A stretch of 64,000 bases of DNA. It comes from Lepidostoma basale (Eukaryota; Arthropoda; Insecta; Trichoptera; Lepidostomatidae). Both the position numbers and the translations under genes were made by a program. The notes under the pieces are model-generated. The model worked only from the letters and a program-made list of their open reading frames with translations. It did not search any database and was not told the DNA's origin. Shown piece after piece: positions 1 to 64,000 of the stretch. The stretch covers positions 1 through 64,000 of the forward strand of contig JAHDVF020000993.1 of assembly GCA_022606425.2 (NCBI GenBank), read 5' to 3'. Position 1 is the first letter of the stretch, and every line of letters begins with the position of its first letter.

Positions 1-219
1 ACTTCAAAGTGCGTCTACTCCACTGATTATCCACTGGACTCACTATATGGCCGGCCTAATTACATACCAATGATTCTATTCTGAAAACTATCATACATTA
101 GCAACTTTGAACGTTATTTTGCATAATATTATTGCCTCGTTTATGATCAAATCAAAATTAATATCGTATTAATTTCATTTGCATTTTGATTTCCTATTAA
201 TTTGGTAAATTGCATTGAA

Positions 220-430
220 GTGAAATTTGAACAGGGGCATGTGACGTCGGGAATTCCATAGACGCTTATAGCGTGTTCACACACGTTCCTTGTACATTTA
301 TGCGCGGTTCATATTCATCGCGACCCTATTTAGCAGGGATCGTTTATTTTATTGCTACCGTACGTAGCTATGCACGGGGGCCGATAACAGAGCCAAATCC
401 AGGCGTTAAGATGACCCTTGATGTTTATAT
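220..430. other. GC-richer single-copy island
   Basis: This stretch is noticeably less AT-rich than its surroundings and has no repeat counterpart elsewhere in the window. No long frame or motif is recognisable. It could be conserved non-coding sequence. The remainder of 1-830 is AT-rich and I see nothing in it. Confidence 0.3.
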
Positions 431-841
431 TATGTCTGAGAATTGATTTTCATTTCCCTCACTGGTGTATAAAGTGGTATTAAGATACGAAAAATTAAAG
501 GAAAATATTTTTATCACAGGGTTAGTGAGCGTTTTCATAAACTCGCTAAATTGTTATAGGCATTCTTCTATTATTTTTTGGTATTCTGTAAATAAATCTA
601 TCTTGAAGTTGTGACGCTAAATAATGATGAATATTAAATATCTCTCTTATCAAATACATCAAATTGATTGTGCAAATATGGATATTAAATACGACAATTG
701 TTGAACTATAAGAATATGTAAAACAATAAATATATAATTAAGTAATAAGTTAAGGATCTAGAATTGCTGCATATTGTAATATTTGAAGGGTGTTATATTG
801 TTCAATTGAAAAATTTTTTTTTAAATTTTTTTTGATTTTTT

Positions 842-1079
842 TGAATCGCTCTTTACGTCATGACAGCATGAGCCAAATTGATGTAAAGGGTATTATGAAT
901 ATCATAGTGATTCTCGTGACATGTGATAGGTAGCTAATCTATCGCCATTTTATTGTCACGTGAATTCTACACCAGACCAAAGACAGTATGAAAATCACAC
1001 TGCCCTCGCCGGGAATCGAACCCGGAACCTTTGGGGTGGCAGTCAATGCACTTACCACTCGGCCACAAAGGTCGTCAAT
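842..1079 (-). mobile_element. SINE-T copy 1 (tRNA-derived SINE)
   Basis: Read on the minus strand, the head holds an RNA polymerase III A box (TGGCCGAGTGG, 1055-1065) and B box (GGTTCGATTCC, 1012-1022) at tRNA-like spacing. A family-specific body and an A/T-rich tail (811-841) follow. Such SINEs are non-autonomous retroposons transcribed from the internal promoter and mobilised by a partner LINE. This is the best-preserved head of six copies in the window. Other copies lie near 5.8, 8.4, 19.6-20.1, 25.2 and 52.5 kb. Confidence 0.85.
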
Positions 1080-1206
1080 GTGTTTCTACAAATCAATAAT
1101 GTTTATAAAATAGTTAAATAATAATTTTTCGTATAACACATATCATATAATTTGTGGTATTATCACTTCTAGGAGAAATCTTTTACTTTCTAGGAGATTT
1201 ATTATA

Positions 1207-1288
1207 GACATGTTTCGCGTTGCTAAGACATTATCAAATGCTAAATAATAAACATTTGATAATGCCTTAGCAAGGCGAAATATGACAT
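1207..1288. repeat. TAGC-type hairpin element, inverted pair
   Basis: The left arm (1207-1240) and right arm (1253-1288) are near-complementary. Each holds a stem-loop of the form GCCTT-AGC-AAGGC followed by GAAA and ATATG or ACATGTC. This looks like a decayed relative of the hammerhead-like modules elsewhere: the segment before the stem reads TTGATAA rather than CTGATGA. The flank with AATAAAACTTCTAGAAAACAG recurs at about ten sites in the window. Confidence 0.6.
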
Positions 1289-1522
1289 TGTAATAAAACT
1301 TCTAGAAAACAGACGTTTTCATCCGTATTAATATTAGTGTTACTTCTATATTTTTTTAAAACTGCTAGTTCTATGCTCCACTTCAATATATAATGCCTTA
1401 GCAAGGCGAAATATGACATTGTAATAAAAATTCTAGAAAACAGACGTTTTCATCCGTATTAATATTAGTGTTACTTCTATATTTTTTTAAAACTGCTAGT
1501 TCTATGCTCCACTTAAATATAT
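1261..1522. repeat. 131-bp tandem duplication
   Basis: Positions 1261-1391 and 1392-1522 are almost identical direct copies, with only a couple of differences. They contain the right arm of the TAGC-type element and its flank. The low divergence suggests a recent duplication. Confidence 0.9.
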
Positions 1523-1609
1523 TACTCGTATATAAGGATTTATACGAAATGAATTTAATTAAAATTTGTCAACTTTGCGATAAAATGAGATGAGTGGTTT
1601 TAATTAAAA

Positions 1610-1890
1610 TCTTACGTGAACTTAAACGGTTTTACAGTTTTAATTAAATTTTGCGGTGCGTGTATTCAGTTCGGTCCTGTTCTAGCTGTCGCCCAGTTTT
1701 CTCTTGCGGGAATCGAAAGGAAATGGTTTTGGCGCAGTTGTCGCGCCCCGAACCAGAACGGGAGCGGAGTTATGACTGGATATATGTATGATTTGTGTCG
1801 AGGCGGCTACGTTAAACCGATGCCGTGTTGTGTGTTACATTGTATCACGCTGATTATATTACTTTCTCATGAATCGAGTACCTGCGGCTG
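1610..1890. other. GC-richer single-copy island
   Basis: This has more balanced composition than neighbouring DNA and no copy elsewhere in the window. A 91-codon open frame on the plus strand resembles no family I know, so I treat it as non-coding. Confidence 0.3.
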
Positions 1891-1925
1891 AAATATAAAA
1901 GGAATATTCGCAGATTGGTTCTAAT

Positions 1926-2203
1926 TTGGGTTGAGCAAAAACGCTTTCGTGGCTGAAAGGAAAATTCTAGCAAAATGTGACAATATTTCATATACGATAG
2001 CGGAAATTAAAAAAATCTTTACAAGACTATACATAACAAGGACTGTATTGGCGCACGGAAGTGAGAGATTGACGCTGATAGTGAAATCCGTTGAAGCATT
2101 GGACGACATGTTTGAAAGGAATGTTCTTGGTAACATTTGTGATACCATAAAGAACGCAGAAGAGTGGCGCATAAAAAGAAATGACGAATTGTACTACATT
2201 TAT
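1926..2203 (+). mobile_element. LINE-B fragment, 5' part (RT C-terminal region)
   Basis: The frame encodes a diverged version of the C-terminal region of the RT at 42035-43282. Shared landmarks are ERLTL...FERNVLGNI (versus ERLDTFERRVLRRI) and EEWRIKRNDELYYIY (versus EGWRVRHNDELYNIY). The homology stops at about 2203 and resumes at 2754, so the copy was split by a later insertion. It is an inactive remnant. Confidence 0.75.
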
Positions 2204-2753
2204 CAAAACAAATCGAATCAAATCAAATCAGTTTGTTCTATCAAAAGATATTAAAAACAACAATTATAGTTTAAGGCATCTATTGAAAACAAGATAAACA
2301 TAAAAAAATATATAATACCAGGAACGCATGAGAGATGACATTAGATCGACATTAGAATACAAGATACCCTCCAAAGTCAAAAGTCTTCTGAACGTACTTT
2401 CACGAATATGAAAGACGTCGATCTCCGAAGTGATCATGTTCAGCAGTTTGATTGCACTCCCTACCGGCATCACGAGAGGCCGGTTGTTTCTGCGTGCAGG
2501 AATTTAAAACAGTCTGTGCTGACGCTGTCGAAGATAACCATCTGGAACATAAAGATGGATAGCCTCCAAGATAAGGGAGTTCTCAAAGGATCCCCTGATA
2601 AGTCTGAAAAAATGGGTAAGTGGGTAAACCCATCTCTTCTTATCTACAAACTATTGGTCCCCAGCATGCCCAAGAGGAAGAGGAATGCAGTGGGATAAAG
2701 CCACGGATAGCTACCAAACTCCCTCTATGAATATATTTGTGAAGCTTCTAGTA
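2204..2753 (-). mobile_element. GATTT-tailed retroelement, copy 1
   Basis: This minus-strand copy ends in an (AAATC)n run at 2208-2230, which is the GATTT tail. The body shares many blocks with copies at 2833-3290 and 21787-22115. It interrupts LINE-B between its residues equivalent to YNIYK and RLRWAGH. No RT motif is visible, so whether it is a SINE or a LINE 3' end is unknown. Confidence 0.6.
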
Positions 2754-2832
2754 TCTTAACACACAAATGACTCCTCAGATTGAGATGGGATGAACACATA
2801 CACAGGATGCCAAATGCGCGAGTACTTAAGAG
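2754..2832 (+). mobile_element. LINE-B fragment, resumed after insertion
   Basis: The sequence encodes KASSILTHK, a stop, then LLRLRWDEHIHRMPNARVLKRT. This continues the LINE-B protein, whose intact copy reads KAPSLSTQVRLNRLRWAGHVQRMP. With 1926-2203 it reconstitutes one older copy. Confidence 0.7.
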
Positions 2833-3290
2833 AACAATCGATCAATCAATCAAATAAGTATATTTTATCAAAAGTTTTACAAATAAAAAAAAAGTTTCAG
2901 ACATCTATTGAGAGCAGATAAAATATAATATACTACATAATACCAAGAACGCTAGAGAGATGGTTTGACTTTAAGAAGATAAGATACTCCCTTAAGCCAA
3001 GAGCATTTGTCTTCTGAACGCACTTTAAATTAAATTAAAGATATCGATCTCCGAAGAGATTGTTCTTCTCACTAGTGACACCGGAGGCAGATTGGTTCTG
3101 GCTGTTGGTAGGTATAATAATCTATACTGTTGCTGTCGGAGATATTTATCAGGAACAAAATACCATCTTCCTCCAACACTGCCGAGGTCTCGAAATATTC
3201 CCCGATTAATCAAAAATCTCATGGGATAGAGCCACGGATAGTTACTATACTCGTACTCCCTTACGTGAAATTACCTCAGATTTTTTTCAT
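2833..3290 (-). mobile_element. GATTT-tailed retroelement, copy 2
   Basis: It begins with a degenerate tail (repeats of AATC, 2837-2858). It then follows the same body as 21787-22115 read in reverse, including a block around GACACCGG and CCAATTGGTTCTGG-like sequence. It sits directly beside the interrupted LINE-B. Confidence 0.6.
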
Positions 3291-3330
3291 AAACGTATTT
3301 TAGCTGTAGCCATCGTATTGAAAAGTCTTT

Positions 3331-3640
3331 TCTTCTTCTTTTTATCCTGTCACACCTCCGTGGTCCATAGGGCCTCTAGGAACCTTCTCCACCCGACTCT
3401 ATCGCAGGCCTGATGCCTATCATCATCCCAAGTGAGGCCTGCTGCCTTAACCTCGTCCTAGACGGCTCTTCTCCAGGTGGCTCTAGGTCTGCCTCGCTTC
3501 CTTTTCCCCCCCATAGGGGATCAGTCTAGTGTCAAATCCCATAGGGGATCAATCAGAGAACGGCATTTGACACTGGTTGTGGTCAATAGATCTTGAATAT
3601 TGAGCGAAGGCACCTATTTATAAACACCGGGAGTTATTAA
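3331..3640 (-). mobile_element. LINE-D 3' fragment
   Basis: This matches 38373-38765 over most of its length, with an internal deletion. The GAA-type tail (cttcttctt on the plus strand) is at 3331-3342. The minus strand encodes an arginine-rich C-terminus typical of non-LTR RTs. It has frameshifts and is inactive. Confidence 0.65.
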
Positions 3641-3744
3641 AACCAGTCAGTGATAAAGATGACGAGTAAAGGAAAAATGTGTAATGCAAGTTAAACAAAC
3701 GATTTAGAAGTTTTTAAATACAATAGAATTAAATAATTATTTAT

Positions 3745-3975
3745 TTAATCTGCAAGGTGAAAGATGTTGTGTGATGGCAACAACGCAGCAGATACTGGAA
3801 TGCGCACGTGCAAAGGATGGATTCCACCAGAATTCCACACCCTGTGGCGCATCAGATTCCTGCCGGCTACCGTCCCCCCGGAAGACCGCCAATGAGATGG
3901 AGGGATAGCTGGGGGTCGACCTCCCAAGAGAGGCCAGCCTGATTACGGGAACAGACCATAGGTCTAAAAGAAGAA
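3745..3975 (+). mobile_element. LINE-H-type RT 3' end
   Basis: The plus strand encodes RSRYWNAHVQRMDSTRIP followed by RPPGRPPMRWRDSW and SQERPA, then an AGAAGAAA-type tail. The RPxGRPPKRW signature at the very end of RT ORFs is common to several non-LTR clades. Similar copies lie at 19668-19938(-), 24335-24810(+), 33545-33895(+) and 59654-59902(-). The frame contains stops. Confidence 0.65.
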
Positions 3976-4690
3976 AAAAATTACTGATGATAAATTTATA
4001 TATGCTAATAAAATAGCTTCAGATTTTTAAATCGTTTGAATTTAAGAGCTTAAGGGCATCAGCGGAAAAACGAATGAAATGAATGATTGTGTGTTTTCAA
4101 CGTTCAACACAGTCAAAACATTTGATAGGAACGTGTGTTTCCCGGACATGGCTTCAGTCGTTTCAGAATGGCGTATATGCGAGAGTGGTTTAAAAATAAA
4201 ATATCCCAGTTTATTCAGTTTCCGTATATTGCATGAAGAGTCAATAAAACTACCTGGGAAACATTGTATTCTGCAGTTTGATCGCCCGTTGACATTTTCA
4301 GTTGAACATGGAACAAATTGCTTTTTCAGGTACCTACCTAACCGATATTGTCTATTTCGTGGTACTTGCTAAAGTAAAGAAAACGAAGTTTCGTTTTAAC
4401 CAAATTCAATGAAATGTGGAATATGAAAATGAGAACGTAAAGCTTGGCATAAAATTATAAACCACGTAAAATTGAAACTATTGCCTGATTCATGTTAAAA
4501 AAATATTAAACATTCAGATTTACTTGAAAAAAAAACATTAGTTAAGAATATTTTTTTAGTTATTATTTGTAACGTCGATTCATACAATAAATGTTAAAAC
4601 CGAGGATAAGGGTAACAGAAATTAAAAATACATTATATCTTGATTATACGTTTCTTTTTTTCATATACTTAGTAAACAAAACTCACTTTA
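3976..4690. other. Unassigned AT-rich sequence
   Basis: I see no repeat match or convincing coding potential here. A 97-codon frame at 4079-4372(+) has no recognisable family features. Confidence 0.3.
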
Positions 4691-4734
4691 TTAAAAAAAA
4701 AAAATTAAATACCAAACATGTTTCGGACTAACAA

Positions 4735-4975
4735 TTTAAAAATATTTATTGCTTCCATATTCGCCACCATTTTGTGTTGTGGATTCACATTTGAATAACT
4801 CTTTGAAGACAATGTAATTTCACAAAACTTTTTGGCACCTTTCAAAAGCATGTTTCGGAACACAGACTTCCCATCTTCCACCGAAAAAGAGAAGTCTGTG
4901 TCCCGAAACATGTTTGTGAAATGTACGAAAAACTTTTGTGTAAATCCAAAGTTAAAAAAAAGTTTTTCAAGTAAA
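4735..4975. mobile_element. Hammerhead-like element, inverted pair (decayed)
   Basis: Two arms meet near 4880. The minus arm carries GAAGATGGGAAG...TTCC-GAA-ACATGC and the plus arm AGAAGTCTGTGTCCC-GAA-ACATGT. The flanks share the block that recurs with GATTCACATTTGAATAACTTT across the window. The core positions before the stem are degraded in both arms. Confidence 0.55.
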
Positions 4976-5104
4976 TAAATTTATTTTAATTGATATTTGA
5001 TTATTAAATTATTGCCGTTTCTAGTTTTTAGTACATTTGTCGAATAATTGGGACGAAATTATTTTTCAAATATCAAAAATTGATGTAAACTCTTTTTTAT
5101 TGTA

Positions 5105-5218
5105 ACAACGATGTATGTTGAGGAAGCGAGGAAAATATGCCAGGAAAGAAAAGTGTGTCAGTCCATTCTTTCTGCCTACCCCTTCGGAGAGACGGCGTGA
5201 TGGTTAGTAAGTTAAGTT
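5105..5218 (+). mobile_element. LINE-A 3' end
   Basis: Only about 110 bases of the LINE-A 3' terminus remain: the last RT codons (VEEARKICQERK-like), the conserved block TTCTGCCTACCCCTTCGG, then GGCGTGATGGTTAG. This is a severely 5'-truncated insertion. Confidence 0.8.
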
Positions 5219-5309
5219 TTTAACAAATGGTTCCGTTTCAACAGTTTATGATTTTTTGCAGGAATAAGTATCTCCGTTAACCGACTCTACAAAATAATTA
5301 GAATCGCTG

Positions 5310-5640
5310 TGCAGCGTATAATGCAAATTGCGCCCATTCCAACAAATAATGTATCAGGCTGATGGCAAAGTAAGCACCGTACCCCTCGACCCCTGTCATT
5401 ATTATCCCCCGATGGTACCATTGCACCCGCCACCTATATCCACCTACAGCCACCTACCGCCACCTACCGCTGGCGCTCGCGTAGCCGGCAAAGGAGGGCA
5501 TTTGCATAACAGCCGTAAAACTGAGATTCGCTAACAAGTGGGATGATATCTGTGTTAGCCCGGCCACACCATGCCAGGGGCTTGCAACGCGTTTAATGGC
5601 TGTAGTTGTCGATGATTTATTAACTTTCCTACACGCGCAC
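5310..5640. other. GC-richer single-copy island with CCACCTA repeats
   Basis: This is one of the least AT-rich stretches of the window. It holds a run of imperfect CCACCTA units near 5429-5470 and an ATTTGCATAA octamer-like site near 5500. There is no repeat counterpart. The short proline-rich open frame (5328-5534) looks like a by-product of the simple repeat. It is a candidate regulatory or conserved non-coding segment. Confidence 0.35.
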
Positions 5641-5775
5641 GTTCGTATATCACCAATGCTTTATTACTGTGCGTAATGAAACAAAAGTTAATATCTTTCG
5701 TTCAAATTCATTGCAGAACTCACCCCTCATTAAAAACGTCACATTTATTAAGAATATTCTAAGATTTATTGTATT

Positions 5776-6055
5776 GTTCAACCTTCGTGGCGAGTGGTAC
5801 TTTGACTGCCACACCGAAGATCCCGGGTTCGAATGCCGACGATGACAGCGTGATTGTTTCACTGTCATTGATCTGGTGTTGATTTCGCGTGACAGTAATA
5901 AGGCGATAGATAAGCTACCCATTACATGTCCGTAGAATCGATATGATAGCTTTACCCTTTACATCGATATGGCTCGTGCTGTAATGATGTAATGAGCGCG
6001 AACAAAATAATAATTAGAAGAATAATAATAAAAATAATAATGATAATAATAATTG
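5776..6055 (+). mobile_element. SINE-T copy 2
   Basis: The head has a degenerate A box (GTGGCGAGTGG) and a B box (GGTTCGAATGC, 5826-5836). The family body follows (TGACAGTAATAAGGCGATAG, GCTCGTGCTG). The 3' tail is an (AATAAT)n-like run at 6005-6055, the form seen after several copies. Confidence 0.8.
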
Positions 6056-6352
6056 ATGTTTCTTTTTTTATATACTTTGTATACAACACTTATATTTATT
6101 AAAAAAAGATAAATTAAATATCAAATATGTTTAGGACTAACCAGCCCTTCATCAGTGATATTATATAAATATTTAAAATATAATAAAATTGTTTACAAAT
6201 ATGGTCAGTTTTGAGCGATGTTATAATGTTATAATATAAATGTTACAATATAACTGATGAAGGTGTGGTTACTCCGAAACATGTTCGACATTTAATTTAT
6301 ATATATTTTTAAAATGTGAGTGTTGTTAACTAAGTATATAAAAAGAGAAACA
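6056..6352. mobile_element. Hammerhead-like element, inverted pair
   Basis: The outer arms are inverted copies (TTTTTTATATACTTTGTATACAACAC-type flank at left, its complement at right). Each arm holds a module next to the centre: minus-strand CTGATGA near 6150 with stem GGGCT-GGTT-AGTCC, and plus-strand CTGATGA at 6254. The minus copy has lost the G of GAA. Confidence 0.65.
6254..6285 (+). ncRNA. Hammerhead-like ribozyme module
   Basis: CTGATGA (6254-6260), unpaired A, stem II GGTGT/ACTCC with one mismatch around loop GGTT, GAA (6276-6278), palindrome ACATGT (6279-6284) and T at the would-be cleavage position. No stem I pairing is visible. The partner arm on the minus strand has the compensated stem GGGCT/AGTCC. 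Confidence 0.45.
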
Positions 6353-6359
6353 TTATCTA

Positions 6360-7590
6360 CAACACAAAGTTATGGGGAACATAGAATTAATAATAATATT
6401 TGTTGTAAGCTGGTTTCGGTAGCATAAAAACCGGTATGAATTTTAATACAAACTTATGAAATAAAACGGAATACAATAAAGAGTTGCATACAGTAAATGT
6501 ATTAAAATGATAATACAAAAAGGTTGAAAGCAATGAGAAATTATCACAACAAAGATATAATTGGTATCCCAAGAACTAGCAAATATTAGACTCTGCTGCA
6601 AAACAATCCACTTGGATTGAAACTAAAAAAAAAACTTCTATCACGGTTTGTTTCACCATGGGACTTCATTCGCGTCCCAATTACTTTATAATGTTCACAG
6701 TAAAATATTTGTTTTGTGGTCGTGCGATCCCGCATTAGAGATATTTTCGACCTTTATACATAGGGTCAAAGCACCAATGAATGACCGTTTAAGGTTCAGC
6801 TTGTACTGAAATCCACACTGCACATCCACGTAGGCATTAATTTCATTATTTCAGTGTACAAAATAAAAGAAAACAATAAGAAACACACTGACTTCTCTAA
6901 ATTCTCTAACTTTTTTTATTGAAATATGAGTATTACTATTAAAATTAACATTTCTCTAACAAAAAAAAGGACAATCACCAGTAATATAAAAATATGTAAA
7001 TATTCAAAGAATTGCACAATAAATAACATTAAAAAAAACCTTACCACACCTTTCCATATAAAAAAACTACTAACAATCTCAGACCAACAACGGGAAGACG
7101 CACTTTTACCGTTTGACAAGGCACAGTTCAAAACTGATAGTTTTGTTTCTTACCAACAGTTGTCTCTGCCTACCTCTTTTGTCATAGTTTCTTGGGATTA
7201 AGGTTTTTTGACTGGACACATAGAGCGATTCTTATTATATTTTGTTTCATTAACCAACGGTCATTTACTGGGGGGCGGTCAAATACTGGTGCTTCGACCC
7301 TACAATGAATGCAGCGCAGTAAAAGTTTTTGCATACATTGGTAGTGCCTGGGGGAACTCTCGACAGCTGGTCTCTCTCTCCTAACAAAAATGAGTCTGTT
7401 CGATGTTATTTTAACGATTGTTCGCTGCTGCACCTAACAACAAAGTTTTACTATCAAACATTTGGCAAGTTTATGAAACATCGACACTTTAACACGAATT
7501 TTCGCGAGGTCGTTCACAGTTTCGTGCCGTACTAAAATGTGGAAATTTAGTTTTTGTCATGGAATTTAAAAAAAAAATATCATGCATTTG
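6360..7590. other. Unassigned AT-rich sequence
   Basis: This is about 1.2 kb without a recognisable repeat or gene. Overlapping 60-90-codon frames at 6916-7433 look random. Confidence 0.3.
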
Positions 7591-8160
7591 GGACAAACAA
7601 ACAAACAAACAAACAAACTATCACGCCGTTTCTCCGCAGGGGTAGGCAGAGAGAATGGACCGCCACACTACTCTATCCTGGCAAACCTTTCTAGCTTCCT
7701 CCACATTCATATAACGAGTCATACACGCACGTCGATTCCTCCGACTTCTAACATGACCAACCTTTAAAATTTGATTAATTTGGTCATGCCATGTTTTCCT
7801 CGGTCTGCCCCGACTTCGTACCCCATTTACACCATTAACGTATACTTTCTTAACCTTTCCTTCTTCATCCATCTGTTCCATATGTCCGAACCAACGCAGC
7901 GATCCTTTCATAATTTTGTTCATAATACCTTCTTCCGCTCTACATTCCTTTCTTATATCAGCTTTGAGATTCTGTCGTATATCGTTCTACCACACATACG
8001 TCTTAGGGACCTTATCTCTACCGCATTTATTCTGCTCTCATCCTTCTTCTGCCAGTTTCATGCTTCGCTTCCATACATTAGGGTTGGGACCAGATCTCCA
8101 TTGTGAACGGCTGTTTTCGCTGCATTTGCGACAATTGTTAGATTGCGGATAATCTTTCTC
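7591..8160 (-). mobile_element. LINE-A2 copy, (TTTG)n tail
   Basis: The minus strand encodes MNKIMKGSLRWFGHMEQMDE and RSRGRPRKTWHDQINQILK, ending CGETA with a stop, then GGCGTGATAG followed by a (GTTT)n tail at 7591-7619. It aligns with LINE-A but the tail motif is TTTG rather than TTAG. Upstream (7924-8160) the RT frame continues with frameshifts. An intact frame covers 7621-7923. Confidence 0.8.
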
Positions 8161-8366
8161 CTTAACCAAGATTGTGTGACTGACTTCATTTGCAGTAAAA
8201 AATGTCTCGAACTTACTAAATTTCCAGATCAGGTAAATAATCCCTGTTCATCATAATATTACGTACAATTTGGTATTAAGAATCTGAATTTAAAAGTTTA
8301 TAAGAAACTTTTGAATATGAACTGCAAATCTAGACTGCAGCAGTTTAATACCAATATTTATCAAAC

Positions 8367-8597
8367 GACGACCTTTGTGGCCTCGATTCCCGGCGAGGGC
8401 AGTGTGATTGTCACACTGTCTTTGGTCAGGTGAAGAATTCACGTGACAACAAAATGGCGCTAGATTAGCTACTTATCACATGTCACGAGAATCACTATGA
8501 TAGCTATATTAATACTCTTTACATCGATTTGGCTCATGCTGTCATGATGTAAAGAGCGATTCAACAAAATAATATAATAATAATAATAATATTTTTG
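8367..8597 (+). mobile_element. SINE-T copy 3, promoter deleted
   Basis: The head begins GACGACCTTTGTGGCC but jumps directly to CGATTCCCGG. The segment between the A and B boxes is missing, so the internal promoter is destroyed. Body and (AATAAT)n tail are present. Confidence 0.8.
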
Positions 8598-8704
8598 TAC
8601 TTCAAATTTAGTCATCCCTACTATAGATGTAAAACAGTGCTTTGGGTGAATTTTCTCACTCGATCCAAAAACAATCGTTACATACGAAAGATATAAGAAT
8701 TTGC

Positions 8705-8775
8705 ACACTCACTCACACACATACACACAAATCACACAGACACGCAGGCACACACACATGCACACAAAGACACAC
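8705..8775. repeat. Imperfect (CA)n microsatellite
   Basis: A run of CA-rich units with interruptions such as ACACAGACACGC. It is simple sequence only. Confidence 0.8.
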
Positions 8776-8889
8776 TTTGATTTAATGATTTTCATGAAAA
8801 TCAAAAAAAAAGTATGATTTTTGTATTTTAAACAATTATGTAAAACTTCGTATTTAATATTCATATTTAAAAAAAATTATATTAATGTA

Positions 8890-9140
8890 TAAAATAAAAC
8901 AGAAATAAAAACACCGCGCTTCGTTTTTCACCACTATGCGGTTATTTTAATTGCCGACTAGTTTCGCTTGTACCCAAGCTTCCTCAGGGCTTCGTAATAA
9001 CAAACTTCGTTATAATAATAGGCTATTACGAAGCCCTGAGGAAGCTTGGGTACAAGCAAAACTAGTCGGCAATTAAAATAACCGCATAGTGGTGAAAAAC
9101 AAAGTGCACTGTTTTTATTTCTATTTTATTTTAAATATAA
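8890..9140. mobile_element. Hammerhead-like element, long inverted pair
   Basis: Arms 8900-8997 and 9028-9125 are nearly perfect inverted copies around a short AT-rich spacer. Each carries a hammerhead-like module next to the centre, pointing outward and followed by an AATTAAAATAACC block. The same element type recurs at 27418-27680 and 46085-46360. Confidence 0.75.
8953..8990 (-). ncRNA. Hammerhead-like ribozyme module
   Basis: On the minus strand: stem I strand GCC (8988-8990), CTGAGGA (8981-8987), an extra A, stem II GCTTG/CAAGC with loop GGTA, GAA (8963-8965), palindromic stem III ACTAGT (8957-8962), C at the cleavage position (8956), then stem I strand GGC (8953-8955). All invariant hammerhead core positions are present; position 7 is variable in the family. 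The departure is the unpaired A before stem II. Its partner on the plus strand (9033-9070) has AAA in place of GAA. Confidence 0.6.
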
Positions 9141-9159
9141 GTACCTAATTACTACTTAT

Positions 9160-9229
9160 TAGATATGCACTTTCGTACATATAAACCTCGTACTTTTATA
9201 CATTTAAGTTAGTATTTAAATAATTTAAA
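9160..9229. repeat. 70-bp direct repeat, copy 1
   Basis: This 70-base block is identical to 10221-10290, 1061 bases downstream. It adjoins the hammerhead-like element. The segment between the copies contains SINE-L and a hammerhead-element terminus. Confidence 0.9.
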
Positions 9230-9489
9230 TGGTATTCTGATTTTGAAAATTTGGTTTGGTTCATTTGGTGCTCCCGTGAATTTGGAGAAATTACGTGTAT
9301 AAGTGAATTGTTTTGGTCAATTTGATTGTTGCCGCACTTTATAATAGTTAATTGTGAGACGTAATACGTTTGTACTGTTTTGATGTCAAAATTATACAAG
9401 TTTTTTCGTTTATATAAAGAATTTTGACAGGTGTAAAAATAAATTTTTCATTTGTTCCAATGACAATTTGAATAATTTCTTCCATATTC

Positions 9490-10045
9490 TTTTAAAGTTC
9501 TCGCTGGTGTTGGTTGGTTTTAAGTACCTAATTACTGCCAAATAAAAAAAGTGGATACGTGGAACATTAATTAAATCATATAACAGCTAATTTAAAAAAC
9601 ATTGGAAACGTGTAACATAAATTAAATTAACACAAAAGTCCGGATCGTCCATGTCAACATGTGCAACATCGGAAAAACATTATGTGTTATTACATTATGT
9701 GCTTAATTAAAAAAACGGTGGATTCGTGGAACATAAATTAAATAGACAAATGTGCACCATCTAAAAATAACATTTTGTATTAAATTATTTTTATTTTGTT
9801 ATTTTATTTTATATCATTGTATTTTATATTATTTGTTTTAGATTTATTTTGTGGATGTTGGAAGATCTAGGTGTGCGCGGGAGATGCCTATTGGTGGCGA
9901 TGAGGTTCGCAACCCATCACACCGCGTCTCCCGCGGGGCGAAAAGAGAAGGATGGAGTGCCGCATCGGTTAAAGTGTGACAGTCCATTCTTTCTGCCTAC
10001 ACTTTCGGGGAGACGGCGTGATGGTTAGTTAGTTAGTTAGTTAAT
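9490..10045 (+). mobile_element. SINE-L copy 1 (LINE-A-tailed non-autonomous element)
   Basis: The AT-rich 5' part contains degenerate internal repeats of GTGGATACGTGGAACAT. A GC-rich core follows with a hairpin GCGGGAGA (9877-9884) pairing TCTCCCGC (9927-9934). The last ~65 bases are shared with LINE-A (CAGTCCATTCTTTCTGCCTA...GGCGTGATGG) with a (TTAG)n tail. Sharing a 3' end is how SINEs or deleted LINE derivatives use a partner RT. No polymerase III box was found. Other copies lie at 13573, 18996, 44013, 48787 and 55195. Confidence 0.8.
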
Positions 10046-10054
10046 TAGTTATTT

Positions 10055-10095
10055 TTTTAAATGTCTCATCACAAAATGAATGCTTCATACGAAAC
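10055..10095. repeat. Recurrent element terminus block
   Basis: The block AAATGTCTCATCACAAAATG with GAATGCTTCATA recurs with small changes near 27640, 46325, 51800 and 61005. Each time it is close to a hammerhead-like element, so it probably marks one end of that family. Confidence 0.6.
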
Positions 10096-10220
10096 TTTAA
10101 TATTATTTTCATACTAGGGCATGATTTTTTGAAAAAAGTCGCTCAATTGTAAAATCTTAAAACATAATTATTTAATTAAAATGTTTTAAAAAATCTGAAG
10201 AAAAAAAACCGAAAACATTA

Positions 10221-10290
10221 TAGATATGCACTTTCGTACATATAAACCTCGTACTTTTATACATTTAAGTTAGTATTTAAATAATTTAAA
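10221..10290. repeat. 70-bp direct repeat, copy 2
   Basis: Identical to 9160-9229. A LINE-C fragment is inserted immediately after it. Confidence 0.9.
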
Positions 10291-10294
10291 ATAT

Positions 10295-10520
10295 CTTCTT
10301 CTTCAAGTGCCCTGTCGGGTCCCCCCAACGTTGGCGATCACCTCGGCGAACCTGTCCCTGTCCTGCGCCGCTCGGAACAGCTCCTTAACACTTTGGATGC
10401 CGGTCCACTCTCTCACGTTTCGCAGCCAGGACATTTGTCTCCTTCCGGGCCCTCGGCGTCCCTCAATTTTTCCCTCCAATATCAGTTGGAGAAGGCGGTA
10501 CTTTTCCCCATGCAGTGAAA
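10295..10520 (-). mobile_element. LINE-C 3' fragment
   Basis: On the minus strand this encodes the RT C-terminus, with GRRQMSWLRNVREWTGIQSV-like sequence, ending in a GAA tail (cttcttcttc, 10295-10304). It matches 40076-40660, 50115-50330 and 57250-57640 on the minus strand and 28304-28765 on the plus strand. Confidence 0.75.
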
Positions 10521-10659
10521 TATAGTAAATATTATCAATAACAACTATAAAAACTAGTAATTTTGGTATTCAAAAAAGTTCGAGCACCTGATAAAAGTTG
10601 AATATCAGATAATAACAATGTAACAGATATGACGGGCATACCAGTTGTAGGAATGCCTT

Positions 10660-11090
10660 TTAAAACACACTTCGCGATCGTTTCTCTCGTATCATTTCAC
10701 ATCTTCTCTCTCTCCACATCCCGCGAGTGCAGTGCGGCTCTCACTCGTTCTAATGTTATTTGAACCATTATTACTTTTATCGGCGAATATGATTTTAACG
10801 GTGTGAATATCGGAATACTGGAACTGTAATGGGGAACTGAACAGGTGTGTAAAAAGGTTTTCAAGCCGAATGTTGGCTCCACGGGCGGTTCGTGAAATTT
10901 AAAAATAGAATGCACAAATGCTCTTTGGTTTTTAGACCGCATTAACGTCCTGTAATTTTGAGATAATATATTACTAGTGCAGCTGGCTAAATTTACAGTG
11001 TAATACTTCTTTCCTCTTCTCCAGCCAGCTAGTCGCGGAGAGCGAACCTTTCGTCTCAAGGGATTCCTTCTTGCTGTTGTCATTCAATTA
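10660..11090. other. Single-copy island with 128-codon open frame
   Basis: A 128-codon frame on the minus strand (10697-11083) is the longest that I cannot assign to a transposon. It has no signal peptide, repeat or domain I recognise, and composition is only mildly richer in GC. It is probably non-coding, but an exon of an unknown gene cannot be excluded. Confidence 0.25.
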
Positions 11091-11094
11091 GGGA

Positions 11095-11420
11095 TGGGTG
11101 TAAATTTCAACAACATAGTATAAACTTCGGAAATTGAAAAACTTTGTTTAATCCACTATTTAATAAAAAATATTAAAAAAAAACACGACGTGTTTCGGAG
11201 GATACCTCCATCTTCAGGTGTAAAAATATAATAAAAACTAAACAAAGAAAGACTAATAAAAAACGTATTTAAAATTCGATACAATAATTCAAATTTAAAA
11301 TATAACCTGTGCTATTTGTTATGAGTAGGTACTAAAATAAACAGTAAGAACTAATAAATAATATCAAATAATAATAATACACGATGATAAAAAAAAAATA
11401 AAGTTGTAATTTAGAAAAAA
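11095..11420 (-). mobile_element. Hammerhead-like element, GGAGG subtype copy 1
   Basis: Read on the minus strand it aligns with 41560-41835(+) over more than 200 bases upstream of the ribozyme module (block ATCGAATTTTAAATACG, then TTTGTTTAGTTTTTAT). It continues for about 40 bases downstream (GTGGATTAAACAAAGTTT). A third copy with a decayed core is at 40790-40930. Long co-linear homology shows a dispersed mobile unit rather than a chance motif. Confidence 0.7.
11183..11221 (-). ncRNA. Hammerhead-like ribozyme, best copy
   Basis: Minus strand, in order: stem I ACAC (11218-11221), CTGAAGA (11211-11217), extra T (11210), stem II GGAGG/CCTCC (11205-11209 with 11197-11201) around loop TAT, GAA (11194-11196), ACACGT (11188-11193) forming a two-pair stem III, C17 (11187), stem I GTGT (11183-11186). 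All four stem I pairs and all stem II pairs are Watson-Crick. The expected cut would follow the GTC at 11187. The extra T before stem II is the only departure from the known motif; activity is inferred, not shown. Confidence 0.65.
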
Positions 11421-11779
11421 CATACATTTGAAAATACATAATTTATATAGAAATATAGTATATCCATGGTAGTTTATTTGAGGTATCGATACAAGCTTTA
11501 AATTAAACAATTAATCTAAGATTTATAGAGCTAGAGATTTACACTAGAAATACAACAATAATTTAGCGGTCGAGATTTACCATCAAGAAGTAGGATTCCA
11601 CGAGGTCCGTCGAGGGTTGAGGGGCATAATGAAATGTCAAATGGGTCACCTGACTTCGCGAGGCTATGTAAACTAAAAGGAAGTAGAATTAGGTGAAGAT
11701 ATCTATGTATATAATATGAATTAAAACTTAACAAAGTGTCAATGTATTATATATAATGTGAATTAAAACTAAGTAAAAT

Positions 11780-11935
11780 TAATAAGAAGGTCGGAATGGG
11801 GAACGTTGTTAAACATAAAGCGATCGCTCAACCCAACCAATGAAAGGTCGTAAGTCCTGTAAGCGCCTCGGCCACCACATTCTGTTCCCAGAAAAACCAT
11901 TTACCTACATCTTCGTCTCTATTGAGATACCATTA
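11780..11935 (+). mobile_element. Solo arm of foldback element FB2
   Basis: It aligns with the right arm of the 430-bp foldback at 61699-62128, including GTCGGAATGGGG, CAACCCAACCAATGA, TAAGTCCTGTAA and CTTCGTCTCTATTGAGATAC. Only one arm is present, suggesting a partial copy or deletion. Confidence 0.75.
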
Positions 11936-12360
11936 ATCCTTATAAAAAAATAATAAAGTGAACTAAATAATGATATTAAAATTACTGTTAATGGTGTGAT
12001 TTTGTGACATGGAATCATCCCTTCTCGAGATACATTATTGATTTCGGAACAGCGTGTAGATTTCAACAAGGTGCTCACAAAATGACTGCACGTCCCGCCC
12101 ATGGGTGGATTGGATATCTCCGTATGAACACTCAGCAGAAGTTTTTCTGCTGCCGGCAACTTGAGCTTGGATCTGCACTTTTTGTTATTACTTTTTCAAG
12201 TATTTTACTAAAATGAAATGAGCTGAGATGAAGCTTCTTGCGGGGTATGATGTTATTACATTTTGATATCGTGCAGACGGTTCGAATTAATGTTTTTCGA
12301 ACAAATTACCGATTAAATTGTACATAAATATTTTTAGGAAAAACAATTTTTTTTACAAAA
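11936..12360. other. Unassigned sequence
   Basis: There is no repeat match and no convincing coding potential. Confidence 0.3.
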
Positions 12361-12363
12361 TTA

Positions 12364-12660
12364 AATTTATTGTCTAAGAAATGAATTCGATGCGAATGGA
12401 AGTGTTGTGAACAAAATAATGAAAGGATCATTAAGATGATTTGAACACATAATATAATGAATAAAGAAAGATATATAAACGATGTAAATGGAATTAGAAA
12501 TAGAGGATGGCCGAGAAAAATGTGACATGATAAAATAAATAAAATATTGAATGTCAGCGAAATCAACGTGCGTGCATGACACAATGTACAAATGTTGAGG
12601 AAGTGAGAGAAGTACGTCAGGAAAGAAAAGTGTGGCATTCCGTTTTTTCTGCCTGAGCGA
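12364..12660 (+). mobile_element. LINE-A copy, heavily decayed
   Basis: The plus strand retains the order of LINE-A landmarks: GCGAATGG...GAACAAAATAATGAAAGGATC, RWFEH-like, NDVNGIRNRG-like, then CAGGAAAGAAAAGTGTGGC and TTTTTTCTGCCT. The TTAG tail is lost. Many small deletions mark it as one of the older copies. Confidence 0.75.
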
Positions 12661-12771
12661 CTCTTAGGTGGTACCACAATCCTGTAAAATTACACCCTAA
12701 GTAAATTTCGTATGTCATGTCCTCCCCTTGTTTATATAGATAGTTTTTTTTAAGTATTCTTATAAGTTGAC

Positions 12772-13495
12772 AACATAAAAAAAAAAAAACGCAGCGACCC
12801 TTTTCAGTAAAATACACATTCCTCCAAAAATTCCCAACATAAAAATGTTCGGCCAAGACGTTCCTTGGACCAAAACAATCAAATACCTTGGGGTTACCTT
12901 GGATTCTAAGCTGACATGGAGGCCACACATTACAAATAAAGTCAAAGCCGCGTCAAAAGCAATCTCAGCCCTCTACCTAATGTTAGCTAGAAACAGTAAA
13001 CTAAGCATCGACAATAAACTCCTGATATACAAAACGGTTATAAGGCCGATCTTCACTTATGCAGCCCCAATCTGGGGCTATGCAGCTTCGAGTCACATAC
13101 AAAAACTCCAAATCCTGCAAAATAAGGCTATCCGTTTATCGCTTGGTGCGCCTTCATGGACCAGGATTACACAACTGCACCTAGAATCGAGAATCCCGAT
13201 GATAGATGAATTCATTCTAAAACTTGCCGAACGTTTTTACAAAGGACTCCCTTCACATCCCAACCCCACAATAAAAGACCTCTCTAATTACGACCCAAAC
13301 ACTTCCAGCCGCCACAAGCGCCCAAAATCGATTCTCCTTCAGAGGAACACTCCGGGCCACACAAATCATGCCCCGAATAAACTAACAACCCACCAAATCA
13401 CCTTCCAACAATGTTCCCATCAGACGTAAGAGGAATAGCCACATGAGCTGAACCTCTGTAAGCCAGAAGATCCAAGTCCAAGTCCAAGACAATAT
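12772..13495 (+). mobile_element. Jockey-like LINE, RT C-terminal end
   Basis: The open frame continues upstream of the methionine at 12845 and ends at 13429. It encodes IKYLGVTLDSKLTWRPH, then LLIYKTVIRPIFTYAAPIWG and LQNKAIRLSLGAP. These are hallmark blocks of the C-terminal RT region in Jockey-clade non-LTR retrotransposons. A short 3' UTR ends in CCAAGTCCAAGTCCAAGAC. The same 3' UTR occurs reversed at 18293-18475 and 24178-24300. The catalytic domain is missing because the copy is 5'-truncated. Confidence 0.85.
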
Positions 13496-13572
13496 AAAAA
13501 ATTATTACATAAAATCTATGAAATTAATTTGTTCATATTTCCAATTTCGAAACTAAAAAAAAAACACGATAG

Positions 13573-13665
13573 AAAACTAACTAACTAACAATCATACTGA
13601 AAGGGTAGGCAGAAAGAATGAACTGTCACACTTTTACTGATGCGGCACTCCATCCTAAACATCCT
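13573..13665 (-). mobile_element. SINE-L fragment
   Basis: It begins with the reversed TTAG tail (AACTAACTAAC) and the shared LINE-A 3' block. Then comes the SINE-L-specific TTTTACTGATGCGGCACTCC before it breaks off. It is more like SINE-L than LINE-A because of the GATGCGGCACTCCATCC motif. Confidence 0.65.
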
Positions 13666-13806
13666 AAACACGATAGAAATAACCCAATAATCTATTTGCG
13701 TTACTTTTTTATTGTTTCTTGAACAATGATATAAATATCCATATTAAATAATTAACACGAACATCGAATATGGCCTAATAAGGGCGAAACCTGTTATTTC
13801 CATAAA

Positions 13807-14040
13807 CTCTTCTTCTTCTTCTTTTGTAGGCAGTTTCCTCCTTAAGGCCTAGGGTCTTCATATCCCTCTGCACATTCGTCAGTCAGATAGATTGAGGTCT
13901 TCTTCTCCCTCTCCCACTTGTCACGGAAAGACACTTTTTCACGACATGGTAGTGAGGTCTCCTCATCAAGTGACCATACCATCCGAGCCTTGTTTCTGAC
14001 ATTTTTTGTTATGTAGGGGCTACCTTAAAATTTCCCCTCA
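13807..14040 (-). mobile_element. LINE-F 3' end
   Basis: The minus strand encodes a decayed RT C-terminus resembling KMSETRLGWYGHLMRRPHYHV. Arginine-rich residues and a GAA tail follow (cttcttcttcttc on the plus strand at 13807-13821). The RLxWYGHxxRRP motif is typical of the distal RT ORF of RTE-like elements. Single copy in this window. Confidence 0.6.
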
Positions 14041-14094
14041 CATAAACTCTTATTATTTAAATAACGAAATAAAATAAAAAATGATACAAAATTT

Positions 14095-14180
14095 ATTTTT
14101 TATTTTATATTTAGTGTGCTTCCACTTGTGCTTATCGTTGACCGGTTTCGGCAGCTTGTTGCCATCTTCTGGTACCTACA
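14095..14180 (-). mobile_element. Hammerhead-like module, decayed
   Basis: The minus strand reads CAGAAGA, T, stem GGCA/TGCC with loop ACAAGC, GAA, ACCGGT, C. The U at core position 4 has become A, so it should be inactive. Stem II is intact and differs in sequence from the other subtypes. Confidence 0.45.
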
Positions 14181-14225
14181 TACATCAAAATTTCAAACTC
14201 TTATTTTACAAATATTCTAGAAAAC

Positions 14226-14715
14226 GGAAGTTTTAATTCGTATTATTATGTATGGAAGTGAAGCATGGAACTGGCAAAAGAAGGATGAAAGTAGAATAAA
14301 TGCAGTAGGAATAAGATCTTTTAGACTAATGTGTGGATACTTTGTATGATAGAGTGTCGAATAAAAATATAAGAAGTGAATGCGGTGCGAATGATGGTGT
14401 TATGAACAAAATAATGAAAGGATCATTAAGATGGTTTAGACATATGGAAAGAATGAATGGAGAAAGAATGGTAAAAAAAGTATATGTTAACGATGTAAAT
14501 TTAACAATATATAGGAGAAAACTGAGGAAAACGTAGCACGATCAAATAAATCAAATATTGAACGTCGGCTATGTGAAATCGACGCGCGTGCATGACACGA
14601 TGTATGAGTGTTGAAGAATCGAGAGAAATATGTCAGGAATGAAAAGTGTGGCAGTCCATTCTTTCTGCCTACCCCTTCGGGGAGACGGCGTGATGGTTAG
14701 TTAGTTAGTTAATTC
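14226..14715 (+). mobile_element. LINE-A copy
   Basis: It starts in the RT region encoding MYGSEAWNWQKKDESRINAV and runs to the 3' end GGCGTGATGGTTAGTTAGTT. Several frameshifts break the frame; the longest open part is 14333-14536 (DRVSNKNIRSECGAN...GSLRWFRHMERM). Confidence 0.85.
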
Positions 14716-14849
14716 GTATTAATTATTTGCGTTACGTTTGATGTTTGCCAAATAAATTAAAACAGAATTCACTAAAAATAAATCACGTTTCGGTCTAAAT
14801 GTTTGAATGTAGGCTTTTTTAAATAGCCTTTAATTAACCGAAATGTTCA

Positions 14850-15150
14850 GTTCGTAAAATATGAGTTCATTATGTTCGTCGTGTGGTGCGATGACGTCAG
14901 CGTTGGACACTGCACCAAATGCGAGATAAAACTAACTGCATCATCACCGGCCCGCCCCGGGATCTAAAATGGATGAACTGCAACGGGAACAAGGCTCGGT
15001 GTGAGTGGTTCTATTTATAGCCGGCCTGAAGGGGGAAGCCCGGGAATGTGGACCGAGGGTTCAGGACACCTTGACACTGACCCGAATATCCATTTTTATT
15101 GCCCCGCGATAAAAATACCCGCCGCCCCTCTCCCGGAAAGCAAGGATTTA
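14850..15150. other. GC-richer single-copy island
   Basis: This is strongly less AT-rich than its flanks (CCGGCCCGCCCCGGGATC, 14948-14965). It has no copy in the window and no convincing ORF. It is a candidate conserved or regulatory sequence. Confidence 0.35.
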
Positions 15151-15312
15151 CATAATAATGTTTGTCGCGTATTCTGCAACAATGTGTTATTCATAAAATA
15201 TGCAAGCAATTTTTTTTTACAAAATATAGTACAAAATTATTTATTTATTTTAGCCCATTTTTGTTTGATTGTTTCAATAAGAACATTATAAGAAGTATGT
15301 ACAATATATTGT

Positions 15313-15820
15313 AACTAACTAACTAACCATCACGCCGTCTCCCCGGAGGGGTAGGCAGAAAGAATGGAACGCCACACTGTTCTGTCCTGACATACGTCTC
15401 TCGCTTCCTCTACATTCATACATCTTGTCATGCACGCACGTCGATTTTTCCGACTCCTCACGTGACCGACATTCAATATTTGATTGATTTGATCGTGCCA
15501 CGTTTTCCTCGGCCTTCCCCTATTTCTAGCTCCGTTCACGCCGTTTACATATACCTTCTTTACCATTCTGTCTTCACTCATTCTTTCCATGTGTCCAAAC
15601 CATCTTAATGACCCTTTCCTTATTTTGTTCATAACACTTTCATTCGCACCACATTCACTTCTTATATTTGCATTTGTCATTCTATCATAAACAGATTTGC
15701 CACACATTCGTCTTAGAGATCTCATTTCTACTGCATTTATTCTACTTTCATCCTTCTTTTGCCAGTTCCATGCTTCACTTCCATACATAAGGGTCATACA
15801 TTTTTTTACATTATATTGTA
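15313..15820 (-). mobile_element. LINE-A copy with long intact frame
   Basis: A 178-codon minus-strand frame (15330-15866) covers LINE-A from MYGSEAWNWQKKDESRIN through KIRKGSLRWFGHMERMSEDR, ARNRGRPRKTWHDQINQILN and the terminal YPSGETA. The reversed TTAG tail is at 15313-15328. The first ~15 codons of the frame come from the adjacent hairpin, not from the LINE. It is close in sequence to 59902-60475, so relatively young. Confidence 0.85.
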
Positions 15821-16080
15821 TATATCGCACAGTGAGTGTATAACCGAGATAAGTGCAAATAAACATTTTTGGAGATATGGGAGTTTAAAGACTTCATATT
15901 GCTTAGATTTTTTTTTTTTTTTTTTAAATCAACCAATGATTTTCGGTTTACTATATACCGAAAATCATTGGTTTATTTAAAAAAAAAAACAGTTTTTCAA
16001 GCAATATGAAGTCTTTAAACTCCCATATCTCCAAAATGTATATTTTAACTTATCTCGGTTTTACACTCACGGTGTGATAT
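15821..16080. mobile_element. Foldback hairpin FB1, copy 1
   Basis: Two arms of about 120 bases pair almost completely. Landmarks are TATATCGCAC at the outer edge, ACCGAGATAAGTGCAA, TTTAAAGACTTCATATTGCTT and AACCAATGATTTTCGGTTTA at the centre. Copy 2 is at 63162-63430. It has no coding capacity and looks like a MITE. It is wedged between two oppositely oriented LINE-A fragments. Confidence 0.85.
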
Positions 16081-16328
16081 GTTAACGATGTAAATGGAAC
16101 TAGAAATAGAGGAAGACCGAGGAAAACGTAACACGATCAAATAAATCAAATATTGAATGTCGGCCATGATGCCATCGTGAGGAGTCAGAGAAATCGACGC
16201 GCGTGCATGACACGATATATGAATGTTGAGGAAGCGAGAGAAATATGTCAGAAATGAAAAGTGTGGCAGTCCATTCTTTCTGTTTACCCCTTCGGGGAGA
16301 CGGCGTGATGGTTATTTAGTTAGTTATA
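16081..16328 (+). mobile_element. LINE-A 3' fragment
   Basis: It starts at GTTAACGATGTAAATGGAAC (VNDVNGTRNRGRPRKT) and runs to the standard 3' end with a TTAGTTAG tail. It carries a 10-base insertion near 16165 and a few frameshifts. Confidence 0.85.
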
Positions 16329-16620
16329 TTGTATATAATTGTGATATTTATTTAACCCATATTTGTTTGTTTGTTTGAATTAAAACATTAGAAGAAGCAT
16401 GTACAGTATATTGTAATGTTGTGCCATACAAACTTGTTAATAATTGGAAATCTAATAAATGCTTGAAATATATCGTTTTACTATTATTATTATTATTAAA
16501 ATTTCAATAATAATAAAAATATTTTTCTTGTATTTTATTAATTTATATACGACCCAAGAGTTTTTTTTTATATAAAACGGTTGGTATAATCATAAGATAA
16601 TAGATGTAATTTTAAAAATA
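16329..16620. other. Unassigned AT-rich sequence
   Basis: I see nothing in this stretch beyond short (TTA)n runs. Confidence 0.3.
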
Positions 16621-16621
16621 T

Positions 16622-16842
16622 AACACTAACAAACTAACCATCATTTTTTTACCATTCTTTCTTCATTCATTCTTTCTATATGTCCAAACCATCTTAATAA
16701 CCCTTAATTATTTTGTTCATAACACCATCATTCGCACCGCATTCACTTCTTATATTTTCATTCGACACTCTATCATACACAGAGTATCCACACATTCGTC
16801 TGAGAGATCTCATTTCTACTGCATTTATTCTACTTTCATCTG
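16622..16842 (-). mobile_element. LINE-A copy with internal deletion
   Basis: The reversed tail CAAACTAACCATCA is followed directly by TTTTTTTACCATTCTTTCTTC. About 200 bases of the 3' region are therefore missing, while the RT region (HMERMNEERMVK back to DESRINAVEM) is retained. It joins in frame to a different LINE at 16842/16843. Confidence 0.75.
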
Positions 16843-17110
16843 CAACTCGTCGGTAGGTCCACATCCCAAATGCCTCCAGCCTTATGCGCTCTCTTTCGCC
16901 CAGGCATCAAGTCTCGCAGCCGAACAGTAAAATACTCAACGTCAATGTTTTTAAAAGTTGTTTTCGGAGGTTCAGGTTCGGAGGTTGTTGGACTCGAATA
17001 TTTGAGACTTGTTATTGAAGGCAAGTTAAGCTTGGTGGATACGACTATCGGCGTCTTTCTTGGATCGACCATTCCATGTAGTCAAATACTAAGTGTTAAA
17101 GTTAAAATGT
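16843..17110 (-). mobile_element. Second LINE fused to LINE-A
   Basis: The minus strand encodes SILLFGCET, a stop, then CLGERERIRLEAFGMWTYRRVA. This is the RT C-terminal block equivalent to YGCETWTLKxxxRLEAFEMWxxRR of LINE-C-like families. It reads in frame into DESRINAVEM of LINE-A. Upstream of about 16945 the assignment is uncertain. Confidence 0.55.
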
Positions 17111-17600
17111 AAAGAAGAGTTAAAATCAAGCGTGCTTTTAAAGTTTGTTTTAAAATCTATATAAAAATTAGTTTAACAAGATATAAATTATAATAATTTT
17201 ATGATTGAACATTCGAGAAACTCTCATGGTCGCATGACACATAACTTCAGAGCTCCGCGTGTATTTGAGTTATTCATGCTGTCAACATAATGTACTGCAA
17301 TATGTATTCATTTGCATACGGTGTGCATGCTATTTACGGAGGGCAGAGGTCAGAGCACACATTTTCAAAATGTCACGGGTTCAATCCTAGATATCGCTGT
17401 CGTTTACATGCATGTAATGCGTTAGTGGTACCAAACACTTCAAGCCTTTGAAATTAATCATGCTTGTATCGCGAATGTCTCTGTAAATGCTTTGTCTAGG
17501 TACGCGTACGTAACTATGGCTTGCATGCAAATGTTCAAAGGTTTTTTCTGTCGTACATCTTGGCTCATTTTATACTAATGTGATGTTAATAGAAATAATT
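17110..17600. other. Single-copy sequence
   Basis: No repeat or gene was identified here. Composition is moderately balanced around 17215-17560. Confidence 0.3.
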
Positions 17601-18010
17601 ATATTAAATTTTCCTTCATACTCGCCATCAATTTGCGCTGTGGATTCATATTTGAATAACTTTTTATTTTTTATTTTTTCACAACATTTTCATACTATTC
17701 TAAGTTATACGGCTAAAATTTCTAAACCGAGGTAGGGCGTCTGCAGCCCTAATACGAGTATGTTTGTGAAAAAATATTAATTAAATAATTATTTTCTTCT
17801 TTATTTGCCAAAACTTTGTGTTGCGGATTCATAGTATAATGTTAATGAAGGGGTTTTGTATATACATGCAATACTGTTCTTTCCTGACACACTTTTCTCG
17901 TTTTCTCTACATTCATAAAACGTGTCATGCACGCACGTTTTTGTATTTACGAAATACTGATGAAAGGCTTCTGTGTCCGAAACATGTTGGTTTTATCATT
18001 TAAAAAAAAA
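17600..18010. mobile_element. Hammerhead-like element remnants
   Basis: Two blocks carry the recurrent flank TTTGCGCTGTGGATTCATAT. A plus-strand module at 17957-17987 reads CTGATGA, AA, GGCTTCTGTGTCC, GAA, ACATGT. Between them, 17869-17940 is a minus-strand LINE-A fragment (TTCTTTCCTGACACACTTTT...CACGCACGT). Stem II is only partly paired. Confidence 0.5.
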
Positions 18011-18059
18011 GTTCGAGTTGTTTACAAAGTTTCAAAAACATAGTTTAAATAATTATTTC

Positions 18060-18292
18060 GCTTTTTATCTACACAAGGTGCGGATTGTCTGAACCCTGAT
18101 AAAATAGATTAGTCTTTGCTTAGTGCGCACTTGCAGTACATTACATTAATGTTACGTAACAATGCACTTTAAAAATAAATTATCAGATAAGTCGATTTAT
18201 ATATGATATATGAAATTGAATTTCTTGAAATAAAAAAATCAACCATTAACTTTGTCACAAATGATGTTTATTTCATGATGTTTAATAAATGT
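18060..18292. other. Unassigned sequence
   Basis: I see no repeat or gene. Confidence 0.25.
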
Positions 18293-18475
18293 CTTGGACT
18301 TGGATCTTCTGGCTTACAGAGGTTCAGCTCATGTGGCTATTCCTCTTACGTCTGATGGAAACATTGTTGAAAGGTGATTTGGTGGGTTGTTAGTTTATTC
18401 GGGGACATGATTTGTGTGGCCCGGAGTGTTCCTCTGAAGGAGAATCGTTTTTGGGCGCTTGTGGCGGCTGGAATT
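18293..18475 (-). mobile_element. Jockey-like LINE 3' end
   Basis: This is a reverse copy of the end of the element at 12772-13495: CTTGGACTTGGATCTTCTGG, then CTGAACCTCTGTAAGCC in complement, then the last ORF codons. It breaks off at about 18475. Confidence 0.85.
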
Positions 18476-18900
18476 TCAATAAGGATTTTTCGTGCAATTT
18501 AACAATTGATTTTAACAGTTCTTACAATCTGTAATAAAAAAGTTACATATATTTCTATATATTAGATTCACGTACTGACATACTAGCCAAGAAAAAATAT
18601 GTTTAAATGTCTAGTTTAATGCTTTTTAAACGCATTTATAACAATATAATTAAAACCGGTTTCACTTACATTATTGACATTGTCAGAAAAGTTATTTTAA
18701 TTGAAAAAACATTTCACATTGTAATATTATTTAAGTCAATATTAGCTTCCACCGCAAGATTTCAGTAAAAAGCTTAGATTTCTCTAGATTCGTTTAAGTA
18801 CCTGGGGATGGTAAGTTTATTTAAATGCCGGTTCATCAAATATTAAGAGAAGAATGCTGAATTAACTGGGTATTCAAGAAAATATTATAAAAATATGTAT
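18476..18900. other. Unassigned AT-rich sequence
   Basis: I see no repeat or gene. Confidence 0.25.
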
Positions 18901-18904
18901 TATA

Positions 18905-19470
18905 TATTATAATACTCCTCACGTGACCGACATTTAAAATTCGATTAATTTGATCATGTTATTATACATTTTTGTTAATCTCCCTTTATTGCTAATTAAC
19001 TAACCATTACGCTGTCTTCTCGAATGAGCAGGCACAAAATAATGGTTTGGCACACTTTAACCGATGTGGCACTCCATCCTTCTCTTTTCGAGACGCGGTG
19101 TGATGGGTTGTGAACCTCATCGCCACCAATAGGCATCTCCCGCGCACACTTTGATCGTATAACGCTACAAAATAAATCGTAAACAAATAATAAAATACAA
19201 TGATACAATGATACATTGATACTCTATTGATTGTTCCATTTAAATTGTTCAGATAAATTTTCTTCATCATTATTTTTCATTCATTCTTTCCATGTGTCAG
19301 AACTATCTTCAGTTCATCATACTTTTATTCGAACTACTTTCATTTCTTATATAGCATTTTCATGTAACACTTTTATGTACAGGTTTACCGCACATTATTG
19401 TATTGTAAGAGATCTCATTTATACAGTATTTATTATACTTTCATCCTTAACGGTTGGTACACAAATATCA
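18905..19470 (-). mobile_element. LINE-A copy interrupted by SINE-L
   Basis: Minus-strand LINE-A is present at 18905-18990 (CTCCTCACGTGACCGACATT...GATCATGTT) and resumes at 19225-19470 (GTTCCATTTAAATTGTTCAG...ACTTTCATCC). SINE-L sits between. Both halves are diverged. Confidence 0.65.
18996..19212 (-). mobile_element. SINE-L copy 2
   Basis: It begins with the reversed tail ATTAACTAACCATTACGC, followed by the LINE-A-shared 3' block, the GC-rich core (GATGTGGCACTCCATCC, CATCGCCACCAATAGGCATC, TCCCGCGCACAC) and the AT-rich head, truncated at about 19212. Confidence 0.8.
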
Positions 19471-19667
19471 TTGTACATATTATTTCATAAATCTAGTTCA
19501 TTCCATAAGTCTAGGATGGGAGAGTATGGAATGACGTATGAAGTAAATGGCTTATACATTTATCATCGCGACAACGTGGTCGAGTGGTAAGTGCATTGAC
19601 TGCCACCTCGAAGGTTCCGGGTTCTATTCCCGGCAAGGGCAGTGTGATTGTCACACTGTCTTTGGTC

Positions 19668-19939
19668 TTCTTCTTCACTTTTGGTAGACTCAGGAGTCTG
19701 TTATTTCAGGCAGGTCCTCTTGAGACGCTGAACTCCAGCTTTCTCTCCACCGTTTCGGGGGTCTTCCTGGTCGGCGTTGTCCGTTTGGCGTTCCATGGAG
19801 AGCTATGTATGGTATTCTATTTGAGCTCATTTTTTCTATAAGTTGATGCCAGTATCGCCGTCTTTGACGTCCCCATCTGACCACATCTTCGACCTCGCAG
19901 ATTTCTCGGATTTCTGTATTGCTAACTAGATCATGTAGG
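19668..19939 (-). mobile_element. LINE-H 3' end inserted in SINE-T
   Basis: The minus strand (open 19690-19884) encodes VRWGRQRRRYWHQLIEKMSS followed by GQRRPGRPPKRWRESWSSAS. It ends with a GAA tail (ttcttcttc at 19668). It is a 5'-truncated copy flanked by TTTGGTC duplications. Confidence 0.8.
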
Positions 19940-20008
19940 TTTGGTCTGGTGTCTTTGGTCTGGTGTCTTTGGTCTGGTGTCTTTGGTCTGGTGTCTTTGG
20001 TCTGGTGT
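19940..20008 (+). repeat. 14-bp minisatellite inside SINE-T
   Basis: Five near-perfect units of TTTGGTCTGGTGTC start at 19940, 19954, 19968, 19982 and 19996. One unit is normal SINE-T sequence; the others arose by local expansion next to the LINE insertion. Confidence 0.95.
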
Positions 20009-20162
20009 AGAATTCACGTGACAATAAAATGGCGATAGATTAGCTACCAATCCACATGTCACGAGAATCACTATGAGAGCTATATTACCCTTTATATCAA
20101 TTTGGCTCATGTTGTCATGATGTAAAGAGCGATTCAAGGAAATAATAATAATTATAATAAAC

Positions 20163-20780
20163 TCGTCAAAATAAAAATAAAAAACGGTATTTTCATTCAT
20201 AAAAAAATCTTTATAATTGAATTCCACAGGATTAACTCATAATTTGATCTAAAATTGAAAAAAAAATAATGTTTGTACACTTAAATCAGTTTCTTTCCGA
20301 AGTGGAAGTCGTAACATAATAGAAGAGTGGTTATATTTTCTTCGGTCGATAGCCCTCCGATTCATGATTTCATTAATATTCACAATACCTCCCGCGAACA
20401 GAGTGAGCGCAACTTTTAATTGCATTGTTACGTGAATAAGGAGAGCGAAATATTAATTTTAGCCTTCGAAAGAACTTTTGTTATAATCCCAAGTTTAAAA
20501 GTTGCCGAAAATTTTAAAATAATATTTGTATTCCATCTCCTTTGGTTGTTTTAATTAGGAAACCGCTGAGAAAATTTTTGCGGAACCATTGGAAGTCGGT
20601 TAAAAAGGGGAAATATTTTATCAAATTGTTGTTTGCGGTTATCGGACATGGAATTCAGGAGAGAAAACATAACTAAACAACTCTTTTTACAAATTCGTAA
20701 ATTATTAAGACGTGGATTTATCAAAGAGTGGAAAAAATTTATAAGGCTGATGAGGTGATGAATTTCGAAATGTTTGTAAC
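20163..20780. other. Unassigned AT-rich sequence
   Basis: No repeat or gene was identified. Confidence 0.3.
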
Positions 20781-20782
20781 GA

Positions 20783-20882
20783 AACTAATTAACTAACCAC
20801 CCATCACGCCGTTTCTTCGAAAGGGTAGGCAGAAATAATGAACCGCCACACTGTTCTTTTCTGACATACTACTCTCGCTTCC
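20783..20882 (-). mobile_element. LINE-A 3' fragment, minus
   Basis: About 100 bases from the reversed tail (AACTAATTAACTAACC) to CTCTCGCTTCCTCG. It abuts a plus-strand LINE-A copy head to head. Confidence 0.8.
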
Positions 20883-20883
20883 T

Positions 20884-21355
20884 CGCATGTATGTAAGCGA
20901 AGCATAAAATTAGCAAAAGCAGGATGAGAGTAGAATAAATGCAGTAGAAATTAGATATCTTGTGTCGAAAATCTGTGTATGATAGAGTGTCGAATGAAAA
21001 TATAAGAAGTGAATGCAGTGCGAATGAAAGTATTATGAACAAAAATTGAAAGGAATATTCAGATGGTTTGGACACATAGAAAGAGTGAATGAAGAAAGAA
21101 TGGTAAGAAAGTATATTTTAACGATGTCAATAAAACTAGACAAAGAAGAGCGTGGAAAAAGTGGCAAGATCAAATTATTAAAATATTTAATGTCGGTTAC
21201 TTGAGGAGTTGTAGAAATCGACATGCGTGCATGACACGATGTATTAATTTTGAGGAAGCGAGAAAAGTATGTCAGAAATGAAAAATATGGTGGTCCATTA
21301 TTTTTTGCCTACCCCTTCGGGGAGACGGCGTGATGGTTAGTTAGTTAATTAGTTA
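20884..21355 (+). mobile_element. LINE-A copy
   Basis: It starts ATGTATGTAAGCGAAGCATA (YGSEAWN region) and ends GGCGTGATGGTTAGTTAGTT. Many substitutions and frameshifts are present (VYDRVSNENIRSECSANES is still readable). Confidence 0.8.
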
Positions 21356-21374
21356 CGTTAGATGTGAACTTGTA

Positions 21375-22222
21375 TATATCATTTTACCTGTATGTGAGAA
21401 AAAAGCACAATCGAGTTCTATTGCCGACCCTAATGTATAGAAATGAAGCTTGGATTTTGCAGAAGAAGAATGAATGTACGATAAATGCCTAGAAATGAGT
21501 TCACTTAGAAGAATGTGCGGAATAACAATGTATGATAGAATATCTAATGATGGAGTAAGAAAGGAATGTAAGGCGGATGAATGCGTGATAAATAAAATCA
21601 AGAAAGGGTCACTAAGATGGTTTAAAAATATGGAACGAATGGATGAGGGAAGAATGGTTAAAATATATATACAAGTAGTGTGAATGGAAAAATAAGTCAA
21701 AGAAGACCAAGGAAGACATGGCATGGCCAAATGAATCAATTACTGAAAGGCAGCCATGTTCGAAGTAGGAAAAATATAGGAACAATATAATGATATCTCC
21801 GATAGCGACAGTTTTACCTACCGGCCGCCAGAACCAATTGGCTTCTGGTGACACCGGTGGGAAGAGCAATTAGTCAGCGGAACACGGTCTCCTCGGAGTT
21901 CGACGTTTTTCATATAAGTGAAAGTACGTTTAGGAGACAAATACTCTTGACTTAAGAAAGTATCTTGTCTTCCTAATGTCGAATCATTACTAATGCGTTC
22001 CTGGCATTATGTTGTATGTATATAATATTTGACCTGTACTCAATAGATGCCTGAAAAATGTATGCTATTTGTAATGTCTTTTGAGTAAATAAACTGATTT
22101 GATTTGATTTGATTTGAACAATCGACGAGCGTGCATGTCACGATGTGTGAATGTAAAAGTGGCGCATGAGTTATGTCTGGATGTCTCTGCGTGATGAAAC
22201 GGCGTGATGGTTAGTTAGTTTG
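21375..22222 (+). mobile_element. LINE-A (variant) copy split by GATTT element
   Basis: The first part (to 21786) encodes SLRRMCGITMYDRISNDGVR and ECKADECVINKIKKGSLRWF, a variant also seen at 31785-32190(-). It resumes at 22116 with NDERACMSR-type codons and ends GGCGTGATGGTTAGTTAG. A 7-bp duplication (GAACAAT, 21780-21786 and 22116-22122) brackets the insertion. Confidence 0.8.
21787..22115 (+). mobile_element. GATTT-tailed retroelement, copy 3
   Basis: This is the clearest copy. The body includes GCCAGAACCAATTGGCTTCT and GAGTAAATAAACTGATTTG, where AATAAA may be a polyadenylation signal, and ends in a (GATTT)n tail at 22096-22115. The 7-bp flanking duplication gives its exact borders. The reading frames are closed and I do not recognise a protein. 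Confidence 0.8.
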
Positions 22223-22265
22223 TTAGCGAGTAAAAGGTAAAATATAATATCTTCAAAATATGTTA

Positions 22266-22530
22266 AAAATAGGTTAAGAAAGTATACGTTAATGATGTAA
22301 ATGGGGTACGAAGTCGAGGCAGATTGAGGAAAACATGGCATGACCAAATTAATCAAATTTTAAAGGTTGGTCATATTAGAAGTCGGAGGAATCGACGTGC
22401 GTGTATGACTCGTTGTATGAATGTGGAGGAATCTAGAGAGGTTTGCCAGGATAGAGTAGTGGGGCGGTCCATTCTCTCTGCCTACCCCTGCGCGGAAACG
22501 ACGTGATGGTTTGTTTGTTTCAAAATATGT
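22266..22530 (+). mobile_element. LINE-A2 copy, TTTG tail
   Basis: It starts at GTTAAGAAAGTATACGTTAA (VKKVYVNDVNGVRSRGRL), continues RKTWHDQINQILKVGHIRSR (frame 22324-22506) and ends GTGATGGTTTGTTTGTTTC. It matches 7591-8160 better than LINE-A. Confidence 0.8.
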
Positions 22531-23390
22531 CAAAGAGTAAGTAAACTTATTTTGATGCAAATGGTATAATTTATATACATTCATTACAATGTAAATCAAA
22601 TGCGTTAATGTCTTTGGTTTATTCTCCAGTCGGCCATTTCTCAAAAAGTTTCTGGATTAGCTAAATACGAAGGTGTAAAATAATGTTCTTAGTATCTGAC
22701 ATGCCCCGTAGTTTCGCTGTAAGACGAGGAAATATGATTCTTTAGAGACTTATGTTTTTGTCTTCGTTTCACTTATTCCTGATGTTGTTGTATTGCCTTA
22801 TCTGTTTCAACCAGCTTTAGCACTTACCATTCCCACTATTTTAAGGGTAAAACATCTTAGAATATAACAATACTGTCATACATCTACGTATAAAAACTTT
22901 ACAATTGAATAAATATTCTGCGCTCGTTAGAAAAAATAAATTATCGATAACTTGTTAATAATGAATCCATAATAAAAAGGGGTGCCAAATAAAGAAAACT
23001 ATTATTTCTGTTCTAAATCCTGAAAATTAGTTGAATATGATTATAATTATTAGTTTTTTTTCTTGTACAATAACTTAAATTTCATTTAAAGTATTAAATT
23101 TTTATGAGAACGTACGTTTTTAAGGAGTTTTTTTTACGATATTTGCCTTTTTAATTTTCAAAATTTAATAATCTAGAAATTTTGGAAATCAAAAAGGCAA
23201 TTAAAAACAATAAAGATATTATAAACAACCAGATAACCTTAAATTCCAGTTCCATAATTGATTAATTTCCCCTGTCTCATAATTTCAATTAAAAAACAAT
23301 TTAACCTGCGGCTAAATAAAATTTCCCCTCCCTCCACATTTTCAATTGTCATTTAGAATATAAGTAATATTTCTCTTGATTTAACTGTTT
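22531..23390. other. Unassigned AT-rich sequence
   Basis: No gene or family repeat was identified. A short imperfect inverted repeat around 23130-23205 (TTTGCCTTTTTAATTT and its near-complement) may form a hairpin. Confidence 0.3.
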
Positions 23391-23394
23391 AAAT

Positions 23395-23770
23395 TCATAC
23401 ACTGAAGAAGGGAAGTTTGTGTCCCAACAAACATGTTTGTGAAATGTGCAAAAAAGTGTTGTGATAATACAATGTTTAGAAAAGGTTATTCACATTTGAA
23501 TCCACAACACAAAGTGATGGCGAATATTGAAGAGAGTTTTCATTTATTTACATCATTGTTCATATTAATTGTTCCAAAAACGTTTTTTTTTTTTTTTTTT
23601 TTAACTTTTTACAATGCAACAACTTTATTAAAAAATAAAAAAACTTTTTTATATTTTTCATATTTTTAATAAGTTGATGTTGTTTACAAAGTTAAAAAAA
23701 AAAGAAACATTGTTCAATGAATACGCAACACAAATTTATGGCGAATATAGAAGAAATATTAGTTGTTCAA
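23395..23770 (+). mobile_element. Hammerhead-like element remnant
   Basis: A plus-strand module CTGAAGA, A, GGGA...TCCC, then AAACATGT lies at 23402-23437. Flanking blocks are TCACATTTGAATCCACAACA and AAGTGATGGCGAATAT, and a poly-T run is at 23583-23604. GAA is altered, so no activity is expected. Confidence 0.5.
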
Positions 23771-23789
23771 TTGTCAACTATTTCAGTTC

Positions 23790-24080
23790 GCCCTATTGAC
23801 CTATCGCTCTGATATGGCGCACACGGGTATCTGTTTTCCGCCGTGGCCGAGAGTTAATCAATACATAAAAACAATACACCGAGTCTTTTGGTGGAGGTCT
23901 CGAGAGTCGATCTGTTTAGTGGGACGTCCGCCACTCGGGGCTGCCGCAGGAAGCGAGTCACTTCAGCCCACCCGCCCCGTCCGGAGCTAACCGGCCGTGA
24001 CTCATTGTCGCTGGAACATCTTCAGATTTGATACATAAGTCGCTGTAGTCGGGTTTTCCGGTTTGAAAAATAGGTGATAC
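23790..24080. other. GC-richer single-copy island
   Basis: Balanced composition (GCCCACCCGCCCCGTCCGG near 23967), single copy in the window, without a convincing ORF. It is a candidate conserved non-coding segment. Confidence 0.35.
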
Positions 24081-24177
24081 GTGGGAGATCGGAGGTTTTC
24101 TTATTCGAAATATTGATTGCGCTCACTTCTTGCTTCTTATAATAAACATTAAAATATATCAAAAGCATTATAGAAGA

Positions 24178-24300
24178 CCCCTTCTGGCTTACATATGTTC
24201 AGCTCTTGTGGCTATTCCTCTTACGTCTGATGGAAACATTCATGGAAGGTGATTTGGTGGGTTGATAGTTTATGGGGTGGCATGATTACTTAGATTTGGG
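24178..24300 (-). mobile_element. Jockey-like LINE 3' fragment
   Basis: It matches the reverse of the 13380-13475 region (CTTCTGGCTTACATATGTTC, then GGTGATTTGGTGGGTTGATA). It is diverged and truncated at both ends. Confidence 0.75.
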
Positions 24301-24334
24301 GGTTTCGATTCATTTTTTTTTACGCAAGCCGGGC

Positions 24335-24812
24335 TTCTGGGCTTCTATGGGAGTAAACAAGGCAGCTGCAATACTGGCGCTCTAAAATCCACAATATGGA
24401 AAAACAAATACCTATAAAGCATGCGTAAGACCAATAATAACATATGACGTCAAAGCAAGGGCAGACACAGTAAGGACCAAACAAGTTTTGAGGACTTCCG
24501 AAATGAAGACACAGAGAACGAAAGCAGGCAAGACACTGAGAGATCGCGTGAGGAACACCAGAATTAGAGAGATTTGTAATGTTGAGGATATTATAAGATG
24601 GAGCAGACAGCAAATACAGGGACTGGTACGGTGATATTCAAAGAATGGACACCACCAGACTTCCATATTTTGCACTACATTATCCGCCTCATGGGACTCG
24701 CCCTCGTGAAAGACCTCCTAAAAGATGGAAGGAAAGCTGAGAGACTACCTCAGAGGAGGAGCAACTCCCTGGAGAACAGACCACATAGGTCTTAAACAAA
24801 GAAGAAGAAGAA
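24335..24812 (+). mobile_element. LINE-H-type RT 3' region
   Basis: The plus strand encodes KACVRPIITYDVKARADT, then GKTLRDRVRNTRIREICNVEDII and RWSRQQ. Frameshifts follow, then a decayed RPPKRWKES block and a GAAGAAGAAG tail at 24800-24812. This is the RT C-terminal domain, related to 33545-33895. Confidence 0.7.
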
Positions 24813-24855
24813 GATAATAGAATTGGATTTTCTGATGAACTAAGATACAAGTTTT

Positions 24856-25154
<299 letters not shown>

Positions 25155-25159
25155 TATAT

Positions 25160-25392
25160 GTACACAACAGGTCGTTTGGACCCAATTCCTGTGTACAATT
25201 TTTATTTTTAGCTATTATATTGATTCTCGTGACATGCGATAGGTAGCCAATCTATCGCCATTTTATTGTCACGTGAATTCTACACCAGACCAAAGACAGT
25301 GTGACAATCACACTGCCATCGCCGGGAATCGAACCCAGGACCTTCGGCATGGAAGTCAGAGCTCGTAACCACTCTGCCACGAAGGTCGTCAA
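25160..25392 (-). mobile_element. SINE-T copy 5, variant 3' end
   Basis: On the minus strand the head reads GACGACCTTCGTGGCAGAGTGG with a B box variant GGGTTCGATTCCC. The 3' part diverges from copies 1-4 after the TGTCACGAGAATCAATATA block and ends CAGGAATTGGGTCCAAACGA, a tail shared only with copy 6 (52376-52625). This is a distinct subfamily. Confidence 0.85.
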
Positions 25393-25890
25393 TCACGACG
25401 TATTATCATAATCATTAACATCATCAATCATCCACTATTGGATATTAGACTCACTTCTCGACAGGGAATATCTAAGATCATGCGATTCAATAAGAGAATA
25501 TGTCAAATTTTATTTCTTGATCTCAAGGAACTCTCCCATAGACCTCTAAGCAAACGTTACTCTATCCATCATAACTACTCGGAAAATTCTTCGTCGACGC
25601 ATTTTGAATAAAATGACACATTCAAAACGATTTTTTCTTACAGACCAAATAATAGATTTGATCAGAATTTTCCTCGACTATCAAATACCTAATCATTAAA
25701 CACGCACTTGATATCCTAATGCGACGTGTGTCAGGTAAATAATTTATTTATCTGACTCACGTCGGTCGTAGCGGGCAAAGATTTAACAAAAAACGTAAAA
25801 TCGTTTGCCTATTGTATACTATAATATGATAATAAATAAACATTCGTATGAAGCACTTAATTTGTTGTATGACATTAATGAATAAAATAA
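25393..25890. other. Mostly unassigned sequence
   Basis: The first ~60 bases (GTTAATGATGTTGATGATT-like in complement) could be a (GAT)-tailed LINE terminus. Nothing else is recognisable. Confidence 0.3.
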
Positions 25891-25894
25891 TACT

Positions 25895-25985
25895 ACACTT
25901 TTAGTATTTGTATCTTAACCACTTTATTTGGTAACGACAACCGGTTTCGCTCCCACCGGAGCTTCGTCAGAGTGAGAGACTAAAC
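25895..25985 (-). mobile_element. Hammerhead-like element, GCTCC subtype
   Basis: The minus strand carries the module at 25936-25970, followed by CCAAATAAAGTGGTTAAGAT. The same AATAAAGTGG follows the module at 44788-44825. Only one arm is recognised here. Confidence 0.6.
25936..25970 (-). ncRNA. Hammerhead-like ribozyme module
   Basis: CTGACGA (25964-25970), extra A, stem II GCTCC/GGAGC with loop GGTG, GAA (25946-25948), then ACCGGTTGTC. That tail can form a two-pair stem III with a canonical GTC site. No convincing stem I pairing is visible, so full activity is doubtful. Confidence 0.45.
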
Positions 25986-26570
25986 TAAACATAAAATCAG
26001 AGAACAACATATGAATAAAGAAATGTAAAATGAAGGGGAGAAAGAATGGTAGGAGAAAGTGTGCGCGAGGACAAATAGAATGTTAGAACGATGAGTCATG
26101 ATCATGACCAAAAGTGAAATTATCAATAAAAGTGTATTATTATTTTATTTGATAATAAATAGTTGTTTTCTTGTTTTATTTCATGTTATTCATATTACTA
26201 AAGGCTTAAGCTCTAATACTACCTACTAACTGTACTTTTAACAATACTTTTTTAATTTTATATCTTGTTGTGTTTCGAGTACGTTTATGACTTCTTTATC
26301 AATGGCACGAAAAAATAATTTTTTCATCCATGAAAAATATAAATGCAAATTATTTTTTTAAAGTCCACTCATTTATGAAAAATGTATAAATAAAAAAAAT
26401 AACAAAATGCTGTGTTTACATTTAAAATCTTTTTTCAAAAAATGTTTTAGATAAGATTTTATTACAAAATTGCACGGGGAAGGACATCAAAATCTTCCAT
26501 CTTTAGTACTGTTGTTCTTTACAAAGAACATTTAAAAAGGCGTTTAAAGTTCCCACCATACTCAGGTTCA
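25986..26570. other. Unassigned AT-rich sequence
   Basis: I see no repeat or gene. Confidence 0.3.
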
Positions 26571-26574
26571 TCAG

Positions 26575-26770
26575 TAGCCTAATATTAATTCAAGACGTAG
26601 ATGCAGCAGTAAACTTTAGCCCTACGCGGCACATCGTTAAAAGGGCAATTTGCGTCCCCGACGAAGGACCTCGCTTCCCGACCCTGTTCCAACACTTTCT
26701 CCGCGTGATTTACGACGGGCATGCGTGCCAATGTCGGGCAGAATATGAATGGCAGATGATGAATCGTATG
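26575..26770. other. GC-richer single-copy island
   Basis: A compact block of balanced composition (CGCTTCCCGACCCTGTTCC, CGTGATTTACGACGGGCATG) amid very AT-rich DNA. There is no repeat match and no convincing long frame. It is a good candidate for sequence under constraint. Confidence 0.35.
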
Positions 26771-27057
26771 TTAATGTGGCATTAGAATTATTTGTTTTAA
26801 CCAACATTTATACTATTAAAATCCACGGTAAACGTTAAATAACGTGAGGATTGATTTAAATTCATAATTGGAATTAGAAAAAAATATTTAATATTCGAGA
26901 AATATTGAAATGGATAGAAAAAACATAAATATTTTTTTCTGCCAGGAAATCAATGTAATATAACAGGATAATTCTATTTTTTATTATATATTTATGTTGT
27001 TGGTACACAAACAACGCGTAAAATAGTAAAAAATTACCAATTTTTTATTTATTATTA

Positions 27058-27415
27058 TTTGAAAATATAAAAAGTGAATGCGGTGCGAATGATGGTGTCA
27101 TAAACAAAATAATGAAAGGATCATTAAGATGGTTTGGAAATATGGAAAGAATGAATGAAGAAAGAATGGTATATTTTTTTTATGTTAATGATGTAAATGG
27201 AACCAGAAATAGAGGAAGACCGAGGAAAACGTGGCACGATCAAATAAATCAAATATTGAATGTCGGCCATGCGAGGAGTCAGAGAAATCGACGCGCGTGC
27301 ATGACACGATGTATGAATGTTGAGGAAGAGAGAGAAATATGTTAGGAAAGAAAAGTGTGGAAGTCCATTCTTTCTGCCTACCCCTTCGGGGAGACGGTGT
27401 GATGGTAAGTTAGTT
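27058..27415 (+). mobile_element. LINE-A copy
   Basis: A plus-strand open frame (27112-27345) encodes MKGSLRWFGNMERMNEERMV and RNRGRPRKTWHDQINQILNV. The 3' end GGTGTGATGGTAAGTTAG is standard. The KKV codons are replaced by a T-rich run. Confidence 0.85.
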
Positions 27416-27417
27416 TG

Positions 27418-27680
27418 TATTTAAAATAAAATAAAATAAATACACTGCACTTTGTTTTTCACGACTTTTGTTTTGCACTTTGTTTGCCGACTAGTTTTGC
27501 TTGTACCCAAGTTTCCTCAGGGCTTCGTCATAAAAAGCGAAACTAGTCGGCAATTAAAATAACCACATAGTGGTGAAAAATAAAGCGCAGTGTTTTTATT
27601 TTATTTTATTTTAAATACAAATAATAAAACAAATTAAAATGTCTTACCACAAAGTGAATGCTTCACGAAAATTAAAAAAA
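27418..27680. mobile_element. Hammerhead-like element, inverted pair (ACTAGT subtype)
   Basis: Same element type as 8890-9140. The minus-strand module (about 27489-27522) retains CTGAGGA and ACTAGT but has AAA for GAA, and stem II is weakened. The plus arm has lost its CTGA segment but keeps GCGAAACTAGTCGGC and the AATTAAAATAACC flank. Confidence 0.65.
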
Positions 27681-28300
27681 AAAAAAAATATTATATTTGA
27701 TTAGACACTTCAATTAGATGACTTGAAGTTCGTAATACTGGCAGTGCAATTTTTTATGCATCGCCCTTCAGTGTAAGAAACTGTCGATTAAGATAAGGTT
27801 AAGGATAAGATACAAAAATATAGTAAAATTAAAAAAATAATAAAAGCAAAATATAAAGAATACACAAATCAAGTAAAACCAGACAATAGCACATGATAAA
27901 GAAGTGTATTATATTGTTTACCACAATTTAAAATTTATTAGAATGTTCAGGTTAATTTATTTTAAAATAATACATATTATTAAACATTGTGAACAAATAT
28001 CGTAACATTTTTATGGTATCCAAAGTTACTCTTTTTGTTATTTCTTAGGCATATATTTGCCAAGAAGTTGAGGGGTGCCAGTGAGTCACGTGTGAAATTG
28101 TGTGCGTGTGACGAGGCCTACCCCTAAAACCCGAAATCCACTCGCGGCGAGCACACCCGCAGGTCAAGTTGGGGACCGCTGAAAGCAAAAGTGACAAGAG
28201 GCTAATTAAAGCGAGTGACAGGTGTCTTGCGGGAGTTTGTTTCCTTTCATATAATGAGTAATTCTTCACGAAGAAAAAACTCGTTTTAGTTTTATTAAAA
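27681..28300. other. Unassigned sequence
   Basis: AT-rich, then a slightly GC-richer part at 28060-28240 with no recognised gene. Confidence 0.3.
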
Positions 28301-28303
28301 TAT

Positions 28304-28768
28304 TTATGAAACTTATAAAACAACGAACGATTAAATGTTATATATGGTCTGTTCTACTATATGGCTGTGAAATCTGGACTCTGAAAGTGAATGTAATAAA
28401 CCGGTTGGAAGCGTTCGAGATGTGGATATACCGCAGAATGCTCCGTATACCGTGGACCGATAGGGTCAGTAATGCAGACTTACTGCAGAGAGCCAGAGCC
28501 AATAGAGCTGTTGTCGAGTGTGAAAATTAGAAAAATCTCATTTTTGGGTCATGTGCTAAGGGGAGAAAAATACCCCCACCATACTGATATTAATGGGTAA
28601 AGTGGAGGGACGTCGGGCAGTTGGTAGCAGGCAGCTGTCCTGGCTGCGAAACATCAAAGAGTGGACAGGAATAACAAGAGTTCAGAACCTGTTCCAAGTG
28701 GCGCAGGATAGACATGCCTTTGCTGCAGTGATCGCCAACATTGGGGGGACCTGACACGGCACCGAAAG
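28304..28768 (+). mobile_element. LINE-C copy
   Basis: The plus strand encodes IKQRTIKCYIWSVLLYGCEI, then RLEAFEMWIYRRMLRIPWTD and RVSNADLLQRARANR. After a frameshift near 28527 it continues to WLRNIKEWTGITRVQNLFQV and DRHAFAAVIANIGG. It ends at an AAAGAAGA tail. It is the best view of LINE-C after 40076-40660. Confidence 0.85.
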
Positions 28769-29210
28769 AAGATAAAATTAAAATTATTCTACAATGTGTT
28801 TTAAAATTTAAAAAGTTCCAAATTTTTTGAATCTGTAGTATGACTGGTTACATTTGCAGTCCAAAAGATTGGTTTTGAAATACGACATACTATATTTGCA
28901 ATTCATATTTGAATGCATTTTACAAACATTATAACCGTGGTTCCTTAATACAAAATAATACGTAATGTTATGATGAACTGGTTCTCTCTGCCTGAGCTGT
29001 AAATGTAGTCAACCGCAGTTCGAGACCATTTTTTCACTGCAGATAATAATAATAATTATTATAATAATGATACGGTAACTTTTAAAGTGCCGCTTTTGTG
29101 ATGTAATCACCTCAAGGGCGTTTTAAGACGTGTTTTAAATCTAAATGTGAACGCTGCATCTGATTGATATTCACGATCGATTAGAAAGTATATAGAACAA
29201 AATATGCAAG
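28769..29210. other. Unassigned sequence
   Basis: There is no confident repeat. An (AATAAT)n-like run at 29043-29075 resembles a SINE tail. Confidence 0.3.
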
Positions 29211-29212
29211 TT

Positions 29213-29595
29213 TTAAATTGGGTATGAAATATTAAAAATATGGGTTTTTAGCTTAGATCTGAAGTCTGTCGGATCGTTTATGCATCTAAGGTGTAAAAGA
29301 AGATTGTTCCAAGCTGATGGACCGGCTATCGCAAACGCTCGATCCTCGAAATGTGTACTAAGGCAACGCTTTGGCTCAACTAATCTTCCTATTGCCGAGG
29401 AGTTTGCCGAGCGAAGTGTGGATTTCCTTGTATTTTGGCTATCCGTTAAACAGAGTTCGGATACATAATTTAGAGCCATTCCATGTAGCGCTTTGAAAAC
29501 TGTCCAGCAGAGTTTATACTGGATTCCTTCTGGACTCTTAAGCCAGTGAAGTTCTTTGATATGTTGTGTTATATGATGAAGCCAGTCTCACAATG
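29213..29595 (-). mobile_element. CR1/L2-like LINE, C-terminal fragment
   Basis: The minus strand encodes HITQHIKELHWLKSPEGIQY, then FKALHGMALNYVSELC and, near the end, FAIAGPSAWNNLLLHLR with FRSKLKTHIF. The LHWLPxxxRIxFK...YKALHG...AGPxxWNxLPxxLR...FKxxLKTxLF series is the classic C-terminal signature of CR1/L2-clade non-LTR retrotransposons. The frame is open at 29213-29479. Single copy in the window. Confidence 0.85.
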
Positions 29596-29984
29596 AGAGC
29601 AATATTGCACATGTTTATTTTTTTTAGAACTACAGCTCTAAAGAAATATACTATAATAATTTATAATAATTAATGCAAATATATTTTTACAGTAGTCAGT
29701 TTTGTAAGGAAAGCTTTTGGAATAGAAAGCAAGACATTTATGATAGTTAAAATCTCGAAAAACTTAGTTTTTAACACCAATCTTCCGCTAAAGGTACTTT
29801 AGCTGAGCCACCGTATAAATTGTTCTAGTACAAATTTCATTGAACCAACCTTGGCCCCAATAATCTCCCTTTGTACTTTAGGTTCACAAATGAACCGACA
29901 GTTTTCAGGTCTAAGCTTAAACCACATATTTTTCATTTTCACCCCCAAATTAAAAGTATATTTGTTTTAATAATGATATGATGT
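29596..29984. other. Unassigned sequence
   Basis: I see no repeat or gene. Confidence 0.25.
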
Positions 29985-30130
29985 TATTAACAATTATGAA
30001 ATTTTTTAGAGATTTGATAATGCATTATTTGAAAATTCATTAGCAAGGCGAAACGTATAATTCCCATAAAATATAATAAAACTTCTTAAAAATAAACGTT
30101 GCCGATGTAATTATTTTATATGGAGTTTCA
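29985..30130 (+). repeat. TAGC-type element fragment
   Basis: It contains TTTGATAATGC...TTAGCAAGGCGAAACGTA and the downstream CCCATAAAATATAATAAAAC block typical of this family. Confidence 0.6.
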
Positions 30131-31335
30131 CTACATTATTCAAGAAACAATAAATATTGTTTGTTTTCAAAATAATTCTTCTTTCGTAAAATAACGTAAA
30201 ATAATACAAAATTCATAAGTGATTTGCTAATGATAGATATTTTAAATTAGAGTAGGAATGACTCCTTGCCGCTGAAAAATATAAAATATACCCATACTTA
30301 TATTATCCTGCTACCTGTTTTATAGCAGCACACTCTTCCATACTTCATATTTCCTCTTCGACGATCATTGATTCACTAGAGAAGCTTTGTCTGTCTTTGA
30401 TTTATATCCAAGACGTGTCCCATGGGAGACGAAGATTCAGGGAGGCCACGATATTGTCCGCGGGATGCGGCACAGTAAAGAAAACTTGACGAAAACACTT
30501 CACCCACATACGAATAATACACAAAAAAAAACTTTATCTACACGTCAGTATGATTTATTTCTAAACTCTCTGTACTTCAGATGTTTTTTAAGCTGAAAAT
30601 GCTTAAAACTAAGACGAGATTCATCGTTGCGTTATAGTGATCTCAAATGAAATTCTATGGAATACATGAATACTTGAATATAATTATTTTTTTCCCTTTT
30701 TTTAACGTATTATTTTGGTCAAGTCTCAATTTTCGGGTATGAATACTGATATGTTTTAGGGTTAAATTTTATATAGGCTTTCATATATTTTTTCTTTTTA
30801 TTGTATAGAGATATGCAGCATTGGGAGTTGGGATAGAGACAATAATTTTGCGTCTATAGAAATGGATATTCTGATTTATTATATTAATTATTTTAGGGAT
30901 AAAAAAATGCTAAGATATCCATTAAAGACTTAGTTTTATTCAATCAGTTTCGGCGTCCAGTGTCCCTTGTTCTTGTGACTAGAAAAAATATATAATTAAA
31001 TTTTGTTACTCATCATATTATTCTATTAACTTATACTCATATTATTCTATAAATTTTCGTTTTAATTTATAAAAAATACTTATTTTATAATTTTATTTAT
31101 TTTATTCTTGTTCAATACAAAACATGTACATGGACAAAATAAACTTACAAAGGGGGCAAATTGGGTAAATAATTATATAAATGTTTTTAAATTTTGTCTA
31201 AATAAATGTGTATAATAATGTTTTTACATTCCTTTGATTTTTAAATACATGTTTTGAAGGTATCAATATGACTGATTTATTATTAGTGAAAATGTGTATT
31301 TTACACTATTAATATTTGAAAGAAGTTTTGCGATT
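30131..31335. other. Unassigned AT-rich sequence
   Basis: About 1.2 kb with no family repeat or coding signal that I can support. Confidence 0.3.
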
Positions 31336-31615
31336 CCGCTATAACTCCTTTGACCTTAGCAAAGCGAAACATGTCATTCCCGTAAAATAAAATTAAACTT
31401 TCTTCTATATTCGCCTATACTTTGGGTTGTGGATTCATATTTGAATTTATAAATATATCTGCACGTTGTATTACAAAACTTCATTTCACTTATCACAGAC
31501 ATGTTTCGGTTACAACATAACCTTTAAAAAAAATTGAAGAAGGTTACATTAAACCGAAATATGTCTGTAGTAAATGTAATAAAGTGTTGTAATATTGTCA
31601 CATCGTAAGTGATGT
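31336..31615. repeat. TAGC-type and hammerhead-like remnants
   Basis: 31360-31400 holds CCTTAGCAAAGCGAAACATG. An inverted pair follows at 31495-31580 with stem GGTT...AACC and ACATGTCTG or ATATGTCTG. Cores are degraded (TTGAAGA). Confidence 0.5.
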
Positions 31616-31619
31616 TATA

Positions 31620-31785
31620 TTTAAATAGTTCATTATTTTGGCCGAAACACAAGATACTTCAACATTATAAACTGTAACTGTATTTTTCGCGACAGCTGTT
31701 TCGTCAAATTAGTTTGACGAAACAGCTCTTGCGCATACATAACACAGTTTTATAATTTAACAGTTTATGATGTTAATCTAACTAA
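31620..31785. mobile_element. Hammerhead-like element, ACAGCTGT subtype, inverted centre
   Basis: It starts with the end block TTCATTATTTTGGCCGAAACAC. The centre, 31690-31735, is an inverted pair GTTTCGTCAAA/TTTGACGAAAC with ACAGCTGT on one side. The CTGATGA segments have been lost by collapse of the centre. Confidence 0.55.
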
Positions 31786-32190
31786 CTAACTAACCGTCAC
31801 GCCATTTCCCCGAAGAGGTAGGCAGAGAAGATGAATCGCCAGATTGTTCGATCCTGGCATAATTCTCTCGCCTCTTCTATATTCACACATCGTGTCATGC
31901 ACGCTCGTCAATTGCTCCGACCTCGAACATGGCCGCCTTTCAGTAATTGATTAATTTGGTCATGCTATGTCTTCTTTGGACTTCCTCGACTTCTTTTCTC
32001 ATTCACATTACTTGTATAATTTTTTTTAACCATTCTTCCCTCATCCGTTCGTTCCATATGTACAAACAATCTCAGTGATCCTTTCTTAATTTCATATATC
32101 ACACATTCATCCGCCTTACATTCCTTTCTTACTTTATCATTAGATATTCTATCATACATTGTTTTTTGTCACATTCATCCTGGTTATTTT
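31785..32190 (-). mobile_element. LINE-A (variant) copy
   Basis: The minus strand (31965-32159 open) encodes MYDRISNDKVRKECKADECV and IKKGSLRLFVHMERTDEGRM, the same variant as 21375-22222. The reversed tail AACTAACTAACTAACCGTCA is at 31781-31800. Confidence 0.8.
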
Positions 32191-32451
32191 TATTCAAATA
32201 AAAAACGACTTCTAGAAAACATAAATTTTCACTAATTTTATATATATTTATTTTGATGTTTGACATAGTTGTTGAAGAAAAATAGGTTTGTTATTTATAT
32301 CATTCTCCAGATGAAGAATGTATTTAAAATAAAGGTATTATAGGTACATCTCTTTGAAAAGATTGTCGAGACATAAAGACGAATATTGTCAAGACATAAA
32401 TACGAATAAACGAAAAAGAGGAAAAAAGAGTGTTGTAAAACATATATATTC

Positions 32452-32876
32452 TAACTAACTAACTAAATAACTAACCATCACGCCGTCTCCCCGAAGGGGT
32501 AGGCAGAAAGAATGGACTGCCACACTTTTCTTTCCTGACATATTTCTCTCGCTTCCTCAACATTCATACATCGTGTCATGCACGCGCGTCGATTCTCTGA
32601 CTCCTCACATGGCCGACATTCAATATTTGATTTATTTGATCGTGCCACGTTTTCCTCGGTCTTCCTCTATTTCTGGTTCCATTTACATCATTAACATATA
32701 ATTTTTACCATTCTTTCTTCATTCATTCTTTCCATATGTCCAAACCATCTTAATGATCCTTTCATTATTTTGTTCATGACACCATCATTCGCACCGCATT
32801 CACTTCTTATATTTTCATTCGGCACTCTATCATACACAGAGTATCCACACATTCTTCTAAGAGATCTCATTCTAGG
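32452..32876 (-). mobile_element. LINE-A copy
   Basis: It begins with the reversed TTAG tail (AACTAACTAACTAAATAACC), then the terminal PSGETA codons, back through RPRKTWHDQINQILN and KGSLRWFGHMER to the RSLRRMCG region. A few frameshifts are present. Confidence 0.85.
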
Positions 32877-33540
32877 GATTTTAAAACCTCCTCAACGTCA
32901 TGTATAATACATACAGGTATTCATCGATGGTTGGATATTGGATGGTTCACTTTTGCATCCGAGAGATTTAAATTTTTTGAAATTTCGCGAATATTTGGCA
33001 CGAAACTAATGGAACGCCTCTGCTCTTTACGTTTTAGTCTCGAAATTCCATGCTGCCACTTTGCAAAATATCCTTTTGTGTCACTTAAAGTGTACAATTT
33101 CGGAGGATTTTAATATCATTCACTTTTCCAAAGGGTTTTCATCAATTTTGCCAAAATACTGCTCGTCGCAGGATACCGGGTTATTCGATTAATTTTTCGT
33201 TCAAATTAAATTAATATACCTCTGCCAGGATGTTCATATGCCTCGAGTGAAATATGATTTTTTTTTAGAGTACTAATAAATACTACGTTTATATTTATAA
33301 ACCAATGATTGATTTCTATATTATCACAGGCATAACCATTGGCTGATTGGTAGGTAATAACCGCATTCGTTTTGGTATATCATGTTCTTTGTCAACCTGT
33401 AAAAATGCAATCAGTTACTTCTTAATAATCTTCACAGTTTTTATTTTACGCAAGTATTTGTTAGTATTCATTGTCGTCTTCATTCATGGTCATTCTTTAT
33501 GCAGCCCTCTTCAATTGCGTCTCATAAGTTGTGATCTCAA
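32877..33540. other. Unassigned sequence
   Basis: No repeat or gene was identified. 60-70-codon frames at 32931-33113 and 33347-33562 have no recognisable features. Confidence 0.3.
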
Positions 33541-33544
33541 AGTT

Positions 33545-33895
33545 TTAATATCTTTGTCTTAGGCACAGAACTTTCTTAGAGTAGCAGAAATGCGAAAAGT
33601 AGGTTCCATCGCAGGCAAAACCCTCCAAGATCGGATCAGAAATGAAACGATAAGGTCTGTTTGTGGGACATAGTGAGATGGGGAAGAAGCAGAAGGTGCT
33701 TTTGGAGAGACCACGCGGACCGCATGGAGAATATAAGAATTGCAAAAATTGTTAAAGATGAAAACCCAAGCAGCATATAACCAGGAAGGCCACTGAAGAG
33801 ATGAAGGGATGGCTGGACATCATCATCCTAGGACAGCCCACAGTCACAAACAGGTCATTCGACCTAAACTAAGAGGAAGAAGAATACCAAGGATT
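33545..33895 (+). mobile_element. LINE-H copy, RT C-terminal region
   Basis: The plus strand encodes VAEMRKVGSIAGKTLQDRIR, then RWGRSRRCFWRDHADRMENI and a decayed PGRPLKR-RDGW. It ends AAGAGGAAGAAGAA. The RDRIRNETIRxxC motif is the usual RT C-terminal landmark. Stops and frameshifts are present. Confidence 0.75.
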
Positions 33896-34009
33896 AGGCA
33901 CCATGTCTCATGTCATGGAGGAACCTTTAAGATCAACAACGTAGTATGTGGACAGCAATGGAAAACTATCACATTAAAGGCTTAAGTGGCATCTTCAGAA
34001 CCGGAAAAA

Positions 34010-34615
34010 TTACTTCTATTCCAAAATATATAACACTTTATTTAAATAGTCCATTGTTTTGGCCGAAACACTATGATACCTTAACATTTTAAACTGTTTA
34101 TAAATAAACTTGGTTTTTATTTTACGCGACAGGTGTTTCTTTTTAGTACAATCTAGCTAAAAAATAATAATACTACCTTCAACTTTTGTCACCTTTCCTA
34201 TTAATGTAATCTATATACCTCCTGTTATTGTTTATCGTTTTTTTAATTTTTTATGTCTCATCGTTTTTGACTCTATACTATGTGTACTTGCTCCTTCTTA
34301 TTACTGTTTTATTATTATTATGATTATTATATTTTCCACCTTCAATATTTTCTGCTGTAAATAGTAACTAGCCGTTCTTTTAATTAAAATATTTAGGTAC
34401 CTAATTCAATTTCAGCAAGAATTTCAAAATTATATCAAAGAAATTATTCAAATTAACATAGGAACAAATACACATAAAGATTCGAAAAATCACAAAAATT
34501 TGAAATTTGATATATTATTGTAATACCTGATGATGTCAACAAAGGTTGATAAAACAGCTGTCGCGTAAAATAAAATACAATTGTCATACGAAAAACACAG
34601 TTTATTCATTAACCG
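34010..34615. mobile_element. Hammerhead-like element, ACAGCTGT subtype
   Basis: The left end block is AATAGTCCATTGTTTTGGCC (34046-34065). The right part has a plus-strand module at 34527-34562: CTGATGA, T, GTCAAC/GTTGAT around AAAG, then AAA in place of GAA, ACAGCTGT, C. The flank TAAAATAAAATACAATTGTC also recurs at 49980-50010. Its core is mutated. Confidence 0.6.
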
Positions 34616-34724
34616 CCCTACCTTTGGGTTATTTTCCGAGAAACGTGCAACAAAAAGCAGGTTTTTCATTAATTAAATTTAATTATATATTAACTTAATT
34701 TTTAAAAATTACGAATCGTCAAAT

Positions 34725-35290
34725 ACTCGGCCGCACACTTCGCCTGCCCCTAGTAAAACTATGTAGCCCTTAGTAACTTGTACTCGAGTGTTGTGGGCAC
34801 ATGCGCGTATCCCTAACAGTTAGTACATTTTAGGTACATTACTTTTTCTCATGCGCGTACGTGATACGGGATAACGCAGAATGGTACAGTCACAGTGAAC
34901 GTATCACGTACGTTCAAAAACGTAGGGTCGTTAACACTATATTTCATTACATTGGACAAAACTTTTTATAAACTGTGTAAAAAACCCTCTCCCAACCAGT
35001 TCCGTCGTGTGTAAAATGATTATATTGATGATTATATGAAGCGGCTCAACTGAAAATTCTCCTTAAAAATTCCATTGTAATTTCTGGCAATAAATCACAA
35101 ATCCAAAGTTTTTCCTCCACTCGATTCTTGGTGGAGTTTAAAGTTTGGGGAGCTATCGACAGCCTGATCTGCGGCCCTCGCGCTGCTAAGTCGAAAACAG
35201 CAGCCTGGTCAGAGTTAGGTCTGGGAATGAATGTTCTGGAACTTTGATGTAGATACGATTACGAAGCTTTTTCTAAAGCTTCGATAAAAC
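34725..35290. other. GC-richer single-copy island
   Basis: This contains an inverted pair CGTACGTGATA / TATCACGTACG (34856-34866 and 34901-34911) and a balanced-composition stretch to about 35290. No ORF or repeat match was found. It is a possible regulatory or conserved block. Confidence 0.35.
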
Positions 35291-35439
35291 GCGTAACGCA
35301 TTCTTATAAAAATAAAAGCTATATTGGGAACTGTGTAGTTCAGATGGTTAAAGACATGTATTTGGATAAGTTTTTTTCTTTCACAATTTGATTTAGATAT
35401 GTTTCTGATGGTACCTATGTTTTTAAAATGTTTTTTATT

Positions 35440-35600
35440 TATGTATTAAATTATAATTTTAACGCGATTGTTTTGTCGGTTTGACAAAGATTTTTTTGTA
35501 TTTCTATTTATTTATATGATAGAAATAAAAAATAAAAAAAAACAACGTAAAACCGACAAAACAATTGCGATTGCATTATAATTTATAATAGAGTTTTAAA
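35440..35600. repeat. Foldback FB4
   Basis: Arms with CGATTGTTTTGTCGGTTT (35465-35482) and its near-complement AAACCGACAAAACAATTGCG (35551-35570) enclose an AT-rich centre. It is a MITE-like hairpin, seen once here. Confidence 0.6.
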
Positions 35601-35789
35601 AAAAAAACACAACCAAAATTTTAATTAACGGTTGACTATGTATTATTTGATTCATTGTTTTAAAAAAAAATGATGTTAAGCTATATTTATTATTAATATG
35701 TAATTAAATAAATATAATAATACAAATGAAAACCTTAGTTTTCAAGAAGTTTTATTATACATTATTTTACGACAACGACGTGATTCGCC

Positions 35790-35915
35790 TTTCTAACGCA
35801 TAATGAAATAACATTTGATAATGCCTCAGAAAGACGGAATATGTCATTCCCATAAAATATAATAAAACTCCTAGTAAACAGACGTCTTCATTCGCATAAT
35901 TAACTTTTTGATGTT
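35790..35915 (+). repeat. TAGC-type element fragment
   Basis: AACATTTGATAATGCCTCAG, AAGACGGAATATGTC and TAAAACTCCTAGTAAACAGA define the family. The stem has decayed. Confidence 0.6.
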
Positions 35916-36109
35916 TATAAAATTTGTATATAAAGGACAATACAATTGTGCAATGAATTGTTTAAGCTAATGATATTATTGATTAAAAAAACGGTTTTAA
36001 GTTAAATTTGGTAGACATATGTAAAAATCTTCGCTTAATGTACACTTATTAAAAAATGTAAAAATAATTTCATAAATAAAAATGGGCACTTCATGGATTC
36101 ACCTGTATT

Positions 36110-36345
36110 TTATACGTTATTGGATCATAAGGTGCTCAAGGTACAGTGCTGTACATAATAAAGTGTACACGAAGGACCCCAGTATGCGTCGGGTCGCTCT
36201 TCTTTGAACCACAGGGGGGTGGCACACAGTAAAAAGGGGGGTATCCTCATTCGCGTCACGTACGGCCCTGCGCCACCCCTCTTATACGAGGTCTTCTATA
36301 TAAGCGACAGTGGCCGCCGTTCTGATTATTTATTGGATTTATACA
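36110..36345. other. Balanced-composition island containing a direct repeat
   Basis: This block is much less AT-rich than its flanks. Its right end (36299-36340) is repeated at 37815-37856. No ORF or family repeat was recognised in the rest. Confidence 0.35.
36299..36340. repeat. 42-bp direct repeat, copy 1
   Basis: It matches 37815-37856 with two mismatches. The 1.47 kb between contains LINE-B, TAGC-type and LINE-A fragments. The sequence (GACAGTGGCCGCCG then TGATTATTTATTGGATTT) is unlike any family repeat here. Confidence 0.9.
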
Positions 36346-36439
36346 GGGCGTTTTGAAAGTTCTTGTACATTACGAAAAAAGTGTTTGTTGAATTTTAGCA
36401 AAAACAAAATAACTTTTATGTACGCTAGTAAAACATATT

Positions 36440-36650
36440 TTTGTTAGCTATGCGAGTATCGGGTACATTCCAACGAAGTGGAAAGAGATGAGAGGAAGGA
36501 CCCAGGGTAAGATGAGACGTTTAAGTGAGGAAGTATGCTTTGCAGCTTCTCTAGGTGGCGAATTGGAAAACGAAGGCTGAGGATAGACAGAGTTGAATAC
36601 TGAAGGGCTATAGCACCATCGAAGAAAGAGGAAGAATATAAGTTACACAA
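36440..36650 (+). mobile_element. LINE-B 3' fragment
   Basis: The last coding stretch is frameshifted but ends GGGCTATAGCACCATCGAAG with AAAGAGGAAGAA. The reference copy ends GGGCTGTAGGGCCATCGAAG with a (GAA)n tail. Confidence 0.65.
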
Positions 36651-36829
36651 TTAAAAAAAAATATATTCTTGAATAATCAGTTTAACTCTTTTTTAATAAA
36701 TTACATGAATGAAAACGTTCGTTATATAAACTGTTCAAAACAACTTTAGAATATTGAAATTCATTTTGTTGTTTAAAAATTTTTGCGTCTTTTTTCCACA
36801 CCTTCCCGTTATTCGATGTACTTATTTTT

Positions 36830-36975
36830 TCAACTATACATTATATTTTATGATAATGGCATATTTCACCTTGCTAAGGTTTTACCAAATTCTCGTAAAA
36901 TATAGTAAAACTTCCATTAAACAGACGTTTTCTTTTGAATTAATTATTAAGTATGGAGTTTTCCTGTTAAAGAAA
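36830..36975 (+). repeat. TAGC-type element fragment
   Basis: TATTTCACCTTGCTAAGG, then TAAAACTTCCATTAAACAGA and ACGTTTTCTTTTGAATTAAT follow the family order. Confidence 0.5.
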
Positions 36976-37374
36976 TAATTAATATTATTTATTTGAGTTC
37001 AGCATTTACGCTGGTAGACATTTTCGTTTTCAAGGTTTTGAATCTTTCACAAAAAAATATATTTAAAAAATATATTAATATCAACCTTCACAAACCTTTC
37101 TTAATAACGATTTCACAGAAATTAAACGCACTTTGGCAATTTTGTACTATTTTTCTTCCTACGACTGTGTTCCTCGAAACTAAGTCGTCACAAATAATTG
37201 TCCATTTAATACCCGAAATGTTTGTTTTTATCAAGTTTATTTAAAATAACATACTTTCCTTATGTATTTATAATAGTAAATGCACGCTGTTCACGATTCC
37301 TCATTTTCTGTTCTAATATATATATTTTTTATAATTCGTTAAAAAAAATCTCCAATACTTTAATTTAAAGAAAA

Positions 37375-37780
37375 AATAAACTATTACACCGTGCCATCGA
37401 AAGGGTAGGCAGGGAAAATGGTCGACGTTTAAAATTTGATTAATTTAGTCATGTCAAGTCATATTTTTCTTTAAATGGTTTATTTAATTTTATTCATATT
37501 TATTATAAACAAAAATATGAAAGGATCACTGCGTTGGTTTGGATATATGGAACGCATGGATGAAGGAAGAAGGGTTAAGAAAGTATACGTGTAACTGGAA
37601 TGCGGAGACATAGGACAGAGGAAAATTTGGCATGACCAGAATTATCAAATCTTAAAGGTTGGCCGTGTTGGAAGTCGGAAGAATCGACGCGTGTGTATGA
37701 CTCGCGCTGTATGCATGTGAATGTGCGATGGTTTGTCCTCTCTGCCTACCCCTTCAGTGGAGCGGCGTGATGTTTAGTTG
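37375..37780 (+). mobile_element. LINE-A/A2 fragments, head to head
   Basis: A minus-strand 3' piece (37380-37455) abuts a plus-strand piece (37498-37775). The latter encodes MKGSLRWFGYMERMDEGRRV and VGSRKNRRVCMTR and ends GGCGTGATGTTTAGTTG. Both are diverged. The tail is intermediate between the TTAG and TTTG types. Confidence 0.7.
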
Positions 37781-37814
37781 TTGATTATTCCATATCCAAA
37801 TCTGGAACACCTTG

Positions 37815-37856
37815 TATAAGTGACAGTGGCCGCCGCTCTGATTATTTATTGGATTT
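37815..37856. repeat. 42-bp direct repeat, copy 2
   Basis: See 36299-36340; two mismatches over 42 bases. Confidence 0.9.
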
Positions 37857-38289
37857 CTATAATCTATTTTCTTATATAACGTGATAAAAATAAGGTCTAC
37901 CAATTGGATCCGGTGTTAGATGTATTGGAGTCAATATTTTTCTCTTAATAACAGCACACTGGCTGTGCTACAGTAATGACTGGTTTATTATGTGTTGTTC
38001 AATAAAAACCATCGGATATTTGGAAAGCGTTGAAATGAATCTCTTTCGTATCGGGTAATACAGTCACTAGCAGTATTTATTAGTGTATCTATTCACGAGG
38101 AAAACAAAAGATAAATAAAGGAAAACTTGCTATAAATGATACCTCCTCCTATAAGTAAATAAATTATATTCATATAATTTTCTTCTTCTCTAAAAAAAAA
38201 GACTAACCCCAAGGATTTTAAATCAATGGTATAAGAATTTATTTTACAATATTCAATATGAGCAGAACATAGCTCATAATCATGAAGAA

Positions 38290-38372
38290 GGAATCGGGTC
38301 CTGTCCAGGCTCGAACACATGTTTCCTGGATCAGGAGCCAAGCGTTCTGTCCCCTAGACCACCACCCGATTT
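38290..38372 (-). mobile_element. tRNA-like sequence (SINE head or tRNA pseudogene)
   Basis: On the minus strand an A-box-like TGGTCTAGGGG is followed about 30 bases later by a B-box-like TGTTCGAGCCT. The ends ATCGGGT and ACCCGAT are complementary like an acceptor stem, and CTTGG/CCAGG can form an anticodon-type stem. The loop has eight bases and the T stem is poorly paired, so it is not a functional tRNA. It lies immediately at the 3' end of LINE-D. Confidence 0.5.
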
Positions 38373-39070
38373 TTCTTGTCCTGTCACACCTCTGTGGCGC
38401 ATAGGGCCTCAAGGAGCCTTCTTCACCGACTCTATCGCATTCTTGATGCCTAACATCATCCCAAGTAAGGCTTGCTGCTTTCATCTTGTCCTGTATAGCT
38501 CTTTTCCAGGTGACTCTAGGCCTGCATCGCTTTCTCTTTCTCCCCATAGTGGGTCAGTCTAGTGCGTCCTGAGCGATGCAGGCTGGGTTTTGTCTCAGGG
38601 TGTGACCGATTCACATTCATTTGCATCTAGCGACTTATTCTCTGATTGGCTTTTCGGCTGCCATGGTCCAGAGAAGGGCATTTGACACTGTTTGAGGCCA
38701 ATAGATTTTGAATACTGAGCGAAGGCACCTATTTATAAACACCTGAAGTTTTCCAATAACGTCCGCGGTAGATTTCCAAGTCTCACATCCGTACAACAGT
38801 ACGCTTTTAACCCTTCTGCTGAATATTTGCAGCTTGAGCTTTCTCGAAATGATACTGGAACGCCATACAGGGCGAAGTTTTGCGAAAGCTCCCCTTGCCT
38901 TGTTGAGTCTGCTGGCTACATCTGCCTCCGTACTTCCCGAACCTGCTATCATACTACCGAGGTAGCAAAAGCTGGTCGTGGTCACAAGGGGGACACTGTG
39001 GAGTAAGATTGGGGTGGAGACATTTGTGGACACTCGTAGGTCTAATGTCATGATCATCAAAATTAACATG
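38373..39070 (-). mobile_element. LINE-D copy, RT C-terminal region
   Basis: A minus-strand frame (38635-39069) encodes LVTTTSFCYLGSMIAGSGST, then EADVASRLNKARGAFAKLRP, SRRVKSVLLYGCETWKSTAD and INRCLRSVFKIYWPQTVSNA. It continues after a frameshift with GRKRKRCRPRVTWKRAIQD. The FxYLGSxI...ASRLNKARxAFxxLxPVW...LLYGCETW series is typical of RTs in many animal LINEs. The catalytic YxDD lies upstream and is absent. Confidence 0.85.
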
Positions 39071-39324
39071 TCATGGAAATGTTAATTTTGAGACCCACAT
39101 AAAACAAAAGTACCACATTTTCCTACGTTATATATAAATATGTCAGCTATTATAACATTTAAAATTCATTATATTGAATATGAATCTTCTTGAATACTTG
39201 TAATATTAATATTTAAATTCAGTAAATTTTACATAAATACGAGTATTTGAAGATTATTTTTGTACAGAATCATGTTTACCATCCTTGATCTGTATGTAAA
39301 TAAAGGACTCGGTTTGCAATTGTG

Positions 39325-39480
39325 TCACCAGTCTATCGATGCCAGCGAGCCTGATAAAATCGGTCGCTGTCGAAATAAAGACAAATGTGGAAGTAGTTAT
39401 AAAAAACATCGTTTAATTTAATTATTATTTGAAATGAACTTCCATCAAGAGATTTTAGATAAATCATTTGATTATCTTAA
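39325..39480 (+). mobile_element. Hammerhead-like element, CAGT/GCTG subtype remnant
   Basis: CACCAGTCTATCGATGCCAG, then CGAGCCTGATAAAATCGGTC and GCTGTCGAAATAAAGAC align with the module at 51617-51657. The core (CTATCGA, missing GAA) is degraded. The downstream block GAACTTCCATCAAGAGATTT is shared with 51415-51740. Confidence 0.65.
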
Positions 39481-39649
39481 TTATTTAATGTGGAATTTTA
39501 CATCATTGTTAAAGGGAAGCATTGGAAATCACTGATTTCAATGTTTTACCTTTTCATGCACATGTTCTGTCATGTGCAAACATGCATGTACAAAAGAGAA
39601 TAATTGACCATTCATCAAGTAATTCAAAGTGGAATTCCTCCGAGACGTA

Positions 39650-39860
39650 TACAGGAAATGCATTAAGACTGAACACGGCGTTAGGGTATTGTGTTCCTAT
39701 AAGTGATCTCATCGCCTCCCCGTCTCCGCCCCTCGCCCCCACCGGGATGTGGGCCATGGGGAGTTCCCCGCTTCCTGTCCGATATCCCGGAAGTTACGTC
39801 AGTCTTGGGAGACTGTGGCCGGAAATGCCCCCGTATATGGCAAACACCGTATTGCCTATT
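39650..39860. other. GC-richer single-copy island
   Basis: This contains CTCATCGCCTCCCCGTCTCC and CGCCCCTCGCCCCCACCGGG. The open frames crossing it (39522-39911 and 39749-40333) show no family features and the second runs into LINE-C antisense. It is a candidate conserved non-coding block. Confidence 0.35.
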
Positions 39861-40075
39861 CGATATTTATTGAAGCAATTTGTAGACAGGCTATTAATGT
39901 TGTATTATTAATGTTGGTTTTATTAATTAACACACAAAACGTAATATTTATTTTATTTGCTAATATTTATGGCTTGTTTTTATTTCATACAAAATACTTA
40001 TTTGATATTGGTTTACTTTTTTCATTATATAATTTTAGGTTACACTTAAAAACATATTTTGTAATGTATACGCTT

Positions 40076-40665
40076 CTTCTTCTTCTTCAAGTGCCGTGTC
40101 GGGTCCCCCAACGTTGGCGATCACCTTGGCGAACCTGTACCTGTCCTGCGCCGCTCGGAACATCTTCTCCACACTTCGGATGCCGGTCCACTCCCTCACG
40201 TTTCGCAGCCGGGACATTTGTCTCCTTCCGGGTCCTCGGCGTCCTTCAACTTTCCCCTCCAATATCAGTTGGAGAAGGTGGTACTTTTCCCCACGCAGTA
40301 TATGACCCAGATGTGAGATCTTTCGAACCTTGATAGTTGATAACAGTTCCCTGTCAACTCTAGCTCGCCTCAGGACTTCGGTATTGGTAACCATGTCTGT
40401 CCAGGGAACTCTGAGCATTCGGCGATGGAGCCACATTTCAAATGCTTCCAGTCTGTTAATTGAGGTAACTTTTAGGGTCCAAGTTTCACACCCGTACAAT
40501 AAAGCCGACCACACAAAGCATTTGATCATTCTCTGACGGAGTTTCAAGTTTACGTTATCATTGCAGAAGAGTGATTTCATTTTATTTAACGTAGCTCTTG
40601 CTGCCTCAATTCTGCATTTTATCTCTACATCTGGATCAAGAGATTGCGTTAGTACTTTTCAAAAA
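40076..40665 (-). mobile_element. LINE-C copy with 181-codon frame
   Basis: The minus-strand frame (40035-40580) encodes KLRQRMIKCFVWSALLYGCE, RLEAFEMWLHRRMLRVPWTD, RARVDRELLSTIKVRKISHL and GHILRGEKYHLLQLILEGKV, ending with REWTGIRSVEKMFRAAQDR and a (GAA)n tail at 40076-40087. This is the distal part of the RT ORF; the catalytic domain is missing. Upstream of 40580 homology continues in another frame (IKCRIEAARATLNK-like). Confidence 0.85.
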
Positions 40666-40789
40666 GCATTTAGTCTAGGTTAATATTTAAATTCAAATGT
40701 ATTTTTCCAGTGTAATGTATTAATATGAAAATGTGTGTTTTCCTCACTCTAATTGGCACTTGTAATTTTAAGGATTTGTCAAAATATTG

Positions 40790-40930
40790 TATCTTTATAT
40801 TGTGTAATAAAGCTTTCTTTGCTTAGAGTTCAGTTATATATTTATACCTGAAGATGGAGGTCATTTTCGAAACATGTCATGGTTAATAGTTTTATTTTAT
40901 AAAAAAATATTGAATAATCTAAAGCGTTGT
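40790..40930 (+). mobile_element. Hammerhead-like element, GGAGG subtype copy 3 (decayed)
   Basis: CTGAAGA (40848-40854), T, GGAGG, then TCATTTTC where CCTCC is expected, GAA, ACATGT, C. Stem II is broken although the core bases survive. Upstream sequence matches 41700-41757. Confidence 0.65.
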
Positions 40931-40984
40931 TTTTTAAATTTCAATGTTATTATAATAAAATTTGACAGAACTAACGCTTAACGT

Positions 40985-41100
40985 TCAATAAAATTTTCAA
41001 CAACATTTGATATTGCTTTAGAAATGTAAAAAAAGCCATTCCCATAAATAATCATACATTTTTTTTGAAACACGATGTTTTCATTCACTTTAATCATGGT
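40985..41100 (+). repeat. TAGC-type element fragment
   Basis: AACATTTGATATTGCTTTAG, CATTCCCATAAATAATCATA and ACGATGTTTTCATTCACTTT. It is strongly decayed. Confidence 0.45.
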
Positions 41101-41560
41101 CATTTACCAAGTACATGGTTTTAATACCTCCCAACTGGGGTAACCCGTTCTAGGGAAATCATTTAATATAGTCATATATATATTCAAGAAACAAAAAATA
41201 TCATATAATTATCATTTCAATCCACATAGTGCTATTCCGCAAAAGTATTTTTAGCTTATTGAACGTTAAGGCATACTGTGGAATTCCATAGTAATATACG
41301 TAATATTCCATAATTCTACGCACAGTTAAAAATAGCAATAAATTAAACAAACTCGAAAATTTAGAAATCCTCAAGTTGGTGAAATTGGGTGAAAACATAA
41401 TTAATAATCAGATTTCACCTCTTACTTCTTTTTCCTTAAATACTTTGTCCACATTTAATCTCCCTAGCTCCCATTCTCCAATCAAATACAAATTAATCTT
41501 TTATTAATTTCTCCATAAATTATGTCTTTTCAAATGTACTTTTTTTTCTAAAATCTTTTC
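41100..41560. other. Unassigned AT-rich sequence
   Basis: I see no repeat or gene. Confidence 0.25.
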
Positions 41561-41835
41561 TAAATAATTTATTTTTTATTTTTTGTATTTTCATTATGTA
41601 TTGTTTAACATTATTTCTTAGTTCTTAGTGATAAAAAATAATTAGTACTTACAACGAATAGCTCATGATAATTTTTAAATTTTAATTATTATATCGAATT
41701 TTAAATGCGTTTTTTATATCAGTCATTCTTTGTTTAGTTTTTATCATATTTTTATACCTGAAGATGGAGGTATCCTCCGAAACATGTCGTGTTTTTAAAT
41801 ATTTTTTTTATATTTTGTGGATAAAACAAAGTTAT
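41560..41835 (+). mobile_element. Hammerhead-like element, GGAGG subtype copy 2
   Basis: It is co-linear with 11095-11420(-). Common blocks are TCTTAGTTCTTAGTGATA, ATATCGAATTTTAAATGCG, TTTGTTTAGTTTTTATCATA and, after the module, TGTGGATAAAACAAAGTTAT. It abuts another hammerhead-like element type at about 41837. Confidence 0.7.
41754..41792 (+). ncRNA. Hammerhead-like ribozyme module
   Basis: Stem I ATAC (41754-41757), CTGAAGA (41758-41764), extra T, stem II GGAGG/CCTCC around TAT (41766-41778), GAA (41779-41781), ACATGT (41782-41787), C17 (41788), stem I GTGT (41789-41792). Stem I has one T-G wobble where the copy at 11183 has a C-G pair, so pairing is preserved. Core positions are complete apart from the extra T. 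Confidence 0.6.
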
Positions 41836-41836
41836 T

Positions 41837-41973
41837 TTTAATAGTCCATTGTTTTGGCCGAAACACTATGATACTTTAACATTTTATAACTGTTAATGCC
41901 TTGTGTAGCTGTTAATACCTTGTTTATATCACAATTGTATTTATTTACGAAAACTGTTTGTCGTTAATAAATA
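41837..41973. mobile_element. Hammerhead-like element (ACAGCTGT subtype), left half
   Basis: It begins AATAGTCCATTGTTTTGGCC and contains TATATCACAATTGTATTTAT. The core is reduced to an inverted remnant (ACGAAAACTGTTTGTCGTT). The element continues beyond the TIR insertion, at 43502-43560 (TGATATAAAACAAAGTTTTT). Confidence 0.6.
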
Positions 41974-42034
41974 CAATTGAAGACTACAGGGGAAAAACAA
42001 GAAATGTCAGTTAAAATTCAAAATAAATGTAATA

Positions 42035-43282
42035 ATGCCATCTAGCATAACACACTTTGCAGAAAACATCATCGGAGAGTACCAGGCTGGGTTCAGGAGG
42101 AACAGATCAACAAGTGATCAATTGTTCACAGCAAGGCAGATCCTAGCAAAATGCTGGGAATTTGACGTCGATGTATATCAGCTGTTCATTGACTTCAAAC
42201 AGGCTTATGATAGTATCAGTAGAGAGAAACTGTATGATGTACTCTTGAACTTCAAAATCCCTACGAAGTTAGTAAGACTGGTAAAAGCAACCATGGATAA
42301 TACAAAATGTAGAGTCAAGATAGGAGGAGAGCTCACAGATGAATTCATGGTATCACAGGGCCTCAAACAAGGTGATGGTTTAGCCCCAACACTTTTTAAC
42401 CTGAGTTTGGAATATGCCATAAGGAAAACTTACCACCTTAACACGAATCCCAACACATACTTTAATAGCAGCCAGATCATAGGATATGCAGACGACCTTA
42501 ACATTGTAGGAAGATCCCTAGCAGCCATACACGAAGTATTTGAGCCTTTAGAGACAGCAGCCAAGGAGGTGGGTTTAGAGATAAACGAAGAAAAGACACA
42601 AATAATGAAACAAACCAGGAATGCAACCAACTCAAGGCGAACCATCAGATTCAAGGACAGATACGACTTTAAGATGGTGGAGGACTTCACTTACCTGGGT
42701 TCGTCTATAACAAAAGAAAACGAAGATCACAAGGAAATCGAAAGAAGAATCACAATTGGTAACAAAACATTCTTCTCTCTACTACCAGCGCTCAAATCAA
42801 GAAACGTACACTGGAAAACCAAAATCACCCTGTATAAAACAATCATCCGAACAGTAGTGACCTATGGGTGTGAGGCGTGGACAATGACAGCGAAATCTGC
42901 AGAGCGACTGGATACTTTTGAGAGAAGGGTGCTGCGCAGAATTCTGGGGCCTGTGAATGACGGTGAAGGCTGGAGAGTGCGGCATAATGACGAGCTGTAC
43001 AATATTTACAAAGCTCCCAGTCTCTCCACACAGGTCAGACTGAATAGACTGAGATGGGCCGGTCACGTGCAGAGGATGCCGTCATCGCGAACCCCAAAAA
43101 GATTGCTGGAGTGGCACCCAGGTGGTAGAAGACCAATTGGACGACCAAGGCTGCGATGGGAGGATGAAGTTCGGAGAGATGGAACAAGATTGTTAAGAGT
43201 GTCAGATTGGAGGGTCGAAGCGGAGGACAGGAGGAGTTGGAGGCGAAGAATACTGGAGGCTAAGGCTCGATATGGGCTGTAG
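42035..43282 (+). CDS. LINE-B reverse transcriptase, 5'-truncated ORF
   Basis: This is the longest frame in the window, 415 codons. The RT palm is visible: QAGFRRNRSTSDQLFTARQI (about residues 17-36), a first catalytic block QLFIDFKQAYDSI (about 49-61), SQGLKQGDGLAPTLFNLSLE (about 107-126) and GYADDLNIVG (about 149-158), whose paired aspartates bind metal. After it come the thumb-like YLGSSI, YGCEAWTMTAKSAERLDTFE and an Arg/Trp-rich C-terminus with GRPRLRWEDEV. The endonuclease domain and first RT blocks are missing. The apparent start methionine and next three codons come from the target-site duplication, so the frame is an insertion by-product. Confidence 0.85.
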   Translation: MPSSITHFAENIIGEYQAGFRRNRSTSDQLFTARQILAKCWEFDVDVYQLFIDFKQAYDSISREKLYDVLLNFKIPTKLVRLVKATMDNTKCRVKIGGELTDEFMVSQGLKQGDGLAPTLFNLSLEYAIRKTYHLNTNPNTYFNSSQIIGYADDLNIVGRSLAAIHEVFEPLETAAKEVGLEINEEKTQIMKQTRNATNSRRTIRFKDRYDFKMVEDFTYLGSSITKENEDHKEIERRITIGNKTFFSLLPALKSRNVHWKTKITLYKTIIRTVVTYGCEAWTMTAKSAERLDTFERRVLRRILGPVNDGEGWRVRHNDELYNIYKAPSLSTQVRLNRLRWAGHVQRMPSSRTPKRLLEWHPGGRRPIGRPRLRWEDEVRRDGTRLLRVSDWRVEAEDRRSWRRRILEAKARYGL

Positions 43283-43302
43283 GGCCATCGAAGAAGAAGA
43301 AG
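42047..43302 (+). mobile_element. LINE-B insertion with 13-bp target duplication
   Basis: AATGCCATCTAGC occurs at 42034-42046 and 43303-43315 and brackets the LINE. The 3' end is GGGCCATCGAAGAAGAAGAA with a (GAA)n tail, and the 5' end is truncated inside the RT. The intact frame and perfect duplication suggest a young insertion. Other LINE-B pieces at 1926-2832 and 36440-36650 are older. Confidence 0.95.
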
Positions 43303-43559
43303 AATGCCATCTAGCGGCATTTGTACGTATCTATCCACAGTAAAATTTTCATAGTCAAAAATCATCTGTGTCATCGACTATGGCCAGATAATCGATTGCT
43401 AATTGCTAAGAAATGTATAGACTTTGATTGGCTTTATTCTCAATTTATTCAAATTAACATTCTACTGACATTCCTTGTTTTTCCCCTGTAGTCTTCAATT
43501 GTGATATAAAACAAAGTTTTTGAATTAACAGTTATAAAGTTATATTTAATTTCCAAAGT

Positions 43560-43990
43560 ATTTTGTACTAAAATAACAACAATAAGGATTAATATTAATT
43601 TGAAATCCAGGCTACGTAAGTTGTCATACCTTTGACGATCTAAATACGAGTACTTCGCTCGTATCCACGTAGAAACCACGTGTCTGAACTATCAAAGGCG
43701 CGATTATCCGAAGGTGTAGATTTTAAACACAGGTTACCGGAACTAATTACACAGGGAGGAAACAGTTGCAGCCCCCGAGGAGTACGTTTACTGTGATCGT
43801 CATCCCTTGTGCGACATAACCTTATGCGGGGATGCTCTGTACCAGGATCTCCGGTACATTACATGCGAGTGGCGTGTTAACGCCTGTTAATTGTACTTCT
43901 TCACCAGAAGATGTCACTTCATTCTGATATATTAAAAATGCTCTATCCGTGTTCGTTTTTGTTTAAATGATTCCATTAAAAAATTTTGAG
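43560..43990. other. Single-copy sequence with GC-richer core
   Basis: 43690-43910 has balanced composition (GCGGGGATGCTCTGTACCAG). No gene or repeat was recognised. Confidence 0.3.
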
Positions 43991-44012
43991 ATTTCATGGA
44001 AAAATCTGTTGT

Positions 44013-44320
44013 TTAACTAACTAACTAAATAACCGTCACGCCGTCTCCCCGAAAGGGTAGGCAGAAAGAATGGACTCTCACACTTTAACCGATGCGGCAC
44101 TCCATCCTTCTCTTTTCGCCCCGCGGATGACGCGGTGTGATTGCGACGCCCCGCGCGATGACGCGACGGTTGCGAACCTCATCGCCACCAATATTCATCT
44201 CCCGCGCACACTTAGATCGTCCAACATCCACAAAAAATCTAAAATAAATAATATTAAATATAAAGATATAAAGTTAAATAACAAAATAAAAATAATTTAA
44301 CACAAAATGTTCTTTTTAGA
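44013..44320 (-). mobile_element. SINE-L copy 3
   Basis: Reversed tail AACTAACTAACTAAATAACC, LINE-A-shared 3' block, then GATGCGGCACTCCATCC, a core with a short internal duplication (GATGACGCGGTGTGATTGCG), TCATCGCCACCAATATTCAT and an AT-rich head ending ACAAAATGTTCTTTTTAGAT. Confidence 0.8.
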
Positions 44321-44745
44321 TGTTTTTCGTTGTTTATGAAAATTAATTATTTGAATTTTATTTAAAACATTTATTAATTATACGTTAAATACAATCAATA
44401 ATTAATATTTTAAATATGTACGTACTTAAAGTTTCTTAAAGGACAAACTACTGTCGTATGTAAACCAGACCCTTTAAAACAAAACAAAACAAAACATTTA
44501 CTCTCTCCGAAGGGTTAAACAGATAATATTATTTTACAGGAACTTAACATACTCGTACATCCTAATCATATAACGTTTTCTTCTTTCAATTTTATTTCTG
44601 TTTACAATGCTTTTATTTATCTTTAAAACTGGCATTACTATATTCGTTAAAATCATTAAAATTCACATATTTTAGTTAAATTAAAACTATTTGATAGGAA
44701 GTTGAAAAGCACTTGGTAGTTTTGACATATTTAAAATAAATTTTA
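44321..44745. other. Unassigned AT-rich sequence
   Basis: An (AAAAC)n run lies at 44478-44495. Nothing else was recognised. Confidence 0.3.
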
Positions 44746-44747
44746 AC

Positions 44748-44850
44748 ACTTTTCATTTAGTATAAACCACTTTATTGAGTAAGTAGCGCCAACCGGTTTC
44801 ACTCTGTAGCGAGCTTCATCAGGGCTATACACAAACAGTTTCGGTGTTTA
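44748..44850 (-). mobile_element. Hammerhead-like element, GCTC subtype
   Basis: On the minus strand the module is followed by ACTCAATAAAGTGGTTTATA, which resembles the flank of the 25936 module and includes AATAAA. Upstream homology is short. Confidence 0.6.
44788..44825 (-). ncRNA. Hammerhead-like ribozyme module
   Basis: Stem I GCC (44823-44825), CTGATGA (44816-44822), extra A, stem II GCTC/GAGT with a G-T wobble around GCTACA, GAA (44798-44800), ACCGGT (44792-44797), T at the cleavage position (GTT is an acceptable NUH triplet), stem I GGC (44788-44790). The TA two bases further on each side may extend stem I. Confidence 0.55.
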
Positions 44851-45655
44851 ATTTTATTTTTAAATTAAAAAACATTCATCTTCCTCGTTTTTCTTTTCGG
44901 TATCTACGTTTGCTATTATATCATATAATATATGGTTTTTTGTCTTATTCTTCGCATTGATTTGAACTCTAGAACAACGCTATGTTTTACATCCAAATAT
45001 AAAAAGAATAGCACTTGGATTGCTATTGTTGCTTTGGTTTATGGGAGAATCAGAAATTATATTTGTAATATGAGAAATGTCTCAATAAGTCACATTCGAA
45101 ATTTAAAATTCGAAAAAAGGGCACGGAAAAACATCGTACATCATTGTTTTTTTTTTAAATCACGTCAACATTGAATAGAACCCGAAAATATGAACGTAAG
45201 AAAATGTCTGAAACATTTGCTTGAACGTCTTTTATCCGAACCACTTGAGTTCGTATTACTTCTTGTTATTTTTTGCACATTTGAATCACTCCTTTCCTTT
45301 GCTAAGAATATTCAAAGCTCGGTTCTATTTTTATCCGGAAGATATAGCACCTTACAAGTTTTTCTCTCCGCCATCCCTTTCTTTAAAAACCTTTGTTGGG
45401 TAAAATATACGCGAAGTTGTTTTAAAATATTAGCAGAACATAGTTGAAAGACTTACTAATGTATTTCCATACAGTATTACGAAACAACGTAGGAACATGT
45501 TTATCATAACAAAATAAGTTAAATGTCTTGAAATAACTTAGATTTAAAGTTAATTTACTGAATAGAACAAAGATTAATGGTCCAAATTCCAACAAAAAAA
45601 AAATACAATAATAATGTATAACAGATTGAGAAATACGTATATTTGAAAACATATT
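44851..45655. other. Unassigned AT-rich sequence
   Basis: Frames of 60-85 codons at 44932-45447 show nothing recognisable. Confidence 0.3.
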
Positions 45656-45659
45656 TAAT

Positions 45660-45865
45660 ATTAAGAACTGTTAAATTATTATATAAAACTCTGTTTTAAT
45701 GTATCACAATATTATTTAGAAGTTCCAAAAAATCACAAAAATTTAACAACAATTAAAAATAAAATTGTGATACATATTATAAAACAGAGTTTTATAATTT
45801 AACAGATTATAATGTTAAAGTATCATTGTGTTTCGGCCAAAACAATGGACTATTTATATATTAAA
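45660..45865. mobile_element. Hammerhead-like element (ACAGCTGT subtype), core deleted
   Basis: The flanking arms ATAAAACTCTGTTTTAATGTATCACAAT (45678-45705) and its complement (45767-45795), followed by the end block GTTTCGGCCAAAACAATGGAC, match 31620-31785 and 49840-50075. The ribozyme centre is missing. Confidence 0.6.
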
Positions 45866-46084
45866 TATTAAAAATACTTTACTTGACAGCGTCATAAAAC
45901 AAACTGACAAAACCGTTTGTTTTGTGTAATCCTGTGACTGTTATCTCTAATATGTAAATTTTGTCCCTTTTAAAAATATTATTTAAAAAAAATCTTATTA
46001 TGTAATTCTGAAGTTGCAGTACTTGTATTGAAGCATCTGTGATGTTTGTAAACTTTGTGTAAGTAAATTATAAAAATATAAAAT

Positions 46085-46360
46085 AAGTAAAAAAAACGGT
46101 GTTTAACCACGGTATGGTTATTATAATTGATGCCGACTAGTTACGCATGGACCCAAGCTTCATCAGGGCAGTATAAAAAACTAAACGAAAATACAAAATG
46201 TACATGTACATATAATAATAAACGGTGGTGAAATCAGGGAAGGGGGTGCGAGAGGGAGAGGGATAATCGAAAAAATGTTTACCTTTGAAATAGTTAATAA
46301 TAATTCGACTTCCCTTCTTATGCTTTTAAAATGTCTAACCACAAACTGAGTGCTTCTTAT
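46085..46360 (-). mobile_element. Hammerhead-like element, ACTAGT subtype
   Basis: The minus-strand module at 46131-46170 has stem I TGCC/GGCA, CTGATGA, extra A, GCTTG/CATGC and ACTAGT, but GTA replaces GAA. It should be inactive. The terminus block AAAATGTCTAACCACAAACT lies at 46328-46347. Confidence 0.65.
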
Positions 46361-46601
46361 CAAAATTTTGATAAATAATAAATGATTAAAACAAAGTATG
46401 AATCACATTTGTTTCACAAGGTGGTCAACATTGTTATTCCCAATAACCCAATTAAGTTTAAAAAAAATAGAAAATGAATTACTATTTTCTTCAATATTCG
46501 CTATAATTTGTGTTGCGAATTAATTAAACAATATTTCTAACTTTGTAAACACCACTAACTTTATTTAATTTTTTTTTTAAATACAAACATGTTTCGGACA
46601 C

Positions 46602-46765
46602 TTACTTACTTCCTATGGCCATAAAACTATTGAAGAGTTTTAACCTCCTGATGATTTACCTCCAAGTTTCTCGATCCTACACCTTTTGCTCTCAGCAGTC
46701 CGATTCGCGCAACCTAGCCAGATCAGCCAGAACATTTTACATTAGGCGCTGTCTAAGCCTTTCTG
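46602..46765 (-). mobile_element. Short retroelement insertion with 9-bp duplication
   Basis: TTCGGACAC at 46593-46601 and 46766-46774 brackets about 164 bases that start with a TTACTTACTT tail. The body (CTCCTGATGATTTACCTCCA, GCTCTCAGCAGTCCGATTCG) looks like a LINE or SINE 3' end read in reverse, but I cannot assign the family. It hit stem II of the hammerhead-like module. Confidence 0.8.
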
Positions 46766-46869
46766 TTCGGACACAGAAGCCAAAATAAAATAAGTCAAAA
46801 CTGACCACATTCATGAAAAAATTGATTAAGTATTTATTTTGTATATACAATACAAACACTAACAAAATT

Positions 46870-46901
46870 CTGATGAAGGGCTTCTGTGACCGAAACATGT
46901 T
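46870..46901 (+). ncRNA. Hammerhead-like ribozyme module
   Basis: CTGATGA (46870-46876), extra A, stem II GGGC/GACC with one mismatch around TTCTGT, GAA (46892-46894), ACATGT, T. The ancestral stem was probably GGAC/GTCC, as suggested by GTGTCC at 17957-17987. No stem I pairing is visible. Confidence 0.4.
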
Positions 46902-46969
46902 TGTATTTTAATTTTTTTAAATAAAGTTAATAATGTTTAAAAAGTTATAAACATTGTTCAATTAATATT

Positions 46970-47300
46970 TTCTCTACAAAGTGATTTTGTTTCGCTGCTG
47001 TAAGCTGGGACGTGTACAATGTACCGTTGTAGCTGGCTCAGGTGGTGCGGAGTATAATGCCATTGGATGTGGAAGATAAGTTTTGATCTATTACGTGCCC
47101 AGAGCTCGAATGCAGGGCGCGGAGTGCTGATGCGCGGTGCTTTATCATTTTTTTGTCTTCCCTCCCGTCCCCTTGGTTTGTTAACGCACATGTTCAATTT
47201 GATAACAATATGCGTGGCGGAGTGATGGATGCCGCGTCTTAATTCGATCAAAGATCCATTCGTCCGGGTGACAGCGTCTCCGCGCGTTTTAAGTTTAGAA
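46970..47300. other. GC-richer single-copy island
   Basis: Balanced composition (AGGGCGCGGAGTGCTGATGC, GACAGCGTCTCCGCGCG) with no family repeat. A 97-codon minus frame (46958-47251) is not convincing as protein. It is a candidate conserved non-coding block. Confidence 0.35.
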
Positions 47301-47384
47301 AAAAAACGATGTTTTTTCCGTGTTTCTTTATACCGTATAAATCAATAGTTTAATAAAATATAGTTTTACTTACTTACTTATTTA

Positions 47385-47522
47385 CTTAGACAGCCGTTGT
47401 CGTCCACTGTTTAACATAGGCCTCCCCCATAATTCTCCACGTATCCCTGTCTTGTGCCTTTTGCATCCAATCGCCAGCAATTCTTCTAATGTCATCGGAC
47501 CATCGTGTGGGGGTCTCCCTCT
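47385..47522 (-). mobile_element. LINE-G 3' end
   Basis: The minus strand encodes RETPTRWSDDIRRIAGDWMQ followed by KAQDRDTWRIMGEAYVKQWT. This is the terminal RT block (RWxDDIxxxAGxxWxxxAQDRxxWRxxEEAYVQQW) of RTE-like LINEs common in insects. A TAAG-type tail lies at 47368-47392. Single copy here. Confidence 0.75.
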
Positions 47523-47554
47523 GATTTGTTTGTCTTCGCGGGTTTTAACGAATT

Positions 47555-47770
47555 AAATACACTTATATGTTTTGTTTTTGCACCACTTTGTTTTGTTTTA
47601 TCTAACCAACCAGTTTCACCCCCAACTGGAGCTTTGTCAGGGTTAAAAAAACAAAAACTGAGTTTTTGTTTTTGTAACGCTGATGAAACTCCGGCGTTAG
47701 AAAAACCGGTTGGTTCGATAAAACAAAATAAATTGGTTTTTAAAACAAAATACAAAAATGTTTTTGAATA
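47555..47770. mobile_element. Hammerhead-like element, inverted pair, TAACC subtype
   Basis: The minus-strand module at 47603-47645 has stem I TAACC/GGTTA (five perfect pairs), CTGACAA, extra A, GCTCC/GGGGT, GAA, ACTGGT, T. G8 has become A. A plus-strand partner (CTGATGA near 47681) has lost stem II. Arms end AAACAAAATACAAAAA and complement. Confidence 0.65.
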
Positions 47771-47789
47771 TTTTTAAATATAAAATATT

Positions 47790-48050
47790 TAGTTTAGTAA
47801 TATGCATCACGTGGGCTGTGGATTCACATTTGAGTAACTTTTGTACTTTTTTGAAATTTTCACAAACATTATAGAGGTGATTTATTTTATCAATTAATAC
47901 AATATTATAAAATTTATATAAAACGCACGTGTTCAAGAAGTTTTAGAATTTTTTATAGGAATAACGGGAGTGGGAAAGACGTAACGTGTCATTATCATAA
48001 AATATAATAAAACACATAGAAAACAGACGTTTCAATTTGTCTGATTTATT
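47790..48050. repeat. Hammerhead-like flank and TAGC-type fragments
   Basis: CACGTGGGCTGTGGATTCACA with TTTGAGTAACTTTT, then AACGTGTCATTATCATAAAA and ACACATAGAAAACAGACG. No core is left. Confidence 0.5.
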
Positions 48051-48780
48051 TGAGTAAAAATTCATTGTTTAAGAAATAACACATTTATAAAAATACACTG
48101 AGAAATGATGTCTGCGGTCAGATATATATTTTTGAGAAGTGAAAACAAAGCGCTGTTTTTTTTAAATGTTATTTCACAAGGAAGTGTTATATCGTTGCAA
48201 CTCGGTTATTTAAATTATTTATTTCCAGATTGTCCATTGTTTTGGTGGAAACACAATGATACTTCAACCTAATTAACTGCCTAATTTGTAACACTATTGT
48301 AATATGAATGATAATTCATTTAGTTAATTTTTATAAAATTGACGCAATTTTATTAACGTACTCGTATGTTCGTGTATCGTGCATACAGTCATAATAATTA
48401 ACAACAACCCCAACCCTATATTAAAATACATTTCCTCGGAGCTTATAGGATTCGAATGAGAATGTAATTCAAATCTTGCGGCGATGATATCTCCTAACAA
48501 TGTTATTAATTTAGCATTGAAAAATGATACATTCCCTTTACGAGCATACGGCGGGCTTCACTCGCGTAAAGTTGGATGGGATGTAAGCCAGGTTTAACCT
48601 GCTTAGAATATGAGTCCGCGAGATGCCTTTATAATAATACATCCTGGAGATAATCCAAGCTTTTCAGATATACTCTATAGAGCTTAATGATTTAAGTCGG
48701 GGTATCTTCTACAAGCATTAATTCATTGATTAATTTACTAGAAATAATACTCTTGATTGCTATTCAATATTAATAAAACT
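48050..48780. other. Mostly single-copy sequence
   Basis: 48232-48280 is a fragment of the GGCCGAAACAC end block (TGTTTTGGTGGAAACACAAT). 48470-48720 is GC-richer and unassigned. Confidence 0.35.
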
Positions 48781-48786
48781 GCAACA

Positions 48787-49165
48787 ACTAAACTAACTAA
48801 CCATCACGCCGTCTCTCCGAAAGGGTAGGCAGAAAGAATGGACTGTCACACTTTTACTGATGCGGCACTCCATCCTTCTCTTTTCGCTCCGCGGGAGACG
48901 CGGTGTAATGGGTTGCGAACCTCATCCCCACCAATAGGCATCTCCCGCGCACACTTCGATCGTCAAACACCCACAAAATAAATCTAAAACAAATAATATA
49001 AAATACAATGATATAAAATAAAATAACAAAATAAAAATAATTTAACGCAAAATGTTCTTTTTAGATGGTGCACATATTGTCTATTTAATTTACGTTCCAC
49101 GAATCCACCGTTTTTTTAATTTAGCACATAATGAAATAACACATAATGTAACAAAGTGGCGAATT
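48787..49165 (-). mobile_element. SINE-L copy 4, long
   Basis: Reversed tail AACTAAACTAACTAACCATC, LINE-A-shared 3' block, GATGCGGCACTCCATCC, the hairpin strands TCTCCCGCG and CGCGGGAGACGCGG, then the AT-rich head through ACGTTCCACGAATCCACCGT. With 9490-10045 it defines the element to about 380-540 bases. Confidence 0.85.
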
Positions 49166-49169
49166 AATT

Positions 49170-49412
49170 AATTGTTATTAACCATCTCACCATTTCTCCG
49201 AAGGGATAGACAGAAAGAATGGACCGCGACACTTTCCTTCAGAAATGCTTTAGATTATGGTACATTTATATATCGTGCACGCACGTCAATTTCTCCGACT
49301 CCTTATGTGGGCAACATTTATTATTTGATTGATTTGATCATTTCAAGTTTTCATTACTCTTCCTCTACTTTCATCCTTCTGATTCACATTCAAACATAAG
49401 GGTCGGCACAAA
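49170..49412 (-). mobile_element. LINE-A fragment
   Basis: Reversed 3' block AACCATCTCACCATTTCTCC, then GGACCGCGACACTTTCC, CACGCACGTCAATTTCTCCG, and a jump to TTTCATCC...ATAAGGGTCGGCAC. It has internal deletions and no tail. Confidence 0.7.
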
Positions 49413-49800
49413 AATACTAAATAGACCACGGGAAAGCACGATTTTATTATTTAACAAAAAACTTATTTTTGTATTGTGATTACTAATTTCTATATTATCT
49501 TTTTGTTTCAGGTAAGCTGAATTGCAAACATCGTAAAAAATGTTCAACATTGATTTAAATAGAAGGTAAAATAGATTTTTTTAATAATTCATAGACGTTA
49601 TTATTTATCAACTGGTAGTTATTTACAAATTCATCATTCCATCCTATTTCACTAATTTCTCACGTATCCACTAAAGCATTTTCAAATTGATTTTCTTTTA
49701 CATAGCTTTTTAAAATTTGTGTAATTTGTGGAAAATCAATATGACCTTTCACCACGAGGTTATGTTTTCTACTTTTATGATAGATAAAGAATAATAGAAT
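49413..49800. other. Unassigned AT-rich sequence
   Basis: I see no repeat or gene. Confidence 0.25.
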
Positions 49801-50095
49801 ACTTCGTAAATTATTAAATAAAATAACTTTGTTTTTTGTATCACAATTGTATTTTATTTTATATATTATTGTAACACATATGTGTATATGTGTATGTATT
49901 ATTGTAGCATATATGTGTATATGTGTATATATTATTGTAACATAGGTTGATGTCAACATAGGTTGATGAAACAGCTGTAACGTAAAATAAAATACAACTG
50001 TGATACAAAAAACAAAGTTATTCAATTTAAAATGTTAAAGGTATCATAGTGTTTCGGCTAAAACAACGGACTATTTAAGAATACTTTGTATTTAA
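49800..50095. mobile_element. Hammerhead-like element, ACAGCTGT subtype
   Basis: Inverted arms (TGTATCACAATTGTATTTTA at 49838 and complement near 49990-50010) end in GTTTCGGCTAAAACAACGGA. The plus-strand core near 49944-49978 keeps GTCAAC...GTTGAT, GAA and ACAGCTGT, but the CTGATGA segment is damaged. A two-unit tandem of ATTATTGTA plus CATATGTGTATATGTGTA lies at 49865-49945. Confidence 0.6.
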
Positions 50096-50109
50096 CCACT
50101 GTATGGTTA

Positions 50110-50330
50110 TTATCTTCTTCTTCAAGTGAACCTGTCCCTGTCCTGCGCCACTCGGAACAGCTCCTCCACACTTCGGATGCCGGTCCACTCCCTTACGTTT
50201 CGCAGCCAGGACATTTGTCTCCTTCCGGGCCCTCGGCGTCCCTCAATTTTCCCCTCCAATATCAGTTGGAGAAGGTGGTACTTTTCCCCACGCAGTATAT
50301 GACCCAGATGTTAGATCTTTCGAACCTTGG
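50110..50330 (-). mobile_element. LINE-C 3' fragment
   Basis: The minus strand encodes RREVSWLRNVREWTGIRSV-like sequence, with a GAA tail (cttcttcttc) at 50114-50124. It ends at the TTAGATCTTTCGAACCTTGG block. Confidence 0.75.
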
Positions 50331-50389
50331 TTATTATATTATATTATATAGAACCGATGGTTATTAAAATTGATGCCAACTCGTTTCTA

Positions 50390-50545
50390 ACTGCATAGTT
50401 AACAACACTATTAAATATCCCATTTTTTTTGTTTATAAACTTTTTGAGAATGTCGCGACACCTAAGTTGGACCTATTGTAACCAAAGCTTCACCAGGGCA
50501 TTATAATAACAAAACTAGTGTGAATCAAGTACCATAACATAAAAA
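50390..50545 (-). mobile_element. Hammerhead-like remnant, flank duplicate 1
   Basis: AGTTAACAACACTATTAAAT, AACTTTTTGAGAATGTCGCG, ACACCTAAGTTGGACC and CCAAAGCTTCACCAGGGCAT are repeated at 51048-51205. The two copies flank LINE-A. CTGGTGA replaces CTGATGA on the minus strand. Confidence 0.55.
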
Positions 50546-50574
50546 ATGCTTTATTATTTTATATCTATAAGTGC

Positions 50575-51047
50575 GGATACTCTGTGTATGATGAGAATGT
50601 CGAATGAAAATATAAGAAATGAATGCGGTGCGAATGATGGTGTTATGAACAAAATAATGAAAGGATCATTAAGATGGTTTGTACATATGGAATGAATGAA
50701 GAAAGAATGGTAAAAACATTATATGTTTACGATGTAAATGGAATCAGAAATAGAGGAAAATCGAGGACGTTTTCCTCGATCTTCCTCTGGATTTGGAGCA
50801 AGTAGATGAGTTCGTGTATTTGGGTATTATGTTTACAAAAGATGGAGAGGGAGAAAAACGTGGCACGATCAAATAAATCAAATATTGAATGTCGGCCATG
50901 TGAGGAGTCAGAGAAATCGACGCGCGTGCTTGACACGATGTATGAATGTTGAGGAACGAGAGAAATATGTCAGGAACGAAAAGTGTGGCAGTCCATTGTT
51001 TCTGCCTCTACCTTTTGGGAGACGGTGTGATGGTTAGTTAGTTAGTT
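50575..51047 (+). mobile_element. LINE-A copy with internal rearrangement
   Basis: Normal LINE-A order runs from MRMSNENIRNECGANDGVMN to NGIRNRGK. Then a short inverted stretch and a displaced upstream segment encoding LEQVDEFVYLGIMFTKDGE (50794-50850) precede KRGTIK-INQILNVGHVRSQ and the usual 3' end with (TTAG)n. The displaced segment belongs about 200 codons upstream, as in the copy at 57960-58713. Confidence 0.8.
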
Positions 51048-51205
51048 AGTTAACAACACTGTTAAATATAATTTTTTTTTGTAATAAACTTTTTGAGAAT
51101 GTCGCGACACCTAATTTTGACCCATTTAAATCCAAGCTTCACCAAAAACAAAATAACAAGCAAAACTAGTGTGCATCAATTACAATAACATATAATATAA
51201 TTAAA
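51048..51205 (-). mobile_element. Hammerhead-like remnant, flank duplicate 2
   Basis: See 50390-50545. This copy has CTTCACCAAAAACAAAATAA where the core would be, and ACTAGTGTGCATCAATTACA downstream. Confidence 0.5.
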
Positions 51206-51209
51206 TAAA

Positions 51210-51795
51210 AAGTGATAATTAAATAAAACGATGTTTTTTAACTACTTCCACTTTTGTCTTTATTTAGACAGCGACCGGTTTCGCCAGGCTCGCTGGCATC
51301 GTCAGACTGGTAACACTATTGTAAACTTTAAGTTTAATATAGTGTTTTTTCAGTGTAGCTTCGTTAGCGTTTTTAAGATAATCAAATGATTTTACTGAAA
51401 TCTCTTGATGGAAGTTCATTTTAAATAATAATTAAATAAAACGATGTTTTTTAACTACTTCCACTTTTGTCTTTATTTAGACAGCGACCGGTTTCGCCAG
51501 GCTCGCTGGCATCGACAGACTGAGATTTCAGTAAAATCATTTGATTATCTTAAAAACGCTAACGAAGCTACACTGAAAAAACAATATATAAAACTTAAAG
51601 TTTACAATAGTGTTACCAGTCTGTCGATGCCAGCGAGCCTGGCGAAACCGGTCGCTGTCTAAATAAAGACAAAAGTGGAAGTAGTTAAAAAACATCGTTT
51701 TATTTAATTATTATTTAAAATGAACTTCCATCAAGAGATTTCAGTAAAATCATTTGATTTTCTTAAAAATAAAAAGTGTTTTATTAATTTATATC
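51210..51795. mobile_element. Hammerhead-like element cluster, CAGT/GCTG subtype
   Basis: A single unit (51220-51425) is followed by an inverted pair (51425-51735) whose arms are almost perfectly complementary around about 51565. All three units share AACGATGTTTTTTAACTACT, CACTTTTGTCTTTATTTAGA and GAACTTCCATCAAGAGATTT. The inverted-pair modules both carry CTGTCGA (A6 to T), while the single unit keeps CTGACGA. Confidence 0.75.
51269..51309 (-). ncRNA. Hammerhead-like ribozyme module
   Basis: Stem I CAGT (51306-51309), CTGACGA (51299-51305), extra T, stem II GCCAG/CTGGC around CGAGC, GAA (51280-51282), ACCGGT (51274-51279), C17 (51273), stem I GCTG (51269-51272; one T-G wobble). All core bases are present. 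The inverted copies at 51482-51522(-) and 51617-51657(+) are the same apart from A6 to T. Confidence 0.6.
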
Positions 51796-51889
51796 TTTAA
51801 GTTTAAAACTTCTAACCACAAAGTGAGCGCTTCAGATAGTTAATTTGTATAGAAAATAAGCAAAAACCCTTTCAAAGTAAGCCCTTTAA

Positions 51890-52200
51890 ACGTAATTTGT
51901 AGACAATTGTTATTGGAATTCCCGTTAAAGACATTCCGATTGGGGAACAATGCTACAAACTATCGACGATTGCGTCGCGCCGGGGGAGTTGTGCAAATTA
52001 CTAGCGGCGGTAGCAACAACGGCAACTGTTGCGCCGCTGTTGCAACAATTTGTCCGATTAGCGTCATTTGCATCCACGGCACCAGTCGGCAGGTAGCCCC
52101 CGGGGCTTGCCCACAACTTTGTAACAGAGTTCTAGCGTTTGCTACAAATTGGGGACTCATTTACTTCTAGTCTTCGATGAGGGGGATCCAATCCAAACGA
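51890..52200. other. GC-richer single-copy island
   Basis: Balanced composition, with overlapping frames on both strands that look random. It contains repeated GCAACA/GTTGC motifs (51990-52050) and ATTTGCAT at 52066-52073. It is a candidate conserved non-coding block. Confidence 0.4.
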
Positions 52201-52254
52201 GATGTGTGAATATCCATTATTGAATTGATTTGCTTTTTCATTTTAAGGCAAAAA

Positions 52255-52760
52255 AAAACTAAATTACTAACTAACTCTTACGCCGTCTTCCCGAACGGAC
52301 TGCCAAATTTTTCTTTCCTGATATATTTCTCTCATACATCGTGTCATGGACGCACGTGGTTTTTTTTTCTCTCCCTAGTTTACAACAGGTCGTTTGAACC
52401 CAATTACTGTTAACAATTTATTTTAGCTTTCTATTTATATTATATTGATTCTCATGAAATGTAATAGGTAATCTATCGCCTATCGCCATTTTATGTGTCA
52501 CGTGAATTCTACACTAGAGCACAGACAGTGTGACAATCACAATGCCATTGCCAGAAATCGAACTCGGGACCTTCGATATAGATATTGAAATCAGAGCTCT
52601 TACGACTCTGCCACGAAGGTCGCCTACTTTTATTTGATCTTACAACGTTTCCTCGATCTCCTCTATTTCTAGTTCCATTTACATTGTTAAAATTTACCTT
52701 TTTTTTACCATTCTTTATTCATTTATTCATTATTTTTCCATAACACTTTCATTCGCTGAG
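52255..52760 (-). mobile_element. LINE-A copy interrupted by SINE-T
   Basis: The minus-strand LINE-A 3' part (52255-52373: ACTAACTCTTACGCCGTC ... CATGGACGCACGTGG) is separated from its upstream part (52626-52760: TTTGATCTTACAACGTTTCC...TTTCATTCGC) by SINE-T copy 6. This gives the order of insertion: LINE-A first. Confidence 0.75.
52376..52625 (-). mobile_element. SINE-T copy 6, variant 3' end
   Basis: The head at the high-coordinate end has GCGACCTTCGTGGCAGAGTCG and a degenerate B box (CCGAGTTCGATTTCTGG). The 3' end is TTGGGTTCAAACGACCTGTT, as in copy 5. It is inserted in LINE-A. Confidence 0.8.
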
Positions 52761-52900
52761 AAATCGACATGCGTGCATGACACGATGTATGAATTTTGAG
52801 GAAACCAAAGATGTGAACGAAAAACAATGTGACTGTTTATTCTTTCTTCCTATCCCCTAAGGGATAGGATAATAAACTCGTGAATGGTTAGTTAGTTATT
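52757..52900 (+). mobile_element. LINE-A 3' fragment
   Basis: GAGAAATCGACATGCGTGCA, ATGAATTTTGAGGAAACC, then a strongly altered 3' end and GAATGGTTAGTTAG. It is head to head with the previous copy. Confidence 0.7.
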
Positions 52901-53084
52901 TATATTGATTTAAATTTTGAAAAAGAAAGCGTGATGGTTAGTTAGTTATTTATATTGATTTGTGATAAAATTTAAAATAATTTTATAACAATTGATCATT
53001 GGCTATAATAGAATATTGCGTATCCGTATACTCACTATTTAGCTAGCAAGAGTAACCTTAAAAAACAGCCCAAAGTGAAAATGT

Positions 53085-53808
53085 TTAAGGGGTTAGGGGC
53101 AGTCAATGGTATAAAAAACAAGTATTTTCAATAATTATTTTTGTTGGTAAATATAACTTTTTTTTATAAAACCAACAATATTAAATTATAATATTATGTT
53201 TTAACTTGACTTGACCCAAATTTGAAAAAAAAATATTGTTGTTTATGAAGTTATCGCCATATTTGTTGGACCCTGTTCCATAAGCGGTGCTTTGCAGTGA
53301 ACAATATACTTCTAATTATACCGTAATTACTTCTTACAGGTTCATCTAAAACCATTCAATAAAAAAATTAAATTATAGTTAATCTAGTGCCTGATCGAAG
53401 TTTTTTTAGAGTATTTATAAAATTAACAAAATGACGGCCTCTGATAAAAAATTCCGGATTTTCAAGGAAAAATACAACAGTTAATTGGTTATAAAAAGTA
53501 GTTTTTACAAAGAAAAAAAAAATCATTCAATCAGGCACTAGATTAATTAATAAAGTAATTTTATTTATTTATTTGAATGATTCAAGATGAACTTGTAAAA
53601 AGTTATAATGATTACCGCATTTTGGAACAAGGTCCAACAAATATGGCGATGACTTATATTCTTTCTTTTAAATTTGGGTCAAATCAAGTTAAAACATAAT
53701 AAAACCATTTTTTATTGTTGGTTTCATAAAATAAATTAAATAACTGAGCAAAAAAAATATTCAAAATACTTATTTTTTTCAGACCTCTGACAGCCCCTTA
53801 CCCCTTAA
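53085..53808. mobile_element. Foldback FB3 flanked by TTAA
   Basis: The ends read TTAAGGGGTTAGGGGC and GCCCCTTACCCCTTAA. The arms pair over about 280 bases each (landmarks ATATTATGTTTTAACTTGAC, CCATATTTGTTGGACC and CTAGTGCCTGATCGAA with their complements at 53685, 53625 and 53535). The total is 724 bases without coding capacity. TTAA at both borders is the target preference of piggyBac-type transposases, so this may be a piggyBac-related MITE. Confidence 0.8.
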
Positions 53809-54200
53809 CTTTCCCGGCGCCTATAAACAGCTCGGCTCATTACGGGGCGGAAAGGCAATAAATGCCAACAGTTGTACATTGAAAACTAAAATCTCCGTCG
53901 TAAATTTTGTTCCCGTACACCGCGAAGAGCAAATTGAACTATCCCGGACAAATTATTGGGCAATTTTCAATAATTGAATGTATTAACAGCGCGATGGCAG
54001 GCGGGCGGGCTGTAGGCGAGTGAGCGGCCTGATAATGTGCGCCAGGCCGTGCGAAATAATCTCTAGTTCATATACAGGAATCAGAATAAATCGGCGAATA
54101 TTCGCCGCCCGGCGGGTTTGTGGGCTTTTATTCACTCACCAGTCTAGAATTAAGGCAAATTTCTCTCTATCCGGTAGAGCAAAGCGCAAATTGGAAATTG
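53809..54200. other. GC-richer single-copy island
   Basis: This includes CATTACGGGGCGGAAAGGCA, GGCGGGCGGGCTGTAGGCGA and CGCCGCCCGGCGGGTTTGT. A 63-codon frame (54020-54211) is not convincing. It is a candidate conserved non-coding block. Confidence 0.4.
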
Positions 54201-54239
54201 TGTTCAATTAATATCGTTGTTGAGCTTATCTATACTTCC

Positions 54240-54560
54240 TTCTAACTTATATTCAACATTACTTTGTGTTGTGAATTCGTACAAAATGATCATGCAATCG
54301 TGAGTATGTGACCACATACATGAAAATTTTGTTAAAACATTTATTTTGTATATGAACGAGTATAATATAATATGTATTACTGTTAAAATTAAAAACACTG
54401 TTATAATATCACAATTTCTTTTTATTCACTGAGAGTGTCGCGACAGCTGTTTCGCCAACCGATGTTGGCATCATCAGGTGTTCATCTCATCAACATCCTC
54501 AGTGAATAAAAAGATGATTAAAAATATTATTTTTTTTTGAACATTGTTTTTTCCGGTTTT
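54240..54560 (-). mobile_element. Hammerhead-like element, ACAGCTGT subtype
   Basis: The flank at 54235-54300 is the recurrent TGTGTTGTGAATTCGTAC block. The module is at 54442-54477. A partial inverted partner (CTCAGTGAATAAAAAGATG, 54498-54516) mirrors TTTTTATTCACTGAG (54420-54433). Confidence 0.6.
54442..54477 (-). ncRNA. Hammerhead-like ribozyme module
   Basis: CTGATGA (54471-54477), extra T, stem II GCCAAC/GTTGGC (six perfect pairs) around ATCG, GAA (54451-54453), palindrome ACAGCTGT (54443-54450), C17 (54442). Stem I pairing is weak (CAC against GCG). The cleavage site lies in a second palindrome, TGTCGCGACA (54436-54445). Confidence 0.5.
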
Positions 54561-55190
54561 TAGTTTACTTTTCTCTACGTATTTCGAAAGCCTTCATTAT
54601 ATGAAGAACGATATATACGAAGGCAAAAGCCTTCTTAACACGTCCAGAAACATTAATTCAAAAATGTAAATAACAATGTTTTAATTCCTAAAAAAAATCG
54701 TCATTATGGATTTCCGCAGTTTATTTAATTCCACATAAGTTTATTTAAAATTAAAAAAAAAATTGATTTAAATAAAGAGTTGTGTAACAAAGTTAATAAA
54801 ATATTATTTAATTATCTATACTTTAATAATCAAAATTATGGATGTTTCTAATAATGCACACTCCCGATTTTCGGGGTCGGGTTAACCGGGAAGCGGATTA
54901 TCCGGAAATATTTTATAAAACAAACATATTTCACAACAGTATTTATAATACCAACATACGTTTGTGGCTCTAAAGTCGTAATTGTATTTTACTGTGAAAA
55001 AGTGTCTATGGTATAATGGATAAATGCAAACGAGTCGTAATTTCAATTGAACGAAAACATACAATTGTTCAAAAGTTTGAAAATGATGCAGCCTTTAAAT
55101 ATTTATTGAATTAATATAAGGTCGGTGATCAAACTATACGGGACATCATTAATAAAAAGAGAAAAAATTCTAACAATTTGAATAAATTCT
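54560..55190. other. Unassigned AT-rich sequence
   Basis: Short decayed hammerhead-type flanks may be present near 54590-54660, but nothing I can define. Confidence 0.25.
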
Positions 55191-55194
55191 TCAA

Positions 55195-55630
55195 TAATAT
55201 TTTTAAGTTCTTGCTGGTGTTGGATTGTTTTAAGTGCCTAATTACAGTAAATTAAAAAAAAAACAGTGGATAACGTGGAATAAAAATTAAATAAACACAA
55301 ATGTCCGGATCGTCCAGCTGACGACAAGTGCACCATCTAAAATAACATTATGTGTTAAATTATTTTTCTTTGTTATTTTATTTTATATCATTGCATTTCA
55401 GATAATTTGTTTTAGATTTATTATGTAGACGTTGAACGATCGAATTGTGCGCGGGAGATGCCTTTTGGTGGCTATGAGGTTCGCAACCCATCACACCGCG
55501 TCTCTCGCGATCGCGAAAAGAGAAGGATGGAGTACCGCATCGATTAAAGTGTGGCAGTCCATTCTTTCTGCCTACCCTTTCGGGGAGACGGCGTGATGGT
55601 TAGTTAGTTAGTTAGTTAGTTAGTTAGAAA
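55195..55630 (+). mobile_element. SINE-L copy 5
   Basis: It begins TTCTTGCTGGTGTTGGATTG, as at 9497, then GTGGATAACGTGGAATAA, GTCCGGATCGTCCAGCTG, the core TGCGCGGGAGATGCC...GCGTCTCTCGCG, and the LINE-A-shared 3' end with a (TTAG)n tail of six units. The common 5' start with copy 1 suggests a full-length unit of about 435 bases. Confidence 0.85.
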
Positions 55631-56090
55631 AACAATGTTTTCGGACTAACCGGGAAATCGATTATAGGGGATTTTTATTCACCATCATTTATTTTTATTT
55701 TTCAGTATAATTATTTTTGCTTTACCTATACATTTAAATAACATTTCTCTCTTACACACATATTAACATGTTATTGGAACAAACAAATTGTATTCCTCTA
55801 TAACTGGAAAAATTTTCAACCTTCAATTTATGTACGTGTTTGATCTGGATTTTTTTTGAAAAATTTAATCAGAAACATTGATTTTTTTACTTCGATATCG
55901 TAAGCATTAATTTTATAGTTCATCAAAATACAACAATTAAAATTTAATTTATATTAGGGTTTCATATCTTGAAAATGATAATTATAAATTTCAATTTGTT
56001 AAATTACTTTTGAGGCTCTATGAATCCACTCCGTACAAAAGCACTAACCAAACATAACACTTAACTATTATTTGCCCGAACCTCAAATTA
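55631..56090. other. Unassigned AT-rich sequence
   Basis: I see no repeat or gene. Confidence 0.25.
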
Positions 56091-56091
56091 A

Positions 56092-56178
56092 GATTATCGT
56101 CGCAGAAGACCTTCTTCATTTTATTGAATGCTGCACATGCTGCCTTATTTCAATTTCTGGGTCGATGTTTTCAGAACG
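56092..56178 (-). mobile_element. LINE-C internal fragment
   Basis: ATCGTCGCAGAAGACCTTCT and GAATGCTGCACATGCTGCC align with 40556-40640, the region upstream of the LINE-C C-terminal frame. Both ends are truncated. Confidence 0.6.
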
Positions 56179-56389
56179 TGCACTCTCAAGATACGAGTAT
56201 AACACACGAATAAGAAAAAAAAAATTTTTTTTAAGAAAACATGTCAATATGTGGAATGGATGGAATTTAAAAACATATTATATCAGAAACAAAAAAGCGC
56301 GATATTGTTCGAAAATTAATTTCTAAATATGCATTCTATGTGTTTGTGTTATGAGTATAAAAATGGTTCTTTGTTTGTATTTAGCTATC

Positions 56390-56610
56390 GTAATACCGCA
56401 GACGGAAAACGACCCTTTCCTGGAAGTACCGGTAATATCAGGGTTCCGAATTCGTATCGCGCGCCGTCGCTGTTGAAGGATTAGGTTCAGACGTTATAGA
56501 CGCTCATTTTATATTTCGCGCCGTGAAATTCGATGCGTGTTCCGATTCTTATCAGCCGGGTATCAATTTCCCGCTCTACCGCTAATACACCGGGATGTTT
56601 ATGGATTCGG
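56390..56610. other. GC-richer single-copy island
   Basis: Balanced composition (GAAAACGACCCTTTCCTGG, CGCGCGCCGTCGCTG), no repeat match. It is a candidate conserved block. Confidence 0.35.
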
Positions 56611-57245
56611 GATTGATATGGGTGCATTTCTGTAAAATATTGCTTAAGGTTTATTTTCAATATATTTATAAAGTTAACCCCTTTTAACTGGCTTCAATAT
56701 AAGAATTATGGCGTGGAAGAGTGTGATGATTATTAAAAATATACATGGAATATAAAAAAAAACAGCAAAATCATATATGAAGCTAGGATCTCTTCTGATA
56801 CATTGAAAAATATATTTAAATTTTTTTATTTTATTTAACTCTTAAATGATATGCATTTGATTAAAAAGTTTATGGACTGTAGTTGTCACATGTATCGTGA
56901 CAACTCCATAAAATTGAATGTTAGTGGAATTGTTAGTAACATGGCGGTTTGTTAATATTTGTTAGAAATCTTATGCTAACACTGGTGAGTGACTTATCGT
57001 AACATGGTGTTATAATTAAAATTGAATGCTAGGAAAGTTGTAATAATAAATGTACATACTAGGATAGGAAATCTCTTCTAAATCTAATAGAAAAAAAAAC
57101 ATTTTCTACATCTATGGTTGACCCCTTGGTAATTTTGTTTAACCGTCTGTATATGATTAATAAATTAAAATACATTTTTTAACACAATAAAAATACAGTA
57201 TTTGATATGAACTTTCAATTTTTTACTGAACAAAATACGATTAAA
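56611..57245. other. Unassigned AT-rich sequence
   Basis: A short inverted pair (GTTGTCACATGTATCGTGACAAC, 56882-56904, not written in full arms) may form a hairpin. Nothing else was seen. Confidence 0.25.
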
Positions 57246-57249
57246 GATT

Positions 57250-57645
57250 CTTCTTTTTCTTCAAGTGCCCTGTCGGGTTCCCCCAACGTTGGTGATCACC
57301 TCGGCGAACCAGTTTCTTGTCGCCGTTCAGAACAGCTCCTCCACACTTCGGATACCGGTCCACTCCCTCACGTTTCGCAGCCAGGACATCTGTCTCCTAT
57401 TGGGTCTTCGGCTTCCCTCAATTTTCCACTCCAATATCAGTTGGAGAAGGTGGTACTTTTTTCCACGCAGTATACGACCCAGATGTGAAATCTTCCGAGC
57501 CTTGATAGTTGATAATAGCTCCCTGTCAACTGTAGTTCGCCTCAAGGCTTCGGTATTGGTAACCATGTCTGTCCAGGGAATTCAGAGCATTCGGCGATAA
57601 AGCCACATTTCAAATGTTTCCAGTCTGTTCATTGAGTTGACATTT
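57250..57645 (-). mobile_element. LINE-C copy
   Basis: The minus strand (57327-57566 open) encodes MVTNTEALRRTTVDRELLST, KISHLGRILRGKKYHLLQLI and SWLRNVREWTGIRSVEELF. The GAA-type tail is at 57249-57261. Confidence 0.8.
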
Positions 57646-57769
57646 TAGATTAATTACTGAAAAATGTTAGAATTAAAATTATTTTTAAGAATTTCACATT
57701 TATTTGTGAAAACGTAAGTTTTCTTAACTTTCTTAATATTGTATTCGATTATAATATATTATCTAACGT

Positions 57770-57870
57770 TATTTGAACAAATAACATAATAATGCCAAAA
57801 CAGGACAAAACATGTCACTGTCATAATTTATAATAAATCCTATGGAAAACTGACTTTTCAACAATATGTT
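57770..57870 (+). repeat. TAGC-type element fragment
   Basis: AACATAATAATGCCAAAACA, GGACAAAACATGTCACTGTC and AATCCTATGGAAAACTGAC. The stem is lost. Confidence 0.45.
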
Positions 57871-57936
57871 AAATTGATATGGAGTTGTATGTCATTATTG
57901 TTTCTGGAACAATGGTGTAAAACTCAATATTTAATA

Positions 57937-58845
57937 ATTAACTAGCTAACTAACTAACCATCACGCCATCTCCCTGGAGGGGTCGGCAAAAAGAAGAGAA
58001 CGCCACACTGTTCTGTCCTGACATATTTCTCTCGATTCCTCTACATTCATACGTCTTGTCATGCACGCACGTCGATTTCTTCGACTCCTCACGTGACCGC
58101 TATTTAATATTTGATTGATTTGATCATGCGACGTTTTCCTCGGTCTTTCTCTATTTCTAGCTCCGTTCACGTCGTTAACAAATACCTTCTTCACCATTCT
58201 GTCTTCACTCATTCTTTCCATGTGTCCAAACCATCTTAACGACCCTTTCATTATTTTGTTCATAACACTTTCATTCGCACCGCATTCACTTCTTATAATT
58301 GCAGTTGACACACCATCATATACAGATTTACCAGACATTCGTCGTAGAGATCTCATTTCGAATGCATTTATTCTACTTTCATCCTTCTTTTGCCAGTTCC
58401 ATGCTTCACTTTCATACACAAGGGTCGGCACAAGAACACCATTATGCACATTCATCTTAGCTTTTTTGGATAAGCTTTTGTTTGCGATGACAACTTTAAG
58501 TGTACCATTTACTCTGTTGCCTGCCCCAACCCTTCTTTCAATATCCTTCTCCACTCTCCCATCCTTTGTAAACATACTTTCTAAATAAACAAATTCATCC
58601 ACTTGTTCCAGATTTTCACCGTTTGCACCTTCTTTTTTGAAAATCATTATCTTGGACTTATTCACATTCATCATCGAATCGTATCGCTTGCATACCTCAT
58701 ACATACTAGACACCAGGGTTTGTAGTTCATGTCATTGTCTGCAAGTATCACAGCGTCGTCCGCATACAACAAACAACTTTCTGATACACCGTTCATTTTT
58801 CCACCTGCTTCCAACCCTTTCAGCTCTTTCATTGAATAATTAATA
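57937..58845 (-). mobile_element. LINE-A, longest copy (RT with YADD box)
   Basis: After the reversed tail (CTAGCTAACTAACTAACC), a 250-codon minus-strand frame (57961-58713) runs upstream from the terminus to SMYEVCKRYDSMMNVNKSKI. A frameshift near 58714-58735 separates it from LLYADDAVILAD; the YADD codons are 58755-58766. The order YADD, NKSKIM, FVYLxSMFTKDG, VxxLVPTLxYxSEAWNWQKK, ESRINAxEMRSLRRM, GSLRWFGHMERM, GRPRKTxHDQINQIL is that of a non-LTR RT from palm to C-terminus. Confidence 0.9.
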
Positions 58846-58965
58846 TGAATGTAAACGCCTATTTTCTAGAAATTTTATTAAAAAATATATTGTAACATTT
58901 GAGAATGCCTTAGCAAGATGAGACATGTCAATATCATACATTATAATAAAACATTTAGAACACAT
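58845..58965. repeat. TAGC-type element, inverted
   Basis: AATATGAATGTAAACGCC with TTTTCTAGAAATTTTATT and, on the other side, GAATGCCTTAGCAAGATG, AGACATGTCAATATCATACA. It abuts LINE-A. Confidence 0.5.
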
Positions 58966-59650
58966 AGTTGTATATCATTGATTTAATTATTAACTAGTAA
59001 TTTTACAAAATGTTTCAAAGCAAGCAAATCGTTCAGCAAACGGTGTTTATGAAAAATAATCAATCCCTGTTTAAAATGTACGTAGCAGCACTACGAATTG
59101 TAAAATCTAATGATTTTATTATCTTAAATGCCTCACATTATCATTTATATTGAGGCAAGCCTACCATATAAAGCGATTGATGAATATTAGATGAACGTGA
59201 CCAAACCGAACGCGATTACCGACGTTCGTAGACACAAAGATTCCTCAATCTTACCGCAATTTGGTCCCAGTAATAATTTGTATGACTAATAAAACGCTGA
59301 ATCCGATGGAGATGAATTGACTTCCCACACGAACCGCTGCGTTAAGTCTAAATCAATTATTCACATTAATATTAATTGATCCAAGTCCCTAATAAGATAA
59401 TTATTGATTACATGTCGTTTTAACATCAGTTTTAACGTCGGTCTTGTCTCCGCCTTAACCGAACACGTGTATTGAAACGAAAGCTTACGTAAACGGGTTT
59501 GAATATTCATTAAGCTTGTTGTTTGGTTACTACGTAAATAACACATCTTAGTATATAATATAAGGTATTGGCCCAATACTATTGGGCCTTACATTTTTTT
59601 TAATAACTTATAAAAACAATAACTTAATACATGTAAAAATAAAAAATATT
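58966..59650. other. Single-copy sequence
   Basis: 59150-59360 is somewhat GC-richer. No gene or repeat was identified. Confidence 0.3.
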
Positions 59651-59653
59651 ATT

Positions 59654-59902
59654 CTTTTTCTTCTTTTGCATTATTTAGGACTGTGTCTTGTTATTTTTCG
59701 GAGCCTGTTCCTGGGATGCAGATGTCCAAATGTCTCGCCCTCTTTTAGGTGGGCTTTCTGCAGGTCGATTTCCTGTCGGTACTTTATTTGCGGCTATATT
59801 TATCACTCTTTCAGAACATGCTCTTTCCACATGATCTCTCCAGTAGCGTCTTCTTAGTCTTCCCCATCGCACGACATCTTCTACATTGCAAAAAAAAAAC
59901 AT
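59654..59902 (-). mobile_element. LINE-H 3' region
   Basis: The minus strand encodes VEDVVRWGRLRRRYWRDHVE and a RPAESPPKRGRDIWTSASQE block, ending in a GAA-rich tail (ttctttttcttctttt at 59654). It directly abuts LINE-A at an A-run (59888-59902). Confidence 0.8.
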
Positions 59903-60475
59903 AACTAACTAACTAACTTACCATCACGCCGTCTCCCCGGAGGGGTAGGCAGAAAGATTGGAACGCCACACTGTTCTGTCCTGACATACGCCTCTCGTTT
60001 CCTCTACATTCATACATCTTGTCATGCACGCACGTCGATTTTTCCGACTCCTCACGTGACCGACATTCAATATTTGATTGATTTGATCGTGCCACGTTTT
60101 CCTCGGCCTTCCTCTATTTCTAGCTCCGTTCACGCCGTTCACATATACCTTCTTTACCATTCTGTCTTCACTCATTCTTTCCATGTGTCCAAACCATCTT
60201 AATGACCCTTTCCTTATTTTGTTCATAACACTTTCATTCGCACCACATTCACTTCTTATACTTGCATTTGTCACTCTATCATAAACAGATTTGCCACACA
60301 TTCGTCTTAGAGATCTCATTTCTACTGCATTTATTCTACTTTCATCCTTCTTTTGCCAGTTCCATGCTTCACTTCCATACATAAGGGTCGGCACAAGAAC
60401 ACCATTGTGCACTGCCATCTTAGATTTTTTGGATAGGCTTTTGTTTGCGATGACAACTTTAAGTTTAAAAAAAAA
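59902..60475 (-). mobile_element. LINE-A copy with 198-codon frame
   Basis: The minus-strand frame (59924-60520) encodes KVVIANKSLSKKSKMAVHNG, VLVPTLMYGSEAWNWQKKDE, SECGANESVMNKIRKGSLRW, ARNRGRPRKTWHDQINQILN and YPSGETA. It is the most intact C-terminus of the family, and the first residues of the frame are from flanking DNA. The reversed (TTAG)n tail is at 59905-59921. Confidence 0.9.
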
Positions 60476-60529
60476 CATAATGGTATTTATTGTGTCTTGA
60501 AAAATGATGTAAAACTTCATATTAAACGA

Positions 60530-60765
60530 ATAATATAATGAAAACGTCTGTTTTCTAAGAGTTTTATAGCCATTATCAAATGATATAAAGGGCGAAACAT
60601 ATCATTCCAGCTAAATGAATAAAGCTGGAATGATATGTTTCGCCCTTTATATCATTTGATAATGGCTAAAAAACATTTGATAATGCCTGTAGAAGGGCGA
60701 AACATGCCATTACATCTATTATATAATAATATTCCCAGAATACAGACGTTTTCACTCATATTAAT
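60530..60765. repeat. TAGC-type element with perfect 45-bp hairpin
   Basis: 60569-60613 and 60624-60668 are perfectly complementary around a 10-base loop. Both arms hold AAGGGCGAAACATATCATTC. A further plus copy follows (60676-60760: ATTTGATAATGCCTGTAGAA, GGGCGAAACATGCC). The perfect arms suggest recent gene conversion or fold-back duplication. Confidence 0.85.
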
Positions 60766-60769
60766 TGAA

Positions 60770-61045
60770 TTATTTTGTTGTTTCTTCTATGTTTGCCATA
60801 CTTTGTGTTGTAGATGCTCTATTTATCTTTTTCTTTTTTATATACTTTGTATATACAACACAAACATTGAAAAATTAAAATTACATAGACATGTTTCGCT
60901 TCTTCAGTGATACATATTATAAAGACATATATTAAAAACATTATAAAATTGTTTTCATAATCTGACAGATGTTAACATCTGTTTAAAGTTTCAAGTTCAA
61001 GTTTAAAATGTCTAACCACAAAGTGAGTCCTTCATATGAAAAAGA
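60770..61045. mobile_element. Hammerhead-like element remnant
   Basis: The flank TTTGCCATACTTTGTGTTGT is followed by a minus-strand module near 60886-60905 with CTGAAGA directly followed by AGC, GAA, ACATGT, C. Stem II is therefore deleted. The terminus block AAAATGTCTAACCACAAAGT lies at 61007-61026. Confidence 0.55.
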
Positions 61046-61169
61046 AAATACATTGTTTTGAAAAAGATTTTCAAATATGAAAACTATTTGATTATAATGG
61101 ACGCCAAGTCTTGAGAGGTTTATATGGTAATACCACGATAGTACCTAAATATGAGGCCTCACCTTCAAT

Positions 61170-61460
61170 GGATTACGACTTAATTAACGCCGGAAAACAT
61201 TACTAAAGAGGTCAAAGTTGGGAACTCTGCGTATTGAAGTTGGTTCCGAAGTATCAGAACTTTTAGAAACATAATAAGTCGACTTGACACCGACTGCGGC
61301 TTGCGTGCCAGACCAAAACTTGTCATATTTAACGCACCGCGAGTTATTACAAAAGGAAATTCCGCCAACACACCACCGAGACTCCAAGACCGGCGGTCTT
61401 TACTTGTTCTCTTGCAAAGCGTTAAGAATTTACCTTTGGATTTTGTAAGTACCCTTTCGA
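61170..61460. other. GC-richer single-copy island
   Basis: Overlapping frames of about 65 codons on both strands without family features. Balanced composition; candidate conserved non-coding block. Confidence 0.35.
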
Positions 61461-61698
61461 TACGATGTTTTGCATTATATTTGTATAGGCATTGAAGTTA
61501 GTGATAACTCTTTATGAAGTTATTCGTTTGATGATTATTGAATTACTGTTTTCCAAAATCTGCGGTATTTAAAATACACAATATTTTGATGTATATATTT
61601 TTAGCAATCTTATGTTTGAACTGAAGTAAATTACAATACTGGATACGAGTATTACAATACGAATACTGGATTTCACCCATTGCGGGTTATCAATTCTA

Positions 61699-62128
61699 GA
61701 TTTAATTGTATCTCAATAGAGACGAAGATGCAAATTGGAAACCGAATATGGTTGATCAAGGTGATTACAGGACTTATGACCTGTCATTGGTTGGGTTAAG
61801 CGCACGCTTTATGTAATTACAACATTCCCCATTCCACCTTTCTTATGACCACGTCTAACAAAATTTTGGAAGTCCTACACCAGATCAAAATCTTCATAGA
61901 TGGCGCATTGAAACTGACATGTGAAATCTGGTGTAGGACTTTAACATATATACAACTTCCAAAAATTTGTTAGACACGGTCATAAGAAAGGTGGAATGGG
62001 GATGTTGTAATTACATAAAGCGTGTACTTAACCCAACCAATGACAGGTCATAAGTCCTGTAAACACCTTGATCAACCATATTCAGTTTCCAATTTGCATC
62101 TTCGTCTCTATTGAGATACAATTAAATC
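61699..62128. mobile_element. Foldback FB2, 430 bp
   Basis: The outer ends GATTTAATTGTATCTCAATA and complement are followed by near-perfect arms of about 190 bases. The central part is delimited by TCCTACACCAGAT and ATCTGGTGTAGGA. A solo arm is at 11780-11935. It has no coding capacity and is MITE-like. Confidence 0.9.
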
Positions 62129-62429
62129 ATGAAGTAAATTATTTCAAAAATCTGATTTCCCATTTCGTGGTGTCTGGAAATTCATAGTTTTCTGACAAAT
62201 TTTTCTAACAAAAAATGACACGAACACGTCATACCGACGTTAAAATTAATTTATTTTCCTGATTTAGAGATAGTAGTAATTTTCTGATCATCGAGTATTT
62301 AAGATGCTAATGCCGTACACTCCGCTTACAAAAGCCTATAATGAGCCAGGAACCAATCAGATAGCGTTCTATAACCAATTTAGGAGGTGTTACTAATACT
62401 TTTGCAAATGATCTCCTTGAAGTGAATAA

Positions 62430-62520
62430 ACTATACAGCCTGAGATGAAGAAGAGCCGACCCCAACTGTCAATACAGACGATGAGTAGGGATAACGCCAG
62501 GAAGAAGAAAAAGCGATTTT
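62430..62520 (+). mobile_element. LINE 3' end, GAA tail
   Basis: The plus strand ends AGACGATGAGTAGGGATAAC, then CAGGAAGAAGAAAAAG. This resembles the short C-terminus plus (GAA)n tail of RTE-like elements. It is too short to assign. Confidence 0.45.
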
Positions 62521-62865
62521 TTAATTACGTTTTTTACTTTGCATTTTGAAACGATTAAACTATTTGTGTCACTGTGGTTTTTAAAAGTTTGCGCACCTGT
62601 TTACCCCCGTGACGCTGTTGGCTTAACTCTAAATATGTACGTATTTGGCCGCGGTTGATGTCTATCCCTTAATCTTTTGCGAATCCCATGCTTACTAATT
62701 GTTGGAAGGGGAGGAGTACTTACATATAAGAACATTTTAGAGAGATTCATTCGTAATTTGGTGAAAGCTGTATTTTACATATATTGCATGACAATTCAGT
62801 AAGAGATAAGTGATTTTCAAGTATTATATCTCATTTAGAGAATTAGAAAAATTGAAAATGAAAAC
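62521..62865. other. Unassigned sequence
   Basis: I see no repeat or gene. Confidence 0.25.
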
Positions 62866-63135
62866 ATATATTCTTCTATGTTCGCTATAAATTCTGTTGT
62901 AGATGTTTCATTTGTCTTTTTATTTTTATATAGTTTGTTTACAACACTAACTTTAAAAAAATAACATCTGTCAAAACTGATCATATTTGTAAGGGTGAAA
63001 TTCAGTATTCGTATACAAGTATATGTATACATTAAAAAAAAATGTTTGAAAATATTTTGAATATCTTTATAATATCACTGAGTCCTTCCGGACCGGGATA
63101 TCTGAAACATGTCGGATATTTAATGTGTTTTTTAA
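62866..63135. mobile_element. Hammerhead-like element remnant
   Basis: Flank ATGTTCGCTATAAATTCTGT at left. On the plus strand 63078-63114 reads CTGA, GTCC-TTCC-GGAC, an insertion, then GAAACATGTC. This keeps a perfect stem but a disrupted core. Confidence 0.5.
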
Positions 63136-63161
63136 AGGTAGTATATATACTCGTATAATAC

Positions 63162-63430
63162 ATATCGCACCGTGAGTGTAAAACCGAGATAAGTGCAACC
63201 ATACATTTTGGAGATATGGGAGTTTAAAGACTTCATATTGCTTGGAAAAACTGTTTTTTTTTTAATAAACCAATGATTTTCGGTTTATAGGTATATTACT
63301 ATAAACCGAAAATCATTGGTTTATTTAAAAAAAAAAACAGTTTTTCCAAGCAATATGAAGTCTTTAAACTCCCTTATCCACAAAATGTATATTTGCACTT
63401 ATCTCGGTTTTACACTCAAGGTGCGATATA
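63162..63430. mobile_element. Foldback hairpin FB1, copy 2
   Basis: Same hairpin as 15821-16080. Arms of about 125 bases carry ATATCGCACCGTGAGTGTAA at the edge and AACCAATGATTTTCGGTTTA at the centre. The two copies show the element is mobile. Confidence 0.9.
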
Positions 63431-63469
63431 TATACGAGTGCGATATATCGTATATGTATTTATATGTTA

Positions 63470-63692
63470 GTGGAAAAAAAGCCGAGGACGACCGAGGGAA
63501 AAAGGCATGACCAAATTAATCAATTACTAAAAGGCGGTCACATTCGAAGTCGGAATAATTGACGTGCGTGCATGGTACGATGTATGAATGTAGAGGAAGC
63601 CCGAGAGGTATGCCAGGACAGAGCATTGTGGCGATCCATCCTCTCTACCCATCCTTCCGGGGAAATAGCGTGATGGTTAGTTAGTTATACAT
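63470..63692 (+). mobile_element. LINE-A copy, variant
   Basis: The plus strand encodes KKAEDDRGKK then QINQLLKGGHIRSRNN-RAC and VEEAREVCQDRALWRSILST. It ends AATAGCGTGATGGTTAGTTA. It resembles the variant at 21375-22222. Confidence 0.75.
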
Positions 63693-63784
63693 ACATAATG
63701 TAACTACACTGATGTAGGATCCGTATCCCGAATATCTGTTGTAAACGAAGTGTTGTGGAAATTAATAAACTGTTGTTCTCAAAT

Positions 63785-63890
63785 TTTGAGGAAGCAAGAA
63801 AAGTAGGTCAGGAAAGAACAGTGTTAAGATCTATTCCTTCTACCTAACCCTTCGGGGAAACAGCGTGATGGGTTGTTAGTTAGTAATATT
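63785..63890 (+). mobile_element. LINE-A 3' fragment
   Basis: TTTTGAGGAAGCAAGAAAAG, GTCAGGAAAGAACAGTG, TCGGGGAAACAGCGTGATGG, tail GTTGTTAGTTAG. Confidence 0.75.
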
Positions 63891-64000
63891 GAAAATTCTA
63901 ATATAATGTAACATCATAACATAACTCTTTATAATTGAAACCAACAAGGGAAATGTACGCTATATTATGTTTTCCCGTGAGGCTTACGAAATAAGTAATA

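Follow-up and report, generated by a model that had tools for sequence, protein, structure and literature searches.

Putative minimal hammerhead ribozyme motifs in apparent pseudo-LTRs of Penelope-like elements in a 64-kb window of Lepidostoma basale

In the window, a stretch of 64,000 nucleotides from the trichopteran Lepidostoma basale (contig JAHDVF020000993.1, positions 1 to 64,000), we placed 22 firm copies of a short motif by hand, together with three weaker candidates and five self-complementary or composite units that carry them (Table 1). Most of the copies are decayed, and by our own grouping they make up at least six families that share one design. An earlier note on this DNA had taken them for unrelated copies, which is incorrect, and had placed them between 8953 and 54477; the firm copies span 6120 to 54481 and begin earlier on the left. 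The density is thus 22 firm copies in 64 kb.

Table 1. Hammerhead-like copies and the units that contain them (positions in the window)
Position	Strand	Feature
6120..6159	-	Family B hammerhead, GGGCT/AGTCC, G12T, 7 stem I pairs; short arm of 6054-6387
6250..6289	+	Family B hammerhead; full core, no stem I left; long arm, ACAACACA tail
8952..8991	-	Family C hammerhead, GCTTG/CAAGC, stem III ACTAGT, intact; arm of unit 8875-9150
9032..9071	+	Family C hammerhead, G12A; second arm of unit 8875-9150
11183..11221	-	Family A hammerhead, intact; stem III ACACGT, non-palindromic
14140..14169	-	Possible decayed copy; U4 to A, ACCGGT retained; score in viral-control range
17953..17992	+	Family B hammerhead; full core, both stems decayed
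23398..23441	+	Possible diverged copy, family B by ACAACACA tail; score in viral-control range
25935..25974	-	Family D hammerhead, GCTCC/GGAGC; full core, one stem I pair
27485..27524	-	Family C hammerhead, G12A; within self-complementary unit 27414-27621
31530..31569	+	Decayed hammerhead (C3T); head-to-head with weak match 31498-31524 (-)
34523..34566	+	Family E hammerhead, G12A; compared with 54438-54481, one stem II pair is compensated
39329..39369	+	Family F hammerhead, decayed: G5A, A6T, G12A
40844..40882	+	Family A hammerhead; full core, no stem I left
41754..41792	+	Family A hammerhead, GGAGG/CCTCC, stem III ACATGT, intact; ATG overlapping core
44787..44826	-	Family D hammerhead, GCTC/GAGT, stem III ACCGGT, intact
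46131..46170	-	Family C hammerhead, A13T
46866..46905	+	Family B hammerhead; full core, stems decayed; inverted partial copy at 46519-46601
47604..47644	-	Family D hammerhead, G8A, stem I TTTAACC/GGTTAGA; arm of unit 47555-47765
47676..47715	+	Family D hammerhead, decayed: G12A, stem II 2/5 pairs; arm of unit 47555-47765
51269..51309	-	Family F hammerhead, GCCAG/CTGGC, stem III ACCGGT, intact
51482..51522	-	Family F hammerhead, A6T; direct tandem with 51269-51309, starts 213 bp apart
51617..51657	+	Family F hammerhead, A6T; head-to-head with 51482-51522, identical letters
54438..54481	-	Family E hammerhead, GCCAAC/GTTGGC, stem III ACAGCTGT; full core, weak stem I
60884..60911	-	Family B remnant, stem II deleted; score in viral-control range
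6054..6387		Family B head-to-head pseudo-LTR pair; 10-bp flanking repeat TAATAATAAT
8875..9150		Head-to-head inverted pseudo-LTR pair, 86% self-complementary, family C
27414..27621		Self-complementary unit; other arm ends inside hammerhead
47555..47765		Head-to-head unit, family D
51215..51766		Family F insertion: pseudo-LTR copies, two on - and one on +

The conserved letters alone (CTGANGA...NAAAC..GT, stems not required) occur at 16 sites, compared with a mean expectation of 0.25 and a maximum of 2 in 40 second-order Markov simulations. One of these core-only sites, at 23402 (+), has no pairing at the usual place. Across the core-only sites, stem II pairs best one base past A9, with a mean of 3.44 out of 4 pairs, whereas the offsets on either side give 1.38 and 2.06. 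A strict structural descriptor that allows this extra base found 5 matches, where 200 simulations gave 0.075, and the same kind of descriptor without the extra base after A9 gave zero matches in the window. The Rfam search of the window returned no hammerhead, either at the gathering threshold or up to E = 5. Weak Rfam microRNA matches at 8976-9047 and 31477-31586, both on inverted repeats, were set aside as palindrome artefacts. Clustering of the motif did not reach significance in a test on 26 matches that included four weak ones: neighbours within 300 bp numbered 6, with 2.9 expected and at most 9 in 5000.

We found CUGANGA and GAAA joined by stem II, with every core letter kept in 11 of the 22 hand-placed copies; five of them are intact (all core letters, at least two stem I pairs and at least four stem II pairs). 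Stem III has 2 bp and a mostly palindromic tip. The earlier note had described stem III as always a palindrome, and this is borne out for the tip in 15 of the 16 core-only sites, but the whole stem III is palindromic in only 17 of the 22 placed copies. An ATG overlapping the core is present in half of the six families, namely A, E and F; in family A, the frame that starts there has at most 25 codons in the window. In the 22 copies the two-stem hammerhead fold, with stem III left uncounted, was less stable than the fold computed without constraints, the difference being 2.1 to 3.8 kcal/mol for the five intact copies. One extra nucleotide (A or T) lies between A9 and stem II in all 22 placed copies, and in the usual hammerhead consensus zero nucleotides separate the two. 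This nucleotide does not exclude hammerhead membership, because a published element, PAc (see below), has one as well and insertions of 1-2 nucleotides adjoining stems occur in hammerheads (PMC10085705). Judged on its letters and pairing, the motif is best read as a minimal type I hammerhead ribozyme, with putative self-cleavage.

The stem variants described earlier were located in the window, namely for stem II GCTTG/CAAGC (8987, -), GGAGG/CCTCC (41758, + and 11217, -), GCTCC/GGAGC (25970, -), GCCAG/CTGGC (51305, -), GCCAAC/GTTGGC (54477, -), GGGCT/AGTCC (6155, -) and GCTC/GAGT (44822, -), and for stem I ACAC/GTGT (11217, -), GCC/GGC (8987, -), CAGT/GCTG (51305, -) and TAACC/GGTTA (47640, -). 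In 19 copies, a set that omits 47604-47644, 51617-51657, 31530-31569, 14140-14169, 23398-23441, 60884-60911 and 31498-31524, stem II was paired in 83 of 95 cells (shuffle mean 50.9) and stem I in 58 of 76 (shuffle mean 34.6), and 0 of 20000 shuffles reached the observed pairing for either stem. For the whole structure 85.2% of 209 cells were paired, compared with 58.6% after shuffling and at most 42.2% after sliding, and the covariation score was 0.680 versus 0.202 shuffled. Two of the five whole-structure measures failed to beat shuffling: the observed value was reached in 326 of 500 shuffles for pairs changed on both sides, and in 49 of 500 for further pair types. Because MAFFT misplaced family E and a trimmed-loop version put a gap into stem II, the alignment behind the model had its loops, and stem III of family E, trimmed or filled up with N.

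Compensation sits mostly between families and not within them. Six family representatives have 30 of 30 stem II pairs despite different sequences, reached by 27 of 20000 shuffles, and 19 of 24 stem I pairs, reached by 109 of 20000. The former number is close to 1 in 720, the frequency of the true arrangement for stem II of the six representatives. Within families, stem II had 49 differing cells among 125 pairwise comparisons (31 with a mispair, 14 one-sided with the pair kept and 4 double, the doubles being two distinct events in families B and E), and stem I had 49 among 100 (34 mispairs, 7 one-sided and pair-keeping, 8 double). As G12 is altered in 6 of the 22 copies and A6 in 3 of the 4 family F copies, and mispairs are found within families, single copies mostly decay. 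Similarity extends beyond the motif within families A, B, C, D and F; the two family E copies match over 44 bp, the motif alone. The within-family core difference was 0.084 against 0.336 for the flanks, with one row (47643) anchored three bases off, and this is no proof of conservation because most copies were picked by their core. In family F, where 3 of the 4 copies were found by homology and not by core, the core was little better kept (0.136) than the flanks (0.175).

Since the covariation across families is clear and the anatomy matches a published hammerhead of a Penelope-like element (PLE), selection on a folded RNA, as had been proposed, is supported as the best reading of these patterns. 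Covariation alone would fit single-stranded DNA as well, so it is the identification as a hammerhead that favours RNA.

The motifs appear to lie in pseudo-LTRs of PLEs. Self-complementary stretches run from 6056 to 6353 in the family B unit and from 51370 to 51769 at the family F insertion. An exact 12-bp repeat, AAATAAAAAGTG, lies on both sides of this insertion, at 51203-51214 and 51767-51778; 4 of 3000 random placements reached at least 12. For the 10-bp repeat of the family B unit, which is of low complexity and by which the unit ends were set, 20 of 3000 reached at least 10. Thus head-to-head pseudo-LTRs with a target-site duplication and an optional tail, a PLE feature, are found in the units of families F and B. 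Four other units that were tried had no convincing flanking repeats, with weak low-complexity repeats at best. The units resemble Adineta vaga Penelope, described with head-to-head inverted pseudo-LTRs, 8-10 bp flanking repeats and an optional 31-bp tail (PMC3846280); the family B arms end 96 and 128 nt from A9, a difference of 32 bp. In contrast to that element, the units here are without a coding body, the family F repeat has 12 bp and the family F arms differ by 55 bp.

Additionally, PAc, a Poseidon PLE of Anolis carolinensis published with a hammerhead (PMC11167929), has a printed sequence that parses like the window motif: CTGAGGA, an extra T, GAA, ACGT and C, with three stem I pairs and, for stem II, six pairs at offset 1 as against zero at offsets 0 and 2. 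It thus shares with our copies the core, the extra nucleotide after A9 and a palindromic stem III (ACGT in PAc), as well as, with families A, E and F, the ATG overlapping the core, whereas the stem II sequences differ. According to its report, the PAc ribozyme appears to be protein-dependent. In PLEs an AC-rich start of reverse transcription follows the hammerhead; the AC-rich ACAACACA lies downstream at ORF +111 in PAc, and in the window at +100 (copy 6254) and +97 (the weak copy 23402). This tail is present in 2 of the 5 family B copies (one being the weak 23402) and in 0 of 18 copies of other families; the proposed PLE membership is weakest for the families without it.

Minimal hammerheads are described in PLE pseudo-LTRs and, in animal genomes, mostly as dispersed motifs (PMC7761336, PMC6155905), and reviews (one of them PMC7761336) link their palindromic stem III tips to dimer action. 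Our copies are similar in having little or no stem III, in lying in apparent pseudo-LTRs or dispersed, and in their palindromic tips; they differ in that no PLE coding region was found in 20 scanned frames. This Pfam scan, of 20 of the 71 frames of at least 90 codons, yielded neither a PLE reverse transcriptase nor a GIY-YIG domain; its matches were one RVT_1 and one DUF6451. The relatives of the RVT_1 frame named by NCBI are insect proteins, a comparison that does not distinguish the PLE type. The lack of a PLE frame would be expected if the copies are solo pseudo-LTRs. Palindromic stem III with loop III has also been proposed to permit dimers in hammerheads of Aedes aegypti and others (PMC3088659), and the window motif shares the palindromic stem III; the likeness is by description, with a 10-bp stem in the dimer there versus 6 to 8 bases here.

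It is very probable, in our estimation, that the motifs are minimal type I hammerheads in the pseudo-LTRs of several PLE families, mostly as dead copies. The short head-to-head palindromic pseudo-LTR pairs, with a hammerhead on each strand, might themselves be non-autonomous families that are moved in trans by PLE proteins and have become very dense in this insect genome, which we consider possible but rather unlikely.

Retrozyme-like non-autonomous elements, which are short tandem hammerhead repeats multiplying via ribozyme-excised small circular RNAs, are an improbable source of the copies. Short type I hammerhead units and the one direct tandem of family F, in an insertion where no coding body was seen, do recall animal retrozymes, whose units of 170-400 nt (PMC7229834) would include the 213 bp spacing, and the 20 scanned frames held no PLE protein. 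However, animal retrozymes are described as tandem and with canonical type I hammerheads, the minimal ones being found in PLEs and Terminons (PMC7229834, PMC7761336), whereas in the window the hammerheads are minimal, neighbouring pairs closer than 300 bp are inverted in five of six cases and direct in one, and the extra nucleotide is common to PAc. Direct tandems of 170-400 nt units with a canonical hammerhead were therefore not what the window contained.

Far less credible are palindromic foldback or MITE-like DNA transposons, in which the conserved letters would be transposase sites on duplex DNA. Several units are near-perfect inverted repeats and the stem III tips are mostly palindromes, as such elements would have, but neither the one-strand compensatory changes of stems I and II nor the resemblance to PAc would be predicted by a duplex site, and 10 of the 22 firm copies had no recorded inverted partner. 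That the cores are chance matches in AT-rich repeats with the structure read in afterwards is next to incredible. A scan of viral contigs for relatives, which served as a control, gave 57 chance-like core matches, which shows that the letters alone do arise by chance, but 0 of the 57 combined at least four stem II pairs with at least three stem I pairs. In the covariance model the best viral locus scored 21.6 bits (default filters) and the 22 window copies 23.5 to 48.2 bits (filters off), 19 of these copies being the training set of the model and a 20th having the same letters as one of them.

If the motifs are PLE hammerheads, then in RNA made from an active element CUGANGA, stem II and GAAA would build the catalytic core, and cleavage would follow H17, a C or U. 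Stem III consists of two pairs plus a tip that is complementary to itself, so activity would probably require two ribozymes to pair through stem III. According to a review, eukaryotic hammerheads have to be arranged in tandem to form dimers; a close direct tandem was seen just once in the window, which is counter to the dimer model. Active lineages would have preserved stems I and II through compensatory change, and the window would mostly hold dead material, that is, decaying solo and head-to-head pseudo-LTRs.

Since PLE-associated minimal hammerheads that form dimers have already been described, the finding is modest. Such hammerheads are reportedly the subject of work by Cervera and de la Pena (2014) and by Luense, Weinberg and Breaker (2017). 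Structure alone was nevertheless enough to detect and classify, in an insect window lacking annotation, PLE-type hammerheads that Rfam missed at E = 5. Although stems I and II vary from family to family, the families retain a PAc-like extra core nucleotide, which makes this nucleotide a clear target for cleavage tests.

Based on the letters of the hammerhead core, with no stems demanded, we found 16 sites in the window (64 kb, 34% GC), against a mean of 0.25 and a maximum of 2 in 40 second-order Markov simulations. In each copy, stem I leads into CTGANGA, which a single additional A or T separates from stem II; then come GAA, A-C-palindrome-G-T, a C or T, and the return of stem I. At one base past A9, stem II pairing in the 16 sites averaged 3.44 of 4, and at the neighbouring offsets 1.38 and 2.06; the lone site not fitting this offset was 23402, a weak copy (23398-23441, +) put in family B. 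With filters off, a covariance model gave 22 window matches above 23 bits, of which 19 score high by construction, as the model was built on those copies; beyond them, one is letter-identical to a training copy and two are independent (31530 and 47604). In a viral control of 57 loci (511 kb, default filters), selected for having the core letters, the top score was 21.6 bits, and none of the 57 core-letter sites combined at least 4 pairs in stem II with at least 3 in stem I. The window matches 14140, 23398, 60884 and 31498 scored inside the range of this control, and their support comes from homology or position only.

Across the 19 copies, pairing held in 83 of 95 cells for stem II and in 58 of 76 for stem I, and neither count was equalled in 20,000 shuffles. 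Because kinship among copies inflates covariation tests, we relied on a test with one copy for each of the six families. All 30 stem II cells were then paired, which was equalled by 27 of 20,000 shuffles (about the 1 in 720 for the true arrangement), and 19 of 24 stem I cells were paired, equalled by 109 of 20,000. In the structure alignment that was the source of the covariance model, 85.2% of 209 cells were paired versus 58.6% when shuffled and at most 42.2% with partners slid, with a covariation score of 0.680 versus 0.202; double-change pairs and further pair types were no higher in this alignment than in shuffles.

Within families, 49 of the 125 stem II cells compared differed: 31 were mispairs, 14 one-sided changes that kept the pair, and 4 double changes, representing two distinct events (B pair 4 and E pair 2). 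In stem I, 49 of 100 cells differed (34 mispairs, 7 one-sided pair-keeping changes, 8 double changes). All core letters were intact in 11 of the 22 hand-placed copies, and five combined a full core with at least 2 pairs in stem I and at least 4 in stem II. G12 was altered in six of the 22, in five of them to A, and these G12A changes could be losses of CpG sites. The core of family F was kept little better than its flanks; homology had led to three of the four copies in this family. From the pair counts, the core losses and the flanks of family F, we therefore conclude that the compensatory change in the stems, which an earlier note had read as selection on a folded RNA (or single-stranded DNA), is clear from family to family and shows up occasionally inside a family, and that individual copies mostly resemble decaying repeats.

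Similarity extended past the motif among copies in families A, B, C, D and F, and the mutual match of the two E copies spanned 44 bp only. Neighbouring model matches less than 300 bp apart (six) were head-to-head in five cases, direct in one and tail-to-tail in none. A repeat of at least 12 bp, as at the F unit, was reached in 4 of 3,000 random placements, and the 10-bp repeat of the B unit in 20 of 3,000. The ends lie 85 and 140 nt from A9 in the F unit, and 96 and 128 nt in the arms of the B unit, a difference of 32. According to the excerpted text of PMC3846280, published Penelope elements have pseudo-LTRs inverted head-to-head, are flanked by repeats 8-10 bp long and may or may not carry a tail of 31 bp. 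As a family C-like stretch, spotted by eye, directly adjoins the F insertion on its left, F may have inserted beside another pseudo-LTR. A 51-codon frame that crosses the F unit and reaches into the hammerhead could be left over from coding sequence of the element or have arisen by chance.

Features of the window
Feature	Position	Strand	Remark
Reverse transcriptase frame (RVT_1)	41981-43282	+	E 1e-30
Self-complementary units with copies inside	8875-9150; 27414-27621; 47555-47765; 6056-6353; 51370-51769		
F unit	51215-51766		exact 12-bp repeats on both sides
B unit	6054-6387		10-bp low-complexity repeats on both sides
51-codon frame	51264-51419	-	start recurs at 39434 (+) and 51720 (+)
Family C-like stretch	~51155-51202		GCAAAACTAGT
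tRNA-like match	1001-1072	-	35.9 bits, over Rfam gathering score
Long AT dinucleotide array	~24850-25150		
Long hairpins	63210-63382; 15867-16035		weak Rfam microRNA matches under curated cut-off, to the same families; maybe one MITE-like family
Long hairpin	60562-60673		weak Rfam microRNA match under curated cut-off
Long hairpin	31477-31586		weak Rfam microRNA match under curated cut-off; decayed hammerhead pair

In the excerpted text of PMC11167929, the printed template of the Poseidon PLE of Anolis carolinensis (PAc) has the hammerhead core in common with the window, including the extra nucleotide. Its stem III is palindromic, with four bases, and an ATG overlaps the core in PAc as in families A, E and F. 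PAc also carries ACAACACA at ORF +111, and its authors placed the start of reverse transcription at 111-118; the same string occurs at +100 in copy 6254 (6250-6289, +; family B) and at +97 in 23402, and in none of the other 21 copies checked. Since it is limited to these two, the putative PLE origin of the non-B families is argued from the common hammerhead together with inverted units in C, D and F, and from the hammerhead alone in A and E.

The ribozyme of active elements would most likely cut the transcript after H17, at a site most likely inside or adjoining the start of the reading frame, and predicted cleavage would probably proceed as a dimer via the palindromic stem III. Reviews, including PMC7761336 as excerpted, describe PLE hammerheads as minimal, in tandem and possibly dimer-cleaving; most window copies would be without a tandem partner, because close pairs are mostly inverted. 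In the PAc report, as excerpted, the ribozyme was assisted by protein, and insertion in vitro still took place when the ribozyme was mutated (PMC11167929). For the 22 copies, the two-stem hammerhead was not the lowest-energy fold of the free RNA.

LINE-like fragments were also present within the window. The top relative of the reverse transcriptase frame was 76% identical among the matches listed, and the NCBI-named proteins among 120 listed of 713 relatives were insect-derived. For a second window protein, 2 of 23 matches carried an organism name, both moths (Plutella xylostella and Cydia strobilella). Judged by these named matches, the host would be an insect, probably a lepidopteran.

Minimal PLE-associated hammerheads were reportedly described by Cervera and de la Pena in 2014 and by Luense, Weinberg and Breaker in 2017. 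Among the literature matches listed, from a search that covered few subscription journals, we recognised no published description of the window families, and these are probably additions to the minimal PLE hammerheads already known. High PLE abundance is likewise already known in a butterfly, the monarch, in which PLEs make up 1.03% of the genome according to the excerpted text of PMC8848866.
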